Part shown: positions 1 to 64,000 of the stretch, one piece after another
How positions within the stretch are numbered: the first letter of the stretch is position 1
Layout of the letters: each line of letters begins with the position of its first letter
Source of the DNA: Hyphomicrobiales bacterium
GTDB lineage: Bacteria; Pseudomonadota; Alphaproteobacteria; Rhizobiales; Beijerinckiaceae
NCBI GenBank assembly: GCA_019075865.1
Contig: JAGXAN010000002.1
Coordinates: 186,001 to 250,000 of the forward strand
Direction: 5' to 3'
DNA: 64,000 bases
Notes under the pieces: model-generated
Seen by the model: the letters and a program-made list of their open reading frames with translations, nothing else
Databases searched by the model: none
What the model was told of the DNA's origin: nothing
Program-made: the position numbers and the translations under genes

Positions 1-130
1 GGTGGTGATGGTCGTGCGTATGGTCATGGTCATGGTCATGATGGTGATCATGGCCGTGTGCGGTTGCCAACGCTTTTTCGGGGTCTGTATCGATGATCTT
101 GGCTGTTCCACAGCCGCAAACGCTGCACAT
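1..130 (-). CDS. hypB: HypB N-terminus (cut by window edge)
   Basis: HypB is the nickel-binding GTPase that inserts Ni into the [NiFe]-hydrogenase active site with HypA. Only the first 43 or so codons are present; the gene runs off the left edge. Read on the minus strand the protein opens MCSVCGCGTA, the usual Cys-rich start of HypB (CxxCGC metal site), and then enters a run of alternating His and Asp (HDHHHDHDHDH), the Ni-storing histidine stretch seen in many HypB proteins. It lies 18 bp downstream of hypA in the same direction, so it is the last visible member of the hypC-hupK-hypA-hypB operon. The G domain is outside the window. The identification is secure from motif and position. Confidence 0.9.
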   Translation of the reverse strand, partial: MCSVCGCGTAKIIDTDPEKALATAHGHDHHHDHDHDHTHDHHH

Positions 131-148
131 TGATGGATCTCCATGTAT

Positions 149-490
149 TTAGTTGATCTCTATGTCCTTGATTTTCAGATCATCGCCACCGGTCACCTGC
201 ACTTGGTGGCTGCCGCAGATCGGGCAGGTGCCAAAGCGTTGCGACATGGCAATTTCGGTCGCGCAATCGAGGCACCAGCCGCGCCCGGCCACCCGGCAGA
301 TTTCCAGTTCCGCATCTTGTGCCATGGTGCCCTGCGTCACCGCGGCAAAACAGAAAGTCAGCGCGTCCGGTTCGGCGATGCTGAGTTCGCCAATGTCCAA
401 CCGCAATCGGATGATCCGGCGCGCACCGTTTTGGCGGGCCACTTCCTCCGCAATCTCGACCACGCTTTCGATCAGCGCCATTTCATGCAT
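149..490 (-). CDS. hypA: Hydrogenase nickel chaperone HypA
   Basis: HypA delivers nickel to the hydrogenase large subunit together with HypB. The 113-aa product has full family length. It begins MHE, with His2 in the Ni-binding position, and carries the structural zinc site as two CxxC pairs (Cys73/Cys76 and Cys89/Cys92). The start overlaps the end of hupK by 8 bp, so the two are probably translationally coupled. hypB follows after 18 bp. HypA is also known to help nickel supply to urease in some bacteria, which may matter here because the urease cluster at 52.7-57.2 kb lacks ureE; that link is inference. Confidence 0.95.
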   Translation of the reverse strand: MHEMALIESVVEIAEEVARQNGARRIIRLRLDIGELSIAEPDALTFCFAAVTQGTMAQDAELEICRVAGRGWCLDCATEIAMSQRFGTCPICGSHQVQVTGGDDLKIKDIEIN

Positions 491-1622
491 GGGCGGCCTC
501 GCGCAAGGTTATCTCGAACGCCGTGCAGGGGTCGAAAGTGGCGGCCATGCGGGCAATGGCCGTCGCCCTCTGCGCGCCGGGCGCAAACCGGACATGATGC
601 AGTGCCTCAACGAAGGGGCCTGCCGGGTGAAAATTCCATTCGGTGGGTGCAACAATCGCATAGGCCTTGATGCAGGCATTCGCATCGACGCTGGCCAAAT
701 GATAGAGCCGCCCGCGCGCGCATTCGACAACCCCGAAGCCTTGGCCCGGCCCGGCCTCGCCACCGCTCAAGCTGGTGGACATATCGGCGTCGCCCGTCTT
801 TGCCGCCCCGCGAAGCGTTGCAAGGCAATTGCGCAGGTCGCGCAATCGGGCGAGAAAGCGCCCGGCTTGAAAGCTTGTGCCCGCTAGCTCCCGATCCCAG
901 AGGCGCGCATAAGCGCCAGTCTCGATCCGTCGGCCCTTGAGTGCGGGGCGCGCGGCAAATTCTTCGGGGTCTGCCTGAAGCGCCGCGATCACGGCCTCAT
1001 CATCCACCGCCGTCAGCGCGTCGGGCGGCGAAACCGCAAGAAAAATGTCCTGATCGCATTGCGCCAGCAAGGTGGCAAAGACACTGCCAGGCCAAGGCTC
1101 CGGATGGCTGCCTTCGTTCGGGTCAAGCGTTAGGCCAAGCGCCTGTGCCGCGCCCTGCAACGGATCCAGAGCCGCCAGGATGAGGGCGCGGTTGGCGCTG
1201 CCAAGACCCTCGCCCGCCTTGGTGATGATCGTATTTGTGGCTTGGGCTGCCACATGCAATGGTGCGGCGGCTGCCTCAAGCGCGGTCTGCCGTGCGTCGC
1301 CCCAAGGCCAGAACAACAGGCAGGAGCGCAGAATTTCAAGACTGCGCTCGGCCTGCACGCCGAGGTCGGCCCCCACCATGCTTTCGCGCGGGCGCGCGTT
1401 TCCGAGCGCGTGATCAATGGCCATGCGGGCGGCGGCCATTTGCGCCTGTCCGCATAGCGAGAATAGCTGGCGCACCCGCTGCGGGATTTCGCCGCCGGTC
1501 TTGCCAATGAAATGGCTGGCGAGGCCCGTGTTGCGGCTGGAATAAATGTCAGCCGACCGAATCTGGCCATGCGCCAGCGTCACATCAATTTCGAGTGTTC
1601 CGGGCAGGCTGGCAACATGCAT
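483..1622 (-). CDS. hupK: HupK/HoxV-like hydrogenase maturation protein
   Basis: The 379-aa product resembles HupK, a distant relative of the hydrogenase large subunit that is thought to act as a scaffold in assembling the Ni-Fe-(CN)2CO centre. It opens with a large-subunit-like beta region (GTLEIDVTL ... GQIRSADIYSSR) and continues with segments like those of large subunits (GGEIPQRVRQLFSLCGQAQ), where the first active-site CxxC of a true large subunit is reduced to a single Cys. Near the C-terminus a large-subunit-like stretch (EWNFHPAGPF, then FDPC) is retained. It lies between hypC and hypA in a maturation operon, which matches HupK. A catalytic role is not expected. Confidence 0.82.
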   Translation of the reverse strand: MHVASLPGTLEIDVTLAHGQIRSADIYSSRNTGLASHFIGKTGGEIPQRVRQLFSLCGQAQMAAARMAIDHALGNARPRESMVGADLGVQAERSLEILRSCLLFWPWGDARQTALEAAAAPLHVAAQATNTIITKAGEGLGSANRALILAALDPLQGAAQALGLTLDPNEGSHPEPWPGSVFATLLAQCDQDIFLAVSPPDALTAVDDEAVIAALQADPEEFAARPALKGRRIETGAYARLWDRELAGTSFQAGRFLARLRDLRNCLATLRGAAKTGDADMSTSLSGGEAGPGQGFGVVECARGRLYHLASVDANACIKAYAIVAPTEWNFHPAGPFVEALHHVRFAPGAQRATAIARMAATFDPCTAFEITLREAAHA

Positions 1623-1642
1623 CGGCGGATGACCTCGATCTT

Positions 1643-1915
1643 TCAGTTTTTGGTCGCCTCAAACGACCCGTCGGCCATTGGCTCGGGGGTCCCTGGCGTC
1701 GCCAGAATTTCGTCATACATGGCCCAAGCTTCTGCTGCCTCGGCGGGCGTCAGTTTTTGCAGTGCCTCACCGCGATGAACCATGACGTAATCGCCAATGC
1801 CGATGTCTTCGTGCTGAAGCAGAAACAGGCTGACACGCCGCTCCACGCCACGGGTGCAGCACCGCGCCATGACGCCCTCGCAATGGATAACCTGCATGGG
1901 AATGCCAAGGCACAT
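1643..1915 (-). CDS. hypC: Hydrogenase assembly chaperone HypC/HupF
   Basis: HypC carries the Fe(CN)2CO unit with HypD and delivers it to the apo large subunit. The 90-aa product starts MCLGIPM, the invariant HypC start in which Cys2 binds iron and the large-subunit precursor. The middle (GDYVMVHRGEAL) is the OB-fold motif of the family, and the tail has the usual helix TPAEAAEAWAMYDEIL. It is the first gene of the minus-strand maturation operon, and its start is 58 bp from the FNR/FixK box in the divergent promoter region. The length is normal and I see nothing odd. Confidence 0.95.
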   Translation of the reverse strand: MCLGIPMQVIHCEGVMARCCTRGVERRVSLFLLQHEDIGIGDYVMVHRGEALQKLTPAEAAEAWAMYDEILATPGTPEPMADGSFEATKN

Positions 1916-1972
1916 GAAAAGACTCTCTCAAAGCGTCTGCTTTATTAGTAAACTCAAATATCTTTCGGTGAA

Positions 1973-1986
1973 TTGATTCAGATCAA
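1973..1986. promoter_or_regulatory. FNR/FixK-type anaerobox between the hydrogenase operons
   Basis: TTGAT-TCAG-ATCAA is a perfect match to the TTGAT-N4-ATCAA consensus of FNR, FixK and FnrN, and the dyad extends one more base pair step outward (AATT flanks). Its centre is about 41.5 nt upstream of position 2021, so a class II FixK promoter would start transcripts there, 28 nt before the hupD ATG at 2049. The site also faces hypC, so it could serve both directions. The match is seen; regulation by oxygen is inferred. Confidence 0.8.
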
Positions 1987-2048
1987 TTCATTGCGTCGCA
2001 AAAAAGGCTCTTCTGGCCGCAGTGGTCAATAGAGCAAAGCGGGCAGAT

Positions 2049-2549
2049 ATGCAGGCGGACCTTGCGACACCTTCCACACTCATTCTCGGCATTGGCAATA
2101 TTCTGCTTACCGATGACGGGATCGGCATTCACGTTATCCATGCCTTGCAGGCGATGGCGCGCGATGGTGGGATGCCGTTTGCGGTGAGCTTGCGCGATGG
2201 TGGCACCATTGGGCTCGCCCTGCTTTCCGAAATCGAGGACTGCGGCGCCATGATTGCGCTGGATGCCATGGAGCTTGGCGCGCCACCGGGCACCGTGCGC
2301 AGTTTTGAGGGGGCGGCGATGGACGCGCAGCTTGGCGGCAACAAGAGCACCGCCCATGAAGTGGCACTGGCTGACTTGATGACGGCCGCGCAATTGGCGG
2401 GCTATGCGCCAGCGCGCCGGGCCTTGATCGGCATTCAGCCAGGGTCAACCCAATGGGGGCTCACGCCAACAGACGCCGTTTCGCAAGCGGTGCCTCTGGC
2501 TTGTGACATTGTTGTATCCCTGATGGGCCGATGGAGCCATATACCATGA
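2049..2549 (+). CDS. hupD: [NiFe]-hydrogenase maturation endopeptidase
   Basis: This protease removes the C-terminal peptide of the large subunit once nickel is in place. The 166-aa product has the family opening LILGIGNILLTDDGIG (an Asp in the first Ni-sensing position, where many homologues have Glu), a central LDAMELG with the second acidic ligand, and an AHE segment with the His ligand before a hydrophobic helix. The open frame extends up to a GTG at 2022, but that codon coincides with the expected transcript start of the FixK-type promoter, so the ATG at 2049 is preferred. The stop overlaps the next start as ATGA. The substrate is the large subunit at 4710-6455, which has a 15-residue tail after its last active-site His. 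Confidence 0.9.
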   Translation: MQADLATPSTLILGIGNILLTDDGIGIHVIHALQAMARDGGMPFAVSLRDGGTIGLALLSEIEDCGAMIALDAMELGAPPGTVRSFEGAAMDAQLGGNKSTAHEVALADLMTAAQLAGYAPARRALIGIQPGSTQWGLTPTDAVSQAVPLACDIVVSLMGRWSHIP

Positions 2550-2971
2550 GCCATGAGACGGGTTTGCCCCAAACTCCCGGCCTTGTGCAAAGCCTGCTGC
2601 GCGAAATCGCGCAAGCGCTCGCGGCATTGGCGCAAACCGGCCTCGGCTCCACCGTTGATCTTTTGAGTCTGCCGATGAGCCCGGATGACCGCGAAGCGCT
2701 GGCGGCACATTTGGGGCAGGGCGAAGTTGATTTCACGCTGGAAATTGCCGGGGCCACCCGTGTTCGGGAAACCGCCTATGCAGGCGTGTGGTGGATAGCC
2801 CACATGGGGGCAGGGGGCCGCGTGGCCGCTGAGCGGCTGGAAATCACGCCCGTTCCTGAAATCATGGTGACGCACCGCGATGAGATCGTCGCGGCCAGCC
2901 GCCGCCTGCGGGATCAACTGGCCGATGCCACATCAGGACAAACCGAAAAGGACGCCATCCATGCCGGATAA
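2546..2971 (+). CDS. Short HupH/HyaF-like hydrogenase accessory protein
   Basis: The 141-aa product matches only the C-terminal domain of HupH/HyaF, proteins needed for small-subunit maturation. The recognisable part is the stretch around RETAYAGVWWIAHMG followed by ERLEITPVPEIM, typical of that domain. Full HupH proteins are about twice as long, and the N-terminal domain is absent here with no trace upstream, since the preceding gene is intact. The start at 2546 overlaps the hupD stop by ATGA, and the end overlaps the small-subunit start by about 10 bp, so the three genes are tightly coupled. The exact function is not established for this short form. Confidence 0.75.
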   Translation: MSHETGLPQTPGLVQSLLREIAQALAALAQTGLGSTVDLLSLPMSPDDREALAAHLGQGEVDFTLEIAGATRVRETAYAGVWWIAHMGAGGRVAAERLEITPVPEIMVTHRDEIVAASRRLRDQLADATSGQTEKDAIHAG

Positions 2972-4022
2972 CGCAACCATTGGCGAATTGCTGGCGCGGC
3001 AAGGAATATCCCGTCGCGCCTTGCTGAAATACGCGACCTATCTTGCCAGCATCATGGCCCTGCCACCGGCAGCCTCGGTGGCGATGGCTGATGCCTTGGC
3101 CAAAAGCCACCGTCAATCGGTGATATGGCTGTCGTTTCAGGAATGCACCGGCTGCACGGAATCGCTGACGCGCTCCTTCAGCCCCAATCTTGAGGACATT
3201 ATCTTCAACCTGATTTCGCTGGATTATCACGAGACGCTGCAGGCAGCCTCCGGCGAAGCGGCGGAAGCGGCGCGCCTGAGCGCCATGAAAGCCAACAAGG
3301 GCAAATATGTCGTTGTGGTCGACGGTTCGGTTTCCACCCTTGACGGTGGCATTTATTCCACCAATGCCGGCAAAACCAACCTTCAGGTGCTGAAAGAGAC
3401 CGCTGAAGACGCGCTTGCCATCATTTCGGTTGGCACCTGCGCGGCATTTGGCGGCATTCCCCATGCCCGCCCCAATCCCACCGGCGCGGTTGCCGTGTCT
3501 GATATTATCACCAACAAGCCGATCATCAATATTTCAGGCTGTCCGCCGATCCCCGAAGCGATTGCCGGCACCATCGCCTATCTGGTGACTTTGGGGAAAA
3601 TTCCGGAGCTGGATCACCTCGGTCGCCCAAAATCCTTCTTTGGCGAATCGATCCATGACCGCTGCTATCGTCGTCCCTTCTATGACAAGGGCCTGTTTGC
3701 CAAGAGCTTTGATGACGAAGGTGCGCGCAACGGCTGGTGCCTTTATGAGGTCGGCTGCAAAGGCCCGGTCACCTATAATGCCTGCGCTACCGTGAAGTGG
3801 AATGGCGGGGTTTCCTTCCCGATCCAGTCCGGGCATGGCTGCCTTGGCTGCTCGGAACCCAATTTCTGGGACAAGGGCGGCTTTTACAAACCACTGCCCG
3901 CCAGCACGGGCGAGAACGGCACCATTGTTGCCGGCGCGCTGGTCGCCGGTGCCGCTGTCGGCGCGGCCAGCGCAGCCCTGTCGCGCAGCCGCAAAAATGC
4001 AGCAAAGGAAAAGCAGCCATGA
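2961..4022 (+). CDS. hynS: [NiFe]-hydrogenase small subunit, Tat-exported, Isp type
   Basis: This is the electron-transfer subunit carrying three Fe-S clusters. From the ATG at 2961 it is 353 aa, with a twin-arginine signal (ISRRALLKY, Arg19-Arg20) and a hydrophobic h-region, so the folded dimer is exported by Tat. The proximal cluster motif is ECTGCTES, and later VGTCAAFGG; both positions that carry extra Cys in O2-tolerant membrane-bound hydrogenases are Gly here, so it should be the ordinary O2-sensitive 4Cys type. Distal and medial sites are visible (SIHDRC, GHGCLGCSEPNFWD). The C-terminus has an Ala/Gly-rich hydrophobic helix that anchors it to the membrane. In-frame ATGs at 2880 and 2925 would precede the Tat signal awkwardly. 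The stop overlaps isp1 by ATGA. Confidence 0.92.
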   Translation: MPDNATIGELLARQGISRRALLKYATYLASIMALPPAASVAMADALAKSHRQSVIWLSFQECTGCTESLTRSFSPNLEDIIFNLISLDYHETLQAASGEAAEAARLSAMKANKGKYVVVVDGSVSTLDGGIYSTNAGKTNLQVLKETAEDALAIISVGTCAAFGGIPHARPNPTGAVAVSDIITNKPIINISGCPPIPEAIAGTIAYLVTLGKIPELDHLGRPKSFFGESIHDRCYRRPFYDKGLFAKSFDDEGARNGWCLYEVGCKGPVTYNACATVKWNGGVSFPIQSGHGCLGCSEPNFWDKGGFYKPLPASTGENGTIVAGALVAGAAVGAASAALSRSRKNAAKEKQP

Positions 4023-4678
4023 CCTTGCTCGATTTTGCCCGTGGCCCGGCCCTCAGCTTTGCCTATGCGGTCTTTGTGTTTGGCGTGGCCTGGCGACTGG
4101 TGTCGCTGCTGTTGCTGCCGCGCAACAAGGAATTGTCGCAGGCCAAGCCTGGCGCGCCATCAGTCTTTTCAGCCGCCGTTTTGGGCTTTGTGCGCCACTT
4201 GTGGCCGCAGAAGGCCTATCTGCGCGGCACGCTTTTCGCCACGCTGAACGGCTATGTCTTCCATCTGGGTCTTGCGATCATCGTTTTCGGGCTGGCGCAG
4301 CACATACTGGTGTTTCAGAGCTTGTTCGGCATCAATTGGCCGAATTTGCCGAGCAGCCTCATTTCGGTGGCCGCCGTCGTCACTTTGGCTTCATTGGTCG
4401 TCGCGCTGGTGCGGCGGCTGACCAGCCCTGTGCTGCGGCTGATCTCGACGGGCAATGATTATATCGCCTGGTTCGTCACGACCCTTCCGGTCATCACTGG
4501 ACTGCTGGCGGTGAGTCACCTGGGTGCACCCTATGAGACGCTGCTGGCCATCCATATTCTGAGCATCGCCCTGCTGCTGATCGTCTTCCCGTTTGGCAAG
4601 CTGATGCACGCGTTTCTGGTGTTTCTCACCCGAACCGGAACCGGGATTTTTTATGCGCGGCGCGGTGCCGAGATTTAA
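4019..4678 (+). CDS. isp1: Isp1, cytochrome b-type membrane subunit of the hydrogenase
   Basis: This 219-aa protein has five or so hydrophobic segments and resembles NarI/DsrM-like b-type cytochromes. Isp1 proteins anchor Isp-type hydrogenases and pass electrons between the periplasmic dimer and Isp2 or quinone. His residues that could hold haem lie in or next to membrane segments (VRHLWPQ near residue 60, YVFHLGL near 80, LAIHILS near 180, KLMHAF near 195). The ATG at 4019 overlaps the small-subunit stop, which decides the start; a longer frame to 3797 is only shadow reading of hynS. Its place directly behind the small subunit is characteristic of the Isp class (group 1e). Confidence 0.85.
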   Translation: MTLLDFARGPALSFAYAVFVFGVAWRLVSLLLLPRNKELSQAKPGAPSVFSAAVLGFVRHLWPQKAYLRGTLFATLNGYVFHLGLAIIVFGLAQHILVFQSLFGINWPNLPSSLISVAAVVTLASLVVALVRRLTSPVLRLISTGNDYIAWFVTTLPVITGLLAVSHLGAPYETLLAIHILSIALLLIVFPFGKLMHAFLVFLTRTGTGIFYARRGAEI

Positions 4679-4709
4679 GCCTGCTGCCGTTTGACGAAAG
4701 GTCACTGCC

Positions 4710-6455
4710 ATGAACCAGCGTATCGTTGTGGACCCCATCACCCGTATCGAGGGGCATTTGCGAATCGAGGCCGAAGTCGGCAACGACGGCACCATAACGC
4801 AGGCCTATTCTTCCGGCACAATGGTGCGCGGCATTGAATTGATCCTGAAAGACCGCGATCCGCGTGAAGCTTGGGCCTTTGCCCAGCGCATCTGCGGCGT
4901 ATGCACGCTGGTGCATGGCATTGCTTCGGTGCGGGCGGTGGAAAACGCGTTGGGCTATACCATTCCCGCCAATGCACAACTGATCCGCAATCTGATGATC
5001 TCGGCGCAATTCGTGCATGATCACGTCATGCATTTTTATCATCTGCACGCGCTTGATTGGGTCGATGTGGTTTCGGCATTGAAGGCGGACCCGGCGGCGA
5101 CTTCGCAACTGGCGCAGTCGATCTCCGCCTATCCCATCTCCAGCCCCGGCTATTTTGCCGATGTGCAGAAGAAGCTAAAAAACTTCGTCGAGGCCGGCCA
5201 ATTGGGCATTTTCGCCAATGGCTACTGGGGCCATCCCGAATACAAGCTGCCGCCGGAAGCCAATTTGATGGCTTTTGCGCATTATCTGGAGGCTTTGGCC
5301 TGGCAGCGCGAAGTGGTGCAACTCCATGCGATATTTGGCGGCAAGAATCCGCATCCGAATTTTCTGGTGGGCGGCGCGCCGTCGCCAATCAGCATAGATA
5401 CGGTGGGGGCGGGCGGTGCCGGTGCCACCGCGCTCAACATGGTAGGGCTTGAGATTGTCGGGCGCATCATCGCCCGCATGAAAGCCTTTGTCGAACAGGT
5501 CTATCTGCCCGATACACTGGCCATCGCTTCCTTTTACAAGGATTGGTTTGCGCGGGGCGAGGGTGTCGGCAATTTCATGACCTTCGGTGATTTTCCGGCC
5601 AAGGGCATGGATGACCCGGCAAGCTGGTTGATCCCGGCAGGGGCGATCCTCAACCGCGACCTGACCAAAATCCACCCCGTCGATCTCACCAACCCTGACG
5701 AAATCAAGGAATTTGTGGCCCATTCCTACTATGATTACAAAGACGGCAAAAAAGAGGGCCTGCATCCCTATGCCGGGCAGACCAACCTGCACTATAGCGG
5801 CCCGACGCCGCCCTTCACGCAGCTTAATGTCGAGGACAGCTATTCTTGGCTGAAATCACCGCGCTGGAAGGGCAATGTGATGGAAGTTGGCCCGCTCGCT
5901 CGCGTGCTGATGCTCTACGCCAGCGGCCACAAGCCCACGCAGGATCTGGCGAATTTCGCTCTCAAAAAGCTCGATCTGCCGCTCACGGCCCTGTATTCCA
6001 CCATGGGGCGCACAGCGGCCCGCACGCTGGAAAGCAAGATCATCGTGGATCAGATGCAGAGCTGGTATGACACCCTCATTGCCAACATCAAGGCGGGTGA
6101 CCTGGCCGTGCATAACAATGCCCGCTGGGACCCCTCAACCTGGCCCAAACGTGCCCAAGGGGTTGGTTTCATGGAGGCCCCGCGCGGCGCGCTCGGCCAT
6201 TGGGTGGTAATCGCCAACGGCAAAATTGAGAATTATCAGGCGGTGGTGCCCTCAACCTGGAACGCCGGGCCGCGCGACAGCGAGGGACGCCCCGGACCCT
6301 ATGAGGCGGCCTTGATGGATCGGCACACCCTGCATGATCCCAAACAGCCTTTGGAGATTCAGCGCACGATCCACAGTTTCGACCCCTGCATCGCCTGCGC
6401 GGTGCATTTGGTTGACCCGGCCGGTGAAGAGCTGATGCAGATCGAGATCAGTTGA
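4710..6455 (+). CDS. hynL: [NiFe]-hydrogenase large subunit
   Basis: This is the catalytic subunit that splits or forms H2. The 581-aa product has the N-terminal DPITRIEGHLRIE signature, the first active-site motif RICGVC (Cys62, Cys65) and the C-terminal motif DPCIACAVH (Cys560, Cys563, His566), so all four Ni-Fe cysteine ligands are present. Fifteen residues follow His566 and should be removed by HupD after nickel insertion. It sits between isp1 and isp2, 31 bp after isp1. It has no signal peptide of its own and would travel through Tat with the small subunit. Family length and motifs are complete. Confidence 0.96.
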   Translation: MNQRIVVDPITRIEGHLRIEAEVGNDGTITQAYSSGTMVRGIELILKDRDPREAWAFAQRICGVCTLVHGIASVRAVENALGYTIPANAQLIRNLMISAQFVHDHVMHFYHLHALDWVDVVSALKADPAATSQLAQSISAYPISSPGYFADVQKKLKNFVEAGQLGIFANGYWGHPEYKLPPEANLMAFAHYLEALAWQREVVQLHAIFGGKNPHPNFLVGGAPSPISIDTVGAGGAGATALNMVGLEIVGRIIARMKAFVEQVYLPDTLAIASFYKDWFARGEGVGNFMTFGDFPAKGMDDPASWLIPAGAILNRDLTKIHPVDLTNPDEIKEFVAHSYYDYKDGKKEGLHPYAGQTNLHYSGPTPPFTQLNVEDSYSWLKSPRWKGNVMEVGPLARVLMLYASGHKPTQDLANFALKKLDLPLTALYSTMGRTAARTLESKIIVDQMQSWYDTLIANIKAGDLAVHNNARWDPSTWPKRAQGVGFMEAPRGALGHWVVIANGKIENYQAVVPSTWNAGPRDSEGRPGPYEAALMDRHTLHDPKQPLEIQRTIHSFDPCIACAVHLVDPAGEELMQIEIS

Positions 6456-6488
6456 GACAATTGTTATTTCCACGCTGAGGGTGAACCC

Positions 6489-7763
6489 ATGACCGTCCCC
6501 ATTGATGTCAAAGCCGCGACACGAACGTTTCTGGCGCATGTCGAAGAACATCTGGTCACCTATCTGGAGGCTTGCGTCCATTGCGGTCAATGCGCCGATG
6601 CCTGCCATTTTCACGAGGCTTCGGGTGATCCAAGACACACCCCCGCCTACAAACTGTTCCCGATTGCCAAAGCCTATCGCGCGCAAAAATGGCCACTCTC
6701 ATGGCTGGGTCTGGGGCCAGCGATCACCGAGCGTGACTTGAAAGAATGGGAAGAACTGCTGTTTGACACCTGCACGCTGTGCGGGCGCTGCACCACCATT
6801 TGCCCGATGGGCATCGACATTGCTTCCATTGTCGGCACGGCGCGGCAGGCCTTCGTCAAGGCGGGGCTGGGCCCCACCGATTTGCTCGCCGCCGCTGATA
6901 GCTCGCGCGACCACGGCAGCCCGCTCGGTGTCACCGCCGAAAAGCTGAAGGATCGCCTGGAATGGCTGGCGGACGAGCACGAGATCAACATACCGCTCGA
7001 CAAGGACAAAGCCGATATTCTGCTGACGGTCTCCTCGATCGAGCTGATGAAATATCCAGATTCGGTCGTGTCGATGGCCAAAGTGCTCAACCATGCTGGT
7101 GTGAACTGGACCCTGAGCAGCAAAGGCTATGAGGCGACCAATTTTGGCTATCTCGCCGGCAAGGCGGATATTGCCAAATTGATGGTTGAGCGGATTGTGG
7201 ACGCCGCGAAATTGGTGGGTGCCAAAACCGTCGTCATCCCCGAATGTGGTCACGCCTATTCGGCGCTGCGTTGGTCGGCGGCCAATATGCTGGGCTATCC
7301 GTTGCCGTTTACGGTGCTGCACATCTCCGAATATATGGCTCAGTTGAAGCGGGAGGGTAAGCTGAAGCTGGCTCCCTTCACGCAATCCATTACCTACCAT
7401 GATCCCTGTCAGGTTTCGCGACGCGGCGGCGCGACCGCCGATGCGCGCTATCTCCTGCAGGATTTTGCCACTGATTTTCGTGAAATGACCCCGACCGGCA
7501 ATCTGAACTGGTGTTGCGGGGGCGGCGGCGGCGTGCAGGCCATCAGCCGGGCCGCCGACCTGCGCTACAAAGTGTTCAAGATCAAGATGGATCAGGTTGA
7601 GAAAACCGGGGCCAAGACCCTGATTTCCGCCTGCTCCAATTGCCGCCTGACCATGGACGAAAGCAAGGCGCACTGGAAATGGGAAGGCGGGCTTGGCAGC
7701 CTTGTCGAGATCATCGCCGACAATCTCGTCGAGGCGCCTCCTTCAGCGGGCAACGGCGTGTAG
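6489..7763 (+). CDS. isp2: Isp2, HdrD/GlpC-like iron-sulfur subunit of the hydrogenase
   Basis: This 424-aa cytoplasmic Fe-S protein is related to HdrD, DsrK and GlpC. Two [4Fe-4S] ferredoxin motifs are near the N-terminus (Cys29-32-35-39 and Cys95-98-101-105). Two CCG-type domains follow: one with DPCQVSRRGG and NWCCGGGGG, the other reduced to SACSNC near the C-terminus. In Isp-type hydrogenases Isp2 is thought to exchange electrons with a cytoplasmic thiol/disulfide or other carrier through Isp1. The described order in Thiocapsa is hynS-isp1-isp2-hynL; here hynL comes before isp2. It closes the plus-strand hydrogenase operon; a convergent gene follows after about 37 bp. Confidence 0.88.
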   Translation: MTVPIDVKAATRTFLAHVEEHLVTYLEACVHCGQCADACHFHEASGDPRHTPAYKLFPIAKAYRAQKWPLSWLGLGPAITERDLKEWEELLFDTCTLCGRCTTICPMGIDIASIVGTARQAFVKAGLGPTDLLAAADSSRDHGSPLGVTAEKLKDRLEWLADEHEINIPLDKDKADILLTVSSIELMKYPDSVVSMAKVLNHAGVNWTLSSKGYEATNFGYLAGKADIAKLMVERIVDAAKLVGAKTVVIPECGHAYSALRWSAANMLGYPLPFTVLHISEYMAQLKREGKLKLAPFTQSITYHDPCQVSRRGGATADARYLLQDFATDFREMTPTGNLNWCCGGGGGVQAISRAADLRYKVFKIKMDQVEKTGAKTLISACSNCRLTMDESKAHWKWEGGLGSLVEIIADNLVEAPPSAGNGV

Positions 7764-7799
7764 ACAGATAGCGATGCTAAACATGGATGCTGGTGGTTG

Positions 7800-8420
7800 T
7801 CAGTTGTCCGCCCGTGTCGCCCCAGCGGCGTTTGCCTGCGGCAAAATGTTCAGCCAGCGGCAGAAAAAGAATAGCTTGCGGCCCATTAAGCTGAGGCCCC
7901 CCATTATGGCCAGACTGACGCCGCCAAGCAGCGCACGCCATGCCAACGCCTGTTCAAGCGGCAGAACGGCCCCAAGCCACAAATAAAGCGCGGCTTTCAG
8001 AAAGAAATAGGCGGCCCAAAACAGGGTGAATAGCTTGAAGAAATATTTGACATCTGGTCGCTCAGGAAAGCTGCCGCGCTTTTCAGCCAATTCTTCAATC
8101 AATGATTTTTTACCGCGCGCGCCCGCCACAAAAAACAGGCCGGTCGCAATGTTGGTAATCACAGCCTCATATTTGAGCATGAAGGGGGTGGCCGCATAAA
8201 GATCAATGGCGCCAAAAACCAGCGTCATGCAACTCACCATCACATAGAGCCGCGTCACCGCAAGTTTGCGCCATATGCGATAAAGTGCATCGAGCAGAAT
8301 GAAAGCGATCGTTGCGGCAATCGCCGGTTTTAGTCCGAAACTGTAAAGCCCCACCCAAAAGACGATAATCGCGCCAAATTCCATGGTCACAAAGCGCAAG
8401 AATCCAATGATTTTTACCAT
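7800..8420 (-). CDS. YciB/IspZ-like inner-membrane protein
   Basis: The 206-aa product has about six hydrophobic segments and resembles the YciB (intracellular septation protein A) family: a basic N-terminus, a central loop with GARGKKSLIEELAEK, and a FFKLFTLFWAAYFFLKAALYLW helix like the FF-x-x-W-x-FF signature of that family. The family is involved in cell envelope and septum integrity, with a poorly defined biochemical role. It is convergent with isp2 and co-directional with the ClC gene upstream. Family membership is likely but not certain; another polytopic protein family is possible. Confidence 0.55.
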   Translation of the reverse strand: MVKIIGFLRFVTMEFGAIIVFWVGLYSFGLKPAIAATIAFILLDALYRIWRKLAVTRLYVMVSCMTLVFGAIDLYAATPFMLKYEAVITNIATGLFFVAGARGKKSLIEELAEKRGSFPERPDVKYFFKLFTLFWAAYFFLKAALYLWLGAVLPLEQALAWRALLGGVSLAIMGGLSLMGRKLFFFCRWLNILPQANAAGATRADN

Positions 8421-8521
8421 GAACCAGCCTCTTGGAAAAAGCGCCGCCGCGCAGGATATGATGCGCGGTTTCGTGCCACACCGATCGATAATCAGTCAAT
8501 TGACGCAATCGCTCCCGGCTT

Positions 8522-10102
8522 TCAGGGCGTGGCAGGAGACGCGTGCGCATTGGCTCCCGCCCCCTCAACGGGCGAAGTTGTGTGCGGTTCGATCCGCTCG
8601 ATCATCAATTCAGCCAGACGGTGGTACAGACTCTGCGGCGAGATCAATTTGGATGCGCGCGTCGCGATGAGGCTGGCGAGCATCATAGGCACGATGAGCG
8701 CATGATCCTGCGTCATTTCGGAGACGATGACGAAAGAGGTGATGGGGGCCTGCACCACGCCGGAAAGGTAGGACACCATGCCCAGGAGCGCCAGTACGGC
8801 GAGCGGCGTATCGGGAAACAGCCAGGCGGCATCGGCACCAAGGCCCGCACCCACCGCCAGCGATGGCGCGAATATGCCGCCGGGGATCGAACTAAGCGAC
8901 GACAGCAGCGAAGCCAGAAATTTTAATGGGCCGAAGCTGAAACCTACATCAGCCGGCATCGAAGCCATGCCGTCCGCTGTCGGCCCGACATGCAGGATAC
9001 GGCGCGCTTCATCATAGCCGGTGCCAAACACGTGATTGCCCGAGATGTGGCCGACGATCGCCACGCCAAGGCCGCATAGCGCAGCAAATACCACCGGATT
9101 GCGAAGGATCCAGGCTTTGCCCGACCAGCGGCTATGATCGGGAAGCAAAATCAGCACCCGCGCGAACAGGCCACCCATAAGCCCGCAAACCACGCCGCAA
9201 AGCGGCACGGCGAGCCAGGAATAGCCAAACGGCAAGCCAAGGTTGATCGTGCCAAAATAATTGTAATTGCCCAGAATGGCCAGCGATGTCAGCCCACCCG
9301 CCACCACGGCACCTATAATTAGCCCGCTGGAGCGGCTCTCAAACGAGCGGCTCATTTCCTCGATGCCGAAAACGATGCCCGCCAGCGGCGTGTTGAAGGC
9401 ACCGGCAATGCCAGCCGCCGCCCCGGCCAGCAGAAAACCCGGCTGGCGGATGGGAGTGAACCGCGAAAAGAAGAACATCACGGCGGCCCCCATTTGCACC
9501 GTGGGGCCTTCGCGCCCGGTTGAAGCCCCGCAGGCCAGTCCCAAAAGCAGCAGCAAAGCCTTGCTGATCGCAGTTTTTACCGAAACGAAGTCTTTGCGCA
9601 GCCTCGGGTCCTGAAAATGCCGAGCGGCAATCACCTGCGGAATACCGCTGCCACGCGCATGCGGCGAAAAACGTGTCATCAGCCAGGCGGAAACACCAAA
9701 GCCCAGAGGTGTCACAAGAAGAGGGGCCCAGGGTATGAAGGCGATGAGTTGCTGAAACAAAACCTGCGCCAGATCGGCAGCCTTGGCGATGAATATGGCC
9801 ACGGCCCCAACCATCAGGCCGCCGAGGATAAACAAGGCCCGCCGCTGCCATTTGCGATGGTGGAACCGCCAGATGATTTCCCGTTTTGTCCAGAAGCGTT
9901 GAAATGAAACCAAAGCGGAACGATCCCCAAAATGCTCTAAAAGCCAACCTGCAAACCGGTCGGCTGATGGGTAGCGAAGGTAGCCCGCCGTTTCCAGCCT
10001 TTCCTGTTTTTTTAACACAAGAAAATTGGCCTCTACAAGAAATCCGCCAAATATCTGGAGGCCGGTGAAACGCCGGTTGGCAACATTTGCTCGTTTGCCC
10101 AC
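8522..10102 (-). CDS. ClC-family chloride channel/transporter
   Basis: This is an integral membrane Cl- channel or Cl-/H+ exchanger. The three ClC selectivity motifs are present: GSGIPQV (151-157), GREGP (196-200, with Glu198 as the gating glutamate), and GGIFAPSLA about 400 residues in. The hydrophobic segments number about a dozen, as expected for the 18-helix fold. There is no C-terminal CBS pair; the tail after the membrane core is short. The first 60-80 residues look poorly conserved, so the true start may be inside the frame. Bacterial ClC proteins aid acid resistance, but no context here fixes the role. It is divergent from the sigma-54-controlled ABC operon. Confidence 0.9.
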   Translation of the reverse strand: MGKRANVANRRFTGLQIFGGFLVEANFLVLKKQERLETAGYLRYPSADRFAGWLLEHFGDRSALVSFQRFWTKREIIWRFHHRKWQRRALFILGGLMVGAVAIFIAKAADLAQVLFQQLIAFIPWAPLLVTPLGFGVSAWLMTRFSPHARGSGIPQVIAARHFQDPRLRKDFVSVKTAISKALLLLLGLACGASTGREGPTVQMGAAVMFFFSRFTPIRQPGFLLAGAAAGIAGAFNTPLAGIVFGIEEMSRSFESRSSGLIIGAVVAGGLTSLAILGNYNYFGTINLGLPFGYSWLAVPLCGVVCGLMGGLFARVLILLPDHSRWSGKAWILRNPVVFAALCGLGVAIVGHISGNHVFGTGYDEARRILHVGPTADGMASMPADVGFSFGPLKFLASLLSSLSSIPGGIFAPSLAVGAGLGADAAWLFPDTPLAVLALLGMVSYLSGVVQAPITSFVIVSEMTQDHALIVPMMLASLIATRASKLISPQSLYHRLAELMIERIEPHTTSPVEGAGANAHASPATP

Positions 10103-10131
10103 ATGCCACGAATATCATCACAATGCACGCA

Positions 10132-10147
10132 TGGCACGCGAATTGCT
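10132..10147 (+). promoter_or_regulatory. Sigma-54 (-24/-12) promoter of the ABC/racemase operon
   Basis: TGGCACG-CGAA-TTGCT matches the RpoN consensus TGGCACG-N4-TTGCW exactly, with the required GG-N10-GC spacing (10133-10134 and 10145-10146). It is 37 nt upstream of the GTG start at 10184, which has GGAGG in front. RpoN promoters need an activator such as NtrC; I found no convincing activator palindrome in the short stretch upstream. The site implies nitrogen-responsive control of the five-gene unit. Confidence 0.82.
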
Positions 10148-10183
10148 TTTTCAAAGCGGATGGATGGGCTTTGGAGGTGATGT

Positions 10184-11197
10184 GTGAGCGGCGAAAAAAC
10201 ATTACGCGGCAAAATCGAATTTGCTGCTGTTACCAAAAGCTATGGCCGGGTGGTGGCCGTGGATACCATCTCGCTCAAATTACCGGCCGCGACCTATTGC
10301 TGCCTGCTCGGGCCGTCCGGCTGCGGCAAAACCAGCACGCTGCGCATGCTTGCGGGCCATGAAGATGTCAGCAGCGGCGATATCTTGCTGGATGACGTCA
10401 ACGTCACCGACCTCGCCCCCGCGCAGCGCGGCACGGCGATGATGTTCCAGAATTATGCCCTGTTTCCACATTTGAGCGTGGCCGAGAACATTGCTTTCAG
10501 CTTGAAAATGCAGGGCATTGGCCGGGCCGAGCGCCGGGAGGCAGCCGAGCCCCTGCTGCAAATGGTCGAACTCGCCGCTATGGCGGATCGGTTGCCCGCC
10601 CAACTGTCGGGCGGCCAGCAGCAGCGCGTCGCCCTCGCCCGCGCGCTGATGACAAGACCCGCCGCCTTGCTCCTCGACGAGCCGCTTTCGGCGCTTGACC
10701 CCTTCCTGCGGCTCCGCGTCCGCGGCGAGTTGAAACGGCTGCAAAAGAGCCTTGGCATCAGCTTTGTGCACGTTACCCATACCCAGGATGAGGCATTGGC
10801 GCTGGCCGATATTGTTGTCTTGATGAATGACGGGCGCATCGAGCAACAAGGCACCGCCCATGACGTGTTCAGCCACCCGCGCACGGCCTTCGTCGCCCGC
10901 TTCATTGGCGGTCACAACGTCATCGCGCAGGGAGACAGCGAAGTTGCTGTGCGGGCGGATAAAGTGACGCTTTCACGCGCCGGCACAGGCACCATGGCGC
11001 AACATGCGGCCACCATTCGCGACATCGAATATGGCGGCATGGCTTACCACGTCCGCCTCTCCGATGCGCATGGCCGCGATTATTCCTGCATTCTCCAGGA
11101 GGGTGCTTTTGCGCAATTGGGCCCCATCGATGGTGAAACCCTGGCCATGAGCTGGGCCGAATCCGACGCGCAACCGCTTGAGCCAGCAGCGAATTAG
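10184..11197 (+). CDS. PotA-like ABC transporter ATPase
   Basis: This 337-aa cytoplasmic ATPase powers the importer encoded with the next three genes. Walker A (GPSGCGKTS), the signature LSGGQQQR, Walker B (LLLDEP) and the switch His (VTHTQDE) are all in place. A C-terminal TOBE-like beta domain of about 100 residues follows, as in PotA/FbpC/CysA-type ATPases of polyamine, iron and other PotABCD-like systems. The start is GTG with GGAGG at 10173-10177. The last gene of the operon is a racemase, which suggests a hydantoin, allantoin or related N-carbamoyl substrate rather than polyamine; that is inference. Confidence 0.9.
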   Translation: MSGEKTLRGKIEFAAVTKSYGRVVAVDTISLKLPAATYCCLLGPSGCGKTSTLRMLAGHEDVSSGDILLDDVNVTDLAPAQRGTAMMFQNYALFPHLSVAENIAFSLKMQGIGRAERREAAEPLLQMVELAAMADRLPAQLSGGQQQRVALARALMTRPAALLLDEPLSALDPFLRLRVRGELKRLQKSLGISFVHVTHTQDEALALADIVVLMNDGRIEQQGTAHDVFSHPRTAFVARFIGGHNVIAQGDSEVAVRADKVTLSRAGTGTMAQHAATIRDIEYGGMAYHVRLSDAHGRDYSCILQEGAFAQLGPIDGETLAMSWAESDAQPLEPAAN

Positions 11198-11290
11198 CTT
11201 TTGACGCGACAGATCTGACTGCCATTGAAATTGGCACGGGCTTTGCGTTTCGATTGTGGTCAACAGGTTAATCCAACCAGGAGATTTAGT

Positions 11291-12574
11291 ATGCCTAACA
11301 ATAAAGCGGTTTCTGGAGTTTCGCGGCGCAAGTTGCTTAAATCTGCGGCAATGATCGCAGGTGCAGCGGCGATCCCGGAGGTCATCTATGCCCCCGCCAT
11401 TCTTGCAGCCGAACCGATCACGCTTCGGTATCTGTCGACGGCGACCAATCAGGCCCCGGCCATCGCCGAGCAGGCATTCAAGGACACGGGCATCAAGATT
11501 GAATATGTAACCGTCACCACGGATGATGTGACCAAGCGCATCGTGACCCAACCGGATTCGTTTGATCTGGTCGATACCGAATATTTCAGCCTGCGCAATC
11601 TGGTGCCATCGGGCAACCTGAAGGGCATGGATGCCAAGAAGGTCAAGCTGTTCGACAAAATCACGACGGTGATCACCAAAGGCGAAGTGAACGGCAAGAA
11701 AATCGGCGATCAAGGCACATCGCCACACAAGGTGCTTTACCTTGAGGGTGAGCATTCCAAAAAATTTGCCAAATCCCCAACGGAATGGCTGACGCTGATA
11801 CCCACCACTTACAATGCCGATACTTTGGGCATCCGCCCGGATTTGATCGGTCGCCCCATCACCAGTTGGGCCGAATTGGTCAACCCGCAATTCAAAGGCA
11901 AGGCGTCGATCATCAACATTCCTTCGATCGGCATCATGGATGCAGCCATGGTCACCGAAGCGCTTGGCATTCACAAATATGGCGACAAGGGGAATATGAC
12001 CAAAGCCGAGATTGACCTGACCATCGCCAACCTGATCAAATACAAGAAGGCTGGCCAGTTCCGCGCGCTTTGGACCGACTTTAACCAGAGCGTCAATCTG
12101 ATGGCATCGGGTGAGACGGAAATCCAGTCCATGTGGTCACCGGCGGTCACGGCGGTTCGCCTGAAGGGCATTCCCTGCGTGTTCCAGCCCCTGAAGGAAG
12201 GCGCGCGAGGCTGGGCTTCGGGCTTTGCCCTGCCGCGCACGCTCACCGGCAAGAAGCTGGACGCGGCCTATGAATTTGTGAACTGGTTCCTCTCCGGCTG
12301 GGCAGGCGCTTACCTCAATCGTCAGGGCTATTATTCCGCCGTGCTTGAAACCGCCAAGACACATATGGAGCCCTACGAATGGGCCTATTGGATGGAAGGC
12401 AAGGCAGCGACGCAGGACATCCACGGCCCGGACGGCGGCCTGCTCGAAAAGAAAGGCACCGTCCGCGATGGCGGTTCCTATGAAACGCGCATGGCCGCTG
12501 TCGCCTGCTGGAACTCCATCATGGATGAGAACGAATACATGGTGAAAAAATGGAATGAGTTCGTCGCCGCCTGA
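11291..12574 (+). CDS. PotD-like extracellular solute-binding protein with Tat signal
   Basis: This is the periplasmic binding component of the importer. From the ATG at 11291 it is 427 aa with a clear twin-arginine leader (SRRKLLKS) and a following hydrophobic stretch ending AILA-AEP, so it is probably exported folded. The fold is of the spermidine/putrescine and iron-type binding proteins (family 1/8). An upstream in-frame ATG at 11225 would put 22 extra residues before the Tat motif and is not preferred. It lies between the ATPase and two permeases. The ligand cannot be read from the sequence. Confidence 0.88.
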   Translation: MPNNKAVSGVSRRKLLKSAAMIAGAAAIPEVIYAPAILAAEPITLRYLSTATNQAPAIAEQAFKDTGIKIEYVTVTTDDVTKRIVTQPDSFDLVDTEYFSLRNLVPSGNLKGMDAKKVKLFDKITTVITKGEVNGKKIGDQGTSPHKVLYLEGEHSKKFAKSPTEWLTLIPTTYNADTLGIRPDLIGRPITSWAELVNPQFKGKASIINIPSIGIMDAAMVTEALGIHKYGDKGNMTKAEIDLTIANLIKYKKAGQFRALWTDFNQSVNLMASGETEIQSMWSPAVTAVRLKGIPCVFQPLKEGARGWASGFALPRTLTGKKLDAAYEFVNWFLSGWAGAYLNRQGYYSAVLETAKTHMEPYEWAYWMEGKAATQDIHGPDGGLLEKKGTVRDGGSYETRMAAVACWNSIMDENEYMVKKWNEFVAA

Positions 12575-12613
12575 CGCCTTTGGCAGCCTGAGGTTTTCGA
12601 AGGAGCTTAGACT

Positions 12614-13492
12614 ATGGGGACCGCCGCACATCGCAGCATTTGGTGGCTTGCCAGCCCGCTGGCGGCGGTCCTGTTACTGTTTTTCGCCGTGCCATTAGTG
12701 CTTATCGGCGTAGTAAGTTTCTGGAGCTACACCGGTTATTCCATAACCCCGGCCTTCGAACTTCGCAATTATGCGGGAATTTTTGATGGCTGCCGGGTCG
12801 GCGGGGCAGGGCCTTGTGTGGTGCTTTCGACTTATCTGTCGACGCTCTTTTTTTGCGTTGTCGTCTGGGCGATCACGCTGGTTCTGGGTTTCTGCATCGC
12901 CTATTTTCTGGTGTTCGAAGTGCGCAGTTCGCGAATGCGGATCGGGCTGGGCATTTTGTGCACGATCCCGTTCTGGACTTCCAATGTCATCCGCATGATC
13001 TCATGGATACCGCTATTGGGGCGCAACGGCATGGTCAATCTGGCGCTCATGCAGCTTCATCTCATCAACCACCCGCTGGAATGGCTGCTATATTCGCGTT
13101 TCGCGGTGGCTGTTGCCATGGTCCATATCAATACGGTGTTCATGATCGTGCCGCTGATCAATTCCATGGCGCGTATCAGCCCTTCCCTGATCGAGGCGGC
13201 GCGTGATGCGGGTGCCAGCTGGTGGCAAACCTTACGCAACATCATCATTCCCCTCTGTCGCGGCGGTATTGCCATTGGTTCGATCTTTGTCATCACCGTC
13301 GTCATGGGCGATTACATCACCGTCGGCTTGATGGGCGGCGAGCAGATTGCCTCCGTGGGCAAGACCATACAAACGCAGATTGACGCGTTGCAATTTCCCA
13401 TCGCTGCCGCCAGCGCCGTGTTGCTCCTGGCCTTTGTGATGCTGATGATCTTGGCGCTGATCCGCATCGTCGATATTCGCGAGGAATTATAG
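12614..13492 (+). CDS. ABC transporter permease, PotB-like
   Basis: The 292-aa product has six hydrophobic segments and the EAA loop typical of importer permeases (SLIEAARDAGASWWQTLRNIIIPL, with the conserved EAA and Gly). It forms the channel with the next gene. An unusual small insert with Cys (FDGCRVGGAGPCVV) sits in the first periplasmic loop, absent from many PotB proteins. A Shine-Dalgarno AAGGAG precedes the ATG at 12614. The next gene starts after 2 bp. Confidence 0.9.
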   Translation: MGTAAHRSIWWLASPLAAVLLLFFAVPLVLIGVVSFWSYTGYSITPAFELRNYAGIFDGCRVGGAGPCVVLSTYLSTLFFCVVVWAITLVLGFCIAYFLVFEVRSSRMRIGLGILCTIPFWTSNVIRMISWIPLLGRNGMVNLALMQLHLINHPLEWLLYSRFAVAVAMVHINTVFMIVPLINSMARISPSLIEAARDAGASWWQTLRNIIIPLCRGGIAIGSIFVITVVMGDYITVGLMGGEQIASVGKTIQTQIDALQFPIAAASAVLLLAFVMLMILALIRIVDIREEL

Positions 13493-13494
13493 CC

Positions 13495-14436
13495 ATGCGC
13501 CAGAAGCGCTCACGCAGCTTTTATTTCATGGGGCTCATTTTTGTGGCCTATGTGCTGTTTCTCTATGGCCCGACGCTGACAATTTTACTCTTGTCGTTTC
13601 AGGGCCCAACTGGCGGTCTTACCCTGCCGCTTCAGGGCCTGTCACTGCATTGGTATCATGATCTGATGCTGGGCCATGGCCTGCCTAATATCCGGATCGC
13701 CCTTTGGAACTCGGCCCGTCTGGGCATCTTGGTCAGTGTGTTGACCATGGTGATTTCGGTTATGGCGGGTCTGGCTTTCCGGCGCAAATTTCGCGGCGCA
13801 TCGCTGCTTTTATATGCCGCCATTGCCAGCCTGATCTTGCCATCCATCATTGTCTCGCTCGGTATTGCGCTGGAATTCAGCCTCGCCAACAAACTGGTAA
13901 TGGGGGGCGGGGATGTTTTGGCATCCCGCTTTGGCGACGGCCATGGCAACTTTCTCGCCAATGGCATCGGTATGGCGGGCAATTGGATTGAGGATCATTT
14001 TCAGACCCTGATGGGGCTGTTTACCTCCGGCCTTGGCGCGCACCTCACCTGGACCCTGCCTTTTGGCCTGCTGATCATGTTTGCCGTCTTCAACCGCTTC
14101 AACCCGAGCTATGAGGAGGCCGCGCGCGATCTGGGGGCAACATCCTGGCAAACCTTCCGCTTTGTGGTTCTGCCATTGATCGCGCCGGCGGTCATCGGCG
14201 TCGCGTTGCTGGGCTTCACCCTGTCCTGGGACGAGATTGCCCGCTCCAGCCAGGCGGTTGGCTCCGCCAATACCTTGCCCCTGTTGCTTGAAGGGCTGAC
14301 GACAACCGTTACGACGCCGGTGATTTACGCGCTTGGCACATTGACCACCCTGTTGTCGCTGGCGGTGATCGGCCTGGCGCTCACGGCATTTGCCATGGGG
14401 CAGCGCCGCGTGCGCGGGGCGGGCAAAAAGGCATGA
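13495..14436 (+). CDS. ABC transporter permease, PotC-like
   Basis: This 313-aa second permease has about six membrane helices and an EAA loop (YEEAARDLGATSWQTFRFVVLPLI, split over two functional halves). It pairs with the PotB-like protein. Between the third and fourth helices there is a longer loop (GNFLANGIGMAGNWIEDHFQTL) than in typical PotC. The last bases overlap the start of the racemase gene, so the transport and racemase functions are expressed together. Confidence 0.9.
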   Translation: MRQKRSRSFYFMGLIFVAYVLFLYGPTLTILLLSFQGPTGGLTLPLQGLSLHWYHDLMLGHGLPNIRIALWNSARLGILVSVLTMVISVMAGLAFRRKFRGASLLLYAAIASLILPSIIVSLGIALEFSLANKLVMGGGDVLASRFGDGHGNFLANGIGMAGNWIEDHFQTLMGLFTSGLGAHLTWTLPFGLLIMFAVFNRFNPSYEEAARDLGATSWQTFRFVVLPLIAPAVIGVALLGFTLSWDEIARSSQAVGSANTLPLLLEGLTTTVTTPVIYALGTLTTLLSLAVIGLALTAFAMGQRRVRGAGKKA

Positions 14437-15146
14437 AAATCGCCGTCATCAATCCCAATACCACCGCCGCCATGACCCGGCGCATCGGCGAGGCGGCGCA
14501 GGCGGTGGCGGCAAGCGGCACGCAGATACTCGCCCGCAATCCAACAACAGGACCAGCCTCGATTGAAGGCTATGTGGATGAAATCTATAGCGTTCCCGGC
14601 CTGCTCGCCGAGATTCGCCGGGCCGAGGCCGATGGTGCGCAGGGGCATGTGATTGCCTGCTTTGATGACACCGGTCTTGAGGCCGCGCGCTGCGTGGCCA
14701 ACCATCCGGTTGTTGGCATTGGTGAGGCGGCTTTTCACATGGCAAGCCTGCTGGCCGGGCGTTTCAGCGTGATAACGACACTGCACCGCTCGATTGCCGC
14801 CATCGAGCAAAATCTGCTGAAATACGGGCTGGAGCGCCGCTGCGCCCGGGTGCGGGCCGTCGAAGTCGCGGTGCTGGAACTCGAAGATCCCGCTTGCGAT
14901 GCAGCAGGGCGAATTGCCGATGAAATCACTGCCGCATTACGAGAGGATCGTGCCGAGGCCATCGTGCTGGGCTGCGCTGGCATGGCCGCATTTGCGGCGT
15001 CGCTGGCAAGGCAAAGCGGGGTTCCCGTGCTGGACGGTGTCGGCTGCGCCGTTAAACTGATCGAGGGCTTGCAGGCGTTGGGGCTCAACACGTCGCGCGC
15101 GGGCGGCTATCAAAAGCCCTTGCCCAAAATCTATGCCGGGTTTTGA
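14433..15146 (+). CDS. Asp/Glu/hydantoin racemase family enzyme
   Basis: The 237-aa product belongs to the cofactor-independent two-cysteine racemase family. It starts with the family signature IAVINPNTT, and the two catalytic cysteines are visible: Cys76 in VIACFDD and Cys181 in LGCAGM. Family members racemise hydantoins or allantoin (HyuE, HpxA). The gene overlaps the permease gene, so it should act on the imported compound. Together with the RpoN promoter, the nearby urease and the purine permease, an allantoin or hydantoin substrate is plausible. Arylmalonate or aspartate activity cannot be excluded. Confidence 0.85.
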   Translation: MKIAVINPNTTAAMTRRIGEAAQAVAASGTQILARNPTTGPASIEGYVDEIYSVPGLLAEIRRAEADGAQGHVIACFDDTGLEAARCVANHPVVGIGEAAFHMASLLAGRFSVITTLHRSIAAIEQNLLKYGLERRCARVRAVEVAVLELEDPACDAAGRIADEITAALREDRAEAIVLGCAGMAAFAASLARQSGVPVLDGVGCAVKLIEGLQALGLNTSRAGGYQKPLPKIYAGF

Positions 15147-15327
15147 GATGTCCGCCGCCAACCCATGAGGGGAATGCGCCGGGCAGCTTGCCGACATGGC
15201 AACCATGCCAAATTGCGGCTTGAAAGTGGCGGAATGGTAATTATCTCTGACCAGACGCTTCCACCGATACCCGCGGAAAATGGCTTTTGGCCATTCATAC
15301 CGCCATAACCTCCCTGAAGGAAAATCC

Positions 15328-16392
15328 ATGCCCACACTTCTTGACCCTGTTTCTATGGGCGCACTGCGCCTGAAAAATCGCATCTTCATGGCACCTCTGA
15401 CGCGTTGCCGGGCAGGTGCTGGGCGTGTGCCGACCGATTTGATGCAGGAATATTATGTCCAGCGTGCCTCTGCGGGGCTGATTTTCACCGAGGCAACCTC
15501 GGTTATGCCGATGGGCGTGGGTTATCCCGATACCCCCGGCATCTGGTCGCAGGCGCAGATGGCCGCCTGGCGCAAAATTACCGATGCCGTTCACGCCCAA
15601 GGCGGGCAAATGGTGCTGCAACTCTGGCATGTCGGCCGTATTTCGGACCCCAGCTATCTCGACGGCGCGCTGCCGGTTGCCCCGTCTGCGCTGGCACCAC
15701 AGGGGCATGTGGCGATGAGCCGCCCGAAAAAGGCCTATGTCACCCCGCGCGCCCTTGAGGCAAGCGAACTCCCCGGCATTGTCGCGGCCTTTGCGCAAGG
15801 GGCGCAAAACGCCCGCCTCGCCGGTTTTGACGCCGTCGAAATCCACGGAGCCAACGGCTATCTGCTCGACCAGTTTTTGCATGACAGCGCCAACCATCGC
15901 ACCGACAATTATGGCGGCTCGATCGAGAACCGCGCCCGCCTGCTGCTGGAAGTGACCGATGCCGTGGTGCGCGCCGTGGGGGCGGACCGGGTGGGCATGC
16001 ATCTCAACCTGATGTCCAACTCCAACGACGTCACGGACAGTAATCCCGAGGCTTTGTTCACCCATGTCGCAAGCGAACTGGGGCGGCGCAAGCTCGCCTT
16101 CCTGTTTGCCCGCGACAATCTCGCCACCACCACCTTTGGCCCCAAGGTGCGCAAGGCGTTTGGCGGCAGCTACATCGCCAATGACAGTCTGGATGCAGCT
16201 TTGGCGCAAGCGGCAGTGGCCGACGGGCGTGCCGATGCCGCCGCCTTCGGCCGGCTCTACATCGCCAACCCCGACCTCGTCGCCCGCCTCACCAGCCACA
16301 GCGCGCTGAACCCCCTGAACGCTGAGCGCATTTATGGCGGCGGCGGTGATGGCTATACCGATTATCCGGCGCTGGAGAGCGTGGAGGCCTAA
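15328..16392 (+). CDS. Old Yellow Enzyme family flavin reductase (NemA-like)
   Basis: This FMN-dependent NAD(P)H ene-reductase is 354 aa from the ATG at 15328 (GAAGGAAAATCC upstream). OYE features are in order: LKNRIFMAPLTR near the N-terminus, LQLWHVGR in the middle, the substrate-binding pair and following loop (EIHGANGYLLDQFLHD), and the DNYGGSIENRARLLLEV signature. NemA-type enzymes reduce N-ethylmaleimide, nitro compounds and enoates, often in electrophile detoxification. It stands alone between the racemase operon and a strong hairpin; no TetR-like regulator is next to it. Confidence 0.9.
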   Translation: MPTLLDPVSMGALRLKNRIFMAPLTRCRAGAGRVPTDLMQEYYVQRASAGLIFTEATSVMPMGVGYPDTPGIWSQAQMAAWRKITDAVHAQGGQMVLQLWHVGRISDPSYLDGALPVAPSALAPQGHVAMSRPKKAYVTPRALEASELPGIVAAFAQGAQNARLAGFDAVEIHGANGYLLDQFLHDSANHRTDNYGGSIENRARLLLEVTDAVVRAVGADRVGMHLNLMSNSNDVTDSNPEALFTHVASELGRRKLAFLFARDNLATTTFGPKVRKAFGGSYIANDSLDAALAQAAVADGRADAAAFGRLYIANPDLVARLTSHSALNPLNAERIYGGGGDGYTDYPALESVEA

Positions 16393-16403
16393 GGCTTCAA
16401 GCC

Positions 16404-16442
16404 GCACTGCGCGGGGCAGGGACAACCAGCCCCGCGCGGTGC
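16404..16442. terminator. Strong hairpin between convergent OYE and NiCoT genes
   Basis: A 14-bp GC-rich inverted repeat (GCACTGCGCGGGGC and its near-complement, one G-U pair) surrounds an 11-nt loop. It lies in the 79-bp gap between two convergent genes and is the only structure there, so a bidirectional terminator is likely. No T-run follows on either strand, so it is not a canonical intrinsic terminator. Confidence 0.55.
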
Positions 16443-16470
16443 GCCACTTCCCGGCCCGCTTGCCGCGCGC

Positions 16471-17535
16471 TCACTTCACCTTGGGTTCAAGATCGTCGTA
16501 GCGCTTGAATTTATAGAAGGCGACTGAGCCGATCCAACTGAGGGCAAAAATGCCAATAATGACGTAGCCAAGCACGCCAAAATTGTCATTGATGGCGCCG
16601 ACCGCGCCCCAAAATCCGCCGCTCTTGGTGAGGCCGAGTTCATCGCCGATCAGGTTGAGCGTTTCCAGCCCGCCCACAACCAGCGCGACCACGACGGAAA
16701 CCGCCGTAATGGTCATGTTGTAATAGAGCTTGCGAACCGGCTTCATGAACGCCCAGCCATAGGCCCCCAGCATCAGCACCCCGTCGGTTGTGTCGAGCAG
16801 CGACATGCCGACGGTAAACAGTGCAGGAAACACGAGAATTGTCCCCAGCGAGATGCCATTGGCTGCCTGGGTGGCAGAAATGCCGAACAGGGCAATTTCC
16901 GTCGCTGTATCAAAGCCAAGTCCAAACAGCAGACCAATCGCCAGCATATGCCAACTTTTCGTCACCAAGCGGAATAGAGGGCGGAAAATCCGCGACAGGA
17001 AGCCACGGCTGTTGAGTAGCAGGTCGAAATCATTCTCAATCAAAGGCTCGCCGCGCATGACCGCCTGAAACGTGCGGTAAACAGACACGAGCACGAAAAT
17101 ATTGACGATGGCGATGGCGAACAAAAACAAGGCGGAGACACTGGTACCAATGATGGCACCCACAGCTTTCATCTGCTCGAAACGCCCGGTCATCGCCGAC
17201 GAGGCGATGGCGACAGCGACAGTCAACCCGGCAACCACTGTCGAATGGCCGAGCGAAAACCAGAAACCGACGCTGACCGGGCGCTGGCCTTGCTGCATGA
17301 GCTTGCGGGTGACATTGTCGATTGCGGCGATATGGTCAGCGTCGACGGCGTGACGCAGGCCGAACGAATAGGCCAACAAAGCCGTGCCCAGCAGAATGGG
17401 CTTGTCATGCAAAACAGCAAGCGCCCAGACCCAGACGAAGACATTGGCCCCCAAGAGAAACGCGTAAATGCCAATCAGTCGGCCACGCAGACTATTGTCG
17501 CCACCCGAAGCGACCTTGAAAAATTGTCGAAACAT
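16471..17535 (-). CDS. NiCoT-family nickel/cobalt permease, probably cobalt
   Basis: This secondary metal transporter has about eight membrane helices and is 354 aa from the ATG at 17535 (GCGAGGG just upstream; an in-frame ATG at 17565 would add ten residues). The NiCoT signature in helix II, RHAVDADHIAAIDN (H-x4-DH), is intact, and further motifs (LGHSTVV; LGFDTATEIALF) are present. The family carries Ni2+, Co2+ or both. An adenosylcobalamin riboswitch lies in its leader, and B12-riboswitch control of NiCoT genes is an established sign of cobalt uptake for cobalamin synthesis. Cobalt is therefore the better call despite the two nickel enzymes in this window. Confidence 0.88.
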   Translation of the reverse strand: MFRQFFKVASGGDNSLRGRLIGIYAFLLGANVFVWVWALAVLHDKPILLGTALLAYSFGLRHAVDADHIAAIDNVTRKLMQQGQRPVSVGFWFSLGHSTVVAGLTVAVAIASSAMTGRFEQMKAVGAIIGTSVSALFLFAIAIVNIFVLVSVYRTFQAVMRGEPLIENDFDLLLNSRGFLSRIFRPLFRLVTKSWHMLAIGLLFGLGFDTATEIALFGISATQAANGISLGTILVFPALFTVGMSLLDTTDGVLMLGAYGWAFMKPVRKLYYNMTITAVSVVVALVVGGLETLNLIGDELGLTKSGGFWGAVGAINDNFGVLGYVIIGIFALSWIGSVAFYKFKRYDDLEPKVK

Positions 17536-17646
17536 ATAACCCTCGCTTACGTATGACTTTAGCATCCAGCGCGGGCGAGGTCATGCCGTTTGGCATGGGA
17601 CATATGGTCATGGGATCACCTCACCCGAGATCGGCCGCTTTGCTGA

Positions 17647-17726
17647 TGGCAGGTCTCTTGGATGGCAGGCTTCTTGGCTGGCAAGTCTCTTGGCTGGCAG
17701 GTCTCTTGGCTGGCAAGTCTCCTGGC
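17647..17726 (-). repeat. Five tandem 16-bp B12-box-like units
   Basis: Five head-to-tail copies of a 16-bp unit lie at 17711-17726, 17695-17710, 17679-17694, 17663-17678 and 17647-17662. Read on the minus strand they are variants of GCCARGAGACYTGCCA, the core of the riboswitch B12 box. The first copy (17711-17726) is the genuine B12 box; the other four follow it towards the transporter gene. Differences between copies are one to three bases. A 16-bp period is not a multiple of three, and no reading frame uses it. Confidence 0.92.
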
Positions 17727-17885
17727 TCGCGGGTCACCGCCTGGCCGCCCACCTTCCCGGTTTCCCAGTGGTCACGATTTGGCAGACAGGCGCATCGCTT
17801 ACAGTTGCGGGCGCAGCCGTGGCCTCAAGCGTCGCCGCCCTCACCACGTTCCCTATGGATCCCCGAAGGGAACCATCATAGTCCT
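17711..17885 (-). ncRNA. Adenosylcobalamin riboswitch before the NiCoT gene
   Basis: On the minus strand the leader contains, in order, the conserved cobalamin aptamer parts: GGTTCCC...GGGAAC, GTGGTG, CCACGGCTGCGCCCGCAACTG (shown in part) with TAAGC after it, CCACTGGGAAACCGGGAAGG, and the B12 box GAGCCAGGAGACTTGCC. These are the hallmark blocks of the class. About 175 nt lie between the B12 box and the transporter ATG; that stretch holds the extra B12-box units and a stem (GGGTGAGGT with ACCTCGCCC around 17584-17626) that could act as the expression platform. A weak promoter (TTGCCC-17-TACGTA) ends just upstream at 17885. Confidence 0.93.
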
Positions 17886-18261
17886 ACGTATCGGATTGAA
17901 AGCGCCGGGGCAACCGGGGCGTGAGGGTATGGATAATCCCCCTTTTTGCGGCGGCTACATGCTGGTGAACGCGAACCACTGAACTATCGATCATCTGTAC
18001 ATCCCCTTGACGTGCCTTGGTTATCTCATCCATCAGGCGATCCCACACCCCTGCCTTTCGCCAGCGCTGGAAGCGGTTATGGATTGTGGTCGGCGGGCCG
18101 TAACGTTCAGGCAAATCAGACCAGCGCGAGCCAGACCGCAGCACCCAAAAAATGCCATTCAAAACCCGCCTATCATCCACACGCGGCACCCCGCGCGGTT
18201 TGTTGGGCAAAAGCGGCTGAATAACCCGCCACTCAAAAGCTGTCAGATCGAAGCGTCCCAT
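17884..18261 (-). pseudogene. N-terminal half of an IS5-type transposase
   Basis: The frame reads like the first half of an IS5-family (IS427-like) transposase: FDLTAFEWRVIQPLLP, RVLNGIFWVLRSGSRWSDLPERYG, IHNRFQRWRKAGVWDRL, then IDSSVVRVHQHVAAAKRG, where the DDE catalytic Asp lies in the IDSS motif. After a GCAAAAAGGGGG run near 17935 the resemblance stops and the frame runs into the leader of the riboswitch. The second half (other catalytic residues) is missing from this side. The element is therefore dead here. It is co-directional with, and directly upstream of, the cobalt transporter leader. Confidence 0.85.
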
Positions 18262-18623
18262 CGTGATTCTCCCGTCAGGAGACTTGAATCACATCTGAAA
18301 ACCAGAGGGAGTCGCAAAAAATTGTTTGTGAGTTTGCGACCTAGTGCGTCTTGGTATCGATATCCTCCATGACGAGTTACGAGTTACGAGTGCAAGCGCG
18401 AGCCTCTTGTTAGTTGGAGAAAGCATCTTGCCGAAGTCAATTTGGACCCTTCACGACCTTCCAGTCGCCCTAAATATTTTGTCAAGGGGCGTCCAGATGG
18501 CGCGGTTCTCACAATGAAGGGATTCCTTTTATCCCATGGTTGAGTGGGTATTGACAAAAATTGGTACTCCAGCGTATTTTTAAATGAACGACGACAGTAT
18601 CATTATATTTAAATAAATTCCAC
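18262..18623 (+). promoter_or_regulatory. Gene-free stretch with a sigma-70-like promoter for the HNH gene
   Basis: The first part holds the outer end of the IS5 remnant and a short direct repeat (GAGTTAC twice, near 18375). From about 18550 base composition drops to AT-rich. TTGACA at 18551-18556, an 18-bp spacer and TATTTT at 18575-18580 form a good housekeeping-type promoter pointing at the HNH gene, with an expected start around 18588. I see no other gene in this stretch. Confidence 0.6.
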
Positions 18624-19568
18624 ATGTTTTGGGTTGGAGGAAATGATGGCAATTTTCTTTTTTTTCTTTTTTTAACGTATATTTCATATCAATCATACGC
18701 ATATTATTATTTTAATAGTACTAAATTTTTTTCTATAAAGAATAGTGTTAAATCTCATGTAAAAAACTGCAACGATCTCAACGAGCATATTGAAGAACTA
18801 AAAAAATCGTATGTTAATATAAAATCTATTGATTACGACGACATAAATTTGGCGGATAAGAGTATATACAATATGAAAAGGAGGATGTGGTCAGCGGCAG
18901 TTAAAAATCATATGACTCACAATTGTTCGTTATCGGTTCTTAGAAATGCGCGAGATCAACCAATAAAATACTTGTTCAAGTATTTTGATCTTAGACATGA
19001 TAATTATACTCTAGAGACAGTTGAGAACATGCTAAATAATTTTTCTGCGGTTGAGCAAGGAAAAAAATTGTTGATGAGTGATAGAGAATCTATCGTTCAA
19101 AAAATAATCAAAAATATACCGTCAATTATAATTGTATTTAGTAAAAAAAGATTTGAAAAAAATATTGGTTTTGATCGAGTTGATTTAAGCAATATTTATA
19201 TGCCCGTCTATTCTTTTGTTTATGTTTCTTCAGGAGGCAATAGTTCTGCAAAAGCTGATTTTATTTTCAACGTAGAAAATCTAAATAAAATTGTTTCTTA
19301 TTTAGGGAGCTTGATAAAATTCCGCGCTAGTGTTTACGGTCAAAGATTATTGATGACGTCGCATCTTCGAGAAAGGATAAAGCGACGAGATAGTTACACT
19401 TGTAAAACATGCGGGATATCGACATCGGATGAAAAAAATCTATTGCTTGAGATTGATCATAAAATTCCACTATCGAAAGGGGGTATTACGTCGGAAGAAA
19501 ATTTACAGACTTTATGCTGGAAATGTAATAGATCGAAAGGAGCTAAAATTCTAACCAAAATTAGCTAA
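18624..19568 (+). CDS. AT-rich, membrane-anchored HNH endonuclease-like protein
   Basis: The 314-aa product has a hydrophobic aromatic N-terminus (FLFFLFLTYISY, one likely membrane segment), a charged, Asn/Lys-rich middle with a coiled-coil-like stretch (NDLNEHIEELKKSY) that I do not recognise, and a C-terminal HNH nuclease domain. In that domain CxxC (260/263), the catalytic DH (278-279), Asn293 and CxxCN (298-302) are all present, so zinc site and active site look intact. Codon use and GC are far lower than in all neighbours, and IS5 remnants lie on both sides, so recent transfer is likely. The ATG at 18624 has no ribosome site; a GGAGG at 18636 serves ATGs in another frame that ends after a poly-T tract. 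A phage-defence or selfish-nuclease role is possible but unproven. Confidence 0.75.
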   Translation: MFWVGGNDGNFLFFLFLTYISYQSYAYYYFNSTKFFSIKNSVKSHVKNCNDLNEHIEELKKSYVNIKSIDYDDINLADKSIYNMKRRMWSAAVKNHMTHNCSLSVLRNARDQPIKYLFKYFDLRHDNYTLETVENMLNNFSAVEQGKKLLMSDRESIVQKIIKNIPSIIIVFSKKRFEKNIGFDRVDLSNIYMPVYSFVYVSSGGNSSAKADFIFNVENLNKIVSYLGSLIKFRASVYGQRLLMTSHLRERIKRRDSYTCKTCGISTSDEKNLLLEIDHKIPLSKGGITSEENLQTLCWKCNRSKGAKILTKIS

Positions 19569-19602
19569 CCGTTGGCGAACCACCTGATCGACGTGAGGCT
19601 TA

Positions 19603-19940
19603 CTAGCCCGTCGACTCATTAAATCTCAGCAATAGCCGGACGCAGACCAGTTTCCGGGCTGCCAGATAATGGGTGCCATGTTTGTCTTGTCGTGTCGCGA
19701 TGCGGGGAAAGTGTTTGATTTTGTTGAAGAACCTTTCGACAAGATTGCGGGCGCGGTATAGCCAGGGGTTGAAGCAGATCGGGTCTTTGCGATTGGATTT
19801 GGGCGGTATATTGGCAAAGGCATCATAGCCCTTGTCGGCCAACAGCATTGCCCCCTTGGGCAAATCCGCGATCAGCGCGGGAGCGGCCAGCATGTCATGG
19901 GTTTGGCCAGCGGTATGCGAGAGTTTGATGGGCAGGGGGA
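19603..19940 (-). pseudogene. C-terminal half of an IS5-type transposase
   Basis: The frame is the second half of an IS5-family transposase: PIKLSHTAGQTHDM, then ADKGYDA (second catalytic Asp), NLVERFFNKIKHFPRIATRQDK (the catalytic Glu region) and the typical end RFNESTG. The N-terminal half is not on its 5' side; upstream of about 19950 the frame soon meets a stop. It lies on the same strand as the N-terminal half at 17.9-18.3 kb but in reversed order, so the two are not one element split by an insertion. Each is more likely a separate copy that lost its outer half. Confidence 0.85.
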
Positions 19941-20202
19941 GTGTCAGGAATTTCGTGTTTGGCGGGGCGGTTTATCATTTACGCCGCCAAGACCAAGGCG
20001 TTGAAAGTCATCATCGCCGCCTGACAAAATTTGCACGCAACCCGGATTCTTACGAAACCCCCGCGACTAAACCCCTCGCTTCCGCAAATCCGGGACTTTC
20101 GGCTGCATGACAGCATGCAGCAGAAAGCATGGCCGACGGGCCGTGATCTATGGTAGTCTGTCGCATGTACCGATCAGCCGATTGAAGGGCAACTCGCGCG
20201 GC

Positions 20203-22770
20203 ATGGCGGAGCGGAATTTTGGAATGGTGGATCAATCCGTCGTAGACCACTTTCTGGCGGCCATGGCTTCGAAGTCAGGCATTGACGCGACAGCCCAAGC
20301 AGAGATGCCTTCCCCGCCGGCAACCAAACCTTCGTTCATTGCGCCGTTGGTTGCGGCACTTTTGCTTGTTCTGGCCGCGCTTTTGCTCGCGGTAACCATT
20401 TTTTTGACAGCCGCGTTGCAACGCTCCAGCCTTGGTGCCTTTCAAATCCAGTCAGATGTCCAGGCGCTTGAGACGCATATGCTGGATACCGAAACCGGCC
20501 AGCGCGGTTTTGTGATTACCAACGATTCCCGGTTTTTGGAGCCCTACCACGCCGGGCGCACCGCTGTCATGCGTGACCTTGCCCGATTAACGGCGACCCC
20601 GCAGAATCCTGTGGTCGCGCCAGAAGCATTGCACAATATCGAGTCCTTATGGGCCGCCAAACTTGCCGAGATGGAATCAACGATTGAGGCCAAGCGCGCC
20701 GGGCGCATAAGCGATGCCATTGCAATCGTTTCGGATGGTCGCGGCAAGGCCCTGATGGATGGCATTCGCCAGAATGTGAGCGCCATTATCGCCGATACTG
20801 AAGCGTGGCGTGTCGCGACGATGCGCGCATTCAGGATGCGGGAATATCAGCTGATTGGGCTTGGCGTGCTGGTTCTGGGACTGGCCTTGCTGGTTGCGGC
20901 CCGCGAATTTCGCCGCGCGCGACGCTCCAGCCGCACCCTTGCGTTGCAGCAGAACGAATTGCGCAGCGCCAACGCGGGCCTTGCCGCCCTCGTCGATCAG
21001 GGCACCCAAAATATCAGCAACATCACGGCCCTGCTTGACGCGGTGATCAATACAACCAACGCGGCAATCTACGCCAAGGACAAGGTCGGGCGTATGGTTT
21101 TTGCCAATGATGCCTGCTTGCGGGTCATCGGACGTGAGCGCGCGGAGGTTATCGGCCTTACCGAGGCCGATTTTCATCCCGACAGCGCCGAAGCGGCGGC
21201 CATCCGCAGCAATGACCGGCGCGTTGTTGCGAGCAATCGCAGCGCCACCATGGAAGAGGCGTTTACCTCCGACGCTGGGCCGCGGGTCTTTTTGTCCAGC
21301 AAAGCGCCGATGCGCAATCATGCGGGCGAAGTGATTGGTCTGGTTGGCGTCTCCAGCGACATCACCGAACGCAAGCAAATCGAAGCGCAATTGTTCATCA
21401 GCCAGCAAAGGTTTGATGCGGCTATCAGCGCATTTGAGGGCCTGGTGTGGACGGCAAGTCCATCGGGTGGGGTGCTGAGTGTAAACGCGCAATGGGCAGT
21501 ATTGACGGGATTGCCGGCATCAGCAGCCATGGACGGTGGATGGCGTGCCGTTCAGCACCCCGATGACATCGCGCCCACCTTTGCCCATTGGCAGGAGTGC
21601 CTGCGAGACGTGCGTCCATTCATCGGCGAATATCGGTTGCGAAATCGGGACGGCAAATATCAGACCATGCTGGTTCGGGCGATTCCGGTGCGCGATCCGC
21701 AAGGAAGGGTCGCAGAATGGGTGGGACTGAACATTGATGTCACTGAAGCGCGCAACGTGGCTTTGCAGCACGAGGCGGCGCTGACCCGATTGAGCGTAGC
21801 CATGGAGGCCGCCAACACCGGTGCTTTCGAGATCGTGCCCGACCAACCCGAAGCCTCGACCTTTGATGGCCGCGCTGTTGAGATATGGGGCCAGAATCCG
21901 GGTGCCGCTGCGGCAGATTTGCTCAATGCCGTGCACCCCGATGACCGGGCGGAAGTTGCCGGGGTATTGGAGGGACTTCACGCCCGACAGCTTAGCGAAA
22001 GTGTCGAGATTGAATTCCGGATATTGCGCAAGGATGGCACGACGCGATGGGTTGCCCTGCGCGCCAAAACATTCGCACCGGCGGGCGCACCCTTGCGGCT
22101 GGTGGGAACCGTGCGTGACGTTTCCCTGCGCCGCGAACAACAGGATCGGATTCAGTTCCTGATGCGTGAATTGGCGCATCGCTCCAAAAATGCGCTTGCC
22201 GTTGTACAGGCCATCGCGCGCCAAACGGTAAAATCCTCACGCAGTCTGGAGGCCTTTCAAGCCAGTTTCGAGGCGCGCGTGCAGGGAATGGCGCGGTCGC
22301 TTGACCTGTTGGTAAAATATGACTGGACCGCCGTTTCGATCACCGAACTCATTCAATCGCAAATGGCGCATATCATTGACAACATCGATGAGAAGATCTC
22401 GGTGCATGGCCCCGAAATATATTTGAAACCGGAAGCTGCCCAGAATATCGGTCTGGCCCTGCACGAACTGGCCACCAATGCCACCAAATATGGGGCCTTG
22501 GCCAGTGATACCGGCAAGATTGAGCTTGAATGGGGCTTGGCGCAATCCAAGGATGGTGCCGACGTTTTCAAAATGCACTGGCGTGAAAAAGGCGGCCCGC
22601 CGGTCGTGCCGCCAGATAGCCATGGCTTTGGCCATACCGTGATCCATCGCGTTGTCCAGGCGGCACTGGCGGGTGATAGCGTGCTGCATTTTCACGATAG
22701 CGGCGTGCAATGGGATCTGGTGATACCAGCCAGATTTGTCAGCACAAGCCTGGTTGAGGGCCCGCCTTGA
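20203..22770 (+). CDS. HWE-family sensor histidine kinase with CHASE3 and PAS domains
   Basis: This membrane sensor kinase is about 855 aa from the ATG at 20203; the frame is open to 20107, and 20224 is another choice. A first helix ([17 protein letters not shown]) is followed by a periplasmic CHASE3-like region ([25 protein letters not shown]), a second helix near residue 225, and three PAS domains with PAC-type ends ([35 protein letters not shown]). The kinase core has the HWE H-box [13 protein letters not shown], the N-box [15 protein letters not shown] and the HWRE motif. HWE kinases often feed single-domain regulators or PhyR in Alphaproteobacteria. No response regulator is adjacent, so it is an orphan. 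Confidence 0.9.
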
Positions 22771-22826
22771 GGGCAGCCAACGGCACCCGACGTTTGGATT
22801 GGAACCTTCAGGAAAGTGAAAAAAAG

Positions 22827-24251
22827 ATGGACGAGCCAACCCGCACGGAGACCGACAGTTTTGGCGCTATCGAGGTGCCAGCCCAGCATTACTGGGGCGC
22901 GCAGACGCAGCGCTCGCTGGAGACATTCAGGATAGGCAGCGAGCCTATGCCTTTGCCAATCATCCATGCGCTAGGGCTGGTCAAACAGGCCGCAGCCCTC
23001 GTCAACGGGCAATTGGGACTTTTGCCGGCTCCCTTGGTTGCGGCCATTGCCAGAGCCGCGCAGGAAACCGCAGCCGGTGAGCATGATGGCGAATATCCCT
23101 TGCGTATGTGGCAAACCGGATCGGGCACGCAAACCAACATGAACGTGAATGAGGTCATTGCCAATCTCGCCAATGAGCGGTTTGGCAGCGCGCGCGGCAC
23201 CAAATCACCCGTGCATCCCAATGATCACGTCAATCTTGGCCAATCCTCCAACGACAGCTTTCCGACCGCCATGCACATTGCGACGGTGTTGCAGATCAAG
23301 CTTCATCTTTTCCCCGCGCTCGACCGATTGCATCAGGCACTGGAGCAAAAAGCCAAAGCGTTTGAGGGCATTATCAAGATCGGGCGCACGCATTTGCAGG
23401 ATGCAACGCCCATCAGCCTGGGGCAGGAATTTTCGGGCTATAGCGCGCAAGTGGCGCTTGGCCGGGCGCGCATCGAGGCGAGCTTGCCGGGGCTTCTGTC
23501 GTTGGCCCAGGGCGCAACGGCGGTCGGCACCGGGCTGAACACGCATCGGCGCTTTGCCGAAGCTTTTGCCGCCCAAATAAGCGCCCTTACCGGCCAGCCC
23601 TTCAAGACCGCCACCAATAAATTTGAGGCAATCGCCGCGCATGACGCGATGGTCTTTGCGCATGGCGCTTTGGCCGGGCTGGCATCCGGCCTGTTCAAGA
23701 TTGGCTGTGACATTCGCTTGATGGGTTCCGGGCCGCGCGCGGGGCTGGGCGAATTGCGCTTGCCGGAAAATGAGCCCGGATCATCGATCATGCCAGGAAA
23801 GGTCAATCCAACCCAGATCGAGGCTTTGTGCATGGTCTGTGCGCAAGTCATGGGCAATAATACAATTGTCACCTTTGCCAACAGTCAGGGGCAGTTTGAA
23901 CTGAATGTTTTCAAACCGCTCATCGCCAATGCCGTGTTGCAGTCCATCGCGCTTTTGGCGGATGCAGCCAACAGCTTTGCTGTCCATTGCGTGTCGGGGA
24001 TTGAAGCCGATGCCGCCCGCATCGACGAGCTTTTGCGACGTTCCCTGATGTTGGTGACGGCCCTTGTCCCGATGATTGGTTATGACAAGGCCGCTGGAAT
24101 TGCCAAACACGCGCATGCCAAGGGCATCACATTGCGAGAGGCTGCCTTGCAGAGCGGTTTCATTGGCGCGCAGGATTTTGACCGGTTGGTGCGGCCAGAA
24201 ACCATGATCGGGTCTTTGCAACCAGCCCAAAAGCCGGATACTGGAAGCTAG
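22827..24251 (+). CDS. fumC: Class II fumarate hydratase
   Basis: Interconverts fumarate and malate in the TCA cycle; cytosolic, iron-free homotetramer. From the ATG at 22827 (GGAAAGTGA upstream) it is 474 aa, the usual length. Family motifs are [27 protein letters not shown], [15 protein letters not shown] and the signature [11 protein letters not shown] (318-328). The C-terminal part continues with the expected ASPF-type tail region ([19 protein letters not shown]). The next genes are remnants on the other strand. Aspartase is a close relative, but the motif set and the start ([21 protein letters not shown]) fit FumC better. Confidence 0.95.
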
Positions 24252-24261
24252 TCTCACAGGA

Positions 24262-24423
24262 CTAGGAAGACAACAGCATGATCGAGACGGTGCAGCTTTG
24301 CACCAGGGCCTTGGTGCGATTGCCAAAGAACAGATTTTCGCCAACGCGGCGACTGACGCCGACCAGCAGCAGGGAATACTTGCCTCTTGCCCCGGCGAGC
24401 AAACCGGCCATCCGCGATACCAA
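24262..24423 (-). pseudogene. Remnant of a universal stress protein C-terminus
   Basis: In the frame that ends at 24262, about 45 residues match the end of a UspA domain: YSLLLVGVSRRVGENLFFGN, then a helix and SCTVSIMLLSS. This is the nucleotide-binding G-x-S-R...G-x-FFGN end of Usp domains, as found in stand-alone Usp and Usp-tailed Na+/H+ antiporters. No N-terminal part exists. The in-frame TAA at 24424-24426 belongs to the preceding small gene, so the fragment begins at a deletion junction. It was overlooked by length and is not a working gene. Confidence 0.7.
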
Positions 24424-24666
24424 TTAAATTTGCCGGGTCGAAGCGCCTGCCAATAATGCCGGCACCAGATTTTCCAGGGCCATGATACGGGCGCGCATCT
24501 GGACCCATTCGGCATTGGCCAGATCGGGTGTGGACGGCGACGCATCCCCTGAAACCAGATCCTCCTGCGGCCCCAAAGGCCCGGCGCCGCCTTCGGTATC
24601 CCATTGCGACAGCGCCGAAACAGGCTTTTTGGGTTTGGGCCGAGCGGTCTTGCTTTGAGGGTTCAT
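24424..24666 (-). CDS. Small hypothetical protein, probably truncated
   Basis: The 80-aa product is basic and Pro-rich at the start and has an amphipathic helix at the end (ANAEWVQMRARIMALENLVPALLAGAS). Similar small proteins of Alphaproteobacteria continue past this point for some 50 residues, but here the frame stops right at the junction with the Usp remnant. It is therefore likely a gene that lost its 3' end in the same deletion. Function unknown. An ATG at 24678 would add four residues. Confidence 0.5.
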   Translation of the reverse strand: MNPQSKTARPKPKKPVSALSQWDTEGGAGPLGPQEDLVSGDASPSTPDLANAEWVQMRARIMALENLVPALLAGASTRQI

Positions 24667-24738
24667 GGTCTTGTCCAATCAAAGTTGGATACGACATGGG
24701 GTTTCGCCAACGCGGCCGGAGCGGGGCAATGGCCGCAC

Positions 24739-25257
24739 TCAAGGTGCCATGTGGCTGGATTCATAGAGAAACCAGGCACGTCGCTCGGTCTCGTCGATGT
24801 AAACTTCCAGAATGCTGGAAGTTGCTACATCATTCCCGGCTTCAATCATGGCATGCGCCTCACGCATGCGTTTGGCGAGCGTGCCATTGTCTTCGCGCAA
24901 TTCCGCCAGCATGTCCTGCGGCGTGACATAGGCCGCATCATTGTCAAGAACGCGTTGCAAGCGGGAAATCTCGCCAATCGAATGCAGGGTCACGCGACCA
25001 ATCTTGCGAACCCGTTCGGCCAGCACGTCGGTCATGGCGAAAATCTGATCGGCCTGCTCGTCAAGCAACAAGTGGAAATCGCGAAAATGCGGGCCGCTCA
25101 TGTGCCAGTGGAAGTTCTTGGTTTTGAGATAAAGCGCGAAGATATCCGCCAATAGCGCATTCATCGCGCCGGAAATATCATGGGTTACGGTGGCGGCAAG
25201 GTCGCTGGGAACCGCGAGTTGGCTGGATACGCTGGCTTTGGCAACGGGATGCTTCAT
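24739..25257 (-). CDS. dps: Dps-family ferritin-like protein
   Basis: Dps forms a 12-mer that oxidises and stores iron and shields DNA under stress. The 172-aa product has a Lys/Ser-containing N-terminal tail and the Dps ferroxidase region NFHWHMSGPHFRDFHLLLDEQAD, with His50, His62 and Asp66 in the expected inter-subunit positions. A GGAAC-N16-CGTT site lies 60 bp upstream (25318-25342), so it should belong to the EcfG general stress regulon. The gene stands between decayed genes on both sides. Confidence 0.92.
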   Translation of the reverse strand: MKHPVAKASVSSQLAVPSDLAATVTHDISGAMNALLADIFALYLKTKNFHWHMSGPHFRDFHLLLDEQADQIFAMTDVLAERVRKIGRVTLHSIGEISRLQRVLDNDAAYVTPQDMLAELREDNGTLAKRMREAHAMIEAGNDVATSSILEVYIDETERRAWFLYESSHMAP

Positions 25258-25317
25258 AGCAATGATCCTTCAATCATGGGGCAACTCGGGTTGGCACCCG
25301 CGCCCTTCATGGGTTAA

Positions 25318-25342
25318 AACGCTCAGAGGGGTCGAAAGTTCC
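25318..25342 (-). promoter_or_regulatory. EcfG-type promoter of dps
   Basis: On the minus strand GGAAC (25342-25338) and CGTT (25321-25318) are separated by exactly 16 nt, the consensus of EcfG (sigma-ECF15) promoters. The -10 lies about 60 nt before the dps ATG. Confidence 0.85.
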
Positions 25343-25379
25343 GGTCGATGGCCATCAACCGGCCGTTATTCCGATGGCA

Positions 25380-25648
25380 CCGGCGCGCTGGCGCTGGCCG
25401 CGCGTAAAAGGGTGCAGCCAGACCTCATCCTTTTCGACTAAAACCGGCCCAACAGTATCGATGGATGGCAGGTCATATCCTGTTTGCGCCAGAAATTGAG
25501 ACGGCAGGTTCCGGCCATCGTCTTGACAGGGGACATGACCGCACAAACCATGCACGATATTTCAAAGCTTGGGTGCCGGTATCTGAGCAAGCCGGTCAAG
25601 ACGGTGGACCAGATGCGGCAAGTTCAAAGGCTATTCGATCTGCCTTGA
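25380..25648 (+). pseudogene. Receiver-domain remnant with a nonsense codon
   Basis: In one frame the text reads like the second half of a response-regulator receiver domain: ALALAARKRVQPDLILFD (phosphoacceptor Asp region), a TAA at 25439-25441, then the DG-x-x-VI segment, RRQVPAIVLTGDMTAQ (conserved Thr) and YLSKPVK (conserved Lys), ending at a TGA at 25646. The TAA stands where relatives have Tyr, so one base change explains it. The N-terminal acidic pocket is not recognisable upstream; that part holds the dps promoter. The gene is dead. Confidence 0.65.
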
Positions 25649-25696
25649 AGCCGTGCGATAGAGCCTTATTTAATACGATTAACAGGAATTTTGAAA

Positions 25697-26260
25697 ATGG
25701 CTGTTGAGGAACCAAAATTTACCAGCGTGCGCCGCGATGGAAAATTTGAAGTCCGGGATTACCCGGCTATCGTCGCGGCGGAAGTCACGGTGACCGGGGC
25801 GCAGGGTGAGGCGGCCCGCAAGGGCTTTCGCCTGTTGGCCGGTTATATCTTTGGCGGCAACAAGCGCAAGCAAAGCATCGCCATGACCGCGCCGGTGGCG
25901 CAGGTGCCGACCTCGGAAAAAATTGCCATGACCGCACCTGTCACCCAAACCCAATTGGGCGATGCGTGGGTTGTGCGCTTCACCATGCCCAGCGCCTTTA
26001 CCTTGGCAACTTTGCCCGAACCCAATAACCCGGCGGTGGCGCTGCGCGACGTGCCCGCCGCCCGTTTTGCGGTGCTGGTTTTTTCCGGTCGCGCCAAAGC
26101 CGATGTGGTTGCAACGAAAATGGCCGAGCTTGACGCTTGGGTAAGCGCGCAGAATTTAACCAAGACCGGTGCCATCTCGCTTTCGCAATATAACCCGCCC
26201 TGGACCCTCGGGTTCATGCGCCGCAACGAAGTTATGGTGCCCATAGCGGCAGGCGATTGA
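25697..26260 (+). CDS. SOUL-family haem-binding protein
   Basis: The 187-aa product belongs to the SOUL/HBP family: it starts EEPKFTSVRRDGKFEVRDYPAIVAAE, has the repeat-like IAMTAPVAQ and IAMTAPVTQ segments typical of the family, and ends NPPWTLGFMRRNEVMVPI. Bacterial members are thought to bind haem or other tetrapyrroles; the physiological role is unclear. No signal peptide is visible. The ATG at 25697 is preferred over a TTG two codons earlier; AGGAA lies upstream. Confidence 0.85.
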   Translation: MAVEEPKFTSVRRDGKFEVRDYPAIVAAEVTVTGAQGEAARKGFRLLAGYIFGGNKRKQSIAMTAPVAQVPTSEKIAMTAPVTQTQLGDAWVVRFTMPSAFTLATLPEPNNPAVALRDVPAARFAVLVFSGRAKADVVATKMAELDAWVSAQNLTKTGAISLSQYNPPWTLGFMRRNEVMVPIAAGD

Positions 26261-26335
26261 GCGTATTTCGCAAGTAAATTCATGTGCCGGGGCATTTCAT
26301 CGGGCGGTAGCGCGCTGCCAGCTGTCAGAGGCCCC

Positions 26336-26776
26336 TCAGGGCGACTCTTCCTCTTTCCCGCGTGCACTGTCAGTCTGTGTTTGGCTGGTTGCCAGCGCTT
26401 GCGAGATCATCGAGACGAGCGCCGTCATTTCCTTCGCCAGAGCCAGCAGGTTTGATGTTCGGTCCAGCAATTGGCTGCCGCCTTCTGCCCGCGTTTCATC
26501 CTTGGCGCGCGGTTTGGCGAAGGCTCTTTGGCCAATCCCCCAAGATACGGCCGCCGCAGTGAGCGCCAGAATGACGGTGCCATGGCTCGACAGAGCCCGC
26601 GAAATTCTCGGATCGATCTGCTCACTTACCTGCCCGACGATGCTGCGGGCGGCGTTCTGAACCAGATTGATCGGCTCCAACTCGGCAATCAACGCCTCGC
26701 GGGAGGTGGCAATTTCGCAGCGCAGCGTAGCGGCGATGGCCTTCAGCTGCTTCAAATGCAGATCAGGATCGGACAT
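26336..26776 (-). CDS. Hypothetical single-span membrane protein
   Basis: The 146-aa product has an N-terminal helix with paired Glu and Arg (LRCEIATSREALIAELEPINLV), one membrane segment near residue 70 (GTVILALTAAAVSWGIG) and a polar tail. The layout resembles DUF3618-like partners of the DUF883/holin-like stress cassettes, but I cannot assign the family firmly. It overlaps the holin-like gene by 14 bp and is second in an operon behind an EcfG-type promoter (27240-27264). A membrane-associated stress role is inferred from that. Confidence 0.65.
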   Translation of the reverse strand: MSDPDLHLKQLKAIAATLRCEIATSREALIAELEPINLVQNAARSIVGQVSEQIDPRISRALSSHGTVILALTAAAVSWGIGQRAFAKPRAKDETRAEGGSQLLDRTSNLLALAKEMTALVSMISQALATSQTQTDSARGKEEESP

Positions 26777-27164
26777 GCAAGCCGCTCCGTGTCAGCAACC
26801 GGGCGCTTTTGCGCAATTCCGCCATCGTTTGCGGCAGGCTGAAATTGAGACCCCGCAACAAGGCCAGCGCGTGGCGTATCGCAAGATACGCGATCAACGC
26901 CATGGCAACGGCCAGTGCGAGCGCGGCTAGCCATGGCGACAATCCCCATTCGATGATCGACAAAAGCAGGGCCGTCAGCAAAAGTCCAAAAGCCCCGAGG
27001 CCGATTACCGCAGCCAGCACCAACCACACCAGTGTGTGCAGCGCCCTGGCGCGTTTTTCAGCTATTTCAGCGTTAAATATCGTTAGCTCAACTTCCAGCA
27101 AAGCCAATGATTTCTCGGCGATCTCGCTGAAAAGTCTTGCGGGTGAGGCTGGCGGTCTATTCAT
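26763..27164 (-). CDS. Holin-superfamily-III/YqjE-like membrane protein
   Basis: The 133-aa product has a basic, amphipathic N-terminus (RLFSEIAEKSLALLEVELTIFNAEI), two membrane helices at about 45-70 and 75-97, and a short basic tail, the plan of YqjE / 'phage holin family' (DUF1469) proteins. Despite the family label these are usually chromosomal envelope-stress genes next to DUF883 proteins, as here. An exact EcfG promoter precedes it. It is transcribed divergently from the DUF883 gene. Confidence 0.75.
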   Translation of the reverse strand: MNRPPASPARLFSEIAEKSLALLEVELTIFNAEIAEKRARALHTLVWLVLAAVIGLGAFGLLLTALLLSIIEWGLSPWLAALALAVAMALIAYLAIRHALALLRGLNFSLPQTMAELRKSARLLTRSGLHVRS

Positions 27165-27239
27165 GGTGCAATTCCAAACTCTTCAAGCGATTGCCAAACG
27201 CACACGACCGAACAACCCATAAGCCCTGTGCAGTTCAGA

Positions 27240-27264
27240 AACGCAGCTTGGGTCAAAAAGTTCC
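27240..27264 (-). promoter_or_regulatory. EcfG-type promoter of the holin-like operon
   Basis: On the minus strand GGAAC (27264-27260), a 16-nt spacer and CGTT (27243-27240) match the EcfG consensus. The -10 is about 76 nt before the ATG at 27164. Confidence 0.82.
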
Positions 27265-27292
27265 CCAACCCGCCATATTTGAGAGGCGGGCG

Positions 27293-27317
27293 GGAACCAC
27301 TGGCGGGTGAACGCGTT
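27293..27317 (+). promoter_or_regulatory. EcfG-type promoter of the DUF883 gene
   Basis: GGAAC (27293-27297), a 16-nt spacer and CGTT (27314-27317) match the EcfG consensus, 52 nt before the ATG at 27369. It is back to back with the opposing site at 27240-27264, so the divergent pair shares control. Confidence 0.85.
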
Positions 27318-27368
27318 AGGCTTGCGACGCGTCTGTCACGAATGACGCGATATCAGCAGGAGTTCAAC

Positions 27369-27707
27369 ATGAGTGCACCGACCCCGGCAGAAGAAGCCTT
27401 CCATGATTTCAATCAATTGCGCGCCGATCTCGCCAGTCTCAAGGACTCGGTGGCGGCCCTGTTGAAAGAACAAGCCAAATCCGCATCCAGCACGATTTCG
27501 GATTCGATTTCCAACAGCGGCGATCAGATCAATGCGAAAATGGCGGATCTGAATGGCGCCGCCAAACATGCGGGCGACCAAGCCGCCGCCGGCTTGCGAT
27601 CGGCCTCGCATGATCTGGAGGCGACCATCAATCACAATCCTCTGACCGCCGTGCTGATCGCCGCCGGTGTAGGCTTGTTGTTTGGCATGTTGGGAGCGCG
27701 AAACTGA
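27369..27707 (+). CDS. DUF883 (ElaB/YqjD-like) membrane-tethered protein
   Basis: The 112-aa product has a long helical N-terminal part rich in Ala, Ser and Asp (heptad-like FNQLRADLASLKDSVAALL) and one C-terminal membrane helix (NPLTAVLIAAGVGLLFGML-G), the plan of ElaB/YqjD. In E. coli relatives of this family tether ribosomes to the membrane in stationary phase. AGGAG precedes the ATG at 27369; the frame open to 27228 crosses the promoter and is not used. Stress control through EcfG is inferred from the promoter. Confidence 0.82.
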   Translation: MSAPTPAEEAFHDFNQLRADLASLKDSVAALLKEQAKSASSTISDSISNSGDQINAKMADLNGAAKHAGDQAAAGLRSASHDLEATINHNPLTAVLIAAGVGLLFGMLGARN

Positions 27708-28075
27708 AGGCTGGATGCCCTCAACTCGCCAATTCCCCGACCCTTCGCCTTGAATGGCCGCACCTCGCCCAACCGAGCGGCGGCCATGCGGTGCGCGGCA
27801 AAAGCCCGTTGATCGCGTCGCTTCAAATCGGCGCATGAACGGGCTATGTCTTGTGTAATGCCCGCGTCGCCGCCTAGGGGGAAGCGCAAACAATCTCGCA
27901 TGGGCTATGATGATCCAGCTTGCGACGCGCAAAATCAGGCAATGCTCCAATCGGAAGGCGCCGGGATTTTGGGCCAATCCATTAGCCCCGCAAGGGTGCG
28001 CGTATTCGGCGCACCCCCGTTCCGGTCATTCGACGCGATCTTTCACGCGTTCGATAATGGATCAACCAATCAAAG
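27708..28075. other. Gene-free stretch with one GC-rich stem-loop
   Basis: No convincing gene or RNA is seen here. At 27994-28016 a perfect 8-bp inverted repeat (GGGTGCGC and GCGCACCC) encloses a 7-nt loop, 60 bp past the stop of the minus-strand zinc-ribbon gene and about 290 bp past the DUF883 stop. It could end either transcript, but no T-run follows. Confidence 0.4.
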
Positions 28076-28276
28076 TCAGTTGTATCTGTGATGATCGTTT
28101 GGCGCATAAGCATCGACGGGAATCGAATAGGATTGTTCGTTTCCACATTTGCTGCAACTAAATACGCTCTTTTTCACACCCATGAATGCGTTGGTGGTAT
28201 CGATATTCTTGAGCTGGAGCAGGCCACCGCAGCGGCGGCACCTGGAGGAGGGCGGTGGTTCTATGGTCCTGCGCAT
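28076..28276 (-). CDS. Small zinc-ribbon protein
   Basis: The 66-aa product has two CxxC knuckles about 25 residues apart (CRRC and CSKC) with a central VKKSVFSCSKCGNEQSYS, a typical zinc ribbon. Comparable small proteins occur widely in Hyphomicrobiales with no known function. It is preceded by an exact EcfG promoter at 28337-28361, which supports that it is a real, stress-induced gene. Nothing overlaps it on the other strand that looks real. Confidence 0.75.
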   Translation of the reverse strand: MRRTIEPPPSSRCRRCGGLLQLKNIDTTNAFMGVKKSVFSCSKCGNEQSYSIPVDAYAPNDHHRYN

Positions 28277-28336
28277 GGGAACGCCTTTCAGTTAAAGCTG
28301 GCGGTCAAACTCGAACCGCGCATGTGACGAATGGCT

Positions 28337-28361
28337 AACGTCGAACGTAAGAATTGGTTCC
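28337..28361 (-). promoter_or_regulatory. EcfG-type promoter of the zinc-ribbon gene
   Basis: On the minus strand GGAAC (28361-28357), a 16-nt spacer and CGTT (28340-28337) fit the EcfG consensus. The site sits in the 100-bp gap right after the stop of the glucan synthase gene. Confidence 0.82.
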
Positions 28362-28376
28362 AAAGAATCTGCCCGA

Positions 28377-31300
28377 TCAGCCCATCCTGACTTTGATTTG
28401 ATGCTGAGCGCCGTCGTCGCCCAGCTTGATCTGCAGGGGCTGCGCGTTGATTTCCACGCCATCAAAACTGGCAAAAGCAATGCCGCGACTAACGCCCGCA
28501 GGATTCTCGACTTCCACCGTGAAGCGCGTGCCGCCAACCTCGAGTTCAAGGCTGAAGCCTTTCCAGTTGTGCGGGATGCAGGGGTCAAGGTGCAGCACAC
28601 CGGAGAGCAGCCGCAACCCTAATATGCTTTCCACGCCCGCCCTCTGCATCCAGCCGGACGAACCGGTGTACCACGTCCAGCCACCCCGCCCGATATGCGG
28701 GGCGCAAGCATATATGTCAGCGGCAACCACGTAAGGCTCGACACGGTATTTCAATGCCTCTCCCCGATTTTTGGCGTGATTTATCGGGTTGAGCAAGTCG
28801 AACAGGGCCGCCGCTTTGTCGCCTTGGCCAAGTTTGGCATAGGCCAGCACCGACCATAGGGCGCCATGGGTATATTGCCCGCCGTTTTCACGAATGCCGG
28901 GCGGATATCCCTTGATATAACCGGGGTCCTGCGTCGTGTATTCAAACGGCGGGGCAAAAAGCAGCGCCAGCCCCACATCCGGTTTTATCAGTTCGCGTTC
29001 GACGCTGGCCATGGCCTGGGTGGCACGCGCAGGCTCGCCCGCGTCCGAAATCACCGCCCAGGATTGTGCAATCTGATCGATCTTGCATTCCTCGCTGGCG
29101 GCGGAACCCAGCGGCGTCCCATCATCGTAAAAGCCGCGACGATACCAGTCGCCATCCCAGGCTTGCGCTTCAATGGCCGTTTGCAGGCGTTGCACATGCG
29201 AACGCCAGTTCTGCGCGCGGTCGATGTCGCCGCGTGCTTCCGCAAAATCCGCAAAGCGGGAAAGCGCCGCGCAATGCAGCCAGGCCAGCCAAACGCTCTC
29301 GCCCTCGCCTTTCTCGCCAACCCGGTTCATGCCGTCATTCCAGTCGCCGGAGCCCATAAGCGGCAAGCCATGGCGACCCAGTGAAAGGGACTGGTCAAGA
29401 GCCAGTGCGCAATGCTCGTAAAGACTGGCATGACGATCGGAGATCATCGGTTGAAACAGATTGTCATTCTCGTCAGGGCGCAGCCATTGCCCTTCCAGAT
29501 AAGCGATGCCTTCATCCAGGATCGCCAGATCACCCGTGGCTTCGATATAATGGTGGGTGGTGAATGCCAGCCAGGCCTTGTCATCGGTGATGCGCGTGCG
29601 CACCCCTTGCCCGGTGTTGGGCCACCACCAATGCTGCACATCACCCTCAACAAACTGACGCCCTGCTGCGCGCAACAAATGGGCGCGAGTCAGGTCGGGG
29701 CGCGCGTTGACCAGAGCCATTCCATCCTGCAACTGATCGCGAAAGCCAAAGGCACCGCTGGCCTGATAAAAGGCCGAGCGCGCCCAAACCCGACAGGCCA
29801 GCGTCTGGTATAACAACCAGCCATTGAGCATGATATCCATGGCCCGATCGGGTGTTTTAACCTGAACCTTCCCCAATATCTGTTGCCATTGCTGGCGCAC
29901 CGTGCCGAGCACATCATCAAGGCTTGCCGCACGATATCGCACAATGAGTTCACGCGCGGAATCCACCGATGCTGCCTGCCCAAGCACAACCGAAAACGAA
30001 CGCGTTTCACCGGGCGCAAGTGTCAGTCTGGTTTTCAACACGCCGCAAGGGTCGAGACCACCACCGGTTTTGCCCGATAGCCGGGATGAGCCACGAAGCC
30101 CCGCGGGGTGCGCAAGTGTCCCGTTCCGGCCAATGAACTCGCGCCGGTCACCGGTTGCCTCCGTTTGCAGGCCGCCCAAATCGAGAAAGGCGACGCGTCC
30201 ACCAAACCCGGGGGTCCAATTATTGCGGGCCAGCAAGGCACCCGTCTGTTCATCCATGGAGGTCATCACATGCGCGGCAGATGTGCTGCGCGACACGCCA
30301 AGCACAAATGCGGCAAATGCGGTAACCGACAGGTGACGCGGATACGCAGAAAGATTCTTGAGCACCAGTCGCGAGATTTTGACTGGATCATTGACCGGCA
30401 CAAATTGGGTCAACTCGACATGAATGTCGCGCGAGGCATGGGAGAAGCGGCTATAGCCAAATCCGTGATGCGCCAGATAGGTGGCGGTTTCATCGCGGCA
30501 GGGTTGCGCGGTTGCGCTCCAAACCTCACTGGAATCCTCGTCGCGCAAATAGATTGCCTCACCCGGTTCATCGCTAACCGGGTCGTTCGACCAAGGCGTC
30601 AACTGGTTTTCGCGGCTGTTGAGTGACCATGTATAGCCCGCGCCTTCGGCCGAAACTTGAAACCCGAAATTCGCATTGGCGATGACGTTGATCCAGGGGG
30701 CTGGCGTCGATTGGTTGGGGCCTTGCACAATCACATATTCGCGGCCCTCGTCAGCAAATCCGCCAAATCCATTGAAAAATTCAAGATGCGGCAGAGAGGG
30801 CGCAGGTGCCGGTGCATGCGCCTTGGTCGGCAATGCTTTGGGTGCGCGCCGGGCCTGCGTCAGCGGCACGCGGTCGAGTTGGTCTTGCAAGCTGCCACGC
30901 TGCCCAACGATGACGACCCGCGCGACGGACAGCAACAGGGCCCGCGTTATCGCCGGCATCAGATCGGCCCGCACCAAAAAAACGCCGCCCGATGTCGCAT
31001 CCCCGCCAATTTTATGGCGCGACTTGTTGCTGCGCACCGCCGTTTCAATGGCGATTTGCAGGTCCTGCACATAAGAGGCATCGCGCTCGTTGATGATGAC
31101 CAGATCGACGCTGAAGTGTTTCATGGTCCAATATTCATGCGCAACCAATAGCTGCCGCGCGAGCGTCATATGCTCGGTATCGCTGATGCGCAGCACCAGG
31201 ATCGGCAGGTCGCCGGAGATACTGAGGCCCCAAAGTCCCGATTGCGGGCCAGCGCCTTGTGCCAAGGCTTCGGACGCCGTTCGCAGAGCCGGCCCCGCAT

Positions 31301-34300
31301 AAATCAGGTGACCGGCAAGCCGTTGAAACAAGGCGGCTTCGGCGGCATCAATCCCGATATGATAAAGCTGCACCTGAGCCTGGCTCCAGGACAGGGTGGC
31401 AGCGCGCACAAATGCGGTTTTATCCTGATGTTTATCAATACAATTCAACAAGTCCTGGCGCGACGGCATGACGATCGTCCAGAACGCAACGCGCCGGGTG
31501 GCACCCGGTGCAACGCGGATGGTCTTGCGGAGCGAAAATATCGGGTCGAGAACGGTGCCCGTGGTGTTGGAAAGCTTGACCCCCTGGCGCATGGCGGCCG
31601 CGGTGTGAATGTTTTGCCCGCGCCCAATGAAACGCGCGCGGTCTGTCTCCAACTCCGTCGCTTCCAGTGTATCGCCGTCCACCACTGCCAGATGGGCGGC
31701 CCATATTTCGGCTTCGGTGGTCGTGCGGCGTCGGCGGGTCGCAATGATCGCATCGCACTCTGGCACATATTCGGTTTCGACAAACAGCTTTGAGAATACC
31801 GGATGGGCAAGGTCGGCAGCGGGCGTGGAGAGTACGATTTCGGCATAGGATGTCAGCTCGATATCGCGGGGCACGGCGCTATCGTTGAACAGGCTGATCT
31901 GCCTGACCTCGGCATTATCCTCTGCCGAAACCAGAATCTCCATTGTAGTGAACAGGGTTCCGTCTCGCCGCGAATATATCGCCCGGTCTTCGTTGAACAC
32001 CACGTCATAATGATCCGCTTCACTGCAACAGGGCTGGTAGCCCGCCGACCATAAAGCGCCAGAATGCTTGTCCCGCAAAAATATATAGGAGCCCCAGTCA
32101 TCGCAGGTGGCATCCTCGCGCCAGCGCGTGATTGCCAGATCACGAAAGCGGCTGTAGCCGGATCCGGCTGCGGTCAGCATGAGGCTATATTGCCCGTTGG
32201 AGAGCAGATGCGTCGCTGGAACCGCTTCATTCGCCGTGAGAATGCGCCGCCCGCCGGGTTGTTCGGTGCTGCGGATGTTCGCCACAGCCTTGGTGCCCGT
32301 ATCCCACCGGCGCGTGGTCGCGACATCGCGTGGCGGTCGCTCCTGCAGCAGAAGTTCGGTGGCTTGCACCATTGGCTCGGCGTGGAAGCGTGCCCGCATC
32401 AGGGAGCCCAGCAGCGCATTGCCAATGGCTAAGATGGTCATGCCCTGATGATGCGCCATGTAAGCTTTGACGACTGCAACGCTTTCACCCTCCGGCAGAC
32501 GGGTAGGGGTGAAATCGAGGCTTTCATAATATCCATAGACCCCACGCCCGCCGAATTTATCGAGCCGGCGAAAATTCTTGGCCGCAGCCTGCGCATCCAC
32601 CATGGCCGCGAGCGCGGTGGCATAGGGGGCGATGACCATATTGGCATCAAGGCCCCGCTTCAGGCCAAGCCCCGGCACGCCAAAATTGGAGTATTGATAA
32701 GTCATCTCGAAATCGCGGACATTATAGGCCGATTCCGAAATGCCCCAGGGAATACCCAAGGCCGCGGTATAGGCGATCTGTCGGCGCACGATCATGCGAC
32801 TGGTTTGCTCGATCAGGCTGCCGGTTGGCGCACGCATGACCAGGGAGGGCATGAGATATTCAAACATCGAGCCCGACCAGGATATCAAGGCAGCATGCCG
32901 GGCAATTTGCACCACATTGCGACCCAGGCGAAACCAATGCTGTGCCGAGACATCCCCCTTGGCTATGGCCAGAAAACTGGCAAGGCGCGCCTCCGAGGCC
33001 AGCAGGTCGTAGCAACTGCCATCCAACGCGTCCTCATGGACGAGATAGCCAATCGATAGCAGCTTGCGATTGGGATCCAGCAAAAATCCGAAGTCCATCG
33101 CCATGGCCAATTCGCGGGCTGTATCCTCAAGTATGCGCAATCGCTGGGCCGCAGAATTGGCGGCGTCCAGAAGCGCACTGGCATCACGTTGGTGGCTATT
33201 TAGGGTCCGGTTGAAGGCGCCAACCCAAAACGTGAGGTGCTCCAGACTGGCAGCCGAAGCACTTTGTGGAATTGCGAGCAGAAGCGCCTGCAAATTCTCT
33301 CCCGCAAGCGCGAGCTCGTCGAGGCCCGTCGTGGTTTTGGATTGGATCTTGGCCAATAACCCCGAGAGGTTTTGCGTGAAGCGCGTTACCTCATCCGGTG
33401 GCGTCGGCCCGGCAAGGACTTTTTGTGCCTCGGTTTGAGCCAGAAGCAGGGTGTCGGTGATACTGGACAGGAAGGAGGCCGGTTGCACCGCCAGCTTCCG
33501 CCACTCGCAGCAAACGCGGGCCAGTGTGATTAAATGGCCTGCCAGATTCCCGCTGTCGACCGAAGACACATATTCTGGCGCGAGCGGTTGCAAGGTCTGC
33601 GTGTCATACCAATTCAGAAAATGCCCGCGCACTCGTGTCAGTTTCAGCATGGTCGCGAGTGTCGCCTCCAGCCTTTCAATGGCTTCCTGCATGCCAATCC
33701 AGCCAAAATCGCGCGCGCTGACCACCGAAAGCAGATAAAGGCCGATGTTGGTAGGAGAGGTGCGGTGTGCCAAAACGGCGTGGGGGTTTTCCTGAAAATT
33801 GTCCGGCGGCAACATGTGGTCGCCTTCCGTGACGAAGGTCTCAAAGAACCGCCAGGTTTGTCGTGCCGTTTGGCGCAATACCAATTCGTCGTCGGCGTTG
33901 ATGGGCACCTGGCCGACGATCACGGATGAAATGCGCGCCCAGCGGGCGATGAACGGGAAATAGGCCCAAAGCGCGATAAACGGTCGCCCGGCTTCGGTTG
34001 GTGGCAGACTGGCCCAGACTGCGATCATCGGGGCAGCCAGCCAGAGCAAGGCGAAGGGCGCTGCCAGCCACCAGCTGGACGGGTGTTCGATGGCGATGAT
34101 GGCCGCGACCAGGCCCAATATCACGGAGCCTGACATGCGTTCGACAAAGCCCAGCACGGTCAGTTTCCGGGCGACCGAGGTCTGCGCATGGGACACCCAC
34201 TCCAGCATGTTCTTCCGCGAGACGAAAAGTCGATATAGCGTGCGAATGATGGCGTCTGCCATCATCCAGGCCTGGTCCCCCAAAAAGGCGATCTGCAACA

Positions 34301-36914
34301 GGTTCTTGGCAATGGCAAAGGCGAAATCAGTGTTGACCGAGCGCAAATGCGCCGCGAAGGAAATGCCGGATTTGGGTGGCAGAATGGCAAAAAAGATCGG
34401 CAGCAATGCCGGCGTGATATTGGCAGCAAGTATCAACAACGTCCAAACCACCGCGGCGTGGAAGGGCAGAAACCAGCCAAATATCAGCGCGATCATCGAG
34501 AGCGGCGCGGTAAGGGTGCGGCGCAAATTGTCGATCATTTTCCAGCGGCCCACTGCCGGAATGGGTTGGCGCGATATAATCCAGGGCAATAATTGCCAAT
34601 CGCCCCGCGCCCAACGGTGCTGGCGCAGCGCCGCCACATCGTAGCGCGCCGGATAATCCTCAATCACTTCGATGTCCGAAGCCAGGCCCGCACGGGCAAA
34701 TATGCCTTCAAACAAGTCATGGCTGAGCATGGTGTCTTCGGGCACGCGGTCCTTCAGCGCCGCCTCGAAGGCATCAACATCATAGATGCCCTTGCCGGCG
34801 TAAGAGCCTTCGTCGAACATATCCTGATAAACGTCTGAAATGGCGGCGGCGTAAGGATCAATACCGTTTTGCGTCGAAAAGATGCGTTGATACAGGGAGC
34901 CCCCTTCGCCTATGGGAAGCGATGGCGTAACGCGCGGCTGGAGTACGCCATAACCCTCCAAAACCCGGCCTGTTGCCGTGTCAAATTTTGGCTTGTTAAG
35001 GGGATGCGCCATCTTGCCAATCAGCTTGCGAACGCTGCCGCGCGGCAGGCGTGTATCGCCATCCAATGTGATGACGTAATGCACCCCCGTGGGCACATTT
35101 TCGCATTCGCTGAAGCCGCCCGTCTCGGCGTCACGCAACATCAGGTTGAGTTGATGCAGTTTGCCGCGCTTGCGCTCCCATCCCATCCAGCAGCCTTCGC
35201 TGGCATTCCACAGGCGTTCGCGATGCAGCAATATAAATCTTGGCCCGGCCAAACCTCTGGCGTAGCGCTCGTTCAGTTCGGCAATGCCGGCCTTTGCAGC
35301 GTCCAGCAATCGGGCATCACCCGGCATGTGCCTGGTGCTGGAATCTGCCCAATCCGATAAAAGTGCAAAATAGATTTCGCCATCCGGGCTGGCCAAATGA
35401 TGCACTTCCAAAGTTTCAATGATTTCGGCAACGCCATCAATCGATGTCAACAAGGTGGGCACCACGACCAGGGTGCGGAGCGACTCGGGAATGGATCCCT
35501 TCAGTTCAAACGCGGGCAGGGCGACGGGCCCTATGGCTTTGACCACCAATATATTGACCAAGCCGACAGCCGATTCGCTGATGGGGATCGCACTCAAAAG
35601 CACCAAAGCCATCAGCCAGCCAAGGCCAAGCCCTGTGCCAGAAAAGGCCCAAACAACCCCGAGCAGAAATCCAAAAATGGCAAGCGCAATGGCTCCCGTA
35701 TAGCCGCCAACGCCAATGGCACGAACCAGGCGTTTGAGCCGGAGCGCTGGCTTGGGGTGAAAGCCGAGGACGCGTTCGAAATTGCGTCGCCCATCGCCGA
35801 TGAGCCAATAACCTGTGCCTCGCCCGTCGGCGACATTGGAGCGCGCAAGCGCGAGCTGCGCGATTTCCGCTTCACTGTGGGGGGCACCGCGCGCCAGTTC
35901 CTCAATGGCGCTACGATAGAGATTGCGGGTGGCAAAATCCATTTTTGGGTAGTCGGGTTCAGCACTCAGCACCCGCTGCACCAAGCTCATGCTTTCGAAC
36001 AGCTCAGCCCAGTCGACGCTGGCAATCATGCGCAGGCTGTTGACGATATTGCTGACAGTGACGGTCGCAGCGCTTTGCCGCAAATGCTCGTCGCCTACCA
36101 CTTTTTCAGGCGTGCTTTCGCGCGCGGCGAGGCTGCTTTCCAGCCAGGTTAGCGCCGGAATCACCCGCTCGTCCTGATCATGCAAGCGCTGCAAAAGCTG
36201 AACGGCAAAAGCATCCGTCACCTGCGTCAACTCAATGCGGGCCAACAGGGCTTTGCCGTCAACGGGCGCGATTGTGGTCGCATTGAGCAGGTCTGTGGCG
36301 AGATCATTGGCTCTGCCACGATCAGAGCGGCTGGTCACGATCAAATCGGCCAGTCGTCGCAGGTTCTCGATCAGGACGATCCGCAAAGTGATCGACAATG
36401 CCCAAAGCTCGCCGATCGTCAGTGGCTGAATTTCCTGATAGGCGACGATAAAGCGGCGCAGAATGTTCGAGTCGTAGCGGCTGTCTGTATGCGCGATAAA
36501 CGCCCAGGCAATGCCGAAAACGCGGGGATAACCGGCAAACGGGCCGTTTTCCAGCTTGGGCAATTGGCGATAATAGCCGGGCGGCAAATCAGACCGCACC
36601 TCGCGAAACTGCTGCTCGACCAGGTGATAATTGTCGATCAGCCATTCGGCGGCAGGGGTGATGGCCTGCCCATCTTCAACCGCCTTTGACATGGCCTGAT
36701 AAGCACCCAGAAGCGCCCCGCCATTATCGGCAAGGCGCGTAGCGAGCGAGGCGAGGCGTCTGGGCCGCGCAACAATCTTTTGCGTGGCAGCCAGGCTTCG
36801 GGCATGTGCCTCCAACCGCTCAATGCCAAACAGCTCTTCACGAATGGCGTTGGTACTGTTCCACGGAGAAGGCATCGTTTGCCCCGTCGAACGTGATTGC
36901 AAAATGTTCAGCAT
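28377..36914 (-). CDS. ndvB: Cyclic beta-1,2-glucan synthase (NdvB/Cgs)
   Basis: This giant inner-membrane enzyme makes cyclic beta-1,2-glucans, periplasmic osmoregulated and host-interaction glucans of rhizobia and Brucella. From the ATG at 36914 it is about 2845 aa, the normal size (the frame is open to 37094). The GT84 part has membrane helices around residues 380-480 and 830-1000, the donor-binding LDGDTRLPRG (near 618) and the QHRWARGDW motif (near 768). The C-terminal GH94-like phosphorylase part, which sets ring size, carries GSGDWNDGMNRVG (near 2523, catalytic Asp) and GYPPGIRENGGQYTHGALW. No frameshift is seen. It stands alone; no ndvA exporter gene is in the window. Confidence 0.95.
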   Translation of the reverse strand: MLNILQSRSTGQTMPSPWNSTNAIREELFGIERLEAHARSLAATQKIVARPRRLASLATRLADNGGALLGAYQAMSKAVEDGQAITPAAEWLIDNYHLVEQQFREVRSDLPPGYYRQLPKLENGPFAGYPRVFGIAWAFIAHTDSRYDSNILRRFIVAYQEIQPLTIGELWALSITLRIVLIENLRRLADLIVTSRSDRGRANDLATDLLNATTIAPVDGKALLARIELTQVTDAFAVQLLQRLHDQDERVIPALTWLESSLAARESTPEKVVGDEHLRQSAATVTVSNIVNSLRMIASVDWAELFESMSLVQRVLSAEPDYPKMDFATRNLYRSAIEELARGAPHSEAEIAQLALARSNVADGRGTGYWLIGDGRRNFERVLGFHPKPALRLKRLVRAIGVGGYTGAIALAIFGFLLGVVWAFSGTGLGLGWLMALVLLSAIPISESAVGLVNILVVKAIGPVALPAFELKGSIPESLRTLVVVPTLLTSIDGVAEIIETLEVHHLASPDGEIYFALLSDWADSSTRHMPGDARLLDAAKAGIAELNERYARGLAGPRFILLHRERLWNASEGCWMGWERKRGKLHQLNLMLRDAETGGFSECENVPTGVHYVITLDGDTRLPRGSVRKLIGKMAHPLNKPKFDTATGRVLEGYGVLQPRVTPSLPIGEGGSLYQRIFSTQNGIDPYAAAISDVYQDMFDEGSYAGKGIYDVDAFEAALKDRVPEDTMLSHDLFEGIFARAGLASDIEVIEDYPARYDVAALRQHRWARGDWQLLPWIISRQPIPAVGRWKMIDNLRRTLTAPLSMIALIFGWFLPFHAAVVWTLLILAANITPALLPIFFAILPPKSGISFAAHLRSVNTDFAFAIAKNLLQIAFLGDQAWMMADAIIRTLYRLFVSRKNMLEWVSHAQTSVARKLTVLGFVERMSGSVILGLVAAIIAIEHPSSWWLAAPFALLWLAAPMIAVWASLPPTEAGRPFIALWAYFPFIARWARISSVIVGQVPINADDELVLRQTARQTWRFFETFVTEGDHMLPPDNFQENPHAVLAHRTSPTNIGLYLLSVVSARDFGWIGMQEAIERLEATLATMLKLTRVRGHFLNWYDTQTLQPLAPEYVSSVDSGNLAGHLITLARVCCEWRKLAVQPASFLSSITDTLLLAQTEAQKVLAGPTPPDEVTRFTQNLSGLLAKIQSKTTTGLDELALAGENLQALLLAIPQSASAASLEHLTFWVGAFNRTLNSHQRDASALLDAANSAAQRLRILEDTARELAMAMDFGFLLDPNRKLLSIGYLVHEDALDGSCYDLLASEARLASFLAIAKGDVSAQHWFRLGRNVVQIARHAALISWSGSMFEYLMPSLVMRAPTGSLIEQTSRMIVRRQIAYTAALGIPWGISESAYNVRDFEMTYQYSNFGVPGLGLKRGLDANMVIAPYATALAAMVDAQAAAKNFRRLDKFGGRGVYGYYESLDFTPTRLPEGESVAVVKAYMAHHQGMTILAIGNALLGSLMRARFHAEPMVQATELLLQERPPRDVATTRRWDTGTKAVANIRSTEQPGGRRILTANEAVPATHLLSNGQYSLMLTAAGSGYSRFRDLAITRWREDATCDDWGSYIFLRDKHSGALWSAGYQPCCSEADHYDVVFNEDRAIYSRRDGTLFTTMEILVSAEDNAEVRQISLFNDSAVPRDIELTSYAEIVLSTPAADLAHPVFSKLFVETEYVPECDAIIATRRRRTTTEAEIWAAHLAVVDGDTLEATELETDRARFIGRGQNIHTAAAMRQGVKLSNTTGTVLDPIFSLRKTIRVAPGATRRVAFWTIVMPSRQDLLNCIDKHQDKTAFVRAATLSWSQAQVQLYHIGIDAAEAALFQRLAGHLIYAGPALRTASEALAQGAGPQSGLWGLSISGDLPILVLRISDTEHMTLARQLLVAHEYWTMKHFSVDLVIINERDASYVQDLQIAIETAVRSNKSRHKIGGDATSGGVFLVRADLMPAITRALLLSVARVVIVGQRGSLQDQLDRVPLTQARRAPKALPTKAHAPAPAPSLPHLEFFNGFGGFADEGREYVIVQGPNQSTPAPWINVIANANFGFQVSAEGAGYTWSLNSRENQLTPWSNDPVSDEPGEAIYLRDEDSSEVWSATAQPCRDETATYLAHHGFGYSRFSHASRDIHVELTQFVPVNDPVKISRLVLKNLSAYPRHLSVTAFAAFVLGVSRSTSAAHVMTSMDEQTGALLARNNWTPGFGGRVAFLDLGGLQTEATGDRREFIGRNGTLAHPAGLRGSSRLSGKTGGGLDPCGVLKTRLTLAPGETRSFSVVLGQAASVDSARELIVRYRAASLDDVLGTVRQQWQQILGKVQVKTPDRAMDIMLNGWLLYQTLACRVWARSAFYQASGAFGFRDQLQDGMALVNARPDLTRAHLLRAAGRQFVEGDVQHWWWPNTGQGVRTRITDDKAWLAFTTHHYIEATGDLAILDEGIAYLEGQWLRPDENDNLFQPMISDRHASLYEHCALALDQSLSLGRHGLPLMGSGDWNDGMNRVGEKGEGESVWLAWLHCAALSRFADFAEARGDIDRAQNWRSHVQRLQTAIEAQAWDGDWYRRGFYDDGTPLGSAASEECKIDQIAQSWAVISDAGEPARATQAMASVERELIKPDVGLALLFAPPFEYTTQDPGYIKGYPPGIRENGGQYTHGALWSVLAYAKLGQGDKAAALFDLLNPINHAKNRGEALKYRVEPYVVAADIYACAPHIGRGGWTWYTGSSGWMQRAGVESILGLRLLSGVLHLDPCIPHNWKGFSLELEVGGTRFTVEVENPAGVSRGIAFASFDGVEINAQPLQIKLGDDGAQHQIKVRMG

Positions 36915-37119
36915 TTCAACCTTTGAATCCTGGTTTAGTTGGGGACGGTCAATGAATTCGCGAAAATAAATCGCCCGGCGAGGCAAAAGGTTGCAATCGG
37001 CACATAATATTTTTGGCTTCTCGCCGAGCTTAGGGAGGCATAGGGTGGTCGATGCTGCGCGTAGCGCTTCAGTTGTCGGTAAATCTGTAGCCAATTTTAC
37101 GGATTTTCAAATGTGCGCT

Positions 37120-37144
37120 GGAACCTTCTCTCATTTGAGGCGTT
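37120..37144 (+). promoter_or_regulatory. EcfG-type promoter of the DUF3309 gene
   Basis: GGAAC (37120-37124), 16 nt, CGTT (37141-37144): exact EcfG consensus, 29 nt before the ATG at 37174. Confidence 0.85.
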
Positions 37145-37173
37145 GGTGTTGCTTCAATATGGGAGAGCAAGTC

Positions 37174-37332
37174 ATGTCTTTGGGAACCATTGTAATCATT
37201 ATCCTGATACTCATGCTGGTGGGCGCTTTGCCAAGCTGGAGTTACAGTTCGCATTGGGGGCATTGGCCGTCGGGTGGCCTTGGTCTTGTTCTGGTAATTG
37301 TGCTCATCTTGGTGTTGTTAGGGCGAATATAG
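37174..37332 (+). CDS. DUF3309-type small membrane protein
   Basis: The 52-aa product is almost all membrane: a first helix (IVIIILILMLVGALPSW) ending in the Pro-Trp typical of DUF3309, a Ser/His/Trp linker and a second helix (GLVLVIVLILVLLGRI). The family is a common EcfG target in Alphaproteobacteria, and an exact EcfG promoter lies 30 nt upstream. GGGAGAG serves as ribosome site; the frame open to 36991 runs through the promoter and is not real. Function unknown. Confidence 0.85.
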   Translation: MSLGTIVIIILILMLVGALPSWSYSSHWGHWPSGGLGLVLVIVLILVLLGRI

Positions 37333-37354
37333 CGCCCGATCCGCGCTAAAGGCG

Positions 37355-38161
37355 TCATGCGGTTTTAAGCTTTGGCTTTTGATTAAAAAACAAAGCCTGG
37401 CTTATTACCGCTTTCACCATTTCGGTGCGGAAGGGTTTGGTGATCAAGAAAGTTGGCTCGGGCCGCTCACCCGTCAGCAAGCGCTCTGGATAGGCGGTGA
37501 TGAAGATCACGGGCACATTATGGGTCTTGATGATTTCATTGACTGCTTCGAGGCCCGAACTGCCATCTGCCAATTGGATGTCGGCCAAAATGAGGCCCGG
37601 GGGGTGGCGGTCGGAGGCCGCCAGCGCTTCGCTTCGGGTTCGAGCCACTTCGGTGACGCGATGCCCCAGGCTTTCCACCAGCGTTTCAATGTCCATGGCG
37701 ATCATCGGCTCGTCTTCGATGATCAAAACATCAGCCGCGATCTGATCGGCCAGTTCCTGACTGGCCTCCGTCACCAGAGCTTCGGCCTCCGGCGTCGGGC
37801 AATCCAATATCGCGGCGATTTGGGCGCCGGAAAAGCCTTCCACGGCACTCAGCAAAAAGGCCACGCGCGGGCGCGGCGTCAAGATAGCGAGGCGTTCCAA
37901 CCCGACGACCTGAAGATTGCCGTTGCCTTTGGCGGCAAGCGGTTCGTCGGTATTGAACGAGACCGAGCTCCATACGCGAAAAAGAGCCTTGTAAAGCGCA
38001 ATTCGCGGCTCGATGGCGGCATCAAATGCCGATGGATCAGCTAAAATGGTCTCAAGGGTAGCCACGGCGTAAGCATCGCCCGCCGGTTGGCTCCCGCAGA
38101 TGGACCGTGCGAAGCGGCGCAGGTAGGGCAGGTGCGGTGATATGGCTTGCGATATGGACAT
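37355..38161 (-). CDS. phyR: PhyR, general stress response regulator (anti-anti-sigma)
   Basis: PhyR is a sigma-factor mimic: phosphorylated, it binds NepR and frees EcfG. The 268-aa product has the two parts in order: an N-terminal EcfG-like domain (residues 1-140, with PYLRRFARSICGSQ and a sigma4-like VAFLLSAVEGFSGAQIAAILD) and a C-terminal receiver with acid pocket Glu149-Asp150-Glu151, phosphoacceptor Asp194 (ILADIQLADG), FITAYPE and ITKPF (conserved Lys). It is divergent from nepR-ecfG, and each direction has its own EcfG promoter in the 250-bp gap. Everything needed looks intact. Confidence 0.96.
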   Translation of the reverse strand: MSISQAISPHLPYLRRFARSICGSQPAGDAYAVATLETILADPSAFDAAIEPRIALYKALFRVWSSVSFNTDEPLAAKGNGNLQVVGLERLAILTPRPRVAFLLSAVEGFSGAQIAAILDCPTPEAEALVTEASQELADQIAADVLIIEDEPMIAMDIETLVESLGHRVTEVARTRSEALAASDRHPPGLILADIQLADGSSGLEAVNEIIKTHNVPVIFITAYPERLLTGERPEPTFLITKPFRTEMVKAVISQALFFNQKPKLKTA

Positions 38162-38214
38162 TTTCCCTCAATCCGATTGAAACGTGTAAATTTCGAAAGG
38201 TACTGGTGCTGGAT

Positions 38215-38239
38215 AACGCCGGGGTGCGGGAATGGTTCC
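38215..38239 (-). promoter_or_regulatory. EcfG-type promoter of phyR
   Basis: On the minus strand GGAAC (38239-38235), a 16-nt spacer and CGTT (38218-38215). The -10 is 54 nt before the phyR ATG. It implies positive feedback of EcfG on its own activator. Confidence 0.87.
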
Positions 38240-38286
38240 GTCTTTCAGATTATTATTTTGCATGGGCATATTATTTTGTGATTGTT

Positions 38287-38311
38287 GGAACAAATTGTCA
38301 GCAGGCGCGTT
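38287..38311 (+). promoter_or_regulatory. EcfG-type promoter of nepR-ecfG
   Basis: GGAAC (38287-38291), a 16-nt spacer and CGTT (38308-38311). It leaves a leader of about 90 nt before the GTG of nepR. It implies autoregulation of the sigma factor and its antagonist. Confidence 0.87.
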
Positions 38312-38411
38312 CGTTCGTTTACAAAACCGCATTTTTTTGACGGTGCGCAAAGGCCAGCCTGGAATCGGAAGACGCGCCAATTCGTGATTTTGGAGCCATG
38401 GGGGGAAAGAC

Positions 38412-38702
38412 GTGCAAGACGATGGTAAGGCAAAGGATCGCAAGGCAAAGGAGGCTAAAAAGGACATGATTGTTTCATCATCGTCACTCATCAAGCAAAA
38501 TGGTTCAGCGGGCGCGACTGCCAAGCGTGGGCCGCCGCTCAGCGCCGATATTCAGGCGCGCATCGGACGTAAATTGCTCGAAGTTTATGACGAAGTGCTG
38601 TCGCAGCCGGTGCCGGACCGGTTTTTGCAATTGCTGAATGCGCTCGACGAAAAGACCAAACCGCAGTCGCCGGCAACTGATAAGAAAAGCGACGGTTCCT
38701 GA
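38412..38702 (+). CDS. nepR: NepR anti-sigma factor
   Basis: NepR holds EcfG inactive until phospho-PhyR takes it away. The 96-aa product has a long polar, Lys-rich N-terminus and the NepR core of two helices: IGRKLLEVYDEVLSQPVPDRF-LQLLNALDE, with the invariant PVPDRF. The start is GTG at 38412 behind GGGGGAAAG. The core matches the family closely, and the order nepR-ecfG opposite phyR is the classic locus. The gap to ecfG is 60 bp. Confidence 0.95.
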   Translation: MQDDGKAKDRKAKEAKKDMIVSSSSLIKQNGSAGATAKRGPPLSADIQARIGRKLLEVYDEVLSQPVPDRFLQLLNALDEKTKPQSPATDKKSDGS

Positions 38703-38762
38703 CGGCTTTTTGGCAGGCAAATCCTGCGGGCGGCGCATGACAAACTTGTATGGAGTTGGCCT

Positions 38763-39353
38763 TTGAACGATGTCGCCGCACGAATGAAGAACGACATGCT
38801 CGCCGCAATCCCGGCATTGCGGGCCTTTGCATTGTCCCTCTCCCGAAAGCCGGATCGTGCAGATGATCTGGTGCAGGAAACGTTGATGAAAGCTTGGGCC
38901 AACATGGCCTCCTTTGTGCCCGGCACTAATCTGCGGGCGTGGCTCTTCACCATTCAGCGCAACATTTTCTATTCGCAATATCGCAAACGCCGCGAGGTCG
39001 AGGACGCCGACGGGCACAAAGCCGCGATGCTGTCCTCGCCGCCCGCGCAACTCGATCACATGGATTTTCAGGATTTTCGGATTGCTTTGGACACACTTCC
39101 CGTTGATCAGCGCGAGGCCCTGATTTTGATTGGTGCCTCGGGCATGTCCTATGAGGAGGCGGCGGAAGTGTGTGGTTGCGCCATCGGGACCATCAAAAGC
39201 CGCGTCAATCGTGCCCGTGTGAAATTGGCTGAGATTTTAGGCCTCGACAATTTCGAGGCGGTGCCCCCCGCACCCGATGCGCCTGTCTTTGGCCAGGTCT
39301 CCGCCCAGCCACCGGCAGCCCAAGCCCAAGAGCGGGCGAAGCTGCGGATGTAA
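38763..39353 (+). CDS. ecfG: EcfG general stress sigma factor
   Basis: This ECF15-type sigma factor directs RNA polymerase to GGAAC-N16-CGTT promoters. The 196-aa product has region 2 (DRADDLVQETLMKAW ... RAWLFTIQRNIFYS) and region 4 (REALILIGASGMSYEEAAEVCGCAIGTIKSRVNRAR, given here in family terms: helix-turn-helix for the -35). A Pro/Ala-rich tail of about 35 residues follows. The start is a TTG at 38763; an in-frame ATG seven codons on is the alternative. Eight matching promoters were found in this window. Confidence 0.95.
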   Translation: MNDVAARMKNDMLAAIPALRAFALSLSRKPDRADDLVQETLMKAWANMASFVPGTNLRAWLFTIQRNIFYSQYRKRREVEDADGHKAAMLSSPPAQLDHMDFQDFRIALDTLPVDQREALILIGASGMSYEEAAEVCGCAIGTIKSRVNRARVKLAEILGLDNFEAVPPAPDAPVFGQVSAQPPAAQAQERAKLRM

Positions 39354-39466
39354 ATTTTCATGGAGCGCAGCAACATGGATCGCGGCCCCGGAAACCGGGG
39401 TCGGCATCCCGGAATTTGGGTTTTGGCCCGCCAACATCGCAGGCGCCGAGTGGGAAAACAATCTCA

Positions 39467-41173
39467 ATGCCAAGCTATCTTGATCCAAATGGCATAAAAA
39501 ATCCTGTCACATCAATGCCCGACTTGGTTGCCTTCGACGCCAAGGATTGCAGCCTCCAAGATTTGCGGGCGACGAATTTCCGGCTTTTGGTTGGTGCAAT
39601 CGCCCTGCTGATTGTCTGCGCCGGCTTGGTTTGGCAAGGCTTGATGGGCGACGCCGGCAATTACGCCAGCTTGCTGTCCTTTTTGGGTGTCAGCGCGCTT
39701 GCAGCCGTATTGGTGATCGGAGACCGGAAGGCGCGAAAGATTGTGTTGCAGCGCCGCGCCACACTCAAGGCGTTGTTGAACGCCAATGTCCTGTTGCGCC
39801 TTGCCCAGACTGCCAATGAGATCGCGATTGTCGATTGGGATTGCGCCAATGACCATGCGGTATGGAGCTTGAATTTTGTTGACGTCTTTGGCATTCCAAG
39901 TGCCACTCCGCCCACAAAGACGCCTTATGCGCTCTTCATAGAGCTTGTGCACCCGGATGATCGCTCGCGAATTGACGCGATGCACCATCGGATATTGAAA
40001 ACCGGCGGCACTTTCAGCGAGGAGTTTCGCATCCTGACCTTGACCGGCGCCATCCGCTGGATTGCGATACGGGGCGAGGTCTTTTGCGATGAATATGGCA
40101 CTCCCCAGCGCTTTATAGGCTCAAATTTTGACATAACTGAACGACGCCAGAACGAAGACCAATTGAAACAAAGCCTCGCAATCATTGAACTTGCCAATGA
40201 TGCGGGCGAAATCGGTGTCTGGAATTTCGACAGCCGGACGGGCCGCGGCACTTGGGATGAACGCACGCGCAACATTCTGGGTCTTGCCGCCGCCAAAGAG
40301 AACGTCAATCTCACCCATTTCAAGAATGCCATTCACGAGGATGATCGGGCGCGAACCCGTTCGGTGATCTTGGCTGCGCTGAAAACGGGAGAGAAATTTC
40401 TGGTCGAAGCGCGCGTCTATCGCCCGGATCGCAGCATTCGATGGGTTCGCATCCGTGGCATGGCGGAGATTGATCCCATTTCAAGGCGCGCCATGACCAT
40501 GACCGGGATCATGTTTGACATTACCGAGCGGCGTCAGCACGAGACCCATTTGCGGTTTTTGATGCGGGAGTTGACCCACCGATCGAAGAACCTGCTTGCT
40601 GTGATCCAGGCCATGGCGCGCCAGACGGGCGGAGATTCAACCTCACTGGACGAATTTCAGGCCCGGTTCTCCGCGCGTTTGCAAGGCCTGGCCGCCTCGC
40701 ATGACCTTCTGGTCAATGAGGATTGGCAGGGTGCGGATATTGCCGATATCGTGCGTTCGCAAGTGGGCCATTTCACCGATCAGATCGGTGATCGCTTCCA
40801 CCTTTCCGGTCCTTCCGTTCAGTTGAAGCCGGAAGCCGCCCAAAATGTCGGCCTCGCCTTGCACGAGCTCTCAACCAACGCTGCCAAATATGGCGCATTG
40901 GCCAATGCGACCGGCAAGGTCGATGTTTCATGGCGCGTGGAGGGCACGCCATTGGTGGACCGCCGCCTGGTGATGGTTTGGCACGAAATGGGTGGACCTT
41001 TGGTTACCCCGCCAACCCGCCGCGGCTTTGGCTCCATTGTGACCGAGCGCATCGTTGCACGGGCATTGGAAGGCAAGGTCACCATGGCTTTTGACCCGGA
41101 TGGTGTGACATGGACACTGGAGATTCCGGCAGCCTATATGCTCGCCGATGCCGGCCCATTGCCGCTCAAGTGA
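39467..41173 (+). CDS. PAS-HWE sensor histidine kinase next to the stress sigma locus
   Basis: This kinase is 568 aa from the ATG at 39467 (open upstream to 39416; the ATG at 39512 is also possible). Two adjacent membrane helices (about residues 37-58 and 62-82) anchor it with almost no periplasmic part. Two PAS/PAC units follow (ends NFDITERRQNE and IMFDITERRQHE), then the HWE core: H-box RELTHRSKNLLAVIQAMA, N-box ALHELSTNAAKYGAL and the WHEMGGP motif. HWE/HisKA_2 kinases phosphorylate PhyR in several Alphaproteobacteria, and the position right behind ecfG makes this the prime candidate. A cytoplasmic signal is more likely than a periplasmic one. Confidence 0.9.
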   Translation: MPSYLDPNGIKNPVTSMPDLVAFDAKDCSLQDLRATNFRLLVGAIALLIVCAGLVWQGLMGDAGNYASLLSFLGVSALAAVLVIGDRKARKIVLQRRATLKALLNANVLLRLAQTANEIAIVDWDCANDHAVWSLNFVDVFGIPSATPPTKTPYALFIELVHPDDRSRIDAMHHRILKTGGTFSEEFRILTLTGAIRWIAIRGEVFCDEYGTPQRFIGSNFDITERRQNEDQLKQSLAIIELANDAGEIGVWNFDSRTGRGTWDERTRNILGLAAAKENVNLTHFKNAIHEDDRARTRSVILAALKTGEKFLVEARVYRPDRSIRWVRIRGMAEIDPISRRAMTMTGIMFDITERRQHETHLRFLMRELTHRSKNLLAVIQAMARQTGGDSTSLDEFQARFSARLQGLAASHDLLVNEDWQGADIADIVRSQVGHFTDQIGDRFHLSGPSVQLKPEAAQNVGLALHELSTNAAKYGALANATGKVDVSWRVEGTPLVDRRLVMVWHEMGGPLVTPPTRRGFGSIVTERIVARALEGKVTMAFDPDGVTWTLEIPAAYMLADAGPLPLK

Positions 41174-41232
41174 CAACAGCCCGCGCGGATTGACAGTCTA
41201 TTCATCGTGTATTCTAAAATATATCATCAGAT

Positions 41233-41257
41233 GGAACCTTCGCGAGTTTAGTGCGTT
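41233..41257 (+). promoter_or_regulatory. EcfG-type promoter of the glycine-zipper lipoprotein
   Basis: GGAAC (41233-41237), 16 nt, CGTT (41254-41257), 34 nt before the ATG at 41292. Confidence 0.85.
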
Positions 41258-41291
41258 GCATTACTGATGCAAACTAAACGAGGAGACTTTC

Positions 41292-41576
41292 ATGTTGAAA
41301 TCTATTTCCAAAATTCTGATGGTTGGTTTAGGCGTAATTACTTTGGCGGCCTGCTCAACGACGGAGGACCGCATTGGCGGCGCAGGCGCAGGCGCGCTGG
41401 TAGGTTCGGTTGGCGGGCCTGTGGGGGCAGGCGTCGGCGGCATTGCAGGTGCCATTGTCGGCCCAACCGTGGTTCACCATGTGGTCAATGGGCATCGCCG
41501 TTATTATCATCGTCATTATTATCACGGCCGTCATTATCGCTATCATCACCGTGTTTATCACCCCACCAACGGTTGA
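41292..41576 (+). CDS. Glycine-zipper lipoprotein with His/Tyr-rich tail
   Basis: The 94-aa product starts with a lipoprotein signal (lipobox LAAC, Cys21), then a glycine-zipper segment (GGAGAGALVGSVGGPVGAGVGG) like that of 17-kDa/OsmB-type envelope proteins, and ends in a tail of alternating His, Tyr and Arg. It is probably anchored to the outer membrane; the tail could bind metal, though this is unproven. CGAGGAG gives a good ribosome site, and an exact EcfG promoter precedes it, so it should respond to general stress. Confidence 0.85.
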   Translation: MLKSISKILMVGLGVITLAACSTTEDRIGGAGAGALVGSVGGPVGAGVGGIAGAIVGPTVVHHVVNGHRRYYHRHYYHGRHYRYHHRVYHPTNG

Positions 41577-41748
41577 GCGCGTCCAATAGTTTAATTTCAT
41601 AAATTGGCTGCGGCACGGGGGAATGGCATATGCCAAACCCAGCGCCGCAGCTTCGTCGTTTGAAGGGCACGGCGGCCTGGCCTTGCCCGCCGCGACACTC
41701 AAAAAGCATCGCGCCGGGCGCTTCATCCATCCAGCCGGAGCTGGGGTG

Positions 41749-42513
41749 CTACATCATTCCAAGATAGCTTGAGCTGTAATAGGTGCGCATTTTCTCGTCA
41801 TAAGCGCCGTCGACAGTCATCTGATCCTGATATTCCGGGCTGTCTTTTACTTTTTGCCGGTCAACGGTCACATGAATGAGACGCTCGGACCATGAGATCT
41901 TCTTCACCAATTGCGGGGAAAGCAAAACCTGCCGCCCCGGCCACCAATTGCGCGTATCCACTTTGATGTAGCGAATGACCCAGGTTTCATCGTCAATCAA
42001 AAAATCGGCCGCATGGCCAATCTCGCCATCGGTTGCGTGGATGTGATAGCCGATCACCGATTCCACGCTGCGCAAATGCGGATCCTCATGGCTGCGCGGA
42101 TGCGTCACCTTGCCCTTGGTTTGCATGTCGGGTGGCAGAGGTGCCTGAAACGGCACGGCGATCGCATTGCTGAGCGGATAAAGCCCGCCGCCCCAATAGG
42201 GCCCGAGACCGTAAAACTCATAAATATTGACCTCATGCTGACGCGATACCGTTTTGTGGGTATCGCTTTCCGGGCTGTCCTTGACCTGTTGCCGGGTCAA
42301 ATTCACCGAAAGCCGCCCAAGGCTGCGGTCAACCGCATTCAGCGCGGAGCACGGGATCAGCACCTTGCGGCCCGGCAACCAATTGCCGGTATCGACCTCA
42401 AGCCAACGCGCAGTCCAATTGGAATCCTCGAACAATATGTCAGTCACGGCACCCAGGTCTCCGTCACTCGCATGAATGGCGAAGCCCCGTATTGAAGATG
42501 AATTCCATAGCAT
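41749..42513 (-). CDS. Double PRC-barrel protein
   Basis: The 254-aa product is a tandem repeat of a PRC-barrel domain. The two halves share SIRGFAIHASDGDLGAV / SVIGYHIHATDGEIGHA, then VDTGNWLPGRKVLIP / VDTRNWWPGRQVLLS, and QQVKDSPE / QKVKDSPE at about residues 10-100 and 150-240. PRC barrels bind RNA, photosystem subunits or other partners; stand-alone stress versions are common in this group and their job is unknown. No signal peptide is visible. I found no EcfG site directly before it. Confidence 0.85.
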   Translation of the reverse strand: MLWNSSSIRGFAIHASDGDLGAVTDILFEDSNWTARWLEVDTGNWLPGRKVLIPCSALNAVDRSLGRLSVNLTRQQVKDSPESDTHKTVSRQHEVNIYEFYGLGPYWGGGLYPLSNAIAVPFQAPLPPDMQTKGKVTHPRSHEDPHLRSVESVIGYHIHATDGEIGHAADFLIDDETWVIRYIKVDTRNWWPGRQVLLSPQLVKKISWSERLIHVTVDRQKVKDSPEYQDQMTVDGAYDEKMRTYYSSSYLGMM

Positions 42514-42576
42514 GGTGAACCCCTTTTGTTTGATCGCCGCGCCGAAACCGGGGTCTCTGTCCTGATGGGAGCCCCG

Positions 42577-42711
42577 TCACCGACGCCAGTGCCTTCTCAT
42601 ATATGGGTGCGGCGCGGCGTAGCCGTAAGGTTGCGCATAATAGTAATTTGGCTGCCCATAAGCGCCATAAGAATAGCTGTCATAGCGCTGCTGCGCGATG
42701 CCCTGACACAA
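42577..42711 (-). pseudogene. Tyr-rich small exported-protein tail, probably decayed
   Basis: One minus-strand frame gives about 44 residues that look like the tail of a small secreted protein: QQRYDSYSYGAYGQPNYYY, then QPYGYAAPHPYMRRHW. No ATG opens it; a TTG at 42711 is the only start near. An ATG at 42746 lies in another frame and reads MNRKATILSVA, like a signal-peptide start, so one frameshift could have separated leader and tail. It fills most of the 320-bp gap between its neighbours. Confidence 0.4.
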
Positions 42712-42835
42712 CGCGCGACGGAGAGAATGGTTGCTTTGCGATTCATGATTGCTGGATGGGGTGGGGGAGTGGTGCTTAGAGCTTTATAGAATCCAGTTGC
42801 TGCGCGAGCACCCCACAAACCCTCTATTTAGCCCC

Positions 42836-43297
42836 CTACATAGCCGAATAATCCTCCACATCCTGCGGCACCTTCAACCCTTCGTCGGGCAAGTCGAGTT
42901 CGGCAAAGGGCACGCAGGATTTGTCCGCTATGCGCTTTTTGCCGTGCATCACCACGAGGCCGGATATGGCGGACGCGCCGACATTGGCATTGCCTTCCGC
43001 GCTATAGACAATGTAGCTGTACTCGCCCTTGGTGAATCGAATTTGGTATTCCATGCCCGCAAACCGTTGCTGCATTTGCCAGATGTTGCCAGCTTTGGGC
43101 GAGCCGATGATCGATATTTCGTCCCGGCCCGGCGTTCCAAAGTGATAAACGATTTGCCCGCCTGTCACATCCACCAAAACCCGCTTGGCACCAAACGCGC
43201 AGGAAAACAGCTTTGTCGTGTCAGTTTTGGCATATGCCACCGGGCCTTGGCCAAGGGCCGCAAGCCCAATCAATCCGAGCATAGGAATCCATTTCAT
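42836..43297 (-). CDS. Exported hypothetical protein
   Basis: The 153-aa product has a signal peptide (MKWIPMLGLIGLAALGQGPVAYA) with a cleavage site after AYA, then a small beta-rich domain with two Cys (FSCAFG and DKSCVP) that could form a disulfide. I do not recognise the family. The ATG overlaps the stop of the upstream Cys-motif gene (ATGA), so the two are coupled, although one product is cytoplasmic and this one periplasmic. The GTG two codons earlier is another start. Confidence 0.75.
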   Translation of the reverse strand: MKWIPMLGLIGLAALGQGPVAYAKTDTTKLFSCAFGAKRVLVDVTGGQIVYHFGTPGRDEISIIGSPKAGNIWQMQQRFAGMEYQIRFTKGEYSYIVYSAEGNANVGASAISGLVVMHGKKRIADKSCVPFAELDLPDEGLKVPQDVEDYSAM

Positions 43298-44010
43298 AAG
43301 CACGTGCCTCCCACAAGATTTTGCCCAGTATCGGTCGCGCCATGCGCCTTGTCACCAGTGCCGGTCTGGCCTGCAATTTGGGAGGTGGCGAGCAATTGCC
43401 GGGCCTTGTCCTGAAAGGCTAGCCAAGTGTTTTCCAACTGGCCGACGCGCGGTGCCACCCATGCGATCTGTCGCACCAGCGCAGCCAGCATCCGCAGCTT
43501 CTGGTGAAGCTCGGTGGCCCTTGACGCCAGCGCCTGGTAATCGCTGGCCGCCAGATAATCACCGTTGCGCCGGATGCACACGCCAAGGCAGTTTTGCGGT
43601 GCCTCGACCTGTCCGCAGGTGGCGCATAGCCAGACGGTGGCCTGCCCGATATCGCCCTTTTCGTCGTTGGGTGGCGCATTCAGGATGGGCGCGGCGGCGG
43701 TGAGGGCTTCGCGCGCGCGCAACTGAAGGCGGCGGTAGGCCGTCTCCAAATCGCCATGCCCGACATCAAGCGCCGATAGGGCAGCAACCACGACCGCAAG
43801 TGCCGCGGCATGTTCCCGCATTGTGAGAAAGTCATGCAGCAATTGCGCATATTCCTGCGCGCCGACAATTTCCAGCTTGCGAAAGTCACATTTGGCGATG
43901 CACGGCTCCAGATTGCCCATGGCACCACATCCGATACAGCGCCAAAGGGTCCAGCAGTCGGGCAGTGTCGTCTCGTCGAAGGGCAGGCTCTCAGTATCAG
44001 AATTTGGCAT
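43294..44010 (-). CDS. Hypothetical protein with duplicated Cys motif
   Basis: The 238-aa product contains the same motif twice: WRCIGCGAMGNLEPCIAKC near residue 20 and WLCATCGQVEAPQNCLGVC near 135. In each, two Cys pairs are followed after about ten residues by a Tyr-Leu helix (EYAQLL / DYQAL) and a long helical stretch, so it looks like an internal duplication of a zinc- or Fe-S-binding unit plus helix. I do not know the function. The frame is open to 44229 but overlaps the ABC-F gene there; the ATG at 44010 is preferred. It is coupled to the exported protein gene that follows. Confidence 0.65.
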   Translation of the reverse strand: MPNSDTESLPFDETTLPDCWTLWRCIGCGAMGNLEPCIAKCDFRKLEIVGAQEYAQLLHDFLTMREHAAALAVVVAALSALDVGHGDLETAYRRLQLRAREALTAAAPILNAPPNDEKGDIGQATVWLCATCGQVEAPQNCLGVCIRRNGDYLAASDYQALASRATELHQKLRMLAALVRQIAWVAPRVGQLENTWLAFQDKARQLLATSQIAGQTGTGDKAHGATDTGQNLVGGTCL

Positions 44011-44164
44011 TGAACGGGCTTCCACCTTGACACGCGACCCTAGGGCCGAGCCCAAGTGGAATTCAATCAAGTTTTTGGCCATGGACAGAACGATTATGGA
44101 ATTGGAGACGTTTTGTCTCAGGCAAATCGACAAAACCCGATCTGCCCGCTTCAATCCCTCGAGC

Positions 44165-45787
44165 TCAGCGGTGGATGCCAGGTGCTTCCTGCCCGGTGCG
44201 GGCGACATATTCGCTATAGCCGCCGCCATATTGGTGGATGCCCTCGGGGGTCAATTCCAGCACGCGATTGGAGAGGGCGGCCAGAAAGTGGCGATCATGC
44301 GACACAAACAGCATCGTGCCCTCATATTGCGACAGGGCCGTGATCAGCATTTCCTTGGTGACAATGTCGAGATGGTTGGTCGGTTCATCCAGCACCAGGA
44401 AATTGGGCGGATCAAACAGCATCAAAGCCATGACCAGTCGCGCCTTTTCGCCGCCCGAAAGCACACGGCATTTCTTTTCGACATCGTCTCCGGAAAAGCC
44501 GAAAGCGCCCGCCAATGCGCGCAGCGAGCCTTGACCCGCCTGCGGAAACGCATCCTCCAGCGTCTGGAAAATCGTGCGCTCGCCATCGAGCAATTCCATG
44601 GCGTGCTGGGCAAAATAACCCATTTTCACGCTGCCCCCCAATGTCACCGCCCCGCCGTCGGGCGACGTTGTGCCGGTCACCAGCTTCAACAAGGTTGATT
44701 TGCCCGCACCATTGACCCCCATGACGCACCAGCGCTCCTTGCGCCGCACTTCAAAATTCAGGCCTTCGTAAATGCGCAACTTGCCGTAGCTTTTGTCGAC
44801 GCTTTTGATGCTGACAATGTCTTCGCCCGAGCGCGGGGCTGGCTGGAATTCAAAAGCCACGCTCTGACGCCGTTTTGGCGGCTCAACACGCTCGATCTTG
44901 TCGAGTTTCTTCACCCGGCTCTGCACCTGCGCCGCATGCGAGGCGCGCGCCTTGAAACGCTCGATAAACTTGATTTCCTTGGCCAGCATGGCTTGCTGGC
45001 GCTCGAATTGCGCCTGCTGCTGCTTTTCATTCTGCGCCCGCTGCTGCTCATAAAATTCGTAATCGCCCGAGAAGGTCGACAAAGCGCCGCCATCGATCTC
45101 GATGATCTTGGTAACAATCCGGTTCATGAACTCGCGATCATGCGAGGTCATCATCAACGCGCCTTCATAGCCCTTGAGAAATTCCTCCAGCCAGATCAGG
45201 CTTTCGAGATCGAGATGGTTGCTGGGCTCATCCAGCAACATGACATCGGGGCGCATGAGCAGGATGCGGGCCAGAGCCACGCGCATTTTCCATCCCCCCG
45301 ATAGCTTGCCGACATCGGCATCCATCATTTCCTGGCTAAAGCTGAGGCCGGCCAGCACTTCGCGCGCCTTGCCTTCCAGGGCATAGCCGTCGAGGTCCTC
45401 AAAACGCGCCTGCACCTCGCCGTAACGCTCGATAATCGCGTCCATATCGTCGATTTGCGCCGGATCGGCCATGGCGGCCTCCAGCTTGCGCAATTCTCCC
45501 GCCACTTCGCTTACCGGCCCAACGCCATCCATTACCTCGGCCACAGCACTGCGCCCGGACATATCACCGACATCCTGGCTGAAATAGCCGATGCTGATAC
45601 CGCGATCGGCCGCAACCAACCCCTCGTCGGGTGCCTCCTGCCCGGTCATCAATCGGAAAAGCGTGGTCTTGCCCGCGCCATTGGGGCCAACCAGCCCGGC
45701 CTTCTCCCCCCGGAGCAGAGAGGCCGAGGCCTCGATAAACACGATCTGGTGACCATTCTGCTTGCTGATATTTTCGAGACGAATCAT
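44165..45787 (-). CDS. ABC-F family ATPase (YbiT/Uup-like)
   Basis: ABC-F proteins act on the ribosome, resolving stalls or conferring resistance; they have no membrane part. From the ATG at 45787 the product is 540 aa with two ATPase domains: Walker A GPNGAGKTT / GVNGAGKST, signatures LSGGWKMR / LSGGEKAR, Walker B LLDEPSNHLD / VLDEPTNHLD. The linker between them is long, charged and Gln/Arg-rich (EQQRAQNEKQQQAQFERQQ), the P-site tRNA interaction motif region. A frame to 45895 exists, but MIRLENISK is the usual start of the family. It is divergent from the epimerase gene. Confidence 0.93.
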   Translation of the reverse strand: MIRLENISKQNGHQIVFIEASASLLRGEKAGLVGPNGAGKTTLFRLMTGQEAPDEGLVAADRGISIGYFSQDVGDMSGRSAVAEVMDGVGPVSEVAGELRKLEAAMADPAQIDDMDAIIERYGEVQARFEDLDGYALEGKAREVLAGLSFSQEMMDADVGKLSGGWKMRVALARILLMRPDVMLLDEPSNHLDLESLIWLEEFLKGYEGALMMTSHDREFMNRIVTKIIEIDGGALSTFSGDYEFYEQQRAQNEKQQQAQFERQQAMLAKEIKFIERFKARASHAAQVQSRVKKLDKIERVEPPKRRQSVAFEFQPAPRSGEDIVSIKSVDKSYGKLRIYEGLNFEVRRKERWCVMGVNGAGKSTLLKLVTGTTSPDGGAVTLGGSVKMGYFAQHAMELLDGERTIFQTLEDAFPQAGQGSLRALAGAFGFSGDDVEKKCRVLSGGEKARLVMALMLFDPPNFLVLDEPTNHLDIVTKEMLITALSQYEGTMLFVSHDRHFLAALSNRVLELTPEGIHQYGGGYSEYVARTGQEAPGIHR

Positions 45788-45989
45788 GTGCGCGGACAAC
45801 CTTTGAACTGGGAATGCGGCCTTATGGCACGTTTCGGCCAAGCCGTGGAGTGGGCAAATCGCGCAACTGGATAGCGTGTGTTTGGCGCTCTTCACAAGGC
45901 TTCACCCGCGCGTCATCATGGCATTCGCATTATGGGCCTGCGCATCGCCGCTGGTGGCGGCATGGGCATAAAAGGCTGCGTGAGGACAT

Positions 45990-46961
45990 ATGCGGGTTTT
46001 GGTTACCGGCTCGGCCGGGTTTATCGGCTTTCACCTCTGCCAGCGCTTGCTGCGCGAGGGGCACGAGGTGATGGGTCTGGATGGCTTTACCCCCTATTAC
46101 GACACAGCCCTCAAGCACGCACGCCATGCGCAATTGATGCTTTTTCCAAAATTCACCGGCCACACCGGGATGTTAGAGGATGCGGGCGTGCTGGCGGCGG
46201 TCTTTGCCGAAGGCCGTTTTGACCGCGTGTATCATCTGGCGGCGCAGACGGGCGTGCGCTACAGCCTCGAAAATCCGAGGGCCTATATTGAAAGCAACAT
46301 TCTTGGCACGTTCAACCTGCTGGAAATGCTACGTATATTTCCGGTTGAACACTTTCTGCTTGCCTCCACCAGTTCGGTATATGGCGGCAATGCCAAATTG
46401 CCATTTTGCGAAAGCGATGCCACCGGCAGTCCGCTGACGCTTTACGCGGCCAGCAAGATATCCACCGAGGCCATGGCTGCCAGCTATAGTCATTTGTGGC
46501 AGATTCCAACCAGCGCGCTGCGCTTTTTCACGGTATATGGCCCTTGGGGGCGCCCGGACATGGCCCTGTTCAAATTTACCAAGGCCATCATCGAAGGCGC
46601 GCCAATCGAGGTTTATAACAGCGGCAGGATGCGGCGGGACTTCACCTATGTCACAGATCTGGTGGAGGCAATGATGCGGCTGGCGGAATGTCCGCCCATC
46701 GCGGCTAAGGGAACACCGTTTCAGGCAGTCAATCTGGGCGCGGGTAACCCGGTGGAACTCGTCGATCTCATCGCGGCAGTCGAACTTGCGGTTGGCAAGA
46801 AGGCCCTGCGTCGCCATCTGCCAATGCAAAAGGGCGATATGCTGGAGACATTTGCCGACGTGTCAAAGCTCAAATCCCTGACCGGTTACGTGCCGACCAC
46901 TTCCCTTGTCGACGGGGTCGGGCAATTTGTGGAATGGTATCGCGCCTATCACCAAGCCTAG
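45990..46961 (+). CDS. UDP-glucuronate 4-epimerase-like NAD-dependent epimerase
   Basis: This short-chain dehydrogenase-type sugar epimerase is 323 aa. The NAD motif VTGSAGFIGFHL is at residues 4-15, followed by DGFTPYYD, a loop close to that of UDP-glucuronate 4-epimerases, and the catalytic STSSVYG and YAASK (Tyr and Lys). The end has FADVSKLKSLTGY as in those enzymes. The product would be UDP-galacturonate for surface polysaccharide. No other polysaccharide gene is adjacent, so the destination is open; a related UDP-glucose or dTDP-sugar epimerase is less likely. Confidence 0.85.
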   Translation: MRVLVTGSAGFIGFHLCQRLLREGHEVMGLDGFTPYYDTALKHARHAQLMLFPKFTGHTGMLEDAGVLAAVFAEGRFDRVYHLAAQTGVRYSLENPRAYIESNILGTFNLLEMLRIFPVEHFLLASTSSVYGGNAKLPFCESDATGSPLTLYAASKISTEAMAASYSHLWQIPTSALRFFTVYGPWGRPDMALFKFTKAIIEGAPIEVYNSGRMRRDFTYVTDLVEAMMRLAECPPIAAKGTPFQAVNLGAGNPVELVDLIAAVELAVGKKALRRHLPMQKGDMLETFADVSKLKSLTGYVPTTSLVDGVGQFVEWYRAYHQA

Positions 46962-46974
46962 ATTTGCAGCACCG

Positions 46975-47038
46975 CCTATTTTTGCATCACAGATTGCATC
47001 CTGCCTATTTTATGTGCGTTTACGTAGTGCCCTATTTT
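46975..47038 (+). repeat. Three CCTATTTT direct repeats upstream of urtA
   Basis: CCTATTTT occurs at 46975-46982, 47004-47011 and 47031-47038, each preceded by G or C and spaced 29 and 27 bp, close to three helix turns. They lie upstream of the sigma-54-like promoter of urtA, where activator sites are expected, but do not match the NtrC consensus. Confidence 0.55.
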
Positions 47039-47068
47039 GTGGCGAATTTCAAAATGTTGAATAATATT

Positions 47069-47085
47069 CCATTGAAATTCAATGG
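47069..47085. promoter_or_regulatory. Palindrome CCATTGAA-A-TTCAATGG upstream of urtA
   Basis: A perfect 8+1+8 inverted repeat lies 21 bp upstream of the -24 element of the urea operon, followed by TTGCACCAAA (47087-47096), which resembles an NtrC half-site. It could bind a regulator as a dimer. The repeat is seen; the role is inferred. Confidence 0.5.
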
Positions 47086-47105
47086 ATTGCACCAAAAATA
47101 AAATT

Positions 47106-47121
47106 TGGCCGCGATATTGCT
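47106..47121 (+). promoter_or_regulatory. Sigma-54-like promoter of the urea locus
   Basis: TTGGCCGCGATATTGCT keeps the essential GG-N10-GC spacing (47107-47108 and 47119-47120) and the TTGCT of the -12; only the CACG part of the -24 box deviates. It is 76 nt before the urtA ATG. Nitrogen control of urea uptake through RpoN would be usual. Confidence 0.65.
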
Positions 47122-47197
47122 TTGCCCTCCTTGTCTCAGCCGTATTGGTTGATGATCGCATTATGTGCGGTTCACCGACTAGCCATTAGGGGTTCCT

Positions 47198-48490
47198 ATG
47201 TCAGTATCTCGTCGTAGTTTGTTGCGCAGTTCTGTCGCCATGCTGGGCGCAGTGTCGCTCAATAGTAAATTTGCTTTCGCCGCCGACGGACCGATCAAGA
47301 TTGGCATTTTGCATTCGTTGTCCGGCACCATGGCCATCAGCGAAACCACGCTCAAGGATGTCATGCTGATGCTGATTGCCGCACAAAATGCCAAGGGCGG
47401 CGTTTTGGGTCGCAAGCTTGAGGCGGTGGTTGTGGACCCGGCCTCCAACTGGCCGCTTTTTGCCGAAAAGGCCCGCGAATTGATTTCAAAGGATGGCGTA
47501 TCGGCCATCTTTGGCTGCTGGACATCGGTATCACGCAAATCGGTTTTGCCGGTGGTAAAGGAACTGGACTCGATACTCTTCTATCCCGTGCAATACGAAG
47601 GTCAGGAGAGCGAGCGCAACGTGTTTTACACCGGTGCCGCCCCGAACCAGCAAGCCATTCCCGCCGTTGATTATTTGATGAGCAAGGATGGTGGCTCTGT
47701 AAAGCGCTGGGTATTGGCGGGCACGGACTATGTCTATCCGCGCACCACCAACAAAATCCTGGAAGCCTATCTCAAATTGAAGGGCGTGGCGCAGGAAGAC
47801 ATTCTCATCAACTACACGCCATTTGGCCAATCTGATTGGCAAACCATTGTCTCCGACATCAAGAAATTCGGGTCGGCCGGCAAAAAGACCGCCGTGGTTT
47901 CCACCATCAACGGCGATGCCAATGTCCCCTTCTACAAGGAACTCGGCAATCAGGGCATCAAGGCGACCGATATTCCGGTTGTTGCCTTCTCGGTCGGTGA
48001 AGAAGAACTGTCGGGCATGGACACCAAGCCGTTGGTTGGCCATCTTGCGGCATGGAATTACTTTGAATCGGTGGATACCCCGATCAACAAAGCATTTATC
48101 GCCCAATGGCATGCCTATACCAAGAACCCGAAGCGCACGACCAATGATCCGATGGAAGCGGCCATGATCGGCTTCAGCATGTGGGTCAAGGCGGTGGAGA
48201 AGGCCAATTCCTTCAAGCCGGATGACGTGATTGATGCGATCATTGGCGTTAGCGTCCCCAACCTCACCGGCGGCACAGCGACCATGATGCCCAACCACCA
48301 CATCACCAAACCGGTGTTGATTGGTGAAATTCAGGCGGACGGGCAGATCGACACCGTCTGGCAGACGCCCGGCACTGTCGTCGCGCAGGAATGGTCTCCC
48401 TACCTGCCGGAGTCGAAAGATCTGATCTCCGATTGGCGCAAGCCATTGTCCTGTGGCAATCTGAACGTCAAGACCGGGCATTGCGGCTAA
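47198..48490 (+). CDS. urtA: Urea ABC transporter substrate-binding protein
   Basis: This periplasmic urea binder is 430 aa and starts with a twin-arginine signal (SRRSLLRSS) and AFAADG cleavage region. The mature part reads as UrtA: PIKIGILHSLSGTMAISE, FGCWTSVSRKSVLPV, FYPVQYEGQE and GAAPNQQAIPAVDYL. These are the conserved ligand-site segments that separate UrtA from branched-chain amino acid binders. A 9-bp stem-loop follows the stop before urtB. The first gene of the urt-ure locus. Confidence 0.95.
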   Translation: MSVSRRSLLRSSVAMLGAVSLNSKFAFAADGPIKIGILHSLSGTMAISETTLKDVMLMLIAAQNAKGGVLGRKLEAVVVDPASNWPLFAEKARELISKDGVSAIFGCWTSVSRKSVLPVVKELDSILFYPVQYEGQESERNVFYTGAAPNQQAIPAVDYLMSKDGGSVKRWVLAGTDYVYPRTTNKILEAYLKLKGVAQEDILINYTPFGQSDWQTIVSDIKKFGSAGKKTAVVSTINGDANVPFYKELGNQGIKATDIPVVAFSVGEEELSGMDTKPLVGHLAAWNYFESVDTPINKAFIAQWHAYTKNPKRTTNDPMEAAMIGFSMWVKAVEKANSFKPDDVIDAIIGVSVPNLTGGTATMMPNHHITKPVLIGEIQADGQIDTVWQTPGTVVAQEWSPYLPESKDLISDWRKPLSCGNLNVKTGHCG

Positions 48491-48510
48491 GCCCTTGAAC
48501 TGAAAATCTC

Positions 48511-48533
48511 GCCTGGCATCGCATATGCCGGGC
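48511..48533 (+). other. Stem-loop between urtA and urtB
   Basis: A 9-bp stem (GCCTGGCAT with ATGCCGGGC, one G-U pair) encloses a 5-nt loop, 20 nt after the urtA stop. Such intercistronic hairpins often protect the binding-protein mRNA and lower downstream expression. No T-run, so it is not a full terminator. Confidence 0.55.
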
Positions 48534-48572
48534 GGGCCATCTCATTCACATACAAATATCATTGGGGTTTCC

Positions 48573-50171
48573 ATGCATTGGTTGCGGCTTTTAGCCTTGT
48601 GGGTGGCAATAGCCATATTGCCGCAGAATGCATTCGCGGAGGGGCCGGATACGGCACTGGCCCGCTTTGCGCAGCATAATTTTATGGAATCAGCCAAAGC
48701 CGTGCGTGAATTGGCCAGTGACCAATGGTCGGGTGCCGGGGCCGTGCTGGCCGCACTTTCGGACAATCGCCTGTATTATGATGCCGCTTCCAAGGTCATC
48801 TATTTCAAGGATGAAAAAGGCACGCTGCACACCGCCAGGGACGGGCTGCCAGCGGCGGGCATTGACGTTGCCACCCTCTCGCCGGTGCACTTGAACAATG
48901 CGGTGCGCTCAGCCCTTGAGGATGCGAAGGGCAGCATGACCATGGTCTCGGCAGATCCCGTGCAGCGCCTTTCGGGCGCGAAAGATGCCTTTCGGGCGCA
49001 TGATCCTGCGGCCTTGCCCGCCATCACCGCCGAACTCGCCAAGGAAACCGATCCTGAGGTGAAATTGGCACTGCAACAGGCTCAGGCCGCCATCATCGCC
49101 GCTTCGGTAGACGCCCCGATTGCGCAGCGCTTGGATGCGATCAAGGTGGTTCAGGCGCGCGGCGATGATTTGGCCCTATCCGTATTGTCCGCCATTGGTA
49201 ACAATGCGCAAGGCGAGGTAAAGACCGCAGCGCTCGCCGCCACCGCCAACCTGCAAGCGACAGCGGCGATATGGGCCAACGTGCAGAATGTCTATTACGG
49301 CCTGTCTCTTGGCTCTGTGCTGCTCCTGGCCGCCATTGGCCTTGCCATCACCTTCGGTGTTATGGGCGTCATCAACATGGCGCATGGCGAGATGGTGATG
49401 CTGGGGGCCTACACAACTTATATCGTTCAGCAGTGGCTGCGCGCCTATCGCCCGGAATGGTTCGATGCCTCCCTGTTCATCGCGATTCCGCTGGCCTTTC
49501 TGGTCACCGGATTCATCGGTGTCATCATCGAGCGCACGATCATCCGTTTCCTTTACGGGCGACCGCTGGAAACGCTGCTGGCAACTTTCGGCCTCTCGCT
49601 GGTCCTGCAGCAGGCAGTTCGCACGATATTTGGTGCCGATAATCGCAACGTCGGCGCGCCGCATTTCATGAGCGGCATATTCCATCTGGGTGGCCTCTCG
49701 GTCACTTACGGCCGCATGTGGATCATCCTGTTTTCGATTTTGGTTTTTCTCGGGCTGCAAATGCTGCTGCGGGCCACTTCCTTTGGCCTGAAAATGCGTG
49801 CAGTGACACAAAACCGGCGCATGGCTTCTGCAATGGGCATTGACACCAACAAGATCGATGCGCTCGCCTTTGGACTGGGTTCAGGCATTGCCGGCATCGC
49901 CGGAGTGGCGCTGTCGCAACTGGATAATGTCTCGCCAAACCTCGGACAGAGCTACATTATTGACAGTTTCATGGTGGTGGTCTTTGGCGGCGTCGGCAAC
50001 CTTTGGGGCACACTGGTCGCCGCCATGTCGCTGGGCGTTGCCAACAAGATTTTGGAGCCATTTGTTGGGGCGGTGCTGGGCAAGATCCTCATCCTCATCT
50101 GCATCATCCTGTTCATTCAACGCCGTCCGCGCGGACTGTTTGCGCTTAAAGGCCGGGCGGTGGAATCATGA
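48573..50171 (+). CDS. urtB: Urea ABC transporter permease UrtB
   Basis: The 532-aa product has a signal-like N-terminus (LALWVAIAILPQNAFA), about 200 periplasmic residues with an HEAT-like Ala-rich helical region, and a LivH-type permease domain of eight or so helices (GVMGVINMAHGEMVMLGAYTTYIVQ; GRPLETLLATFGLSL). The long N-terminal part is typical of UrtB. The ATG at 48573 directly precedes the signal sequence; the longer frame to 48525 crosses the upstream gap. The end overlaps urtC by ATGA. Confidence 0.95.
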   Translation: MHWLRLLALWVAIAILPQNAFAEGPDTALARFAQHNFMESAKAVRELASDQWSGAGAVLAALSDNRLYYDAASKVIYFKDEKGTLHTARDGLPAAGIDVATLSPVHLNNAVRSALEDAKGSMTMVSADPVQRLSGAKDAFRAHDPAALPAITAELAKETDPEVKLALQQAQAAIIAASVDAPIAQRLDAIKVVQARGDDLALSVLSAIGNNAQGEVKTAALAATANLQATAAIWANVQNVYYGLSLGSVLLLAAIGLAITFGVMGVINMAHGEMVMLGAYTTYIVQQWLRAYRPEWFDASLFIAIPLAFLVTGFIGVIIERTIIRFLYGRPLETLLATFGLSLVLQQAVRTIFGADNRNVGAPHFMSGIFHLGGLSVTYGRMWIILFSILVFLGLQMLLRATSFGLKMRAVTQNRRMASAMGIDTNKIDALAFGLGSGIAGIAGVALSQLDNVSPNLGQSYIIDSFMVVVFGGVGNLWGTLVAAMSLGVANKILEPFVGAVLGKILILICIILFIQRRPRGLFALKGRAVES

Positions 50172-51298
50172 AACAGTCACTCTGGCTCGCCTTTGATCTC
50201 AAGACGCGCATATTCATCGCGCTTCTGGCGCTGGCAATCGTGATCGTGCCAGCCTCCGCCCTGCTCACCGCTCCGGGGTCGGCCCTTAATATTCCGGTTT
50301 ATGCCATCGCTTTGATGGGCAAATACCTTTGCTATGCGCTTCTGGCTGTCGCCCTCGATCTGGTCTGGGGCTATTGCGGCATTCTATCCTTGGGTCACGG
50401 CGCATTTTTCGCGCTCGGGGGCTATGCGATGGGCATGTATCTCATGCGCCAGATTGGTGCACGCGGGGCTTATGGCAATCCGATACTGCCCGATTTCATG
50501 GTATTCCTGAACATCAATTCGCTACCCGTCACCTGGTGGGGTTTCCAGCATTTTCCCTATGCCATGTTCATGGTGCTGTTTGTGCCAGGATTGCTGGCCT
50601 TTGGCTTTGGCTGGTTGGCATTTCGCTCACGCGTCACGGGTGTCTATCTCTCCATCATCACCCAAGCGCTTACCTATGCCCTTTTGCTGGCGTTTTTCCG
50701 CAATGCGATGGGGTTTGGCGGCAACAATGGCCTCACCGACTTCAAAGATATATTGGGTTTCAAGATTGATGCCCTTGGCACGCGCATTCTGCTGTTTTGC
50801 GCCTCGGCGCTGGCCTTGGCACTGGGCGTCATCCTCGCCAGACTGGTCGTGACATCCAAATTCGGGAAAGTGCTGATCGCCATACGCGATGCGGAGTCAC
50901 GGGTGCGTTTTCTAGGATACCGCGTTGAAAATTATAAGCTTTTCGTATTTACCATTTCAGCGATGATGGCTGGCGTTGCCGGTGCGCTCTACGTGCCGCA
51001 GGTGGGTATCATCAATCCTGGCGAATTTGCCCCGCAAAACTCGATTGAAGCGGTCATCTGGGTGGCAGTTGGTGGGCGCGGCACGCTGGTTGGGGCGGCG
51101 CTGGGCGCGATTTTGGTGAATTTCGGCAAAACCTGGTTTACCGGCGCATTGCCCGAATATTGGCTGTTCGTGCTGGGTGCCTTGTTTGTCCTCGTCACGC
51201 TGTTTTTGCCGGATGGGATATTGGGCATATTCAAACGCCGCCAACGACCGCAAGTGACCGTTGATCCTGTCGGGGAGGCGCAACATGGCGATGCCTAA
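50168..51298 (+). CDS. urtC: Urea ABC transporter permease UrtC
   Basis: This LivM-type permease of 376 aa has about ten hydrophobic segments, the typical AVALDLVWGYCGILSLGHGAFFALGGYAMGMYLM stretch (given in parts: LDLVWGYCGILSLGHG and FALGGYAMGMYLM) and a GAxLGAILVNFGKTWF end region characteristic of UrtC. It pairs with UrtB. It overlaps urtB at its start and urtD at its end. Confidence 0.95.
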   Translation: MKQSLWLAFDLKTRIFIALLALAIVIVPASALLTAPGSALNIPVYAIALMGKYLCYALLAVALDLVWGYCGILSLGHGAFFALGGYAMGMYLMRQIGARGAYGNPILPDFMVFLNINSLPVTWWGFQHFPYAMFMVLFVPGLLAFGFGWLAFRSRVTGVYLSIITQALTYALLLAFFRNAMGFGGNNGLTDFKDILGFKIDALGTRILLFCASALALALGVILARLVVTSKFGKVLIAIRDAESRVRFLGYRVENYKLFVFTISAMMAGVAGALYVPQVGIINPGEFAPQNSIEAVIWVAVGGRGTLVGAALGAILVNFGKTWFTGALPEYWLFVLGALFVLVTLFLPDGILGIFKRRQRPQVTVDPVGEAQHGDA

Positions 51299-52040
51299 TT
51301 TGACCAATTCCGTGCTGTATCTGGATGGCGTCGAAGTCGCCTTTGACGGCTACAAGGCGCTGCGTGGGCTGTCGCTGGTGCTGGAGCGCGGCGAAATGCG
51401 CGCCATCATTGGCCCCAACGGGGCTGGCAAGACCACGATGATGGATATTATCACCGGCAAGACGCGGCCCGATTCGGGCGAGGTCTATTTCGACGGCTGG
51501 CAAGACCTGACGCTGCTGGACGAAGCCACCATCGCCGAATTGGGCATAGGGCGCAAATTTCAAAAGCCGACGGTGTTTGAAAGCCAAAGCGTCGAGGACA
51601 ACATCTTGCTTGCGCTGAAAGCCCCGCGCACCGTGTTTGCCACGCTTTGGGGCCGCCCGGCCCAAGATCAGGCCGAACGGGTGGATTCCATTCTCGCAAC
51701 CATCCGGCTCGCCGGGCAGCGCCGCAACCTCGCGCAAAGCCTGTCGCATGGCCAGAAGCAATGGCTGGAGATTGGCATGTTGCTGGCGCAGGACCCCAAA
51801 CTGCTGCTGGTGGATGAACCGGTGGCTGGCATGACCGACGCCGAAACGGCCCAGACCGCTGAATTGCTGCGCGATATCGCGCGCGATCATTCCGTTGTCG
51901 TGGTCGAGCACGATATGGATTTTGTTCGCGCCTTGGGCGTCAAAGTCACCGTATTGCACGAAGGGGCCGTGCTTGCGGAAGGGCCTCTGGATGTGGTGAG
52001 CGCCGATCCAAGGGTCATCGAAGTTTATTTGGGGCGATAG
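51285..52040 (+). CDS. urtD: Urea ABC transporter ATPase UrtD
   Basis: This LivG-type ATPase of 251 aa has Walker A GPNGAGKTT, the UrtD/LivG signature LSHGQKQWLEIGMLL, where LSHGQ replaces LSGGQ as usual in UrtD, and Walker B LLLVDEP followed by VVEHDMDFV. The ATG at 51285 lies inside the end of urtC and has GGGGAGG in front; a frame start at 51261 is less likely. Confidence 0.94.
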   Translation: MAMPNLTNSVLYLDGVEVAFDGYKALRGLSLVLERGEMRAIIGPNGAGKTTMMDIITGKTRPDSGEVYFDGWQDLTLLDEATIAELGIGRKFQKPTVFESQSVEDNILLALKAPRTVFATLWGRPAQDQAERVDSILATIRLAGQRRNLAQSLSHGQKQWLEIGMLLAQDPKLLLVDEPVAGMTDAETAQTAELLRDIARDHSVVVVEHDMDFVRALGVKVTVLHEGAVLAEGPLDVVSADPRVIEVYLGR

Positions 52041-52045
52041 GCAAA

Positions 52046-52741
52046 ATGCTGGAAGTTGACAACATCGATCTCTACTACGGCGCTTCACAGGCCCTGCGTC
52101 ATGTTTCGCTGCAGGCGCGGCCGGGGCGCATCACTTGCGTGCTTGGCCGCAATGGCGTTGGCAAGACATCGCTTCTGCGCGCCATTATCGGGCATCAAGC
52201 GATCGCGGGCGGACGCATCCTGTGGCAGGGCAAAGATGTGTCGAAGCTTCGCCCCTATGAGCGGGCAAGGGCCGGCATGGCGATTGTTCCGCAGGGCAGG
52301 GAGATTTTCCCCTTGCTCAGCGTCGCCGAAAATCTGGCCACCGGTTACGCGCCATTGCAGCGCCGCGAGCGGTTTATCCCGGATGAAATTTTCAGCCTTT
52401 TCCCGGTGCTTTCAACGATGATGAACCGGCGCGGCGGCGATCTCTCCGGTGGCCAGCAGCAACAATTGGCAATAGGTCGCGCCATGGTCATGCGTCCGAA
52501 ATTGCTGGTTCTGGATGAACCGACCGAGGGCATTCAGCCATCCATCATCAAGGACATTGGTCGCGCCATTCAATATTTGCGCAGCCGTGGAGATATGGCT
52601 ATCGTCTTGGTGGAACAATATTTCGACTTCGCCAAGGAACTCGCGGATGATTTTGTCGTCATGGATCGCGGGGCAGTGGTCATGGGCGGCGACAAGGCCG
52701 GCATGGTGGAGGCCGATGTGCGCAAAAGACTGTCGGTTTAG
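52046..52741 (+). CDS. urtE: Urea ABC transporter ATPase UrtE
   Basis: This LivF-type ATPase of 231 aa has Walker A GRNGVGKTS, signature LSGGQQQQLAIGRAM, Walker B LVLDEPTEGIQPS and the switch region VEQYFDFA. The phrase EPTEGIQPSIIKDI is highly typical of UrtE. It closes the transporter part; ureD follows after 17 bp, so uptake and hydrolysis are one unit. Confidence 0.95.
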   Translation: MLEVDNIDLYYGASQALRHVSLQARPGRITCVLGRNGVGKTSLLRAIIGHQAIAGGRILWQGKDVSKLRPYERARAGMAIVPQGREIFPLLSVAENLATGYAPLQRRERFIPDEIFSLFPVLSTMMNRRGGDLSGGQQQQLAIGRAMVMRPKLLVLDEPTEGIQPSIIKDIGRAIQYLRSRGDMAIVLVEQYFDFAKELADDFVVMDRGAVVMGGDKAGMVEADVRKRLSV

Positions 52742-52758
52742 GGCTTTATCTTGGGCAG

Positions 52759-53625
52759 ATGCAATTGAACATGCGGGTTGTGGCGGAAGATTATCGGTTG
52801 GGCGATGCCTTGAGCCCGCAGCGTGCACGCGGCGAGTTGAAGCTGGCTCTCGTCAATGACGGCGGCGCAGGCACGCGCCTTGCCGATCTTTATCAGGCTG
52901 GCTGCCTGAAAATCCGTTTTCCGCGTGCGCAGGATGTTGGAACATTCGAGGCGGTGACGCTTAATCTCTCGGGCGGCATTGCCGGCGGCGATCATCTTGA
53001 CACCCATATTCATCTGGGCGCGAATGCGCAGGCACTGATCGCCGCGCTCGCCGCTGAAAAGGTTTATGGCGCGCGGGTTGGCGAATCGGCACGCGTTGAA
53101 ACCCACATTCATCTGGAGGCTGGGGCCAGCCTCGATTATCTTCCGCAGGAGACCATCCTGTTTGACAATCTATGGCTGGAGCGCAACCTCACGGTGACCA
53201 TGGCCGCCGATGCCCGCTATCTCGGGGTTGAGTGCCTGGTGTTTGGCCGGGCCGCCATGGGCGAGGTGCTGCGCCATGGCGAGCTTCGTGACCGGATCCG
53301 GATCACCCGCGCCGGACAATTGTTGTTCCTCGACCAGACGCGCCTTTCGGGCGATCTGGCAGCGCAATTGTCGGGCAAGGCCTTGGCTGGCGGCGCTGGT
53401 GCCTTTGCCAACATTGTATGTGTCGCCCCCGATGCAGGCGACCAATTGAACGCGATCCGTGAGGCCATCCGCCACGGCGGCGGCGAGGGGGCCGCCAGTG
53501 CTTTTTCGGGCATGGTGCTGGCACGCCTGCTGGCAAAAAACGCCGCCTCGTTGCGCGAGGGCGTTGTTAAAATTCTGGAAATCTGCCGCAAGGGCCGCGC
53601 TTTGCCGCGCGTCTGGCAAAGCTGA
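52759..53625 (+). CDS. ureD: Urease accessory protein UreD
   Basis: UreD is the scaffold that docks UreF and UreG onto apo-urease for nickel insertion. The 288-aa product has the family core LNLSGGIAGGDHLDTHI, GASLDYLPQETILFDN and FGRAAMGE. The length is normal. It follows urtE closely and precedes ureA by 12 bp. An in-frame ATG four codons in is a possible start. Confidence 0.94.
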   Translation: MQLNMRVVAEDYRLGDALSPQRARGELKLALVNDGGAGTRLADLYQAGCLKIRFPRAQDVGTFEAVTLNLSGGIAGGDHLDTHIHLGANAQALIAALAAEKVYGARVGESARVETHIHLEAGASLDYLPQETILFDNLWLERNLTVTMAADARYLGVECLVFGRAAMGEVLRHGELRDRIRITRAGQLLFLDQTRLSGDLAAQLSGKALAGGAGAFANIVCVAPDAGDQLNAIREAIRHGGGEGAASAFSGMVLARLLAKNAASLREGVVKILEICRKGRALPRVWQS

Positions 53626-53637
53626 AAGGGGGAAAAT

Positions 53638-53940
53638 GTGAATCTGACACCACGCGAAAAGGACAAGCTGCTGATCGCCATGGCCGCCATGGTGGCGCGC
53701 AAACGGTTGGAGCGAGGCGTAAAGCTGAACTATCCCGAAGCGATCGCCCTGATCAGCGATTTTGTCGTGGAAGGCGCGCGCGATGGCCGCAGCGTCGCGG
53801 AATTGATGCAGGCTGGCGCGCAGGTCGTCAGCCGCTCGCAGGTCATGGAAGGCGTGGCGGGCATGATCCACGATGTCCAGGTCGAAGCCACTTTTCCCGA
53901 CGGCACCAAACTCGTAACCGTGCATGAGCCCATCCGATGA
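53638..53940 (+). CDS. ureA: Urease gamma subunit
   Basis: The 100-aa structural subunit matches UreA over its whole length: [33 protein letters not shown] and [27 protein letters not shown] in family terms (here [14 protein letters not shown]). The start is GTG behind GGGGGAAAA. It ends in an ATGA overlap with ureB, ensuring equal amounts of the two small subunits. Confidence 0.97.
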
Positions 53941-54257
53941 ACGCAACCCCATTTCAACCTGGTGAAATCATCACCGAACCCGGCGACATTGAACTCAATG
54001 CGGGACAACAGACCCTGACCCTGCATGTCGCCAACACCGGTGACCGGCCCATTCAGGTCGGCAGCCATTATCATTTTGCCGAGACCAATGCGGCGCTGGA
54101 ATTTGATCGCCGCGCTGCCCATGGCATGCGTCTCGATATTGCGGCAGGCACGGCGATAAGATTCGAGCCGGGCCAAAGCCGCGATGTAACCTTGATACCG
54201 TTCCGTGGCGCACGCCGCGTCATTGGCTTTCGTGGCCTGACCATGGGGGAAATCTGA
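53937..54257 (+). CDS. ureB: Urease beta subunit
   Basis: The 106-aa product reads as Ure[52 protein letters not shown] and IGFRGLTMG. Full length. The stop overlaps the ureC ATG by one base (TGATG). ureA and ureB are separate, as in most Alphaproteobacteria. Confidence 0.97.
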
Positions 54258-55960
54258 TGTCCCGGATTACACGCCGCGCCTATGCCGATATGTTTGGCCC
54301 CACAACCGGGGACCGTGTCCGCCTCGCCGATACCGAGCTTTTCGTCGAGGTCGAGAAGGACTTTACGACCTATGGTGAGGAGGTCAAATTTGGCGGCGGT
54401 AAAACCATTCGGGATGGCATGAGCCAATCGCAGGTAACCAACGCCGCCGGTGCCGTCGATACCATCATCACCAATGCGCTGATTATCGATCATTGGGGCA
54501 TTGTCAAAGCCGATGTCGGTCTTGTCGCCGGACGCATCCACAAAATCGGCAAAGCTGGCAATCCGGATACGCAGCCCGGTGTCGATATCATCATCGGCCC
54601 TGGCACCGAGGTCATTGCTGGCGAGGGCAAGATCCTCACCGCTGGCGGCATGGATTCGCACATTCATTTCATCAGCCCGCAACAGGTGGATGAAGCGCTG
54701 TCGTCGGGCATAACCACCATGGTCGGCGGCGGCACCGGCCCGGCCACGGGCACCGCCGCCACCACCTGCACGCCTGGCCCCTTCCACATGGCGCGCATGC
54801 TGCAAGCTGCCGAGGGGCTGCCGGTTAATCTGGGCTTCAGCGGCAAGGGCAATGCGTCCCATCCCGCTGCCCTGATCGAGATGATCGAGGCGGGCGCATC
54901 CTCGCTCAAACTGCATGAGGACTGGGGCACCACGCCCGCCGCGATTGATTGTGCGCTCAGCGTCGCCGACGATTACGACGTGCAGGTCATGCTGCATTCC
55001 GACACACTGAACGAGAGCGGATTTGTCGAGGATACGATCAAGGCCTTCAAAGGCCGGGTCATTCATGCCTTCCATACGGAAGGGGCGGGCGGTGGCCACG
55101 CGCCCGACATTATCCGGGTGGCGGGCCTGCCCAATGTCCTGCCCAGTTCGACCAATCCGACACGCCCCTATACGATCAACACACTGGACGAGCACCTCGA
55201 TATGCTCATGGTCTGTCATCACCTCGACAGCACCATCGCCGAAGACATAGCCTTTGCCGAAAGCCGCATCCGCAAGGAGACCATCGCGGCTGAGGATATT
55301 CTGCACGATCTGGGTGCCCTGTCGATGATGTCGTCGGACAGTCAGGCGATGGGCCGGGTCGGCGAGGTGATTATCCGCACCTGGCAAACCGCTCACAAGA
55401 TGAAAGTGCAGCGCGGGCCGCTGGCAGGCGATGGCCGCGCCGACAATTTCCGCGTCAAGCGCTATATTGCCAAATATACCATCAATCCGGCGATTGCGCA
55501 GGGCATGGCCCATGAAATTGGCTCGGTGGAGGCTGGCAAACTCGCCGATCTCGTCTTGTGGTCGCCCGCATTTTTTGGCGTGAAGCCCGATATGGTCATC
55601 AAGGGAGGCACCATCGTCATGGCGGCCATGGGTGACCCCAACGCCTCCATCCCGACGCCGCAACCGGTGCATTACCGGCCGATGTTCGGGGCCTATGGCC
55701 GCGCCCTCATCGAGAGCTCGCTGCTTTTTGTCTCGCAAGCCGCGATGGCGAATAATCTGGGCCGGAAACTGGGCATTACCCGGCCGATGGTGGCAGTGAA
55801 AAACACCCGCACCATCAGCAAGAAATCGATGATCCACAATGATGCAACCCCGCATATCGAGGTGAATCCGGAAACTTATGAAGTGCGCGCGGATGGGCAA
55901 TTGCTGACCTGTGAGCCAGCCCGCACCCTGCCGATGGCGCAAAGGTATTTCCTGTTTTGA
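54257..55960 (+). CDS. ureC: Urease alpha (catalytic) subunit
   Basis: The catalytic subunit hydrolyses urea at a di-nickel centre. The 567-aa product has all key residues in recognisable context: His134 and His136 in DSHIHFI, the Lys near 217 that is carbamylated ([10 protein letters not shown]), the His of [11 protein letters not shown], the flap His in MVCHHLD, and the Asp ligand in [10 protein letters not shown]. No gap or frameshift. The stop overlaps the ureF start by 4 bp, leaving no room for ureE, which usually stands here or near. Confidence 0.97.
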
Positions 55961-56622
55961 AACCGCCCGATCCGGCCCATTTGCTGCAACTTCTGACCTG
56001 GCTTTCGCCGGCCTTTCCGACCGGCGGCTTTGCCTATTCAAACGGCCTCGAATGGGCGGTGGAGGCCGGAGACATCACCGATGAAAGCGGGTTGGGAGAC
56101 TGGATTTCCGATCTCCTGCGTCATGGGTCGCTTTGGAGTGATGCCATCATCATGCGCAAAGCCTGCCGAGCGCCGCCAAGCCAATGGCAGGAATTGGCGG
56201 AGATGGCGCTGGCGCTGTGCCCGAGCCATGAGCGCCGCCTCGAAACCCTGGCGCAAGGCGCCGCCTTCCGGTTGGCTGCCGCGCCCTGGCCATGCCCGGC
56301 ACTGGAGGGTTGGGCGCAAACGCCTTTGCCCTATCCGGTCGCCGTTGGCTTGCTGGCGGGCGCACATGATATGGTGGAAGATCAGGCCCTGGTCGCCTTT
56401 CTGCATGCGGCAACCGCCAATCTGGTTTCGGCGGGCGTGCGCCTGATACCGCTCGGCCAAACCTCCGGGCTGCGGATTCAGCGCCGGATCGAATCTGAGA
56501 TCCTTCGGATGGTTGAAGGCACGCAAAATGCCACGCTGGACGATTGCGGCGGCCTTGCCTGGCGCAGCGAAATCGCCTCGATGAATCATGAAACTCAAAC
56601 AACAAGGCTTTTCCGATCATGA
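55957..56622 (+). CDS. ureF: Urease accessory protein UreF
   Basis: UreF gates UreG on the urease activation complex. The 221-aa, mostly helical product starts [24 protein letters not shown], the UreF hallmark, and contains GLLAGAHDM and [13 protein letters not shown]. The start is TTG at 55957 overlapping the ureC stop. The end overlaps ureG by ATGA. C-terminal tail is a little longer than usual. Confidence 0.93.
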
Positions 56623-57242
56623 GCAAATCTCCAAACGGCCCGCTTCGGCTAGGCATTGGTGGCCCCGTCGGCTCTGGCAAGACCGCGCTGATGGATGCCC
56701 TGTGCAAGACATTTCGCGACCGCTATGAAATTGCGGCCATCACCAACGATATTTACACCAAAGAGGATGCGGAATTTCTCACGCGGGCCGGTTCTCTGGC
56801 ACCCGAACGCATTCTGGGCATAGAAACCGGGGGCTGCCCGCACACCGCCATTCGCGAGGATGCCAGCATCAATCTTGCCGGCGTTGCGCAATTGTGCCGC
56901 CAGTTTCCAGACCTTGAATTGCTGCTGATTGAAAGTGGCGGCGACAATCTGGCCGCGACCTTCAGCCCCGAACTGGCGGATTTGACGATCTATGTGATTG
57001 ATGTGTCAGCGGGAGATAAAATTCCGCGCAAAGGCGGCCCCGGCATCACCAAAAGCGATTTGTTGGTCATCAACAAGATCGATCTGGCACCCATGGTCGG
57101 GGCCAGTCTGGAAGTCATGGATCGCGATGCCAAACGAATGCGCGGTGCCAAGCCTTTCGTTTTCGCCAACGTGCGGGCCGGGCAGGGCGTGGTGGAAATC
57201 GCCCGTTTCATCGAGCAGAAAGGCGGCCTTGGCCAGCCTTGA
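56619..57242 (+). CDS. ureG: Urease accessory GTPase UreG
   Basis: UreG is the SIMIBI-class GTPase that brings nickel to urease. The 207-aa product has the P-loop [11 protein letters not shown] (14-24), the metal-binding CPH in [28 protein letters not shown] and the base-specificity NKID. It has no His-rich N-terminus, so nickel storage must come from elsewhere. Last gene of the urt-ure locus. Confidence 0.97.
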
Positions 57243-57354
57243 ACCTCGCTTTCATTTCCTGCAAAATCGCAGTTGCGCGCTTTACCAATCCCATTCACAC
57301 TGTCCCCAATGGTCGATCCATAACGGCCTGAAAACGCATTGACGGGGGGAAGTG

Positions 57355-58713
57355 ATGACACAAACGTTCGATTCAACGTCGGCAGTAGATGAAGTTTTGC
57401 CAATTCCGCGCCTTGCCGCGCTGGGGCTGCAACATGTTCTGGTGATGTATGCGGGCTCGATTGCGGTGCCTTTCATCATGGCCGGCGCGCTGGGCCTGAA
57501 GCCCGATCAACTGGTATTGCTGTTGCGCGCCGACGTTTTTGCCTGCGGTCTCGCAACTCTCGTGCAAGCCTATGGTTTTCCGGGCGTGGGAATTCGGCTG
57601 CCTGTGATGATGGGCGTCAGCTTTGCTTCTGTGGGGCCCATGTTTGCCATGATTTCTGCCGCCAAGGCGGCCGCCGGTGCCGGGCAGTTTGATCCTTCCG
57701 CCGCTTTGTCGCTGATCTATGGAGCGGCCATTGGGGGCGGTGTGTTTGCGATTCTGGTCGCGCCCTTCGCGAGGCGTCTGCTGCCATTGTTCCCGCCTGT
57801 CGTCACGGGGTCGATTATCAGTGTCATTGGCCTGTCTTTGATGGGCATTGGCATTGGCTGGGCCGAGGGCCTGCACACGGCAGCAAAGCCGGATGCGCTG
57901 TCGGGCCTCGCGCTGTCTGCTTTCGTGCTTCTGGCGATTTTGGCGCTGACGCGTTACGGTAAGGGCTTTGTGCTGAATGTTGCGGTGCTTCTGGGAATCG
58001 TCGCGGGCGCAATCGTTGCATGGTTTACCGGCTTCATGAACGTCGACAATGTCGCCGCGGCACCCTGGCTGGATTGGGTGTTGCCGTTCCAATTCGGCTG
58101 GCCGACGTTTCAATGGGTGCCCATTCTCACTTTTTGTGTGGTCATGCTTGTCATTATGATTGAATCAACCGGCATGTTCCTCGCAGTGGGCGATCTGGCC
58201 GGGCGGCCAGTGACCGGCGATGATCTCACCCGGGGATTGCGTGCCGATGGTGTTGGCACCATTCTGGGGGCGATTTTCAACACATTTCCCTATACGTCCT
58301 ACTCGCAGAATGTCGGGCTGGTCGGTGTCACCGGCGTGCGCTCGCGCTATGTCGCGGTGGCGGGCGGGCTGATCCTGCTCGCGCTCGGCCTCATGCCAAA
58401 ACTCGCGGCACTGGCAGGTTCCATTCCGGTGCAGGTTCTGGGCGGGGCAGGGGTTGTCATGTTCGGCATGGTGGTGGCAACGGGCATCCGCATTTTAAGC
58501 CAGGTCGACTTCAAAGGCAGCCGCAATAACCTGTTTATCGTGGCGGTCTCCATCGGCTTTGGCATGATCCCGCTGCTCGCGCCCAATTTCTTTTCAAATT
58601 TCTATCCCGGATTAAAGCCTTTGCTGGGGTCCGGCATCATTCTGGCGACCATCAGTTCGGTGTCACTCAACGCGTGGTACAATGGCATGAGCCATCAAAG
58701 CACGGCGAAATAG
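57355..58713 (+). CDS. NCS2-family purine (xanthine/urate) permease
   Basis: This proton-coupled nucleobase permease of 452 aa has 12-14 hydrophobic segments and the NCS2 signatures of the xanthine/urate branch: QHVLVMYAGSIAVPFI near the start and NTFPYTSYSQNVGLVGVTGVRSRYV in the middle (motif start near residue 304; written here in parts as NTFPYTSYSQNVG and VTGVRSRYV). Uracil permeases differ at these points. It follows ureG by 112 bp in the same direction. With urease and the hydantoin/allantoin-type racemase it suggests purine use as nitrogen source. Confidence 0.88.
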   Translation: MTQTFDSTSAVDEVLPIPRLAALGLQHVLVMYAGSIAVPFIMAGALGLKPDQLVLLLRADVFACGLATLVQAYGFPGVGIRLPVMMGVSFASVGPMFAMISAAKAAAGAGQFDPSAALSLIYGAAIGGGVFAILVAPFARRLLPLFPPVVTGSIISVIGLSLMGIGIGWAEGLHTAAKPDALSGLALSAFVLLAILALTRYGKGFVLNVAVLLGIVAGAIVAWFTGFMNVDNVAAAPWLDWVLPFQFGWPTFQWVPILTFCVVMLVIMIESTGMFLAVGDLAGRPVTGDDLTRGLRADGVGTILGAIFNTFPYTSYSQNVGLVGVTGVRSRYVAVAGGLILLALGLMPKLAALAGSIPVQVLGGAGVVMFGMVVATGIRILSQVDFKGSRNNLFIVAVSIGFGMIPLLAPNFFSNFYPGLKPLLGSGIILATISSVSLNAWYNGMSHQSTAK

Positions 58714-58796
58714 CCCAAAAACACCGCAATAAATCGCGCTGGCGCAAAAGCAAAAAAAGTCCCTGAACCACGGTCTATGTGTCTCGAACGGAGGCT

Positions 58797-58810
58797 TGCA
58801 ATCGATTACA
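58797..58810. promoter_or_regulatory. LacI-type operator before the sugar ABC operon
   Basis: TGCAATCGATTACA is a near-perfect palindrome with a central CG (one mismatch), the form typical of LacI/GalR-family operators. It is 61 nt before the ATG of the binding protein, just upstream of TTGCAG (58812) and an AT-rich -10-like TAAAAA (58835). The LacI-family gene at the end of the operon is the likely ligand. Confidence 0.65.
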
Positions 58811-58871
58811 TTTGCAGTTAGCTTAGGCTTGCCATAAAAAATCACCCAAAACGGGACATCGGGAGGAAGTA

Positions 58872-60104
58872 ATGAAATTAATGACTAGCCTGATTGCGCT
58901 TGCCGCTGCGGCGGCCATTTCGACGCCGGTATTGGCGGCAGAACCGTTGAAAGCAGAAGTCATTCACTGGTGGACATCGGGTGGCGAGGCCGCCGCGGTG
59001 AAAGTGTTCGCCGATGCCTATAACAAGGCCGGCGGTCAATGGGTGGATAGTGCCATTGCGGGCGGCGATGCGGCGCGCGCGGCCGGCATCAACCGCATCG
59101 TCGGTGGCAATCCGCCAACCATGATGCAGTTCAATACTGGCAAGCAACTCGATGAGTTGGTGAAGAATGATTTTCTGGCCAATCTCGATGCGGCTGCCAG
59201 CGCGGGTAACTGGAAAGCCGTGCTGCCAAAGGCGATTTTGAACGCCTCGATGCGCAATGGTCATTTTTACGCTTTGCCGGTCAATATTCACGGCCAGAAT
59301 TGGGTTTTCTTCAATCAGAAGGCATTTGCCGAAGCCGGTATAACCGCCCCCAAGACCTGGGAAGATGTGCTGGCCGACGGCCCCAAATTGAAAGCCAAAG
59401 GCATTATCCCGCTCGCCCATGGCGGCCAGAAATGGCAGGACAAGATACTGTTTGATGCCGTTCTCGCTGGTGACGGTGGTGCAGCTCTGTTTCGCAAGGT
59501 CTACAGCCCCGATGCCCAGGCTGCCATCGCCGACCCCAAATTCAAGCAGGTTGCCGAGACTTTCAAAAAATTGCGCGGCTTGATGGATGAAGGCATGCCG
59601 GGCCGCAACTGGAATGATGCGACCGCCATGGTTATTACCGGCAAGGCCGGAATGCAGGTGATGGGCGATTGGGCCAAGGGTGAATTTCTGGCAGCCCACC
59701 AAACCGCCGGCAAGGAATATGGCTGCGCGGTGATCGGTTCGGGTTATATCATGGGCGGTGATGTTTTCGTATTCCCCAAGCTGAAATCGGCGGAGGGCAC
59801 CGCCGCCCAGGCCCTGCTTGAAAAGGTGATGTTCTCCCCCGAAACACAGATCGCCTTCAACATGAAAAAGGGTTCGGTGCCGGTGCGCACGGACGTTGAA
59901 GCCACCGGTATGGACAGTTGCGCCCAGCAGGGCATGACGGCACTCAAGGACCCGGAGCGCCAGTTGCCGAGCGTGAGCTATCTCATCTCCCCGGATGAAG
60001 ATGGTGCCTTGCAGGATGTGGTGACCCAATATCTCAACACGCCCGCTGAAACCTCCAGCGAATTTGTCTCCAAATTTGCGGCAGCCGTAAAGGCTTCCGG
60101 CTGA
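58872..60104 (+). CDS. gtsA: Glucose/mannose-type ABC transporter binding protein
   Basis: The 410-aa product has a Sec signal (LIALAAAAAISTPVLA-AEP) and a family 1 sugar-binding fold opening VIHWWTSGGEAAAVKVFADAY, close to GtsA-type glucose/mannose binders (WWTSGGE is typical). Other features are PVNIHGQNWVFFN and MGDWAKGEF. AGGAAG precedes the ATG. A strong hairpin follows the stop. Sugar identity is inferred from similarity only. Confidence 0.9.
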   Translation: MKLMTSLIALAAAAAISTPVLAAEPLKAEVIHWWTSGGEAAAVKVFADAYNKAGGQWVDSAIAGGDAARAAGINRIVGGNPPTMMQFNTGKQLDELVKNDFLANLDAAASAGNWKAVLPKAILNASMRNGHFYALPVNIHGQNWVFFNQKAFAEAGITAPKTWEDVLADGPKLKAKGIIPLAHGGQKWQDKILFDAVLAGDGGAALFRKVYSPDAQAAIADPKFKQVAETFKKLRGLMDEGMPGRNWNDATAMVITGKAGMQVMGDWAKGEFLAAHQTAGKEYGCAVIGSGYIMGGDVFVFPKLKSAEGTAAQALLEKVMFSPETQIAFNMKKGSVPVRTDVEATGMDSCAQQGMTALKDPERQLPSVSYLISPDEDGALQDVVTQYLNTPAETSSEFVSKFAAAVKASG

Positions 60105-60127
60105 GGTTTCATCAATTTGACTTTGCC

Positions 60128-60148
60128 GGCCCAGCCGCGTGCTGGGCC
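60128..60148 (+). other. Strong stem-loop between binding protein and permease genes
   Basis: GGCCCAGC and GCTGGGCC form a perfect 8-bp stem with a 5-nt loop; outer TTTGC/GCAAA can extend it. It lies 24 nt after the gtsA stop and 20 nt before the permease start, a usual place for an mRNA-stabilising or attenuating hairpin. Confidence 0.6.
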
Positions 60149-60168
60149 GTTGCAAAGAGGGGGTGCCC

Positions 60169-61110
60169 GTGTCGGATTCGATTTTGCAGCAACCGCAACA
60201 AGGCGTCGAAAGACCGGGGTCGCGCTGGAGGGCGAGGCTGCGCACCCAATGGCCCGCCGCCATTGCGCTTCTGCCCGCGGCCCTGATCTTGCTGGTGGTT
60301 TACATCGGCACCATGGTGTGGACGTTGCGGCTGTCGTTCACCAGTTCCAAAATGCTGCCTGTGATGGATTTTGTCGGCTGGAATCAATATTTCCGCCTGT
60401 TCAATACCGAGCGCTTCATCATCTCGATCGACAATATCTGGGTGTTTGGCGTGCTTTTCATTCCCGGTGCACTCGTCTGCGGATTTATGCTGGCGGTTTT
60501 CATCGACCAGCGCGTGCGCGCCGAGGGCCTGTTGCGCACGATTTTTTTATACCCCTACGCCCTGTCTTTCATCGTTACGGGGCTGGTCTGGCAATGGTTT
60601 CTCAACCCGACCCTTGGCCTGCAAAAGGTCATCCATGACCTGGGCTTTCCGCATTTTCAATTTGACTGGATCGTCCAACCGACGCGGGTTGTCTATACGC
60701 TGGTGATTGCTGGCATCTGGCAGGCTTCGGGCCTGGTGATGGCGATATTGCTGGCCGGTTTGCGCGGCATTGACGCCGAATTGTGGAAAGCCACCAAGAT
60801 TGATGCCATACCGGCCTGGCGGGTATACTTCTCGATTATCCTGCCCATGTTGTCGCCGATGATTGCAACCGCCAGCGTGCTGCTCGCGGTTTCGGTGGCC
60901 AAGCTTTATGACCTCGTGGTCGCCATGACCAATGGTGGCCCCGGCCTGTCCTCGGAAGTGCCGGCCAAGTTCGTCATGGACAATTTCTTTGAGCGCTCCA
61001 ACGTCGGGCTGGGTTCAGCGGCAGCGAGTGTGCTGCTGGTGTCGGTCATCGTCATTCTCTCGCCGTGGATCTATTCGCAATATTTCCGTCGCCAGGGGGG
61101 GCGCAAATGA
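60169..61110 (+). CDS. gtsB: Sugar ABC transporter permease, GtsB-like
   Basis: The 313-aa product has six membrane helices and an EAA loop (DAELWKATKIDAIPAWRVYFSIILPML). The N-terminus is polar (SDSILQQPQQGVERPG). GTG at 60169, behind AGAGGGGG, is preferred to GTGs at 60139 and 60163. The stop overlaps the next gene by ATGA. Confidence 0.9.
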   Translation: MSDSILQQPQQGVERPGSRWRARLRTQWPAAIALLPAALILLVVYIGTMVWTLRLSFTSSKMLPVMDFVGWNQYFRLFNTERFIISIDNIWVFGVLFIPGALVCGFMLAVFIDQRVRAEGLLRTIFLYPYALSFIVTGLVWQWFLNPTLGLQKVIHDLGFPHFQFDWIVQPTRVVYTLVIAGIWQASGLVMAILLAGLRGIDAELWKATKIDAIPAWRVYFSIILPMLSPMIATASVLLAVSVAKLYDLVVAMTNGGPGLSSEVPAKFVMDNFFERSNVGLGSAAASVLLVSVIVILSPWIYSQYFRRQGGRK

Positions 61111-61994
61111 CGCAAATGGTCGAGCCATCCGGCCCCATGCCGCACCGGTTCAGTTGGGCGCGGCTTGGCATTTATCTGGTGCTGGGCATTGCCGCCTTCT
61201 TTTTCCTGATTCCGCTCTGGGTCACGTTGATGACCTCGTTCAAGACCATGGCGGAAATCCGCTTTGGCAATATTCTGGCCTGGCCCGGGCATTTCACCGT
61301 TGCACCCTGGGGCAAGGCCTGGTCATCGGCTTGCACCGGCCTGGCCTGCACCGGAATCAAAATCGGCTTCTGGAACTCGGTTCGCATTCTCGTGCCTTCG
61401 GTGATCATCTCCATCTTTGTCGGCGCGATCACCGGTTATGTCATTGCCTTTTACAAAGTCCCCGGCGCGCGGGTCGGCTTTTCCATCCTGCTGATCGGTG
61501 CTTTCATCCCCTATCAGGTGTTTCTCTATCCGCTGGTGCGGATATTCTCATCTCTGGGGCTTTACGGCACGTTGCCTTGCATCATCATTGTGCACGTCAT
61601 GTTTGGCCTGCCGTTGATGTCCTTGCTGTTTCGTAATTTTTACAGCGCGTTGCCGATTGAATTGTTCAACGCGGCACGGGTGGATGGTGCCGGCTTTGTC
61701 ACCATCTTTCGGCACGTGATCCTGCCCATGTCGACGCCGATCATCATTGTTGCGACCATTTTGCAGGTCACCGGCATCTGGAATGATTTCATTCTGGGGC
61801 TGACATTCGCCGGACGGGACAATTGGCCCATGACCGTTCAACTGAACAATATCGTCTCCTCTACCACGGGTGAGGCGGCCTATAATGTGAATATGGCGGC
61901 AACCATTCTCACGGCCGCTGTGCCCCTTTGCGTCTATTTGATTTCCGGTCGTTGGTTCGTTCGCGGCATTGCTGCGGGCGCGGTGAAAGGCTGA
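61107..61994 (+). CDS. gtsC: Sugar ABC transporter permease, GtsC-like
   Basis: The 295-aa second permease has six helices and the MalG-type EAA loop (PIELFNAARVDGAGFVTIFRHVILPM). A double Cys stretch (SACTGLACTGI) in the first periplasmic loop is seen in other GtsC proteins. The ATG at 61107 overlaps the gtsB stop. The ATPase gene starts 3 bp after its end. Confidence 0.92.
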   Translation: MTQMVEPSGPMPHRFSWARLGIYLVLGIAAFFFLIPLWVTLMTSFKTMAEIRFGNILAWPGHFTVAPWGKAWSSACTGLACTGIKIGFWNSVRILVPSVIISIFVGAITGYVIAFYKVPGARVGFSILLIGAFIPYQVFLYPLVRIFSSLGLYGTLPCIIIVHVMFGLPLMSLLFRNFYSALPIELFNAARVDGAGFVTIFRHVILPMSTPIIIVATILQVTGIWNDFILGLTFAGRDNWPMTVQLNNIVSSTTGEAAYNVNMAATILTAAVPLCVYLISGRWFVRGIAAGAVKG

Positions 61995-61997
61995 TCC

Positions 61998-63092
61998 ATG
62001 GGTTCGATCAACATAAAAGACATTGCCATCGGTTTTGGCGAGGTAAAGATTTTTGAGCACATGTCGTTGGACATCGCCAAGGGCGAATTCATCGTTCTGC
62101 TCGGCCCGTCCGGTTGCGGAAAATCGACCCTGCTCAACGCCATCGCCGGCCTTCTGGAAGTGCGCGCCGGCCAAATATGGATCGACGGCAAAAACGTCAC
62201 CTGGGCCGAGCCAAAAGATCGCGGCATAGCGATGGTTTTTCAATCCTATTCACTCTATCCGCGCATGGTGGTTGAACAAAACCTGTCATTCGGGTTGCGC
62301 ATTGCGGGATTGCCGAAGGCAGAAATTGCGGCGCGGGTGCAAAAGGCCGCCAAGCTCTTGCAACTGGAACCGCTGCTGCACCGCCGACCGGCCGAGCTTT
62401 CCGGCGGCCAACGCCAGCGCGTCGCCATCGGGCGTGCCTTGGTGCGCAATGTTGATGTGTTCCTGTTCGACGAACCGCTCTCCAACCTCGACGCCAAATT
62501 GCGCAATGAATTGCGTGTGGAGATCAAGAAGCTGCATCAAAATCTCGGCAATACCATGATTTATGTGACCCATGATCAAGTCGAGGCGCTGACCTTGGCC
62601 GATCGCATTGCCATTATGGACAAGGGCGTGATTCAGCAGCTTGCCAGCCCGCACGACATTTACCACAACCCCGCCAACCTGTTTGTCGCGGGTTTCATCG
62701 GCGCGCCGGTCATGAACTTCCTGGACGGAAAAATAGTGCGCGAGAATGGCAGCACCCATTTTATCGGCGATGACGGCGTCAGCATCGATCTGGGCGCGGC
62801 GCCATTGCCCGCCCGCGAAAATCAGCCGGTGGTGCTGGGCCTTCGCCCCGAGCATATCAGCCTTGTCGCTTCGGGCGGGGCTGGCACCGTTGCTGGCACG
62901 GTGGCCATAGTCGAACCCCTCGGCGCGGAGACGATTTTATGGACGGAAATTCCCGGCAAAACCGTCAGCGTGCGCGTGGATGGTGAAAGCACGATCAGAG
63001 CCGGTCAAAACCTCCATTTGCGATTTGACCCTGCCCATGCCCGCATATTCGACAAGGCAAGTGGCGATCGGCTGGTTGCGACGATTGCCTGA
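61998..63092 (+). CDS. MalK/UgpC-like sugar ABC transporter ATPase
   Basis: The 364-aa ATPase of the sugar importer has Walker A GPSGCGKST, signature LSGGQRQRVAIGRAL, Walker B FLFDEPLSNLDAKLR, the switch VTHDQVEALTLADR and a C-terminal OB-type MalK regulatory domain (LGLRPEHISL). It is the usual partner of two permeases and a binding protein. It is convergent with the LacI-type regulator after 18 bp. Confidence 0.93.
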   Translation: MGSINIKDIAIGFGEVKIFEHMSLDIAKGEFIVLLGPSGCGKSTLLNAIAGLLEVRAGQIWIDGKNVTWAEPKDRGIAMVFQSYSLYPRMVVEQNLSFGLRIAGLPKAEIAARVQKAAKLLQLEPLLHRRPAELSGGQRQRVAIGRALVRNVDVFLFDEPLSNLDAKLRNELRVEIKKLHQNLGNTMIYVTHDQVEALTLADRIAIMDKGVIQQLASPHDIYHNPANLFVAGFIGAPVMNFLDGKIVRENGSTHFIGDDGVSIDLGAAPLPARENQPVVLGLRPEHISLVASGGAGTVAGTVAIVEPLGAETILWTEIPGKTVSVRVDGESTIRAGQNLHLRFDPAHARIFDKASGDRLVATIA

Positions 63093-63110
63093 CCCCGAAT
63101 GTGCCAGCTA

Positions 63111-64000
63111 TCAACCAATGACGGCCGAGCTTAATCGTTCAACCATCGGGGCTTCCAGATACTGCGATCGCGGCTTGGCGATTTCCTCATGCCCCTGCAT
63201 GCAATCCAGCAGCAACCGGGCCGCCGCCGCGCCCAGCGCCGAACGCGGCTGATGAACCGTGGTCAAAGTCGGTTCGCAATACTCGGAATATTCAATATCA
63301 TCGAAGCCGACAACCGAAACATCCCTTGGCACCTTGACCCCGCTTTTTTGCACGGTTTTCAAGAAGCCGATGGCCATTTCGTCATTGGCGGCAAAAATCG
63401 CGGTCGGGCGTTGCTTCAGCGTCAAAAATTCGGTTGCTGCCAATGCGCCCGATTGAAAGGTGAAATCGCCCTCAAAACGCAGATGCGGCTTGCGTATGCC
63501 CGCTGCTTTCAAGCCATTGCCAAAGCCCGCGTCGCGCTGCTTGTCGAGAATGTTGGAGGCAGGGCCCGATATATAGGCAAAGCGCTTGTGCCCCAGCCCA
63601 ACCAGATATTGCGCCACTCTTTGCGCCGCAGCTTGATTGTCTATGCCCACCTGCGGCAGCGTGACATGTGGAATGAATTCGCAAACCGCCACCAGCGGCA
63701 CATTGGCCACATCCATTTGCCGGCCTTTGCCTTGCGGCACATGCCCGCACAACAACAGCACGCCATCGACCTGGCCAGAAAACACCAGATCGACGAAATG
63801 CGCCTCCTTGGCGGCGGAATTGGCAAGGTTGCCAATGATGATGCCATAGCCCGACCCCGACAGGGTCTTGTCTATGCCACGCAATACCTCGGCAAAAAAC
63901 GGGTTGGCAATGTCGGGCACCACCACCAGCACCAGCATGGTTTGGCGCGAGCGCAAATTTGCGGCCACTATGTTGCGCGTATAGGAAGTTTGCCGCACCG
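63111..64000 (-). CDS. LacI-family transcriptional regulator (5' end outside window)
   Basis: The visible 295 or so codons cover the sugar-sensing domain of a LacI/GalR regulator: LVLVVVPDIANPFFAEVLRGID, VDGVLLLCGHVP, YISGPASNILDKQRDAGF, AIFAANDEMAIGFLKT and DVSVVGFDDIEYSEYCEPTLTTVHQPRSALG (in parts). The hinge (VAANLRSRQT) is at the very edge, and the helix-turn-helix lies beyond 64000. The ORF's apparent GTG start is therefore not the true start. It probably controls the adjacent sugar importer through the palindrome at 58797-58810. Confidence 0.92.
   Translation of the reverse strand, partial: VRQTSYTRNIVAANLRSRQTMLVLVVVPDIANPFFAEVLRGIDKTLSGSGYGIIIGNLANSAAKEAHFVDLVFSGQVDGVLLLCGHVPQGKGRQMDVANVPLVAVCEFIPHVTLPQVGIDNQAAAQRVAQYLVGLGHKRFAYISGPASNILDKQRDAGFGNGLKAAGIRKPHLRFEGDFTFQSGALAATEFLTLKQRPTAIFAANDEMAIGFLKTVQKSGVKVPRDVSVVGFDDIEYSEYCEPTLTTVHQPRSALGAAAARLLLDCMQGHEEIAKPRSQYLEAPMVERLSSAVIG

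Follow-up and report, generated by a model that had tools for sequence, protein, structure and literature searches.

Exact-consensus EcfG-type promoter sites cluster around phyR-nepR-ecfG in a Hyphomicrobiales bacterium

The window, the whole 64-kb stretch of DNA that was analysed, very probably contains an alphaproteobacterial general stress response locus, in which the regulators and nearly all exact-consensus targets lie together; the named relatives of its PhyR point to a Rhizobiales-like bacterium. The regulatory switch is an ordinary PhyR-NepR-EcfG system; what is unusual is the near-confinement of consensus promoters to the switch locus. The same three regulators occur in Methylobacterium extorquens, Caulobacter (SigT), Sphingomonas melonis Fr1 and Sphingopyxis granuli TFA. 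Known systems combine a partner switch with divergent, autoregulated phyR and nepR-ecfG promoters and an adjoining HRxxN kinase (PMC8103513). The locus shares these divergent promoters and the neighbouring HRxxN kinase, and the promoter motif of S. granuli is GGAAC-N16-CGTT (PMC7083833), as here.

Promoter sites in the window and the genome

The preliminary description had listed eight exact GGAAC-N16-CGTT sites, each within about 100 nt of a gene start. These eight are the only exact sites in the window, and all lie inside positions 25318-41257 (the interval; Table 1). Shuffling the window 100 times yielded a mean of 0.51 sites and a maximum of 3. A scan of spacers 14-19 in the window added one site (N15 at 9862), while GGAAC-N16-GGTT had no sites in the window. 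With one mismatch tolerated, the window held 17 matches versus 12.9 expected, and 17 of the 100 shuffles reached 17; hence, there was no enrichment at this stringency.

The distance from CGTT to the start codon depends on the chosen starts, and was 29-100 nt for plausible ones: 60 nt for dps, 75 nt for the holin-like operon, 51 nt for DUF883 (ATG 27369), 60 nt for the zinc-ribbon gene, 29 nt for DUF3309, 53 nt for phyR and 34 nt for the glycine-zipper gene. For nepR it was 154 nt with ATG 38466 and 100 nt with GTG 38412; a GTG was also seen at the corresponding place in the congener G003. With the longest possible ORFs, the sites of DUF883 (GTG 27228) and DUF3309 (TTG 36991) fall inside their own ORFs.

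A genome-wide scan, as proposed in the preliminary description, found 20 exact sites in the 3.29-Mb genome, of which eight were in the 16-kb interval (binomial P = 9e-12 for local sites, counted in 32 kb around phyR). Together with the shuffles, this share led us to reject a chance origin of the cluster. Ten of the 12 sites elsewhere were within ORFs, one faced no gene and one preceded an Nramp-like ORF, so that placement was promoter-like for 8/8 sites in the interval (with the chosen starts) versus 1/12 elsewhere. At other spacings the genome held 10 (N17) and 12 (N18) sites. Hence, the N16 excess sits in the interval, and spacing freedom in this genome was rejected since N17 and N18 showed no excess. 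The shuffle rate per 64 kb predicts about 26 sites in 3.29 Mb; the observed total is not higher, and we therefore place weight only on the local and spacing comparisons. A reversed-pattern control (65 + 56 matches versus 10 + 10) would, at face value, make the motif rare genome-wide; as its base order differs, it was replaced by the spacing controls.

Genes of the locus and their predicted regulation

Table 1. Features of the locus, with coordinates in the window.
Feature	Coordinates	Strand	Evidence
CHASE3-PAS-HWE kinase with HRxxN	20107..22770	+	PF05227, PF07536; HRSKN
Small protein of no known family, 3' of dps	24424..24678	-	no Pfam match; same dps neighbour in G003, 62% identity
dps-like ferritin (DNA protection)	24739..25257	-	PF00210 E 1e-25; 90% identical to G003
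EcfG-type promoter of dps	25318..25342	-	exact match; exact match before dps orthologue, G003 contig C21
Small protein, second gene in holin-like operon	26336..26776	-	no Pfam match; 43% identical partner, same place, G003 C88
YqjE-like membrane protein (Pfam Phage_holin_3_6)	26763..27164	-	PF07332 E 1.5e-14, above cut-off; 45% identical to G003
EcfG-type promoter of holin-like operon	27240..27264	-	exact match; exact counterpart G003 C88
EcfG-type promoter of DUF883, divergent from holin promoter	27293..27317	+	exact match; exact counterpart G003 C88
DUF883 (YqjD-like) protein	27369..27707	+	PF19029 weak, below cut-off (query started 6 nt upstream, at 27363); 69% identical to G003
Zinc-ribbon-like 66-aa protein, two CxxC pairs	28076..28276	-	PF17283 weak, below cut-off
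Candidate EcfG promoter of zinc-ribbon gene	28337..28361	-	exact match only, without comparative support
Cyclic beta-glucan synthase-like protein (GH94), 8.7 kb	28377..37094	-	PF06165, PF17167; 74% identical, same place, G003
EcfG-type promoter of DUF3309	37120..37144	+	exact match; exact counterpart G003
DUF3309 small membrane protein	37174..37332	+	PF11752 E 3e-20
PhyR, anti-anti-sigma response regulator	37355..38161	-	PF22029, PF22233, PF00072; NF006623 above cut-off
EcfG-type promoter of phyR	38215..38239	-	exact match; exact counterpart G003
EcfG-type promoter of nepR-ecfG	38287..38311	+	exact match; exact counterpart G003
NepR anti-sigma factor	38412..38702	+	PF18557 E 2e-14
EcfG, ECF sigma factor	38763..39353	+	Sigma70_r2, Sigma70_r4_2, PhyR_sigma2; G003 identity 81%, equal operon position
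PAS-PAS-HWE histidine kinase 3' of ecfG	39416..41173 (longest ORF; start tentative)	+	PF07536; HRSKN = HRxxN motif
EcfG-type promoter of glycine-zipper gene	41233..41257	+	exact match; exact counterpart G003
Glycine-zipper lipoprotein (labelled by eye)	41292..41576	+	no Pfam match; PdsO match weak, below cut-off; 72% identical in G003

PhyR contains both the sigma-like and the receiver domains, and EcfG, encoded in the same operon as nepR, scored above the cut-off of subfamily model NF009199. The PAS-PAS-HWE kinase downstream of ecfG, which is 66% identical and equally placed in G003, is likely the PhyR kinase. The CHASE3-PAS-HWE kinase, some 2.5 kb beyond the edge of the interval, is a possible second one. 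A fold analysis of the nepR leader RNA gave no structure signal (z 1.63).

The top NCBIfam match of the dps-like ferritin was Dps, below the Dps cut-off; the small gene 3' of it is probably on the dps transcript. No homologue of the zinc-ribbon protein was found in 59 relatives (E <= 1e-3) or plasmids; with one promoter site as its evidence, this gene is the weakest member of the putative regulon. Neither the beta-glucan synthase-like gene, which occupies more than half of the interval, nor the SOUL gene (25691-26260) has an exact EcfG site of its own. Hence, the interval is not wall-to-wall regulon.

Genes of the YqjD/DUF883 and YqjE/holin-like types are likewise under a stress sigma factor in Escherichia coli, where yqjCDEK is sigma-S dependent (PMC10746276), and in Pseudomonas, where PA3040-3042 is AlgU dependent (PMC11302039). 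In contrast to both, the DUF883 and holin-like genes are divergent here, with separate EcfG-type promoters, and the profile identity of the DUF883 protein is weak. DUF883 did not occur among the literature matches listed.

We propose that, under stress, an HRxxN kinase, presumably the one next to ecfG, would phosphorylate PhyR. PhyR would then draw NepR off EcfG, as in the partner switch known from other species, and EcfG would transcribe eight units from the GGAAC-N16-CGTT promoters. Two units would provide feedback on phyR and nepR-ecfG, probably including the kinase. The others would supply Dps, the DUF883 and holin-like (YqjD/YqjE-like) proteins, DUF3309, the glycine-zipper lipoprotein and perhaps the zinc-ribbon protein, with predicted roles mostly in envelope and DNA protection. 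As the promoters are packed at the switch, several small proteins of no known function are good stress-protein candidates. The preliminary description had assigned such genes to the general stress response; on sequence evidence, this assignment appears well founded for DUF883, DUF3309, the holin-like operon, the glycine-zipper gene and dps, and less so for the zinc-ribbon gene, with its single site.

Comparison with relatives

In G003, an exact site also precedes the orthologous gene for seven of the eight promoters; the distance to the start is 29 nt here versus 30 nt in G003 for DUF3309, and 34 nt versus 36 nt for the glycine-zipper gene. Around phyR, in 1.75 Mb of sequence, N16 and N17 sites numbered 193 and 69, compared with 3-19 at nine other spacings. 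This set comprised our genome, 36 relatives and 37 named loci, with possible species overlap, and was counted without the whole window and without three G003 contigs whose closeness to phyR is not established. These recurrent matches and the exclusive enrichment of N16 and N17 indicate that the sites behave as EcfG promoters, and thus favour the identification made in the preliminary description. DUF883 had an N16/N17 promoter in 14 of 22 copies of the phyR-region set, which for the DUF883, DUF3309 and CsbD counts included the whole window and the three G003 contigs.

The local share of all sites was 0.40 both here and in G003, versus a median of 0.07 and a maximum of 0.19 among the other 35 genomes that carry PhyR (37 relatives less G003 and G058). 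Local counts are lower bounds for G003, G004, G027, G030 and G031, which have short contigs, and cover one of two PhyR loci each in G019 and G052. Summed over the 35 relatives, N16 sites numbered 1551 genome-wide, of which only 124 were local, versus 796 N18 sites; individual genomes, such as G005 and G014, showed no N16 excess. Most relatives thus scatter their exact promoters, and near-confinement to the regulator locus is unusual. The same-family genome G012, in which some 18 kb separate two phyR-nepR loci, resembles ours in clustering sites locally (15 N16 and 7 N17 in 36 kb) but differs in also having many scattered sites (88 N16 versus 18 N18).

The genes are spread over three contigs, or modules, in G003, so that tight clustering is not kept even within the genus. 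In the congeners G001 and G002, listed as complete, searches covered PhyR (E <= 1e-20), NepR (1e-3), beta-glucan synthase (1e-100) and holin-like protein (1e-3), and detected none of these four; the NepR search is insensitive, as some PhyR-bearing genomes (e.g. G036, G040, G056) also lacked a match. N16 sites numbered 4 and 7 in these two congeners versus 8 and 9 for N18, and thus showed no excess. A search of G001 and G002 for an empty site, with 19.3 kb of right flank, revealed no clear counterpart of the flank adjacent to the island; the stronger G002 matches involved the more distant portion of the query, without forming one collinear run. Neighbours of the G003 modules had only two matches in the window, an 18-kb stretch of our genome and a 20-kb stretch of G002: an EpmA-like gene (own genome) and a transaldolase-like gene (G002), which were not adjacent.

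In a midpoint-rooted tree of 67 PhyR rows (the window, 29 hits from the relatives and 37 named loci, leaving out another 11 hits from relatives that had no locus), PhyR paired with that of G003 (99) within a 17-row cluster (95) of mostly same-family genomes. Deeper forks were often weak, and four rows were long.

Alternative explanations and meaning

It is quite possible, if short of probable, that EcfG uses degenerate promoters genome-wide and that the island merely collects the most consensus-like ones. This ordinary, scattered regulon is compatible with real promoters at the locus and denies only their confinement. Published regulons are indeed large, with 79 operons in S. granuli (PMC7083833), about 200 affected genes in S. 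melonis (PMC6599016) and 490 genes in M. extorquens (figure quoted in PMC8103513), whereas the exact-promoter excess here is found only at the regulator locus. EcfG promoters elsewhere also accept GGTT (PMC4814048), and with this tolerance and weaker boxes scattered targets may exist. Our count is thorough for exact-consensus sites; among degenerate forms, the genome-wide scan covered GGAACHWW-N13-GGTT, which occurred six times versus 0, 0 and 1 times at spacings 15, 17 and 18. Two of the six are plausibly placed, one 140 nt ahead of a phasin-like ORF and the other about 60 nt ahead of an ORF of 355 aa, but the other four lie within ORFs. Moreover, the genome-wide N16 excess of the 35 relatives, little of it local, implies that in those genomes, unlike ours, exact sites are markers of scattered regulons. 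Among the literature matches listed, which covered few subscription papers, none showed an EcfG regulon restricted to a single locus.

Reading of the promoters by a different ECF sigma factor is very improbable. GGAAC -35 boxes are common to other ECF factors, such as E. coli RpoE with GGAACTT (PMC8103513), but the CGTT box at spacing 16/17, the divergent promoters of phyR and nepR-ecfG and the enrichment in the phyR regions of many genomes fit EcfG, and the two congeners with no detectable PhyR or NepR lack the N16 excess. We also consider it unlikely that the clustering has no functional meaning, with modules brought together by frequent rearrangement or the locus acquired as an island. Where congeners were compared, they retain little common gene order; the response is patchily distributed within the genus, and a split IS5-type transposase occupies 17.9-19.9 kb, some 5 kb away from the interval. 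Conversely, the GC content, 0.55-0.60 across the interval in 2-kb steps, agrees with that of the window (0.58), the PhyR tree keeps the protein with its congener and family, and several relatives also have 6-15 local sites. The window contained no tRNA, and no integrase was found among its 20 Pfam-profiled ORFs.

Tentatively, we suggest that in this genus the stress response may be a self-contained cassette, gained or lost as a whole. Essentially the whole direct EcfG regulon would then be the regulator locus, assembled from modules that are apart in one congener, and would be missing altogether in others. The EcfG regulons described in the literature are large, with an essential core that is not settled; a genome with about eight exact-promoter units would offer a natural minimal regulon. 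It names proteins that can be tested (DUF883, DUF3309, the glycine-zipper protein and the holin-like operon), and why a general response is gained or lost as a block would become directly testable. Furthermore, the accumulation of EcfG promoters around phyR in many genomes, with DUF883 as a recurrent member, would provide a usable annotation rule.

Promoter sites and genes in the island

The window contained exactly eight GGAAC-N16-CGTT sites, all of them within the island, whereas 100 shuffled versions averaged 0.51 sites and never exceeded 3. The preliminary description had placed eight such EcfG-type sites around phyR-nepR-ecfG, each within about 100 nt of a start; this observation holds, and more strongly than was claimed there. 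Distances to plausible starts ranged from 29 to 100 nt, with nepR 100 nt away if read from its GTG, or 154 nt from its ATG. In contrast to the exact motif, a scan of the window allowing one mismatch revealed no enrichment. One such site (GCAAC-N16-CGTT) lies upstream of a PRC-barrel gene.

Profiles matched PhyR, NepR and the ECF sigma factor, as previously named, and an HWE kinase with HRxxN was identified by profile and motif. Pfam matches above cut-off were obtained for DUF3309, for the ferritin of Dps type and for the holin-like protein, and weak ones below it for DUF883 and the zinc ribbon; neither the glycine-zipper protein nor the second holin-like operon gene matched any Pfam family. 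A GH94 beta-glucan synthase-like gene of 8.7 kb, missed in the preliminary description, has no exact EcfG-type site. Elsewhere in the window, an IS5-type transposase is interrupted by a low-GC stretch encoding a 314-aa ORF with an HNH-nuclease-like C-terminus (both labels by eye).

Coordinates of features in the window
Feature	Position	Strand
Island with the eight exact sites	25318-41257	
GH94 beta-glucan synthase-like gene	28377-37094	
nepR start, GTG	38412	
nepR start, ATG	38466	
PRC-barrel gene	41749-42513	
One-mismatch site	42710-42734	
IS5-type transposase	17884-19893	minus
314-aa ORF	18624-19568	plus

Exact sites in the genome and its congeners

The proposed genome-wide enrichment scan (3.29 Mb, 18 contigs) returned 20 exact N16 sites, eight of them in the island. 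Ten of the 12 outside sites fell within coding-like ORFs; outside site L001 has no downstream gene in its orientation, and L002 lies ~20 nt upstream of an Nramp-like ORF (by-eye label). Totals at N17 and N18 were 10 and 12, hence the 12 N16 sites outside the island are at background level. Simply scaling the window shuffles up to the whole genome predicts ~26 sites, so that 20 is no excess; the case thus stands on location and spacing, and the genome total carries none of it.

An extended motif (GGAACHWW, 12-15 further bases, NGTT) gave 16 sites at spacing 16 (seven in the island), eight at 15, none at 17 and six at 18. Six of the nine outside sites at spacing 16 end in GGTT, which M. extorquens EcfG tolerates according to an excerpt of PMC4814048. 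Four of these six lie within ORFs, one lies 140 nt upstream of a phasin-like ORF and one ~60 nt upstream of a 355-aa ORF. Given this tolerance and the two upstream positions, a few scattered EcfG targets are possible in this genome.

In congener G003 (fragmentary, listed as 73% complete), a 13-kb contig carries the glycine-zipper gene, kinase, ecfG, nepR, phyR, DUF3309 and glucan synthase in the order of the window, at 61-81% identity. Contig C88 has two exact sites between divergent DUF883 and holin-like genes, and contig C21 has one before dps. With the sites on the 13-kb contig, seven of the eight island promoters therefore have an exact counterpart upstream of the G003 orthologue. Spacers agreed at 42 of 96 bases over six pairs, and those of the dps pair at 9 of 16. 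The neighbours in G003 are unrelated both around DUF883 and the holin-like operon and around dps and its small neighbour; hence, the island corresponds to three modules located separately in G003. On contig C130, an exact site precedes a P-type-ATPase-like ORF; the PRC-barrel gene next to this ORF is split across two contig ends. The remaining G003 sites were inside ORFs or had no clear target.

Congeners G001 and G002, both listed as 100% complete, yielded no PhyR, NepR, holin-like protein or glucan synthase (E <= 1e-100), and no N16 excess (4 vs 8 N18 sites and 7 vs 9, respectively).

Local sites among relatives

Among 60 genomes, including the window's own, PhyR (E <= 1e-20) was found in 38 and NepR (E <= 1e-3) in 36. 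At this threshold 22 genomes lacked PhyR, including some with a listed completeness of 98-100% (e.g. G016, G028, G032), which suggests that the general stress response has repeatedly been lost, or is absent, among these relatives.

We counted sites within ~16 kb of phyR in the own genome and in 36 of the 37 PhyR-bearing relatives (G058 left out). The local share of all exact sites was 0.40 (8/20) in the own genome and 0.40 (6/15, on the 13-kb contig) in G003; in the other 35 relatives the median was 0.07 and the maximum 0.19. Summed over those 35, there were 1551 N16 vs 796 N18 sites, 124 of the exact sites being local; in the own genome, N16 exceeded N18 by eight, and eight sites were local. 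Several relatives had 6-15 local sites (G012 15, G036 and G054 8, G034 and G056 7, G006 and G010 6), so that a local cluster by itself is not unique; its confinement is. The densest cluster seen was in G012 (contig C89), where two phyR-nepR loci (L150-L151) ~18 kb apart hold 15 N16 and seven N17 exact sites in 36 kb.

The surroundings of phyR in the own genome, in 36 relatives and at 37 named loci (1.75 Mb) contained 193 N16 and 69 N17 sites (130/42 in relatives alone, 55/27 in named loci alone), while nine other spacings gave 3-19 sites each. Among the families that follow such sites in several genomes were PhyR, NepR, CsbD-like, DUF883 and PRC-barrel-like proteins (non-profiled labels by eye). 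Other small membrane proteins, also labelled by eye, recur there besides CsbD-like ones. In a slightly wider set, enlarged by the complete window and three further G003 contigs, an N16 or N17 site lay <=250 nt upstream of 14 of 22 DUF883 copies, against one copy with a site at any of the nine other spacings. Such sites preceded 17 of 24 CsbD-like copies (by-eye label) and only five of 23 DUF3309 copies; DUF3309 thus looks like a regulon member here and in G003, not generally.

A known stress system in an unusual arrangement

The PhyR-NepR-EcfG system described here is of a known kind, its partner switch being established in other species (excerpt of PMC8103513). Judged from sequence and from counts of the exact motif, the near-confinement of exact promoters to the regulator locus is an unusual variant, which the fragmentary G003 has in common in share, not in layout. 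Among the products, Dps serves DNA protection. As far as excerpts of the sources report, YqjD and YqjE of E. coli are sigma-S dependent and YqjD ties ribosomes to the membrane (PMC10746276), and a YqjD/YqjE-type pair in Pseudomonas is controlled by AlgU (PMC11302039). If EcfG controls the DUF883 and holin-like genes, this would be an alphaproteobacterial counterpart of that arrangement, in which a stress sigma factor governs YqjD/YqjE-type genes.
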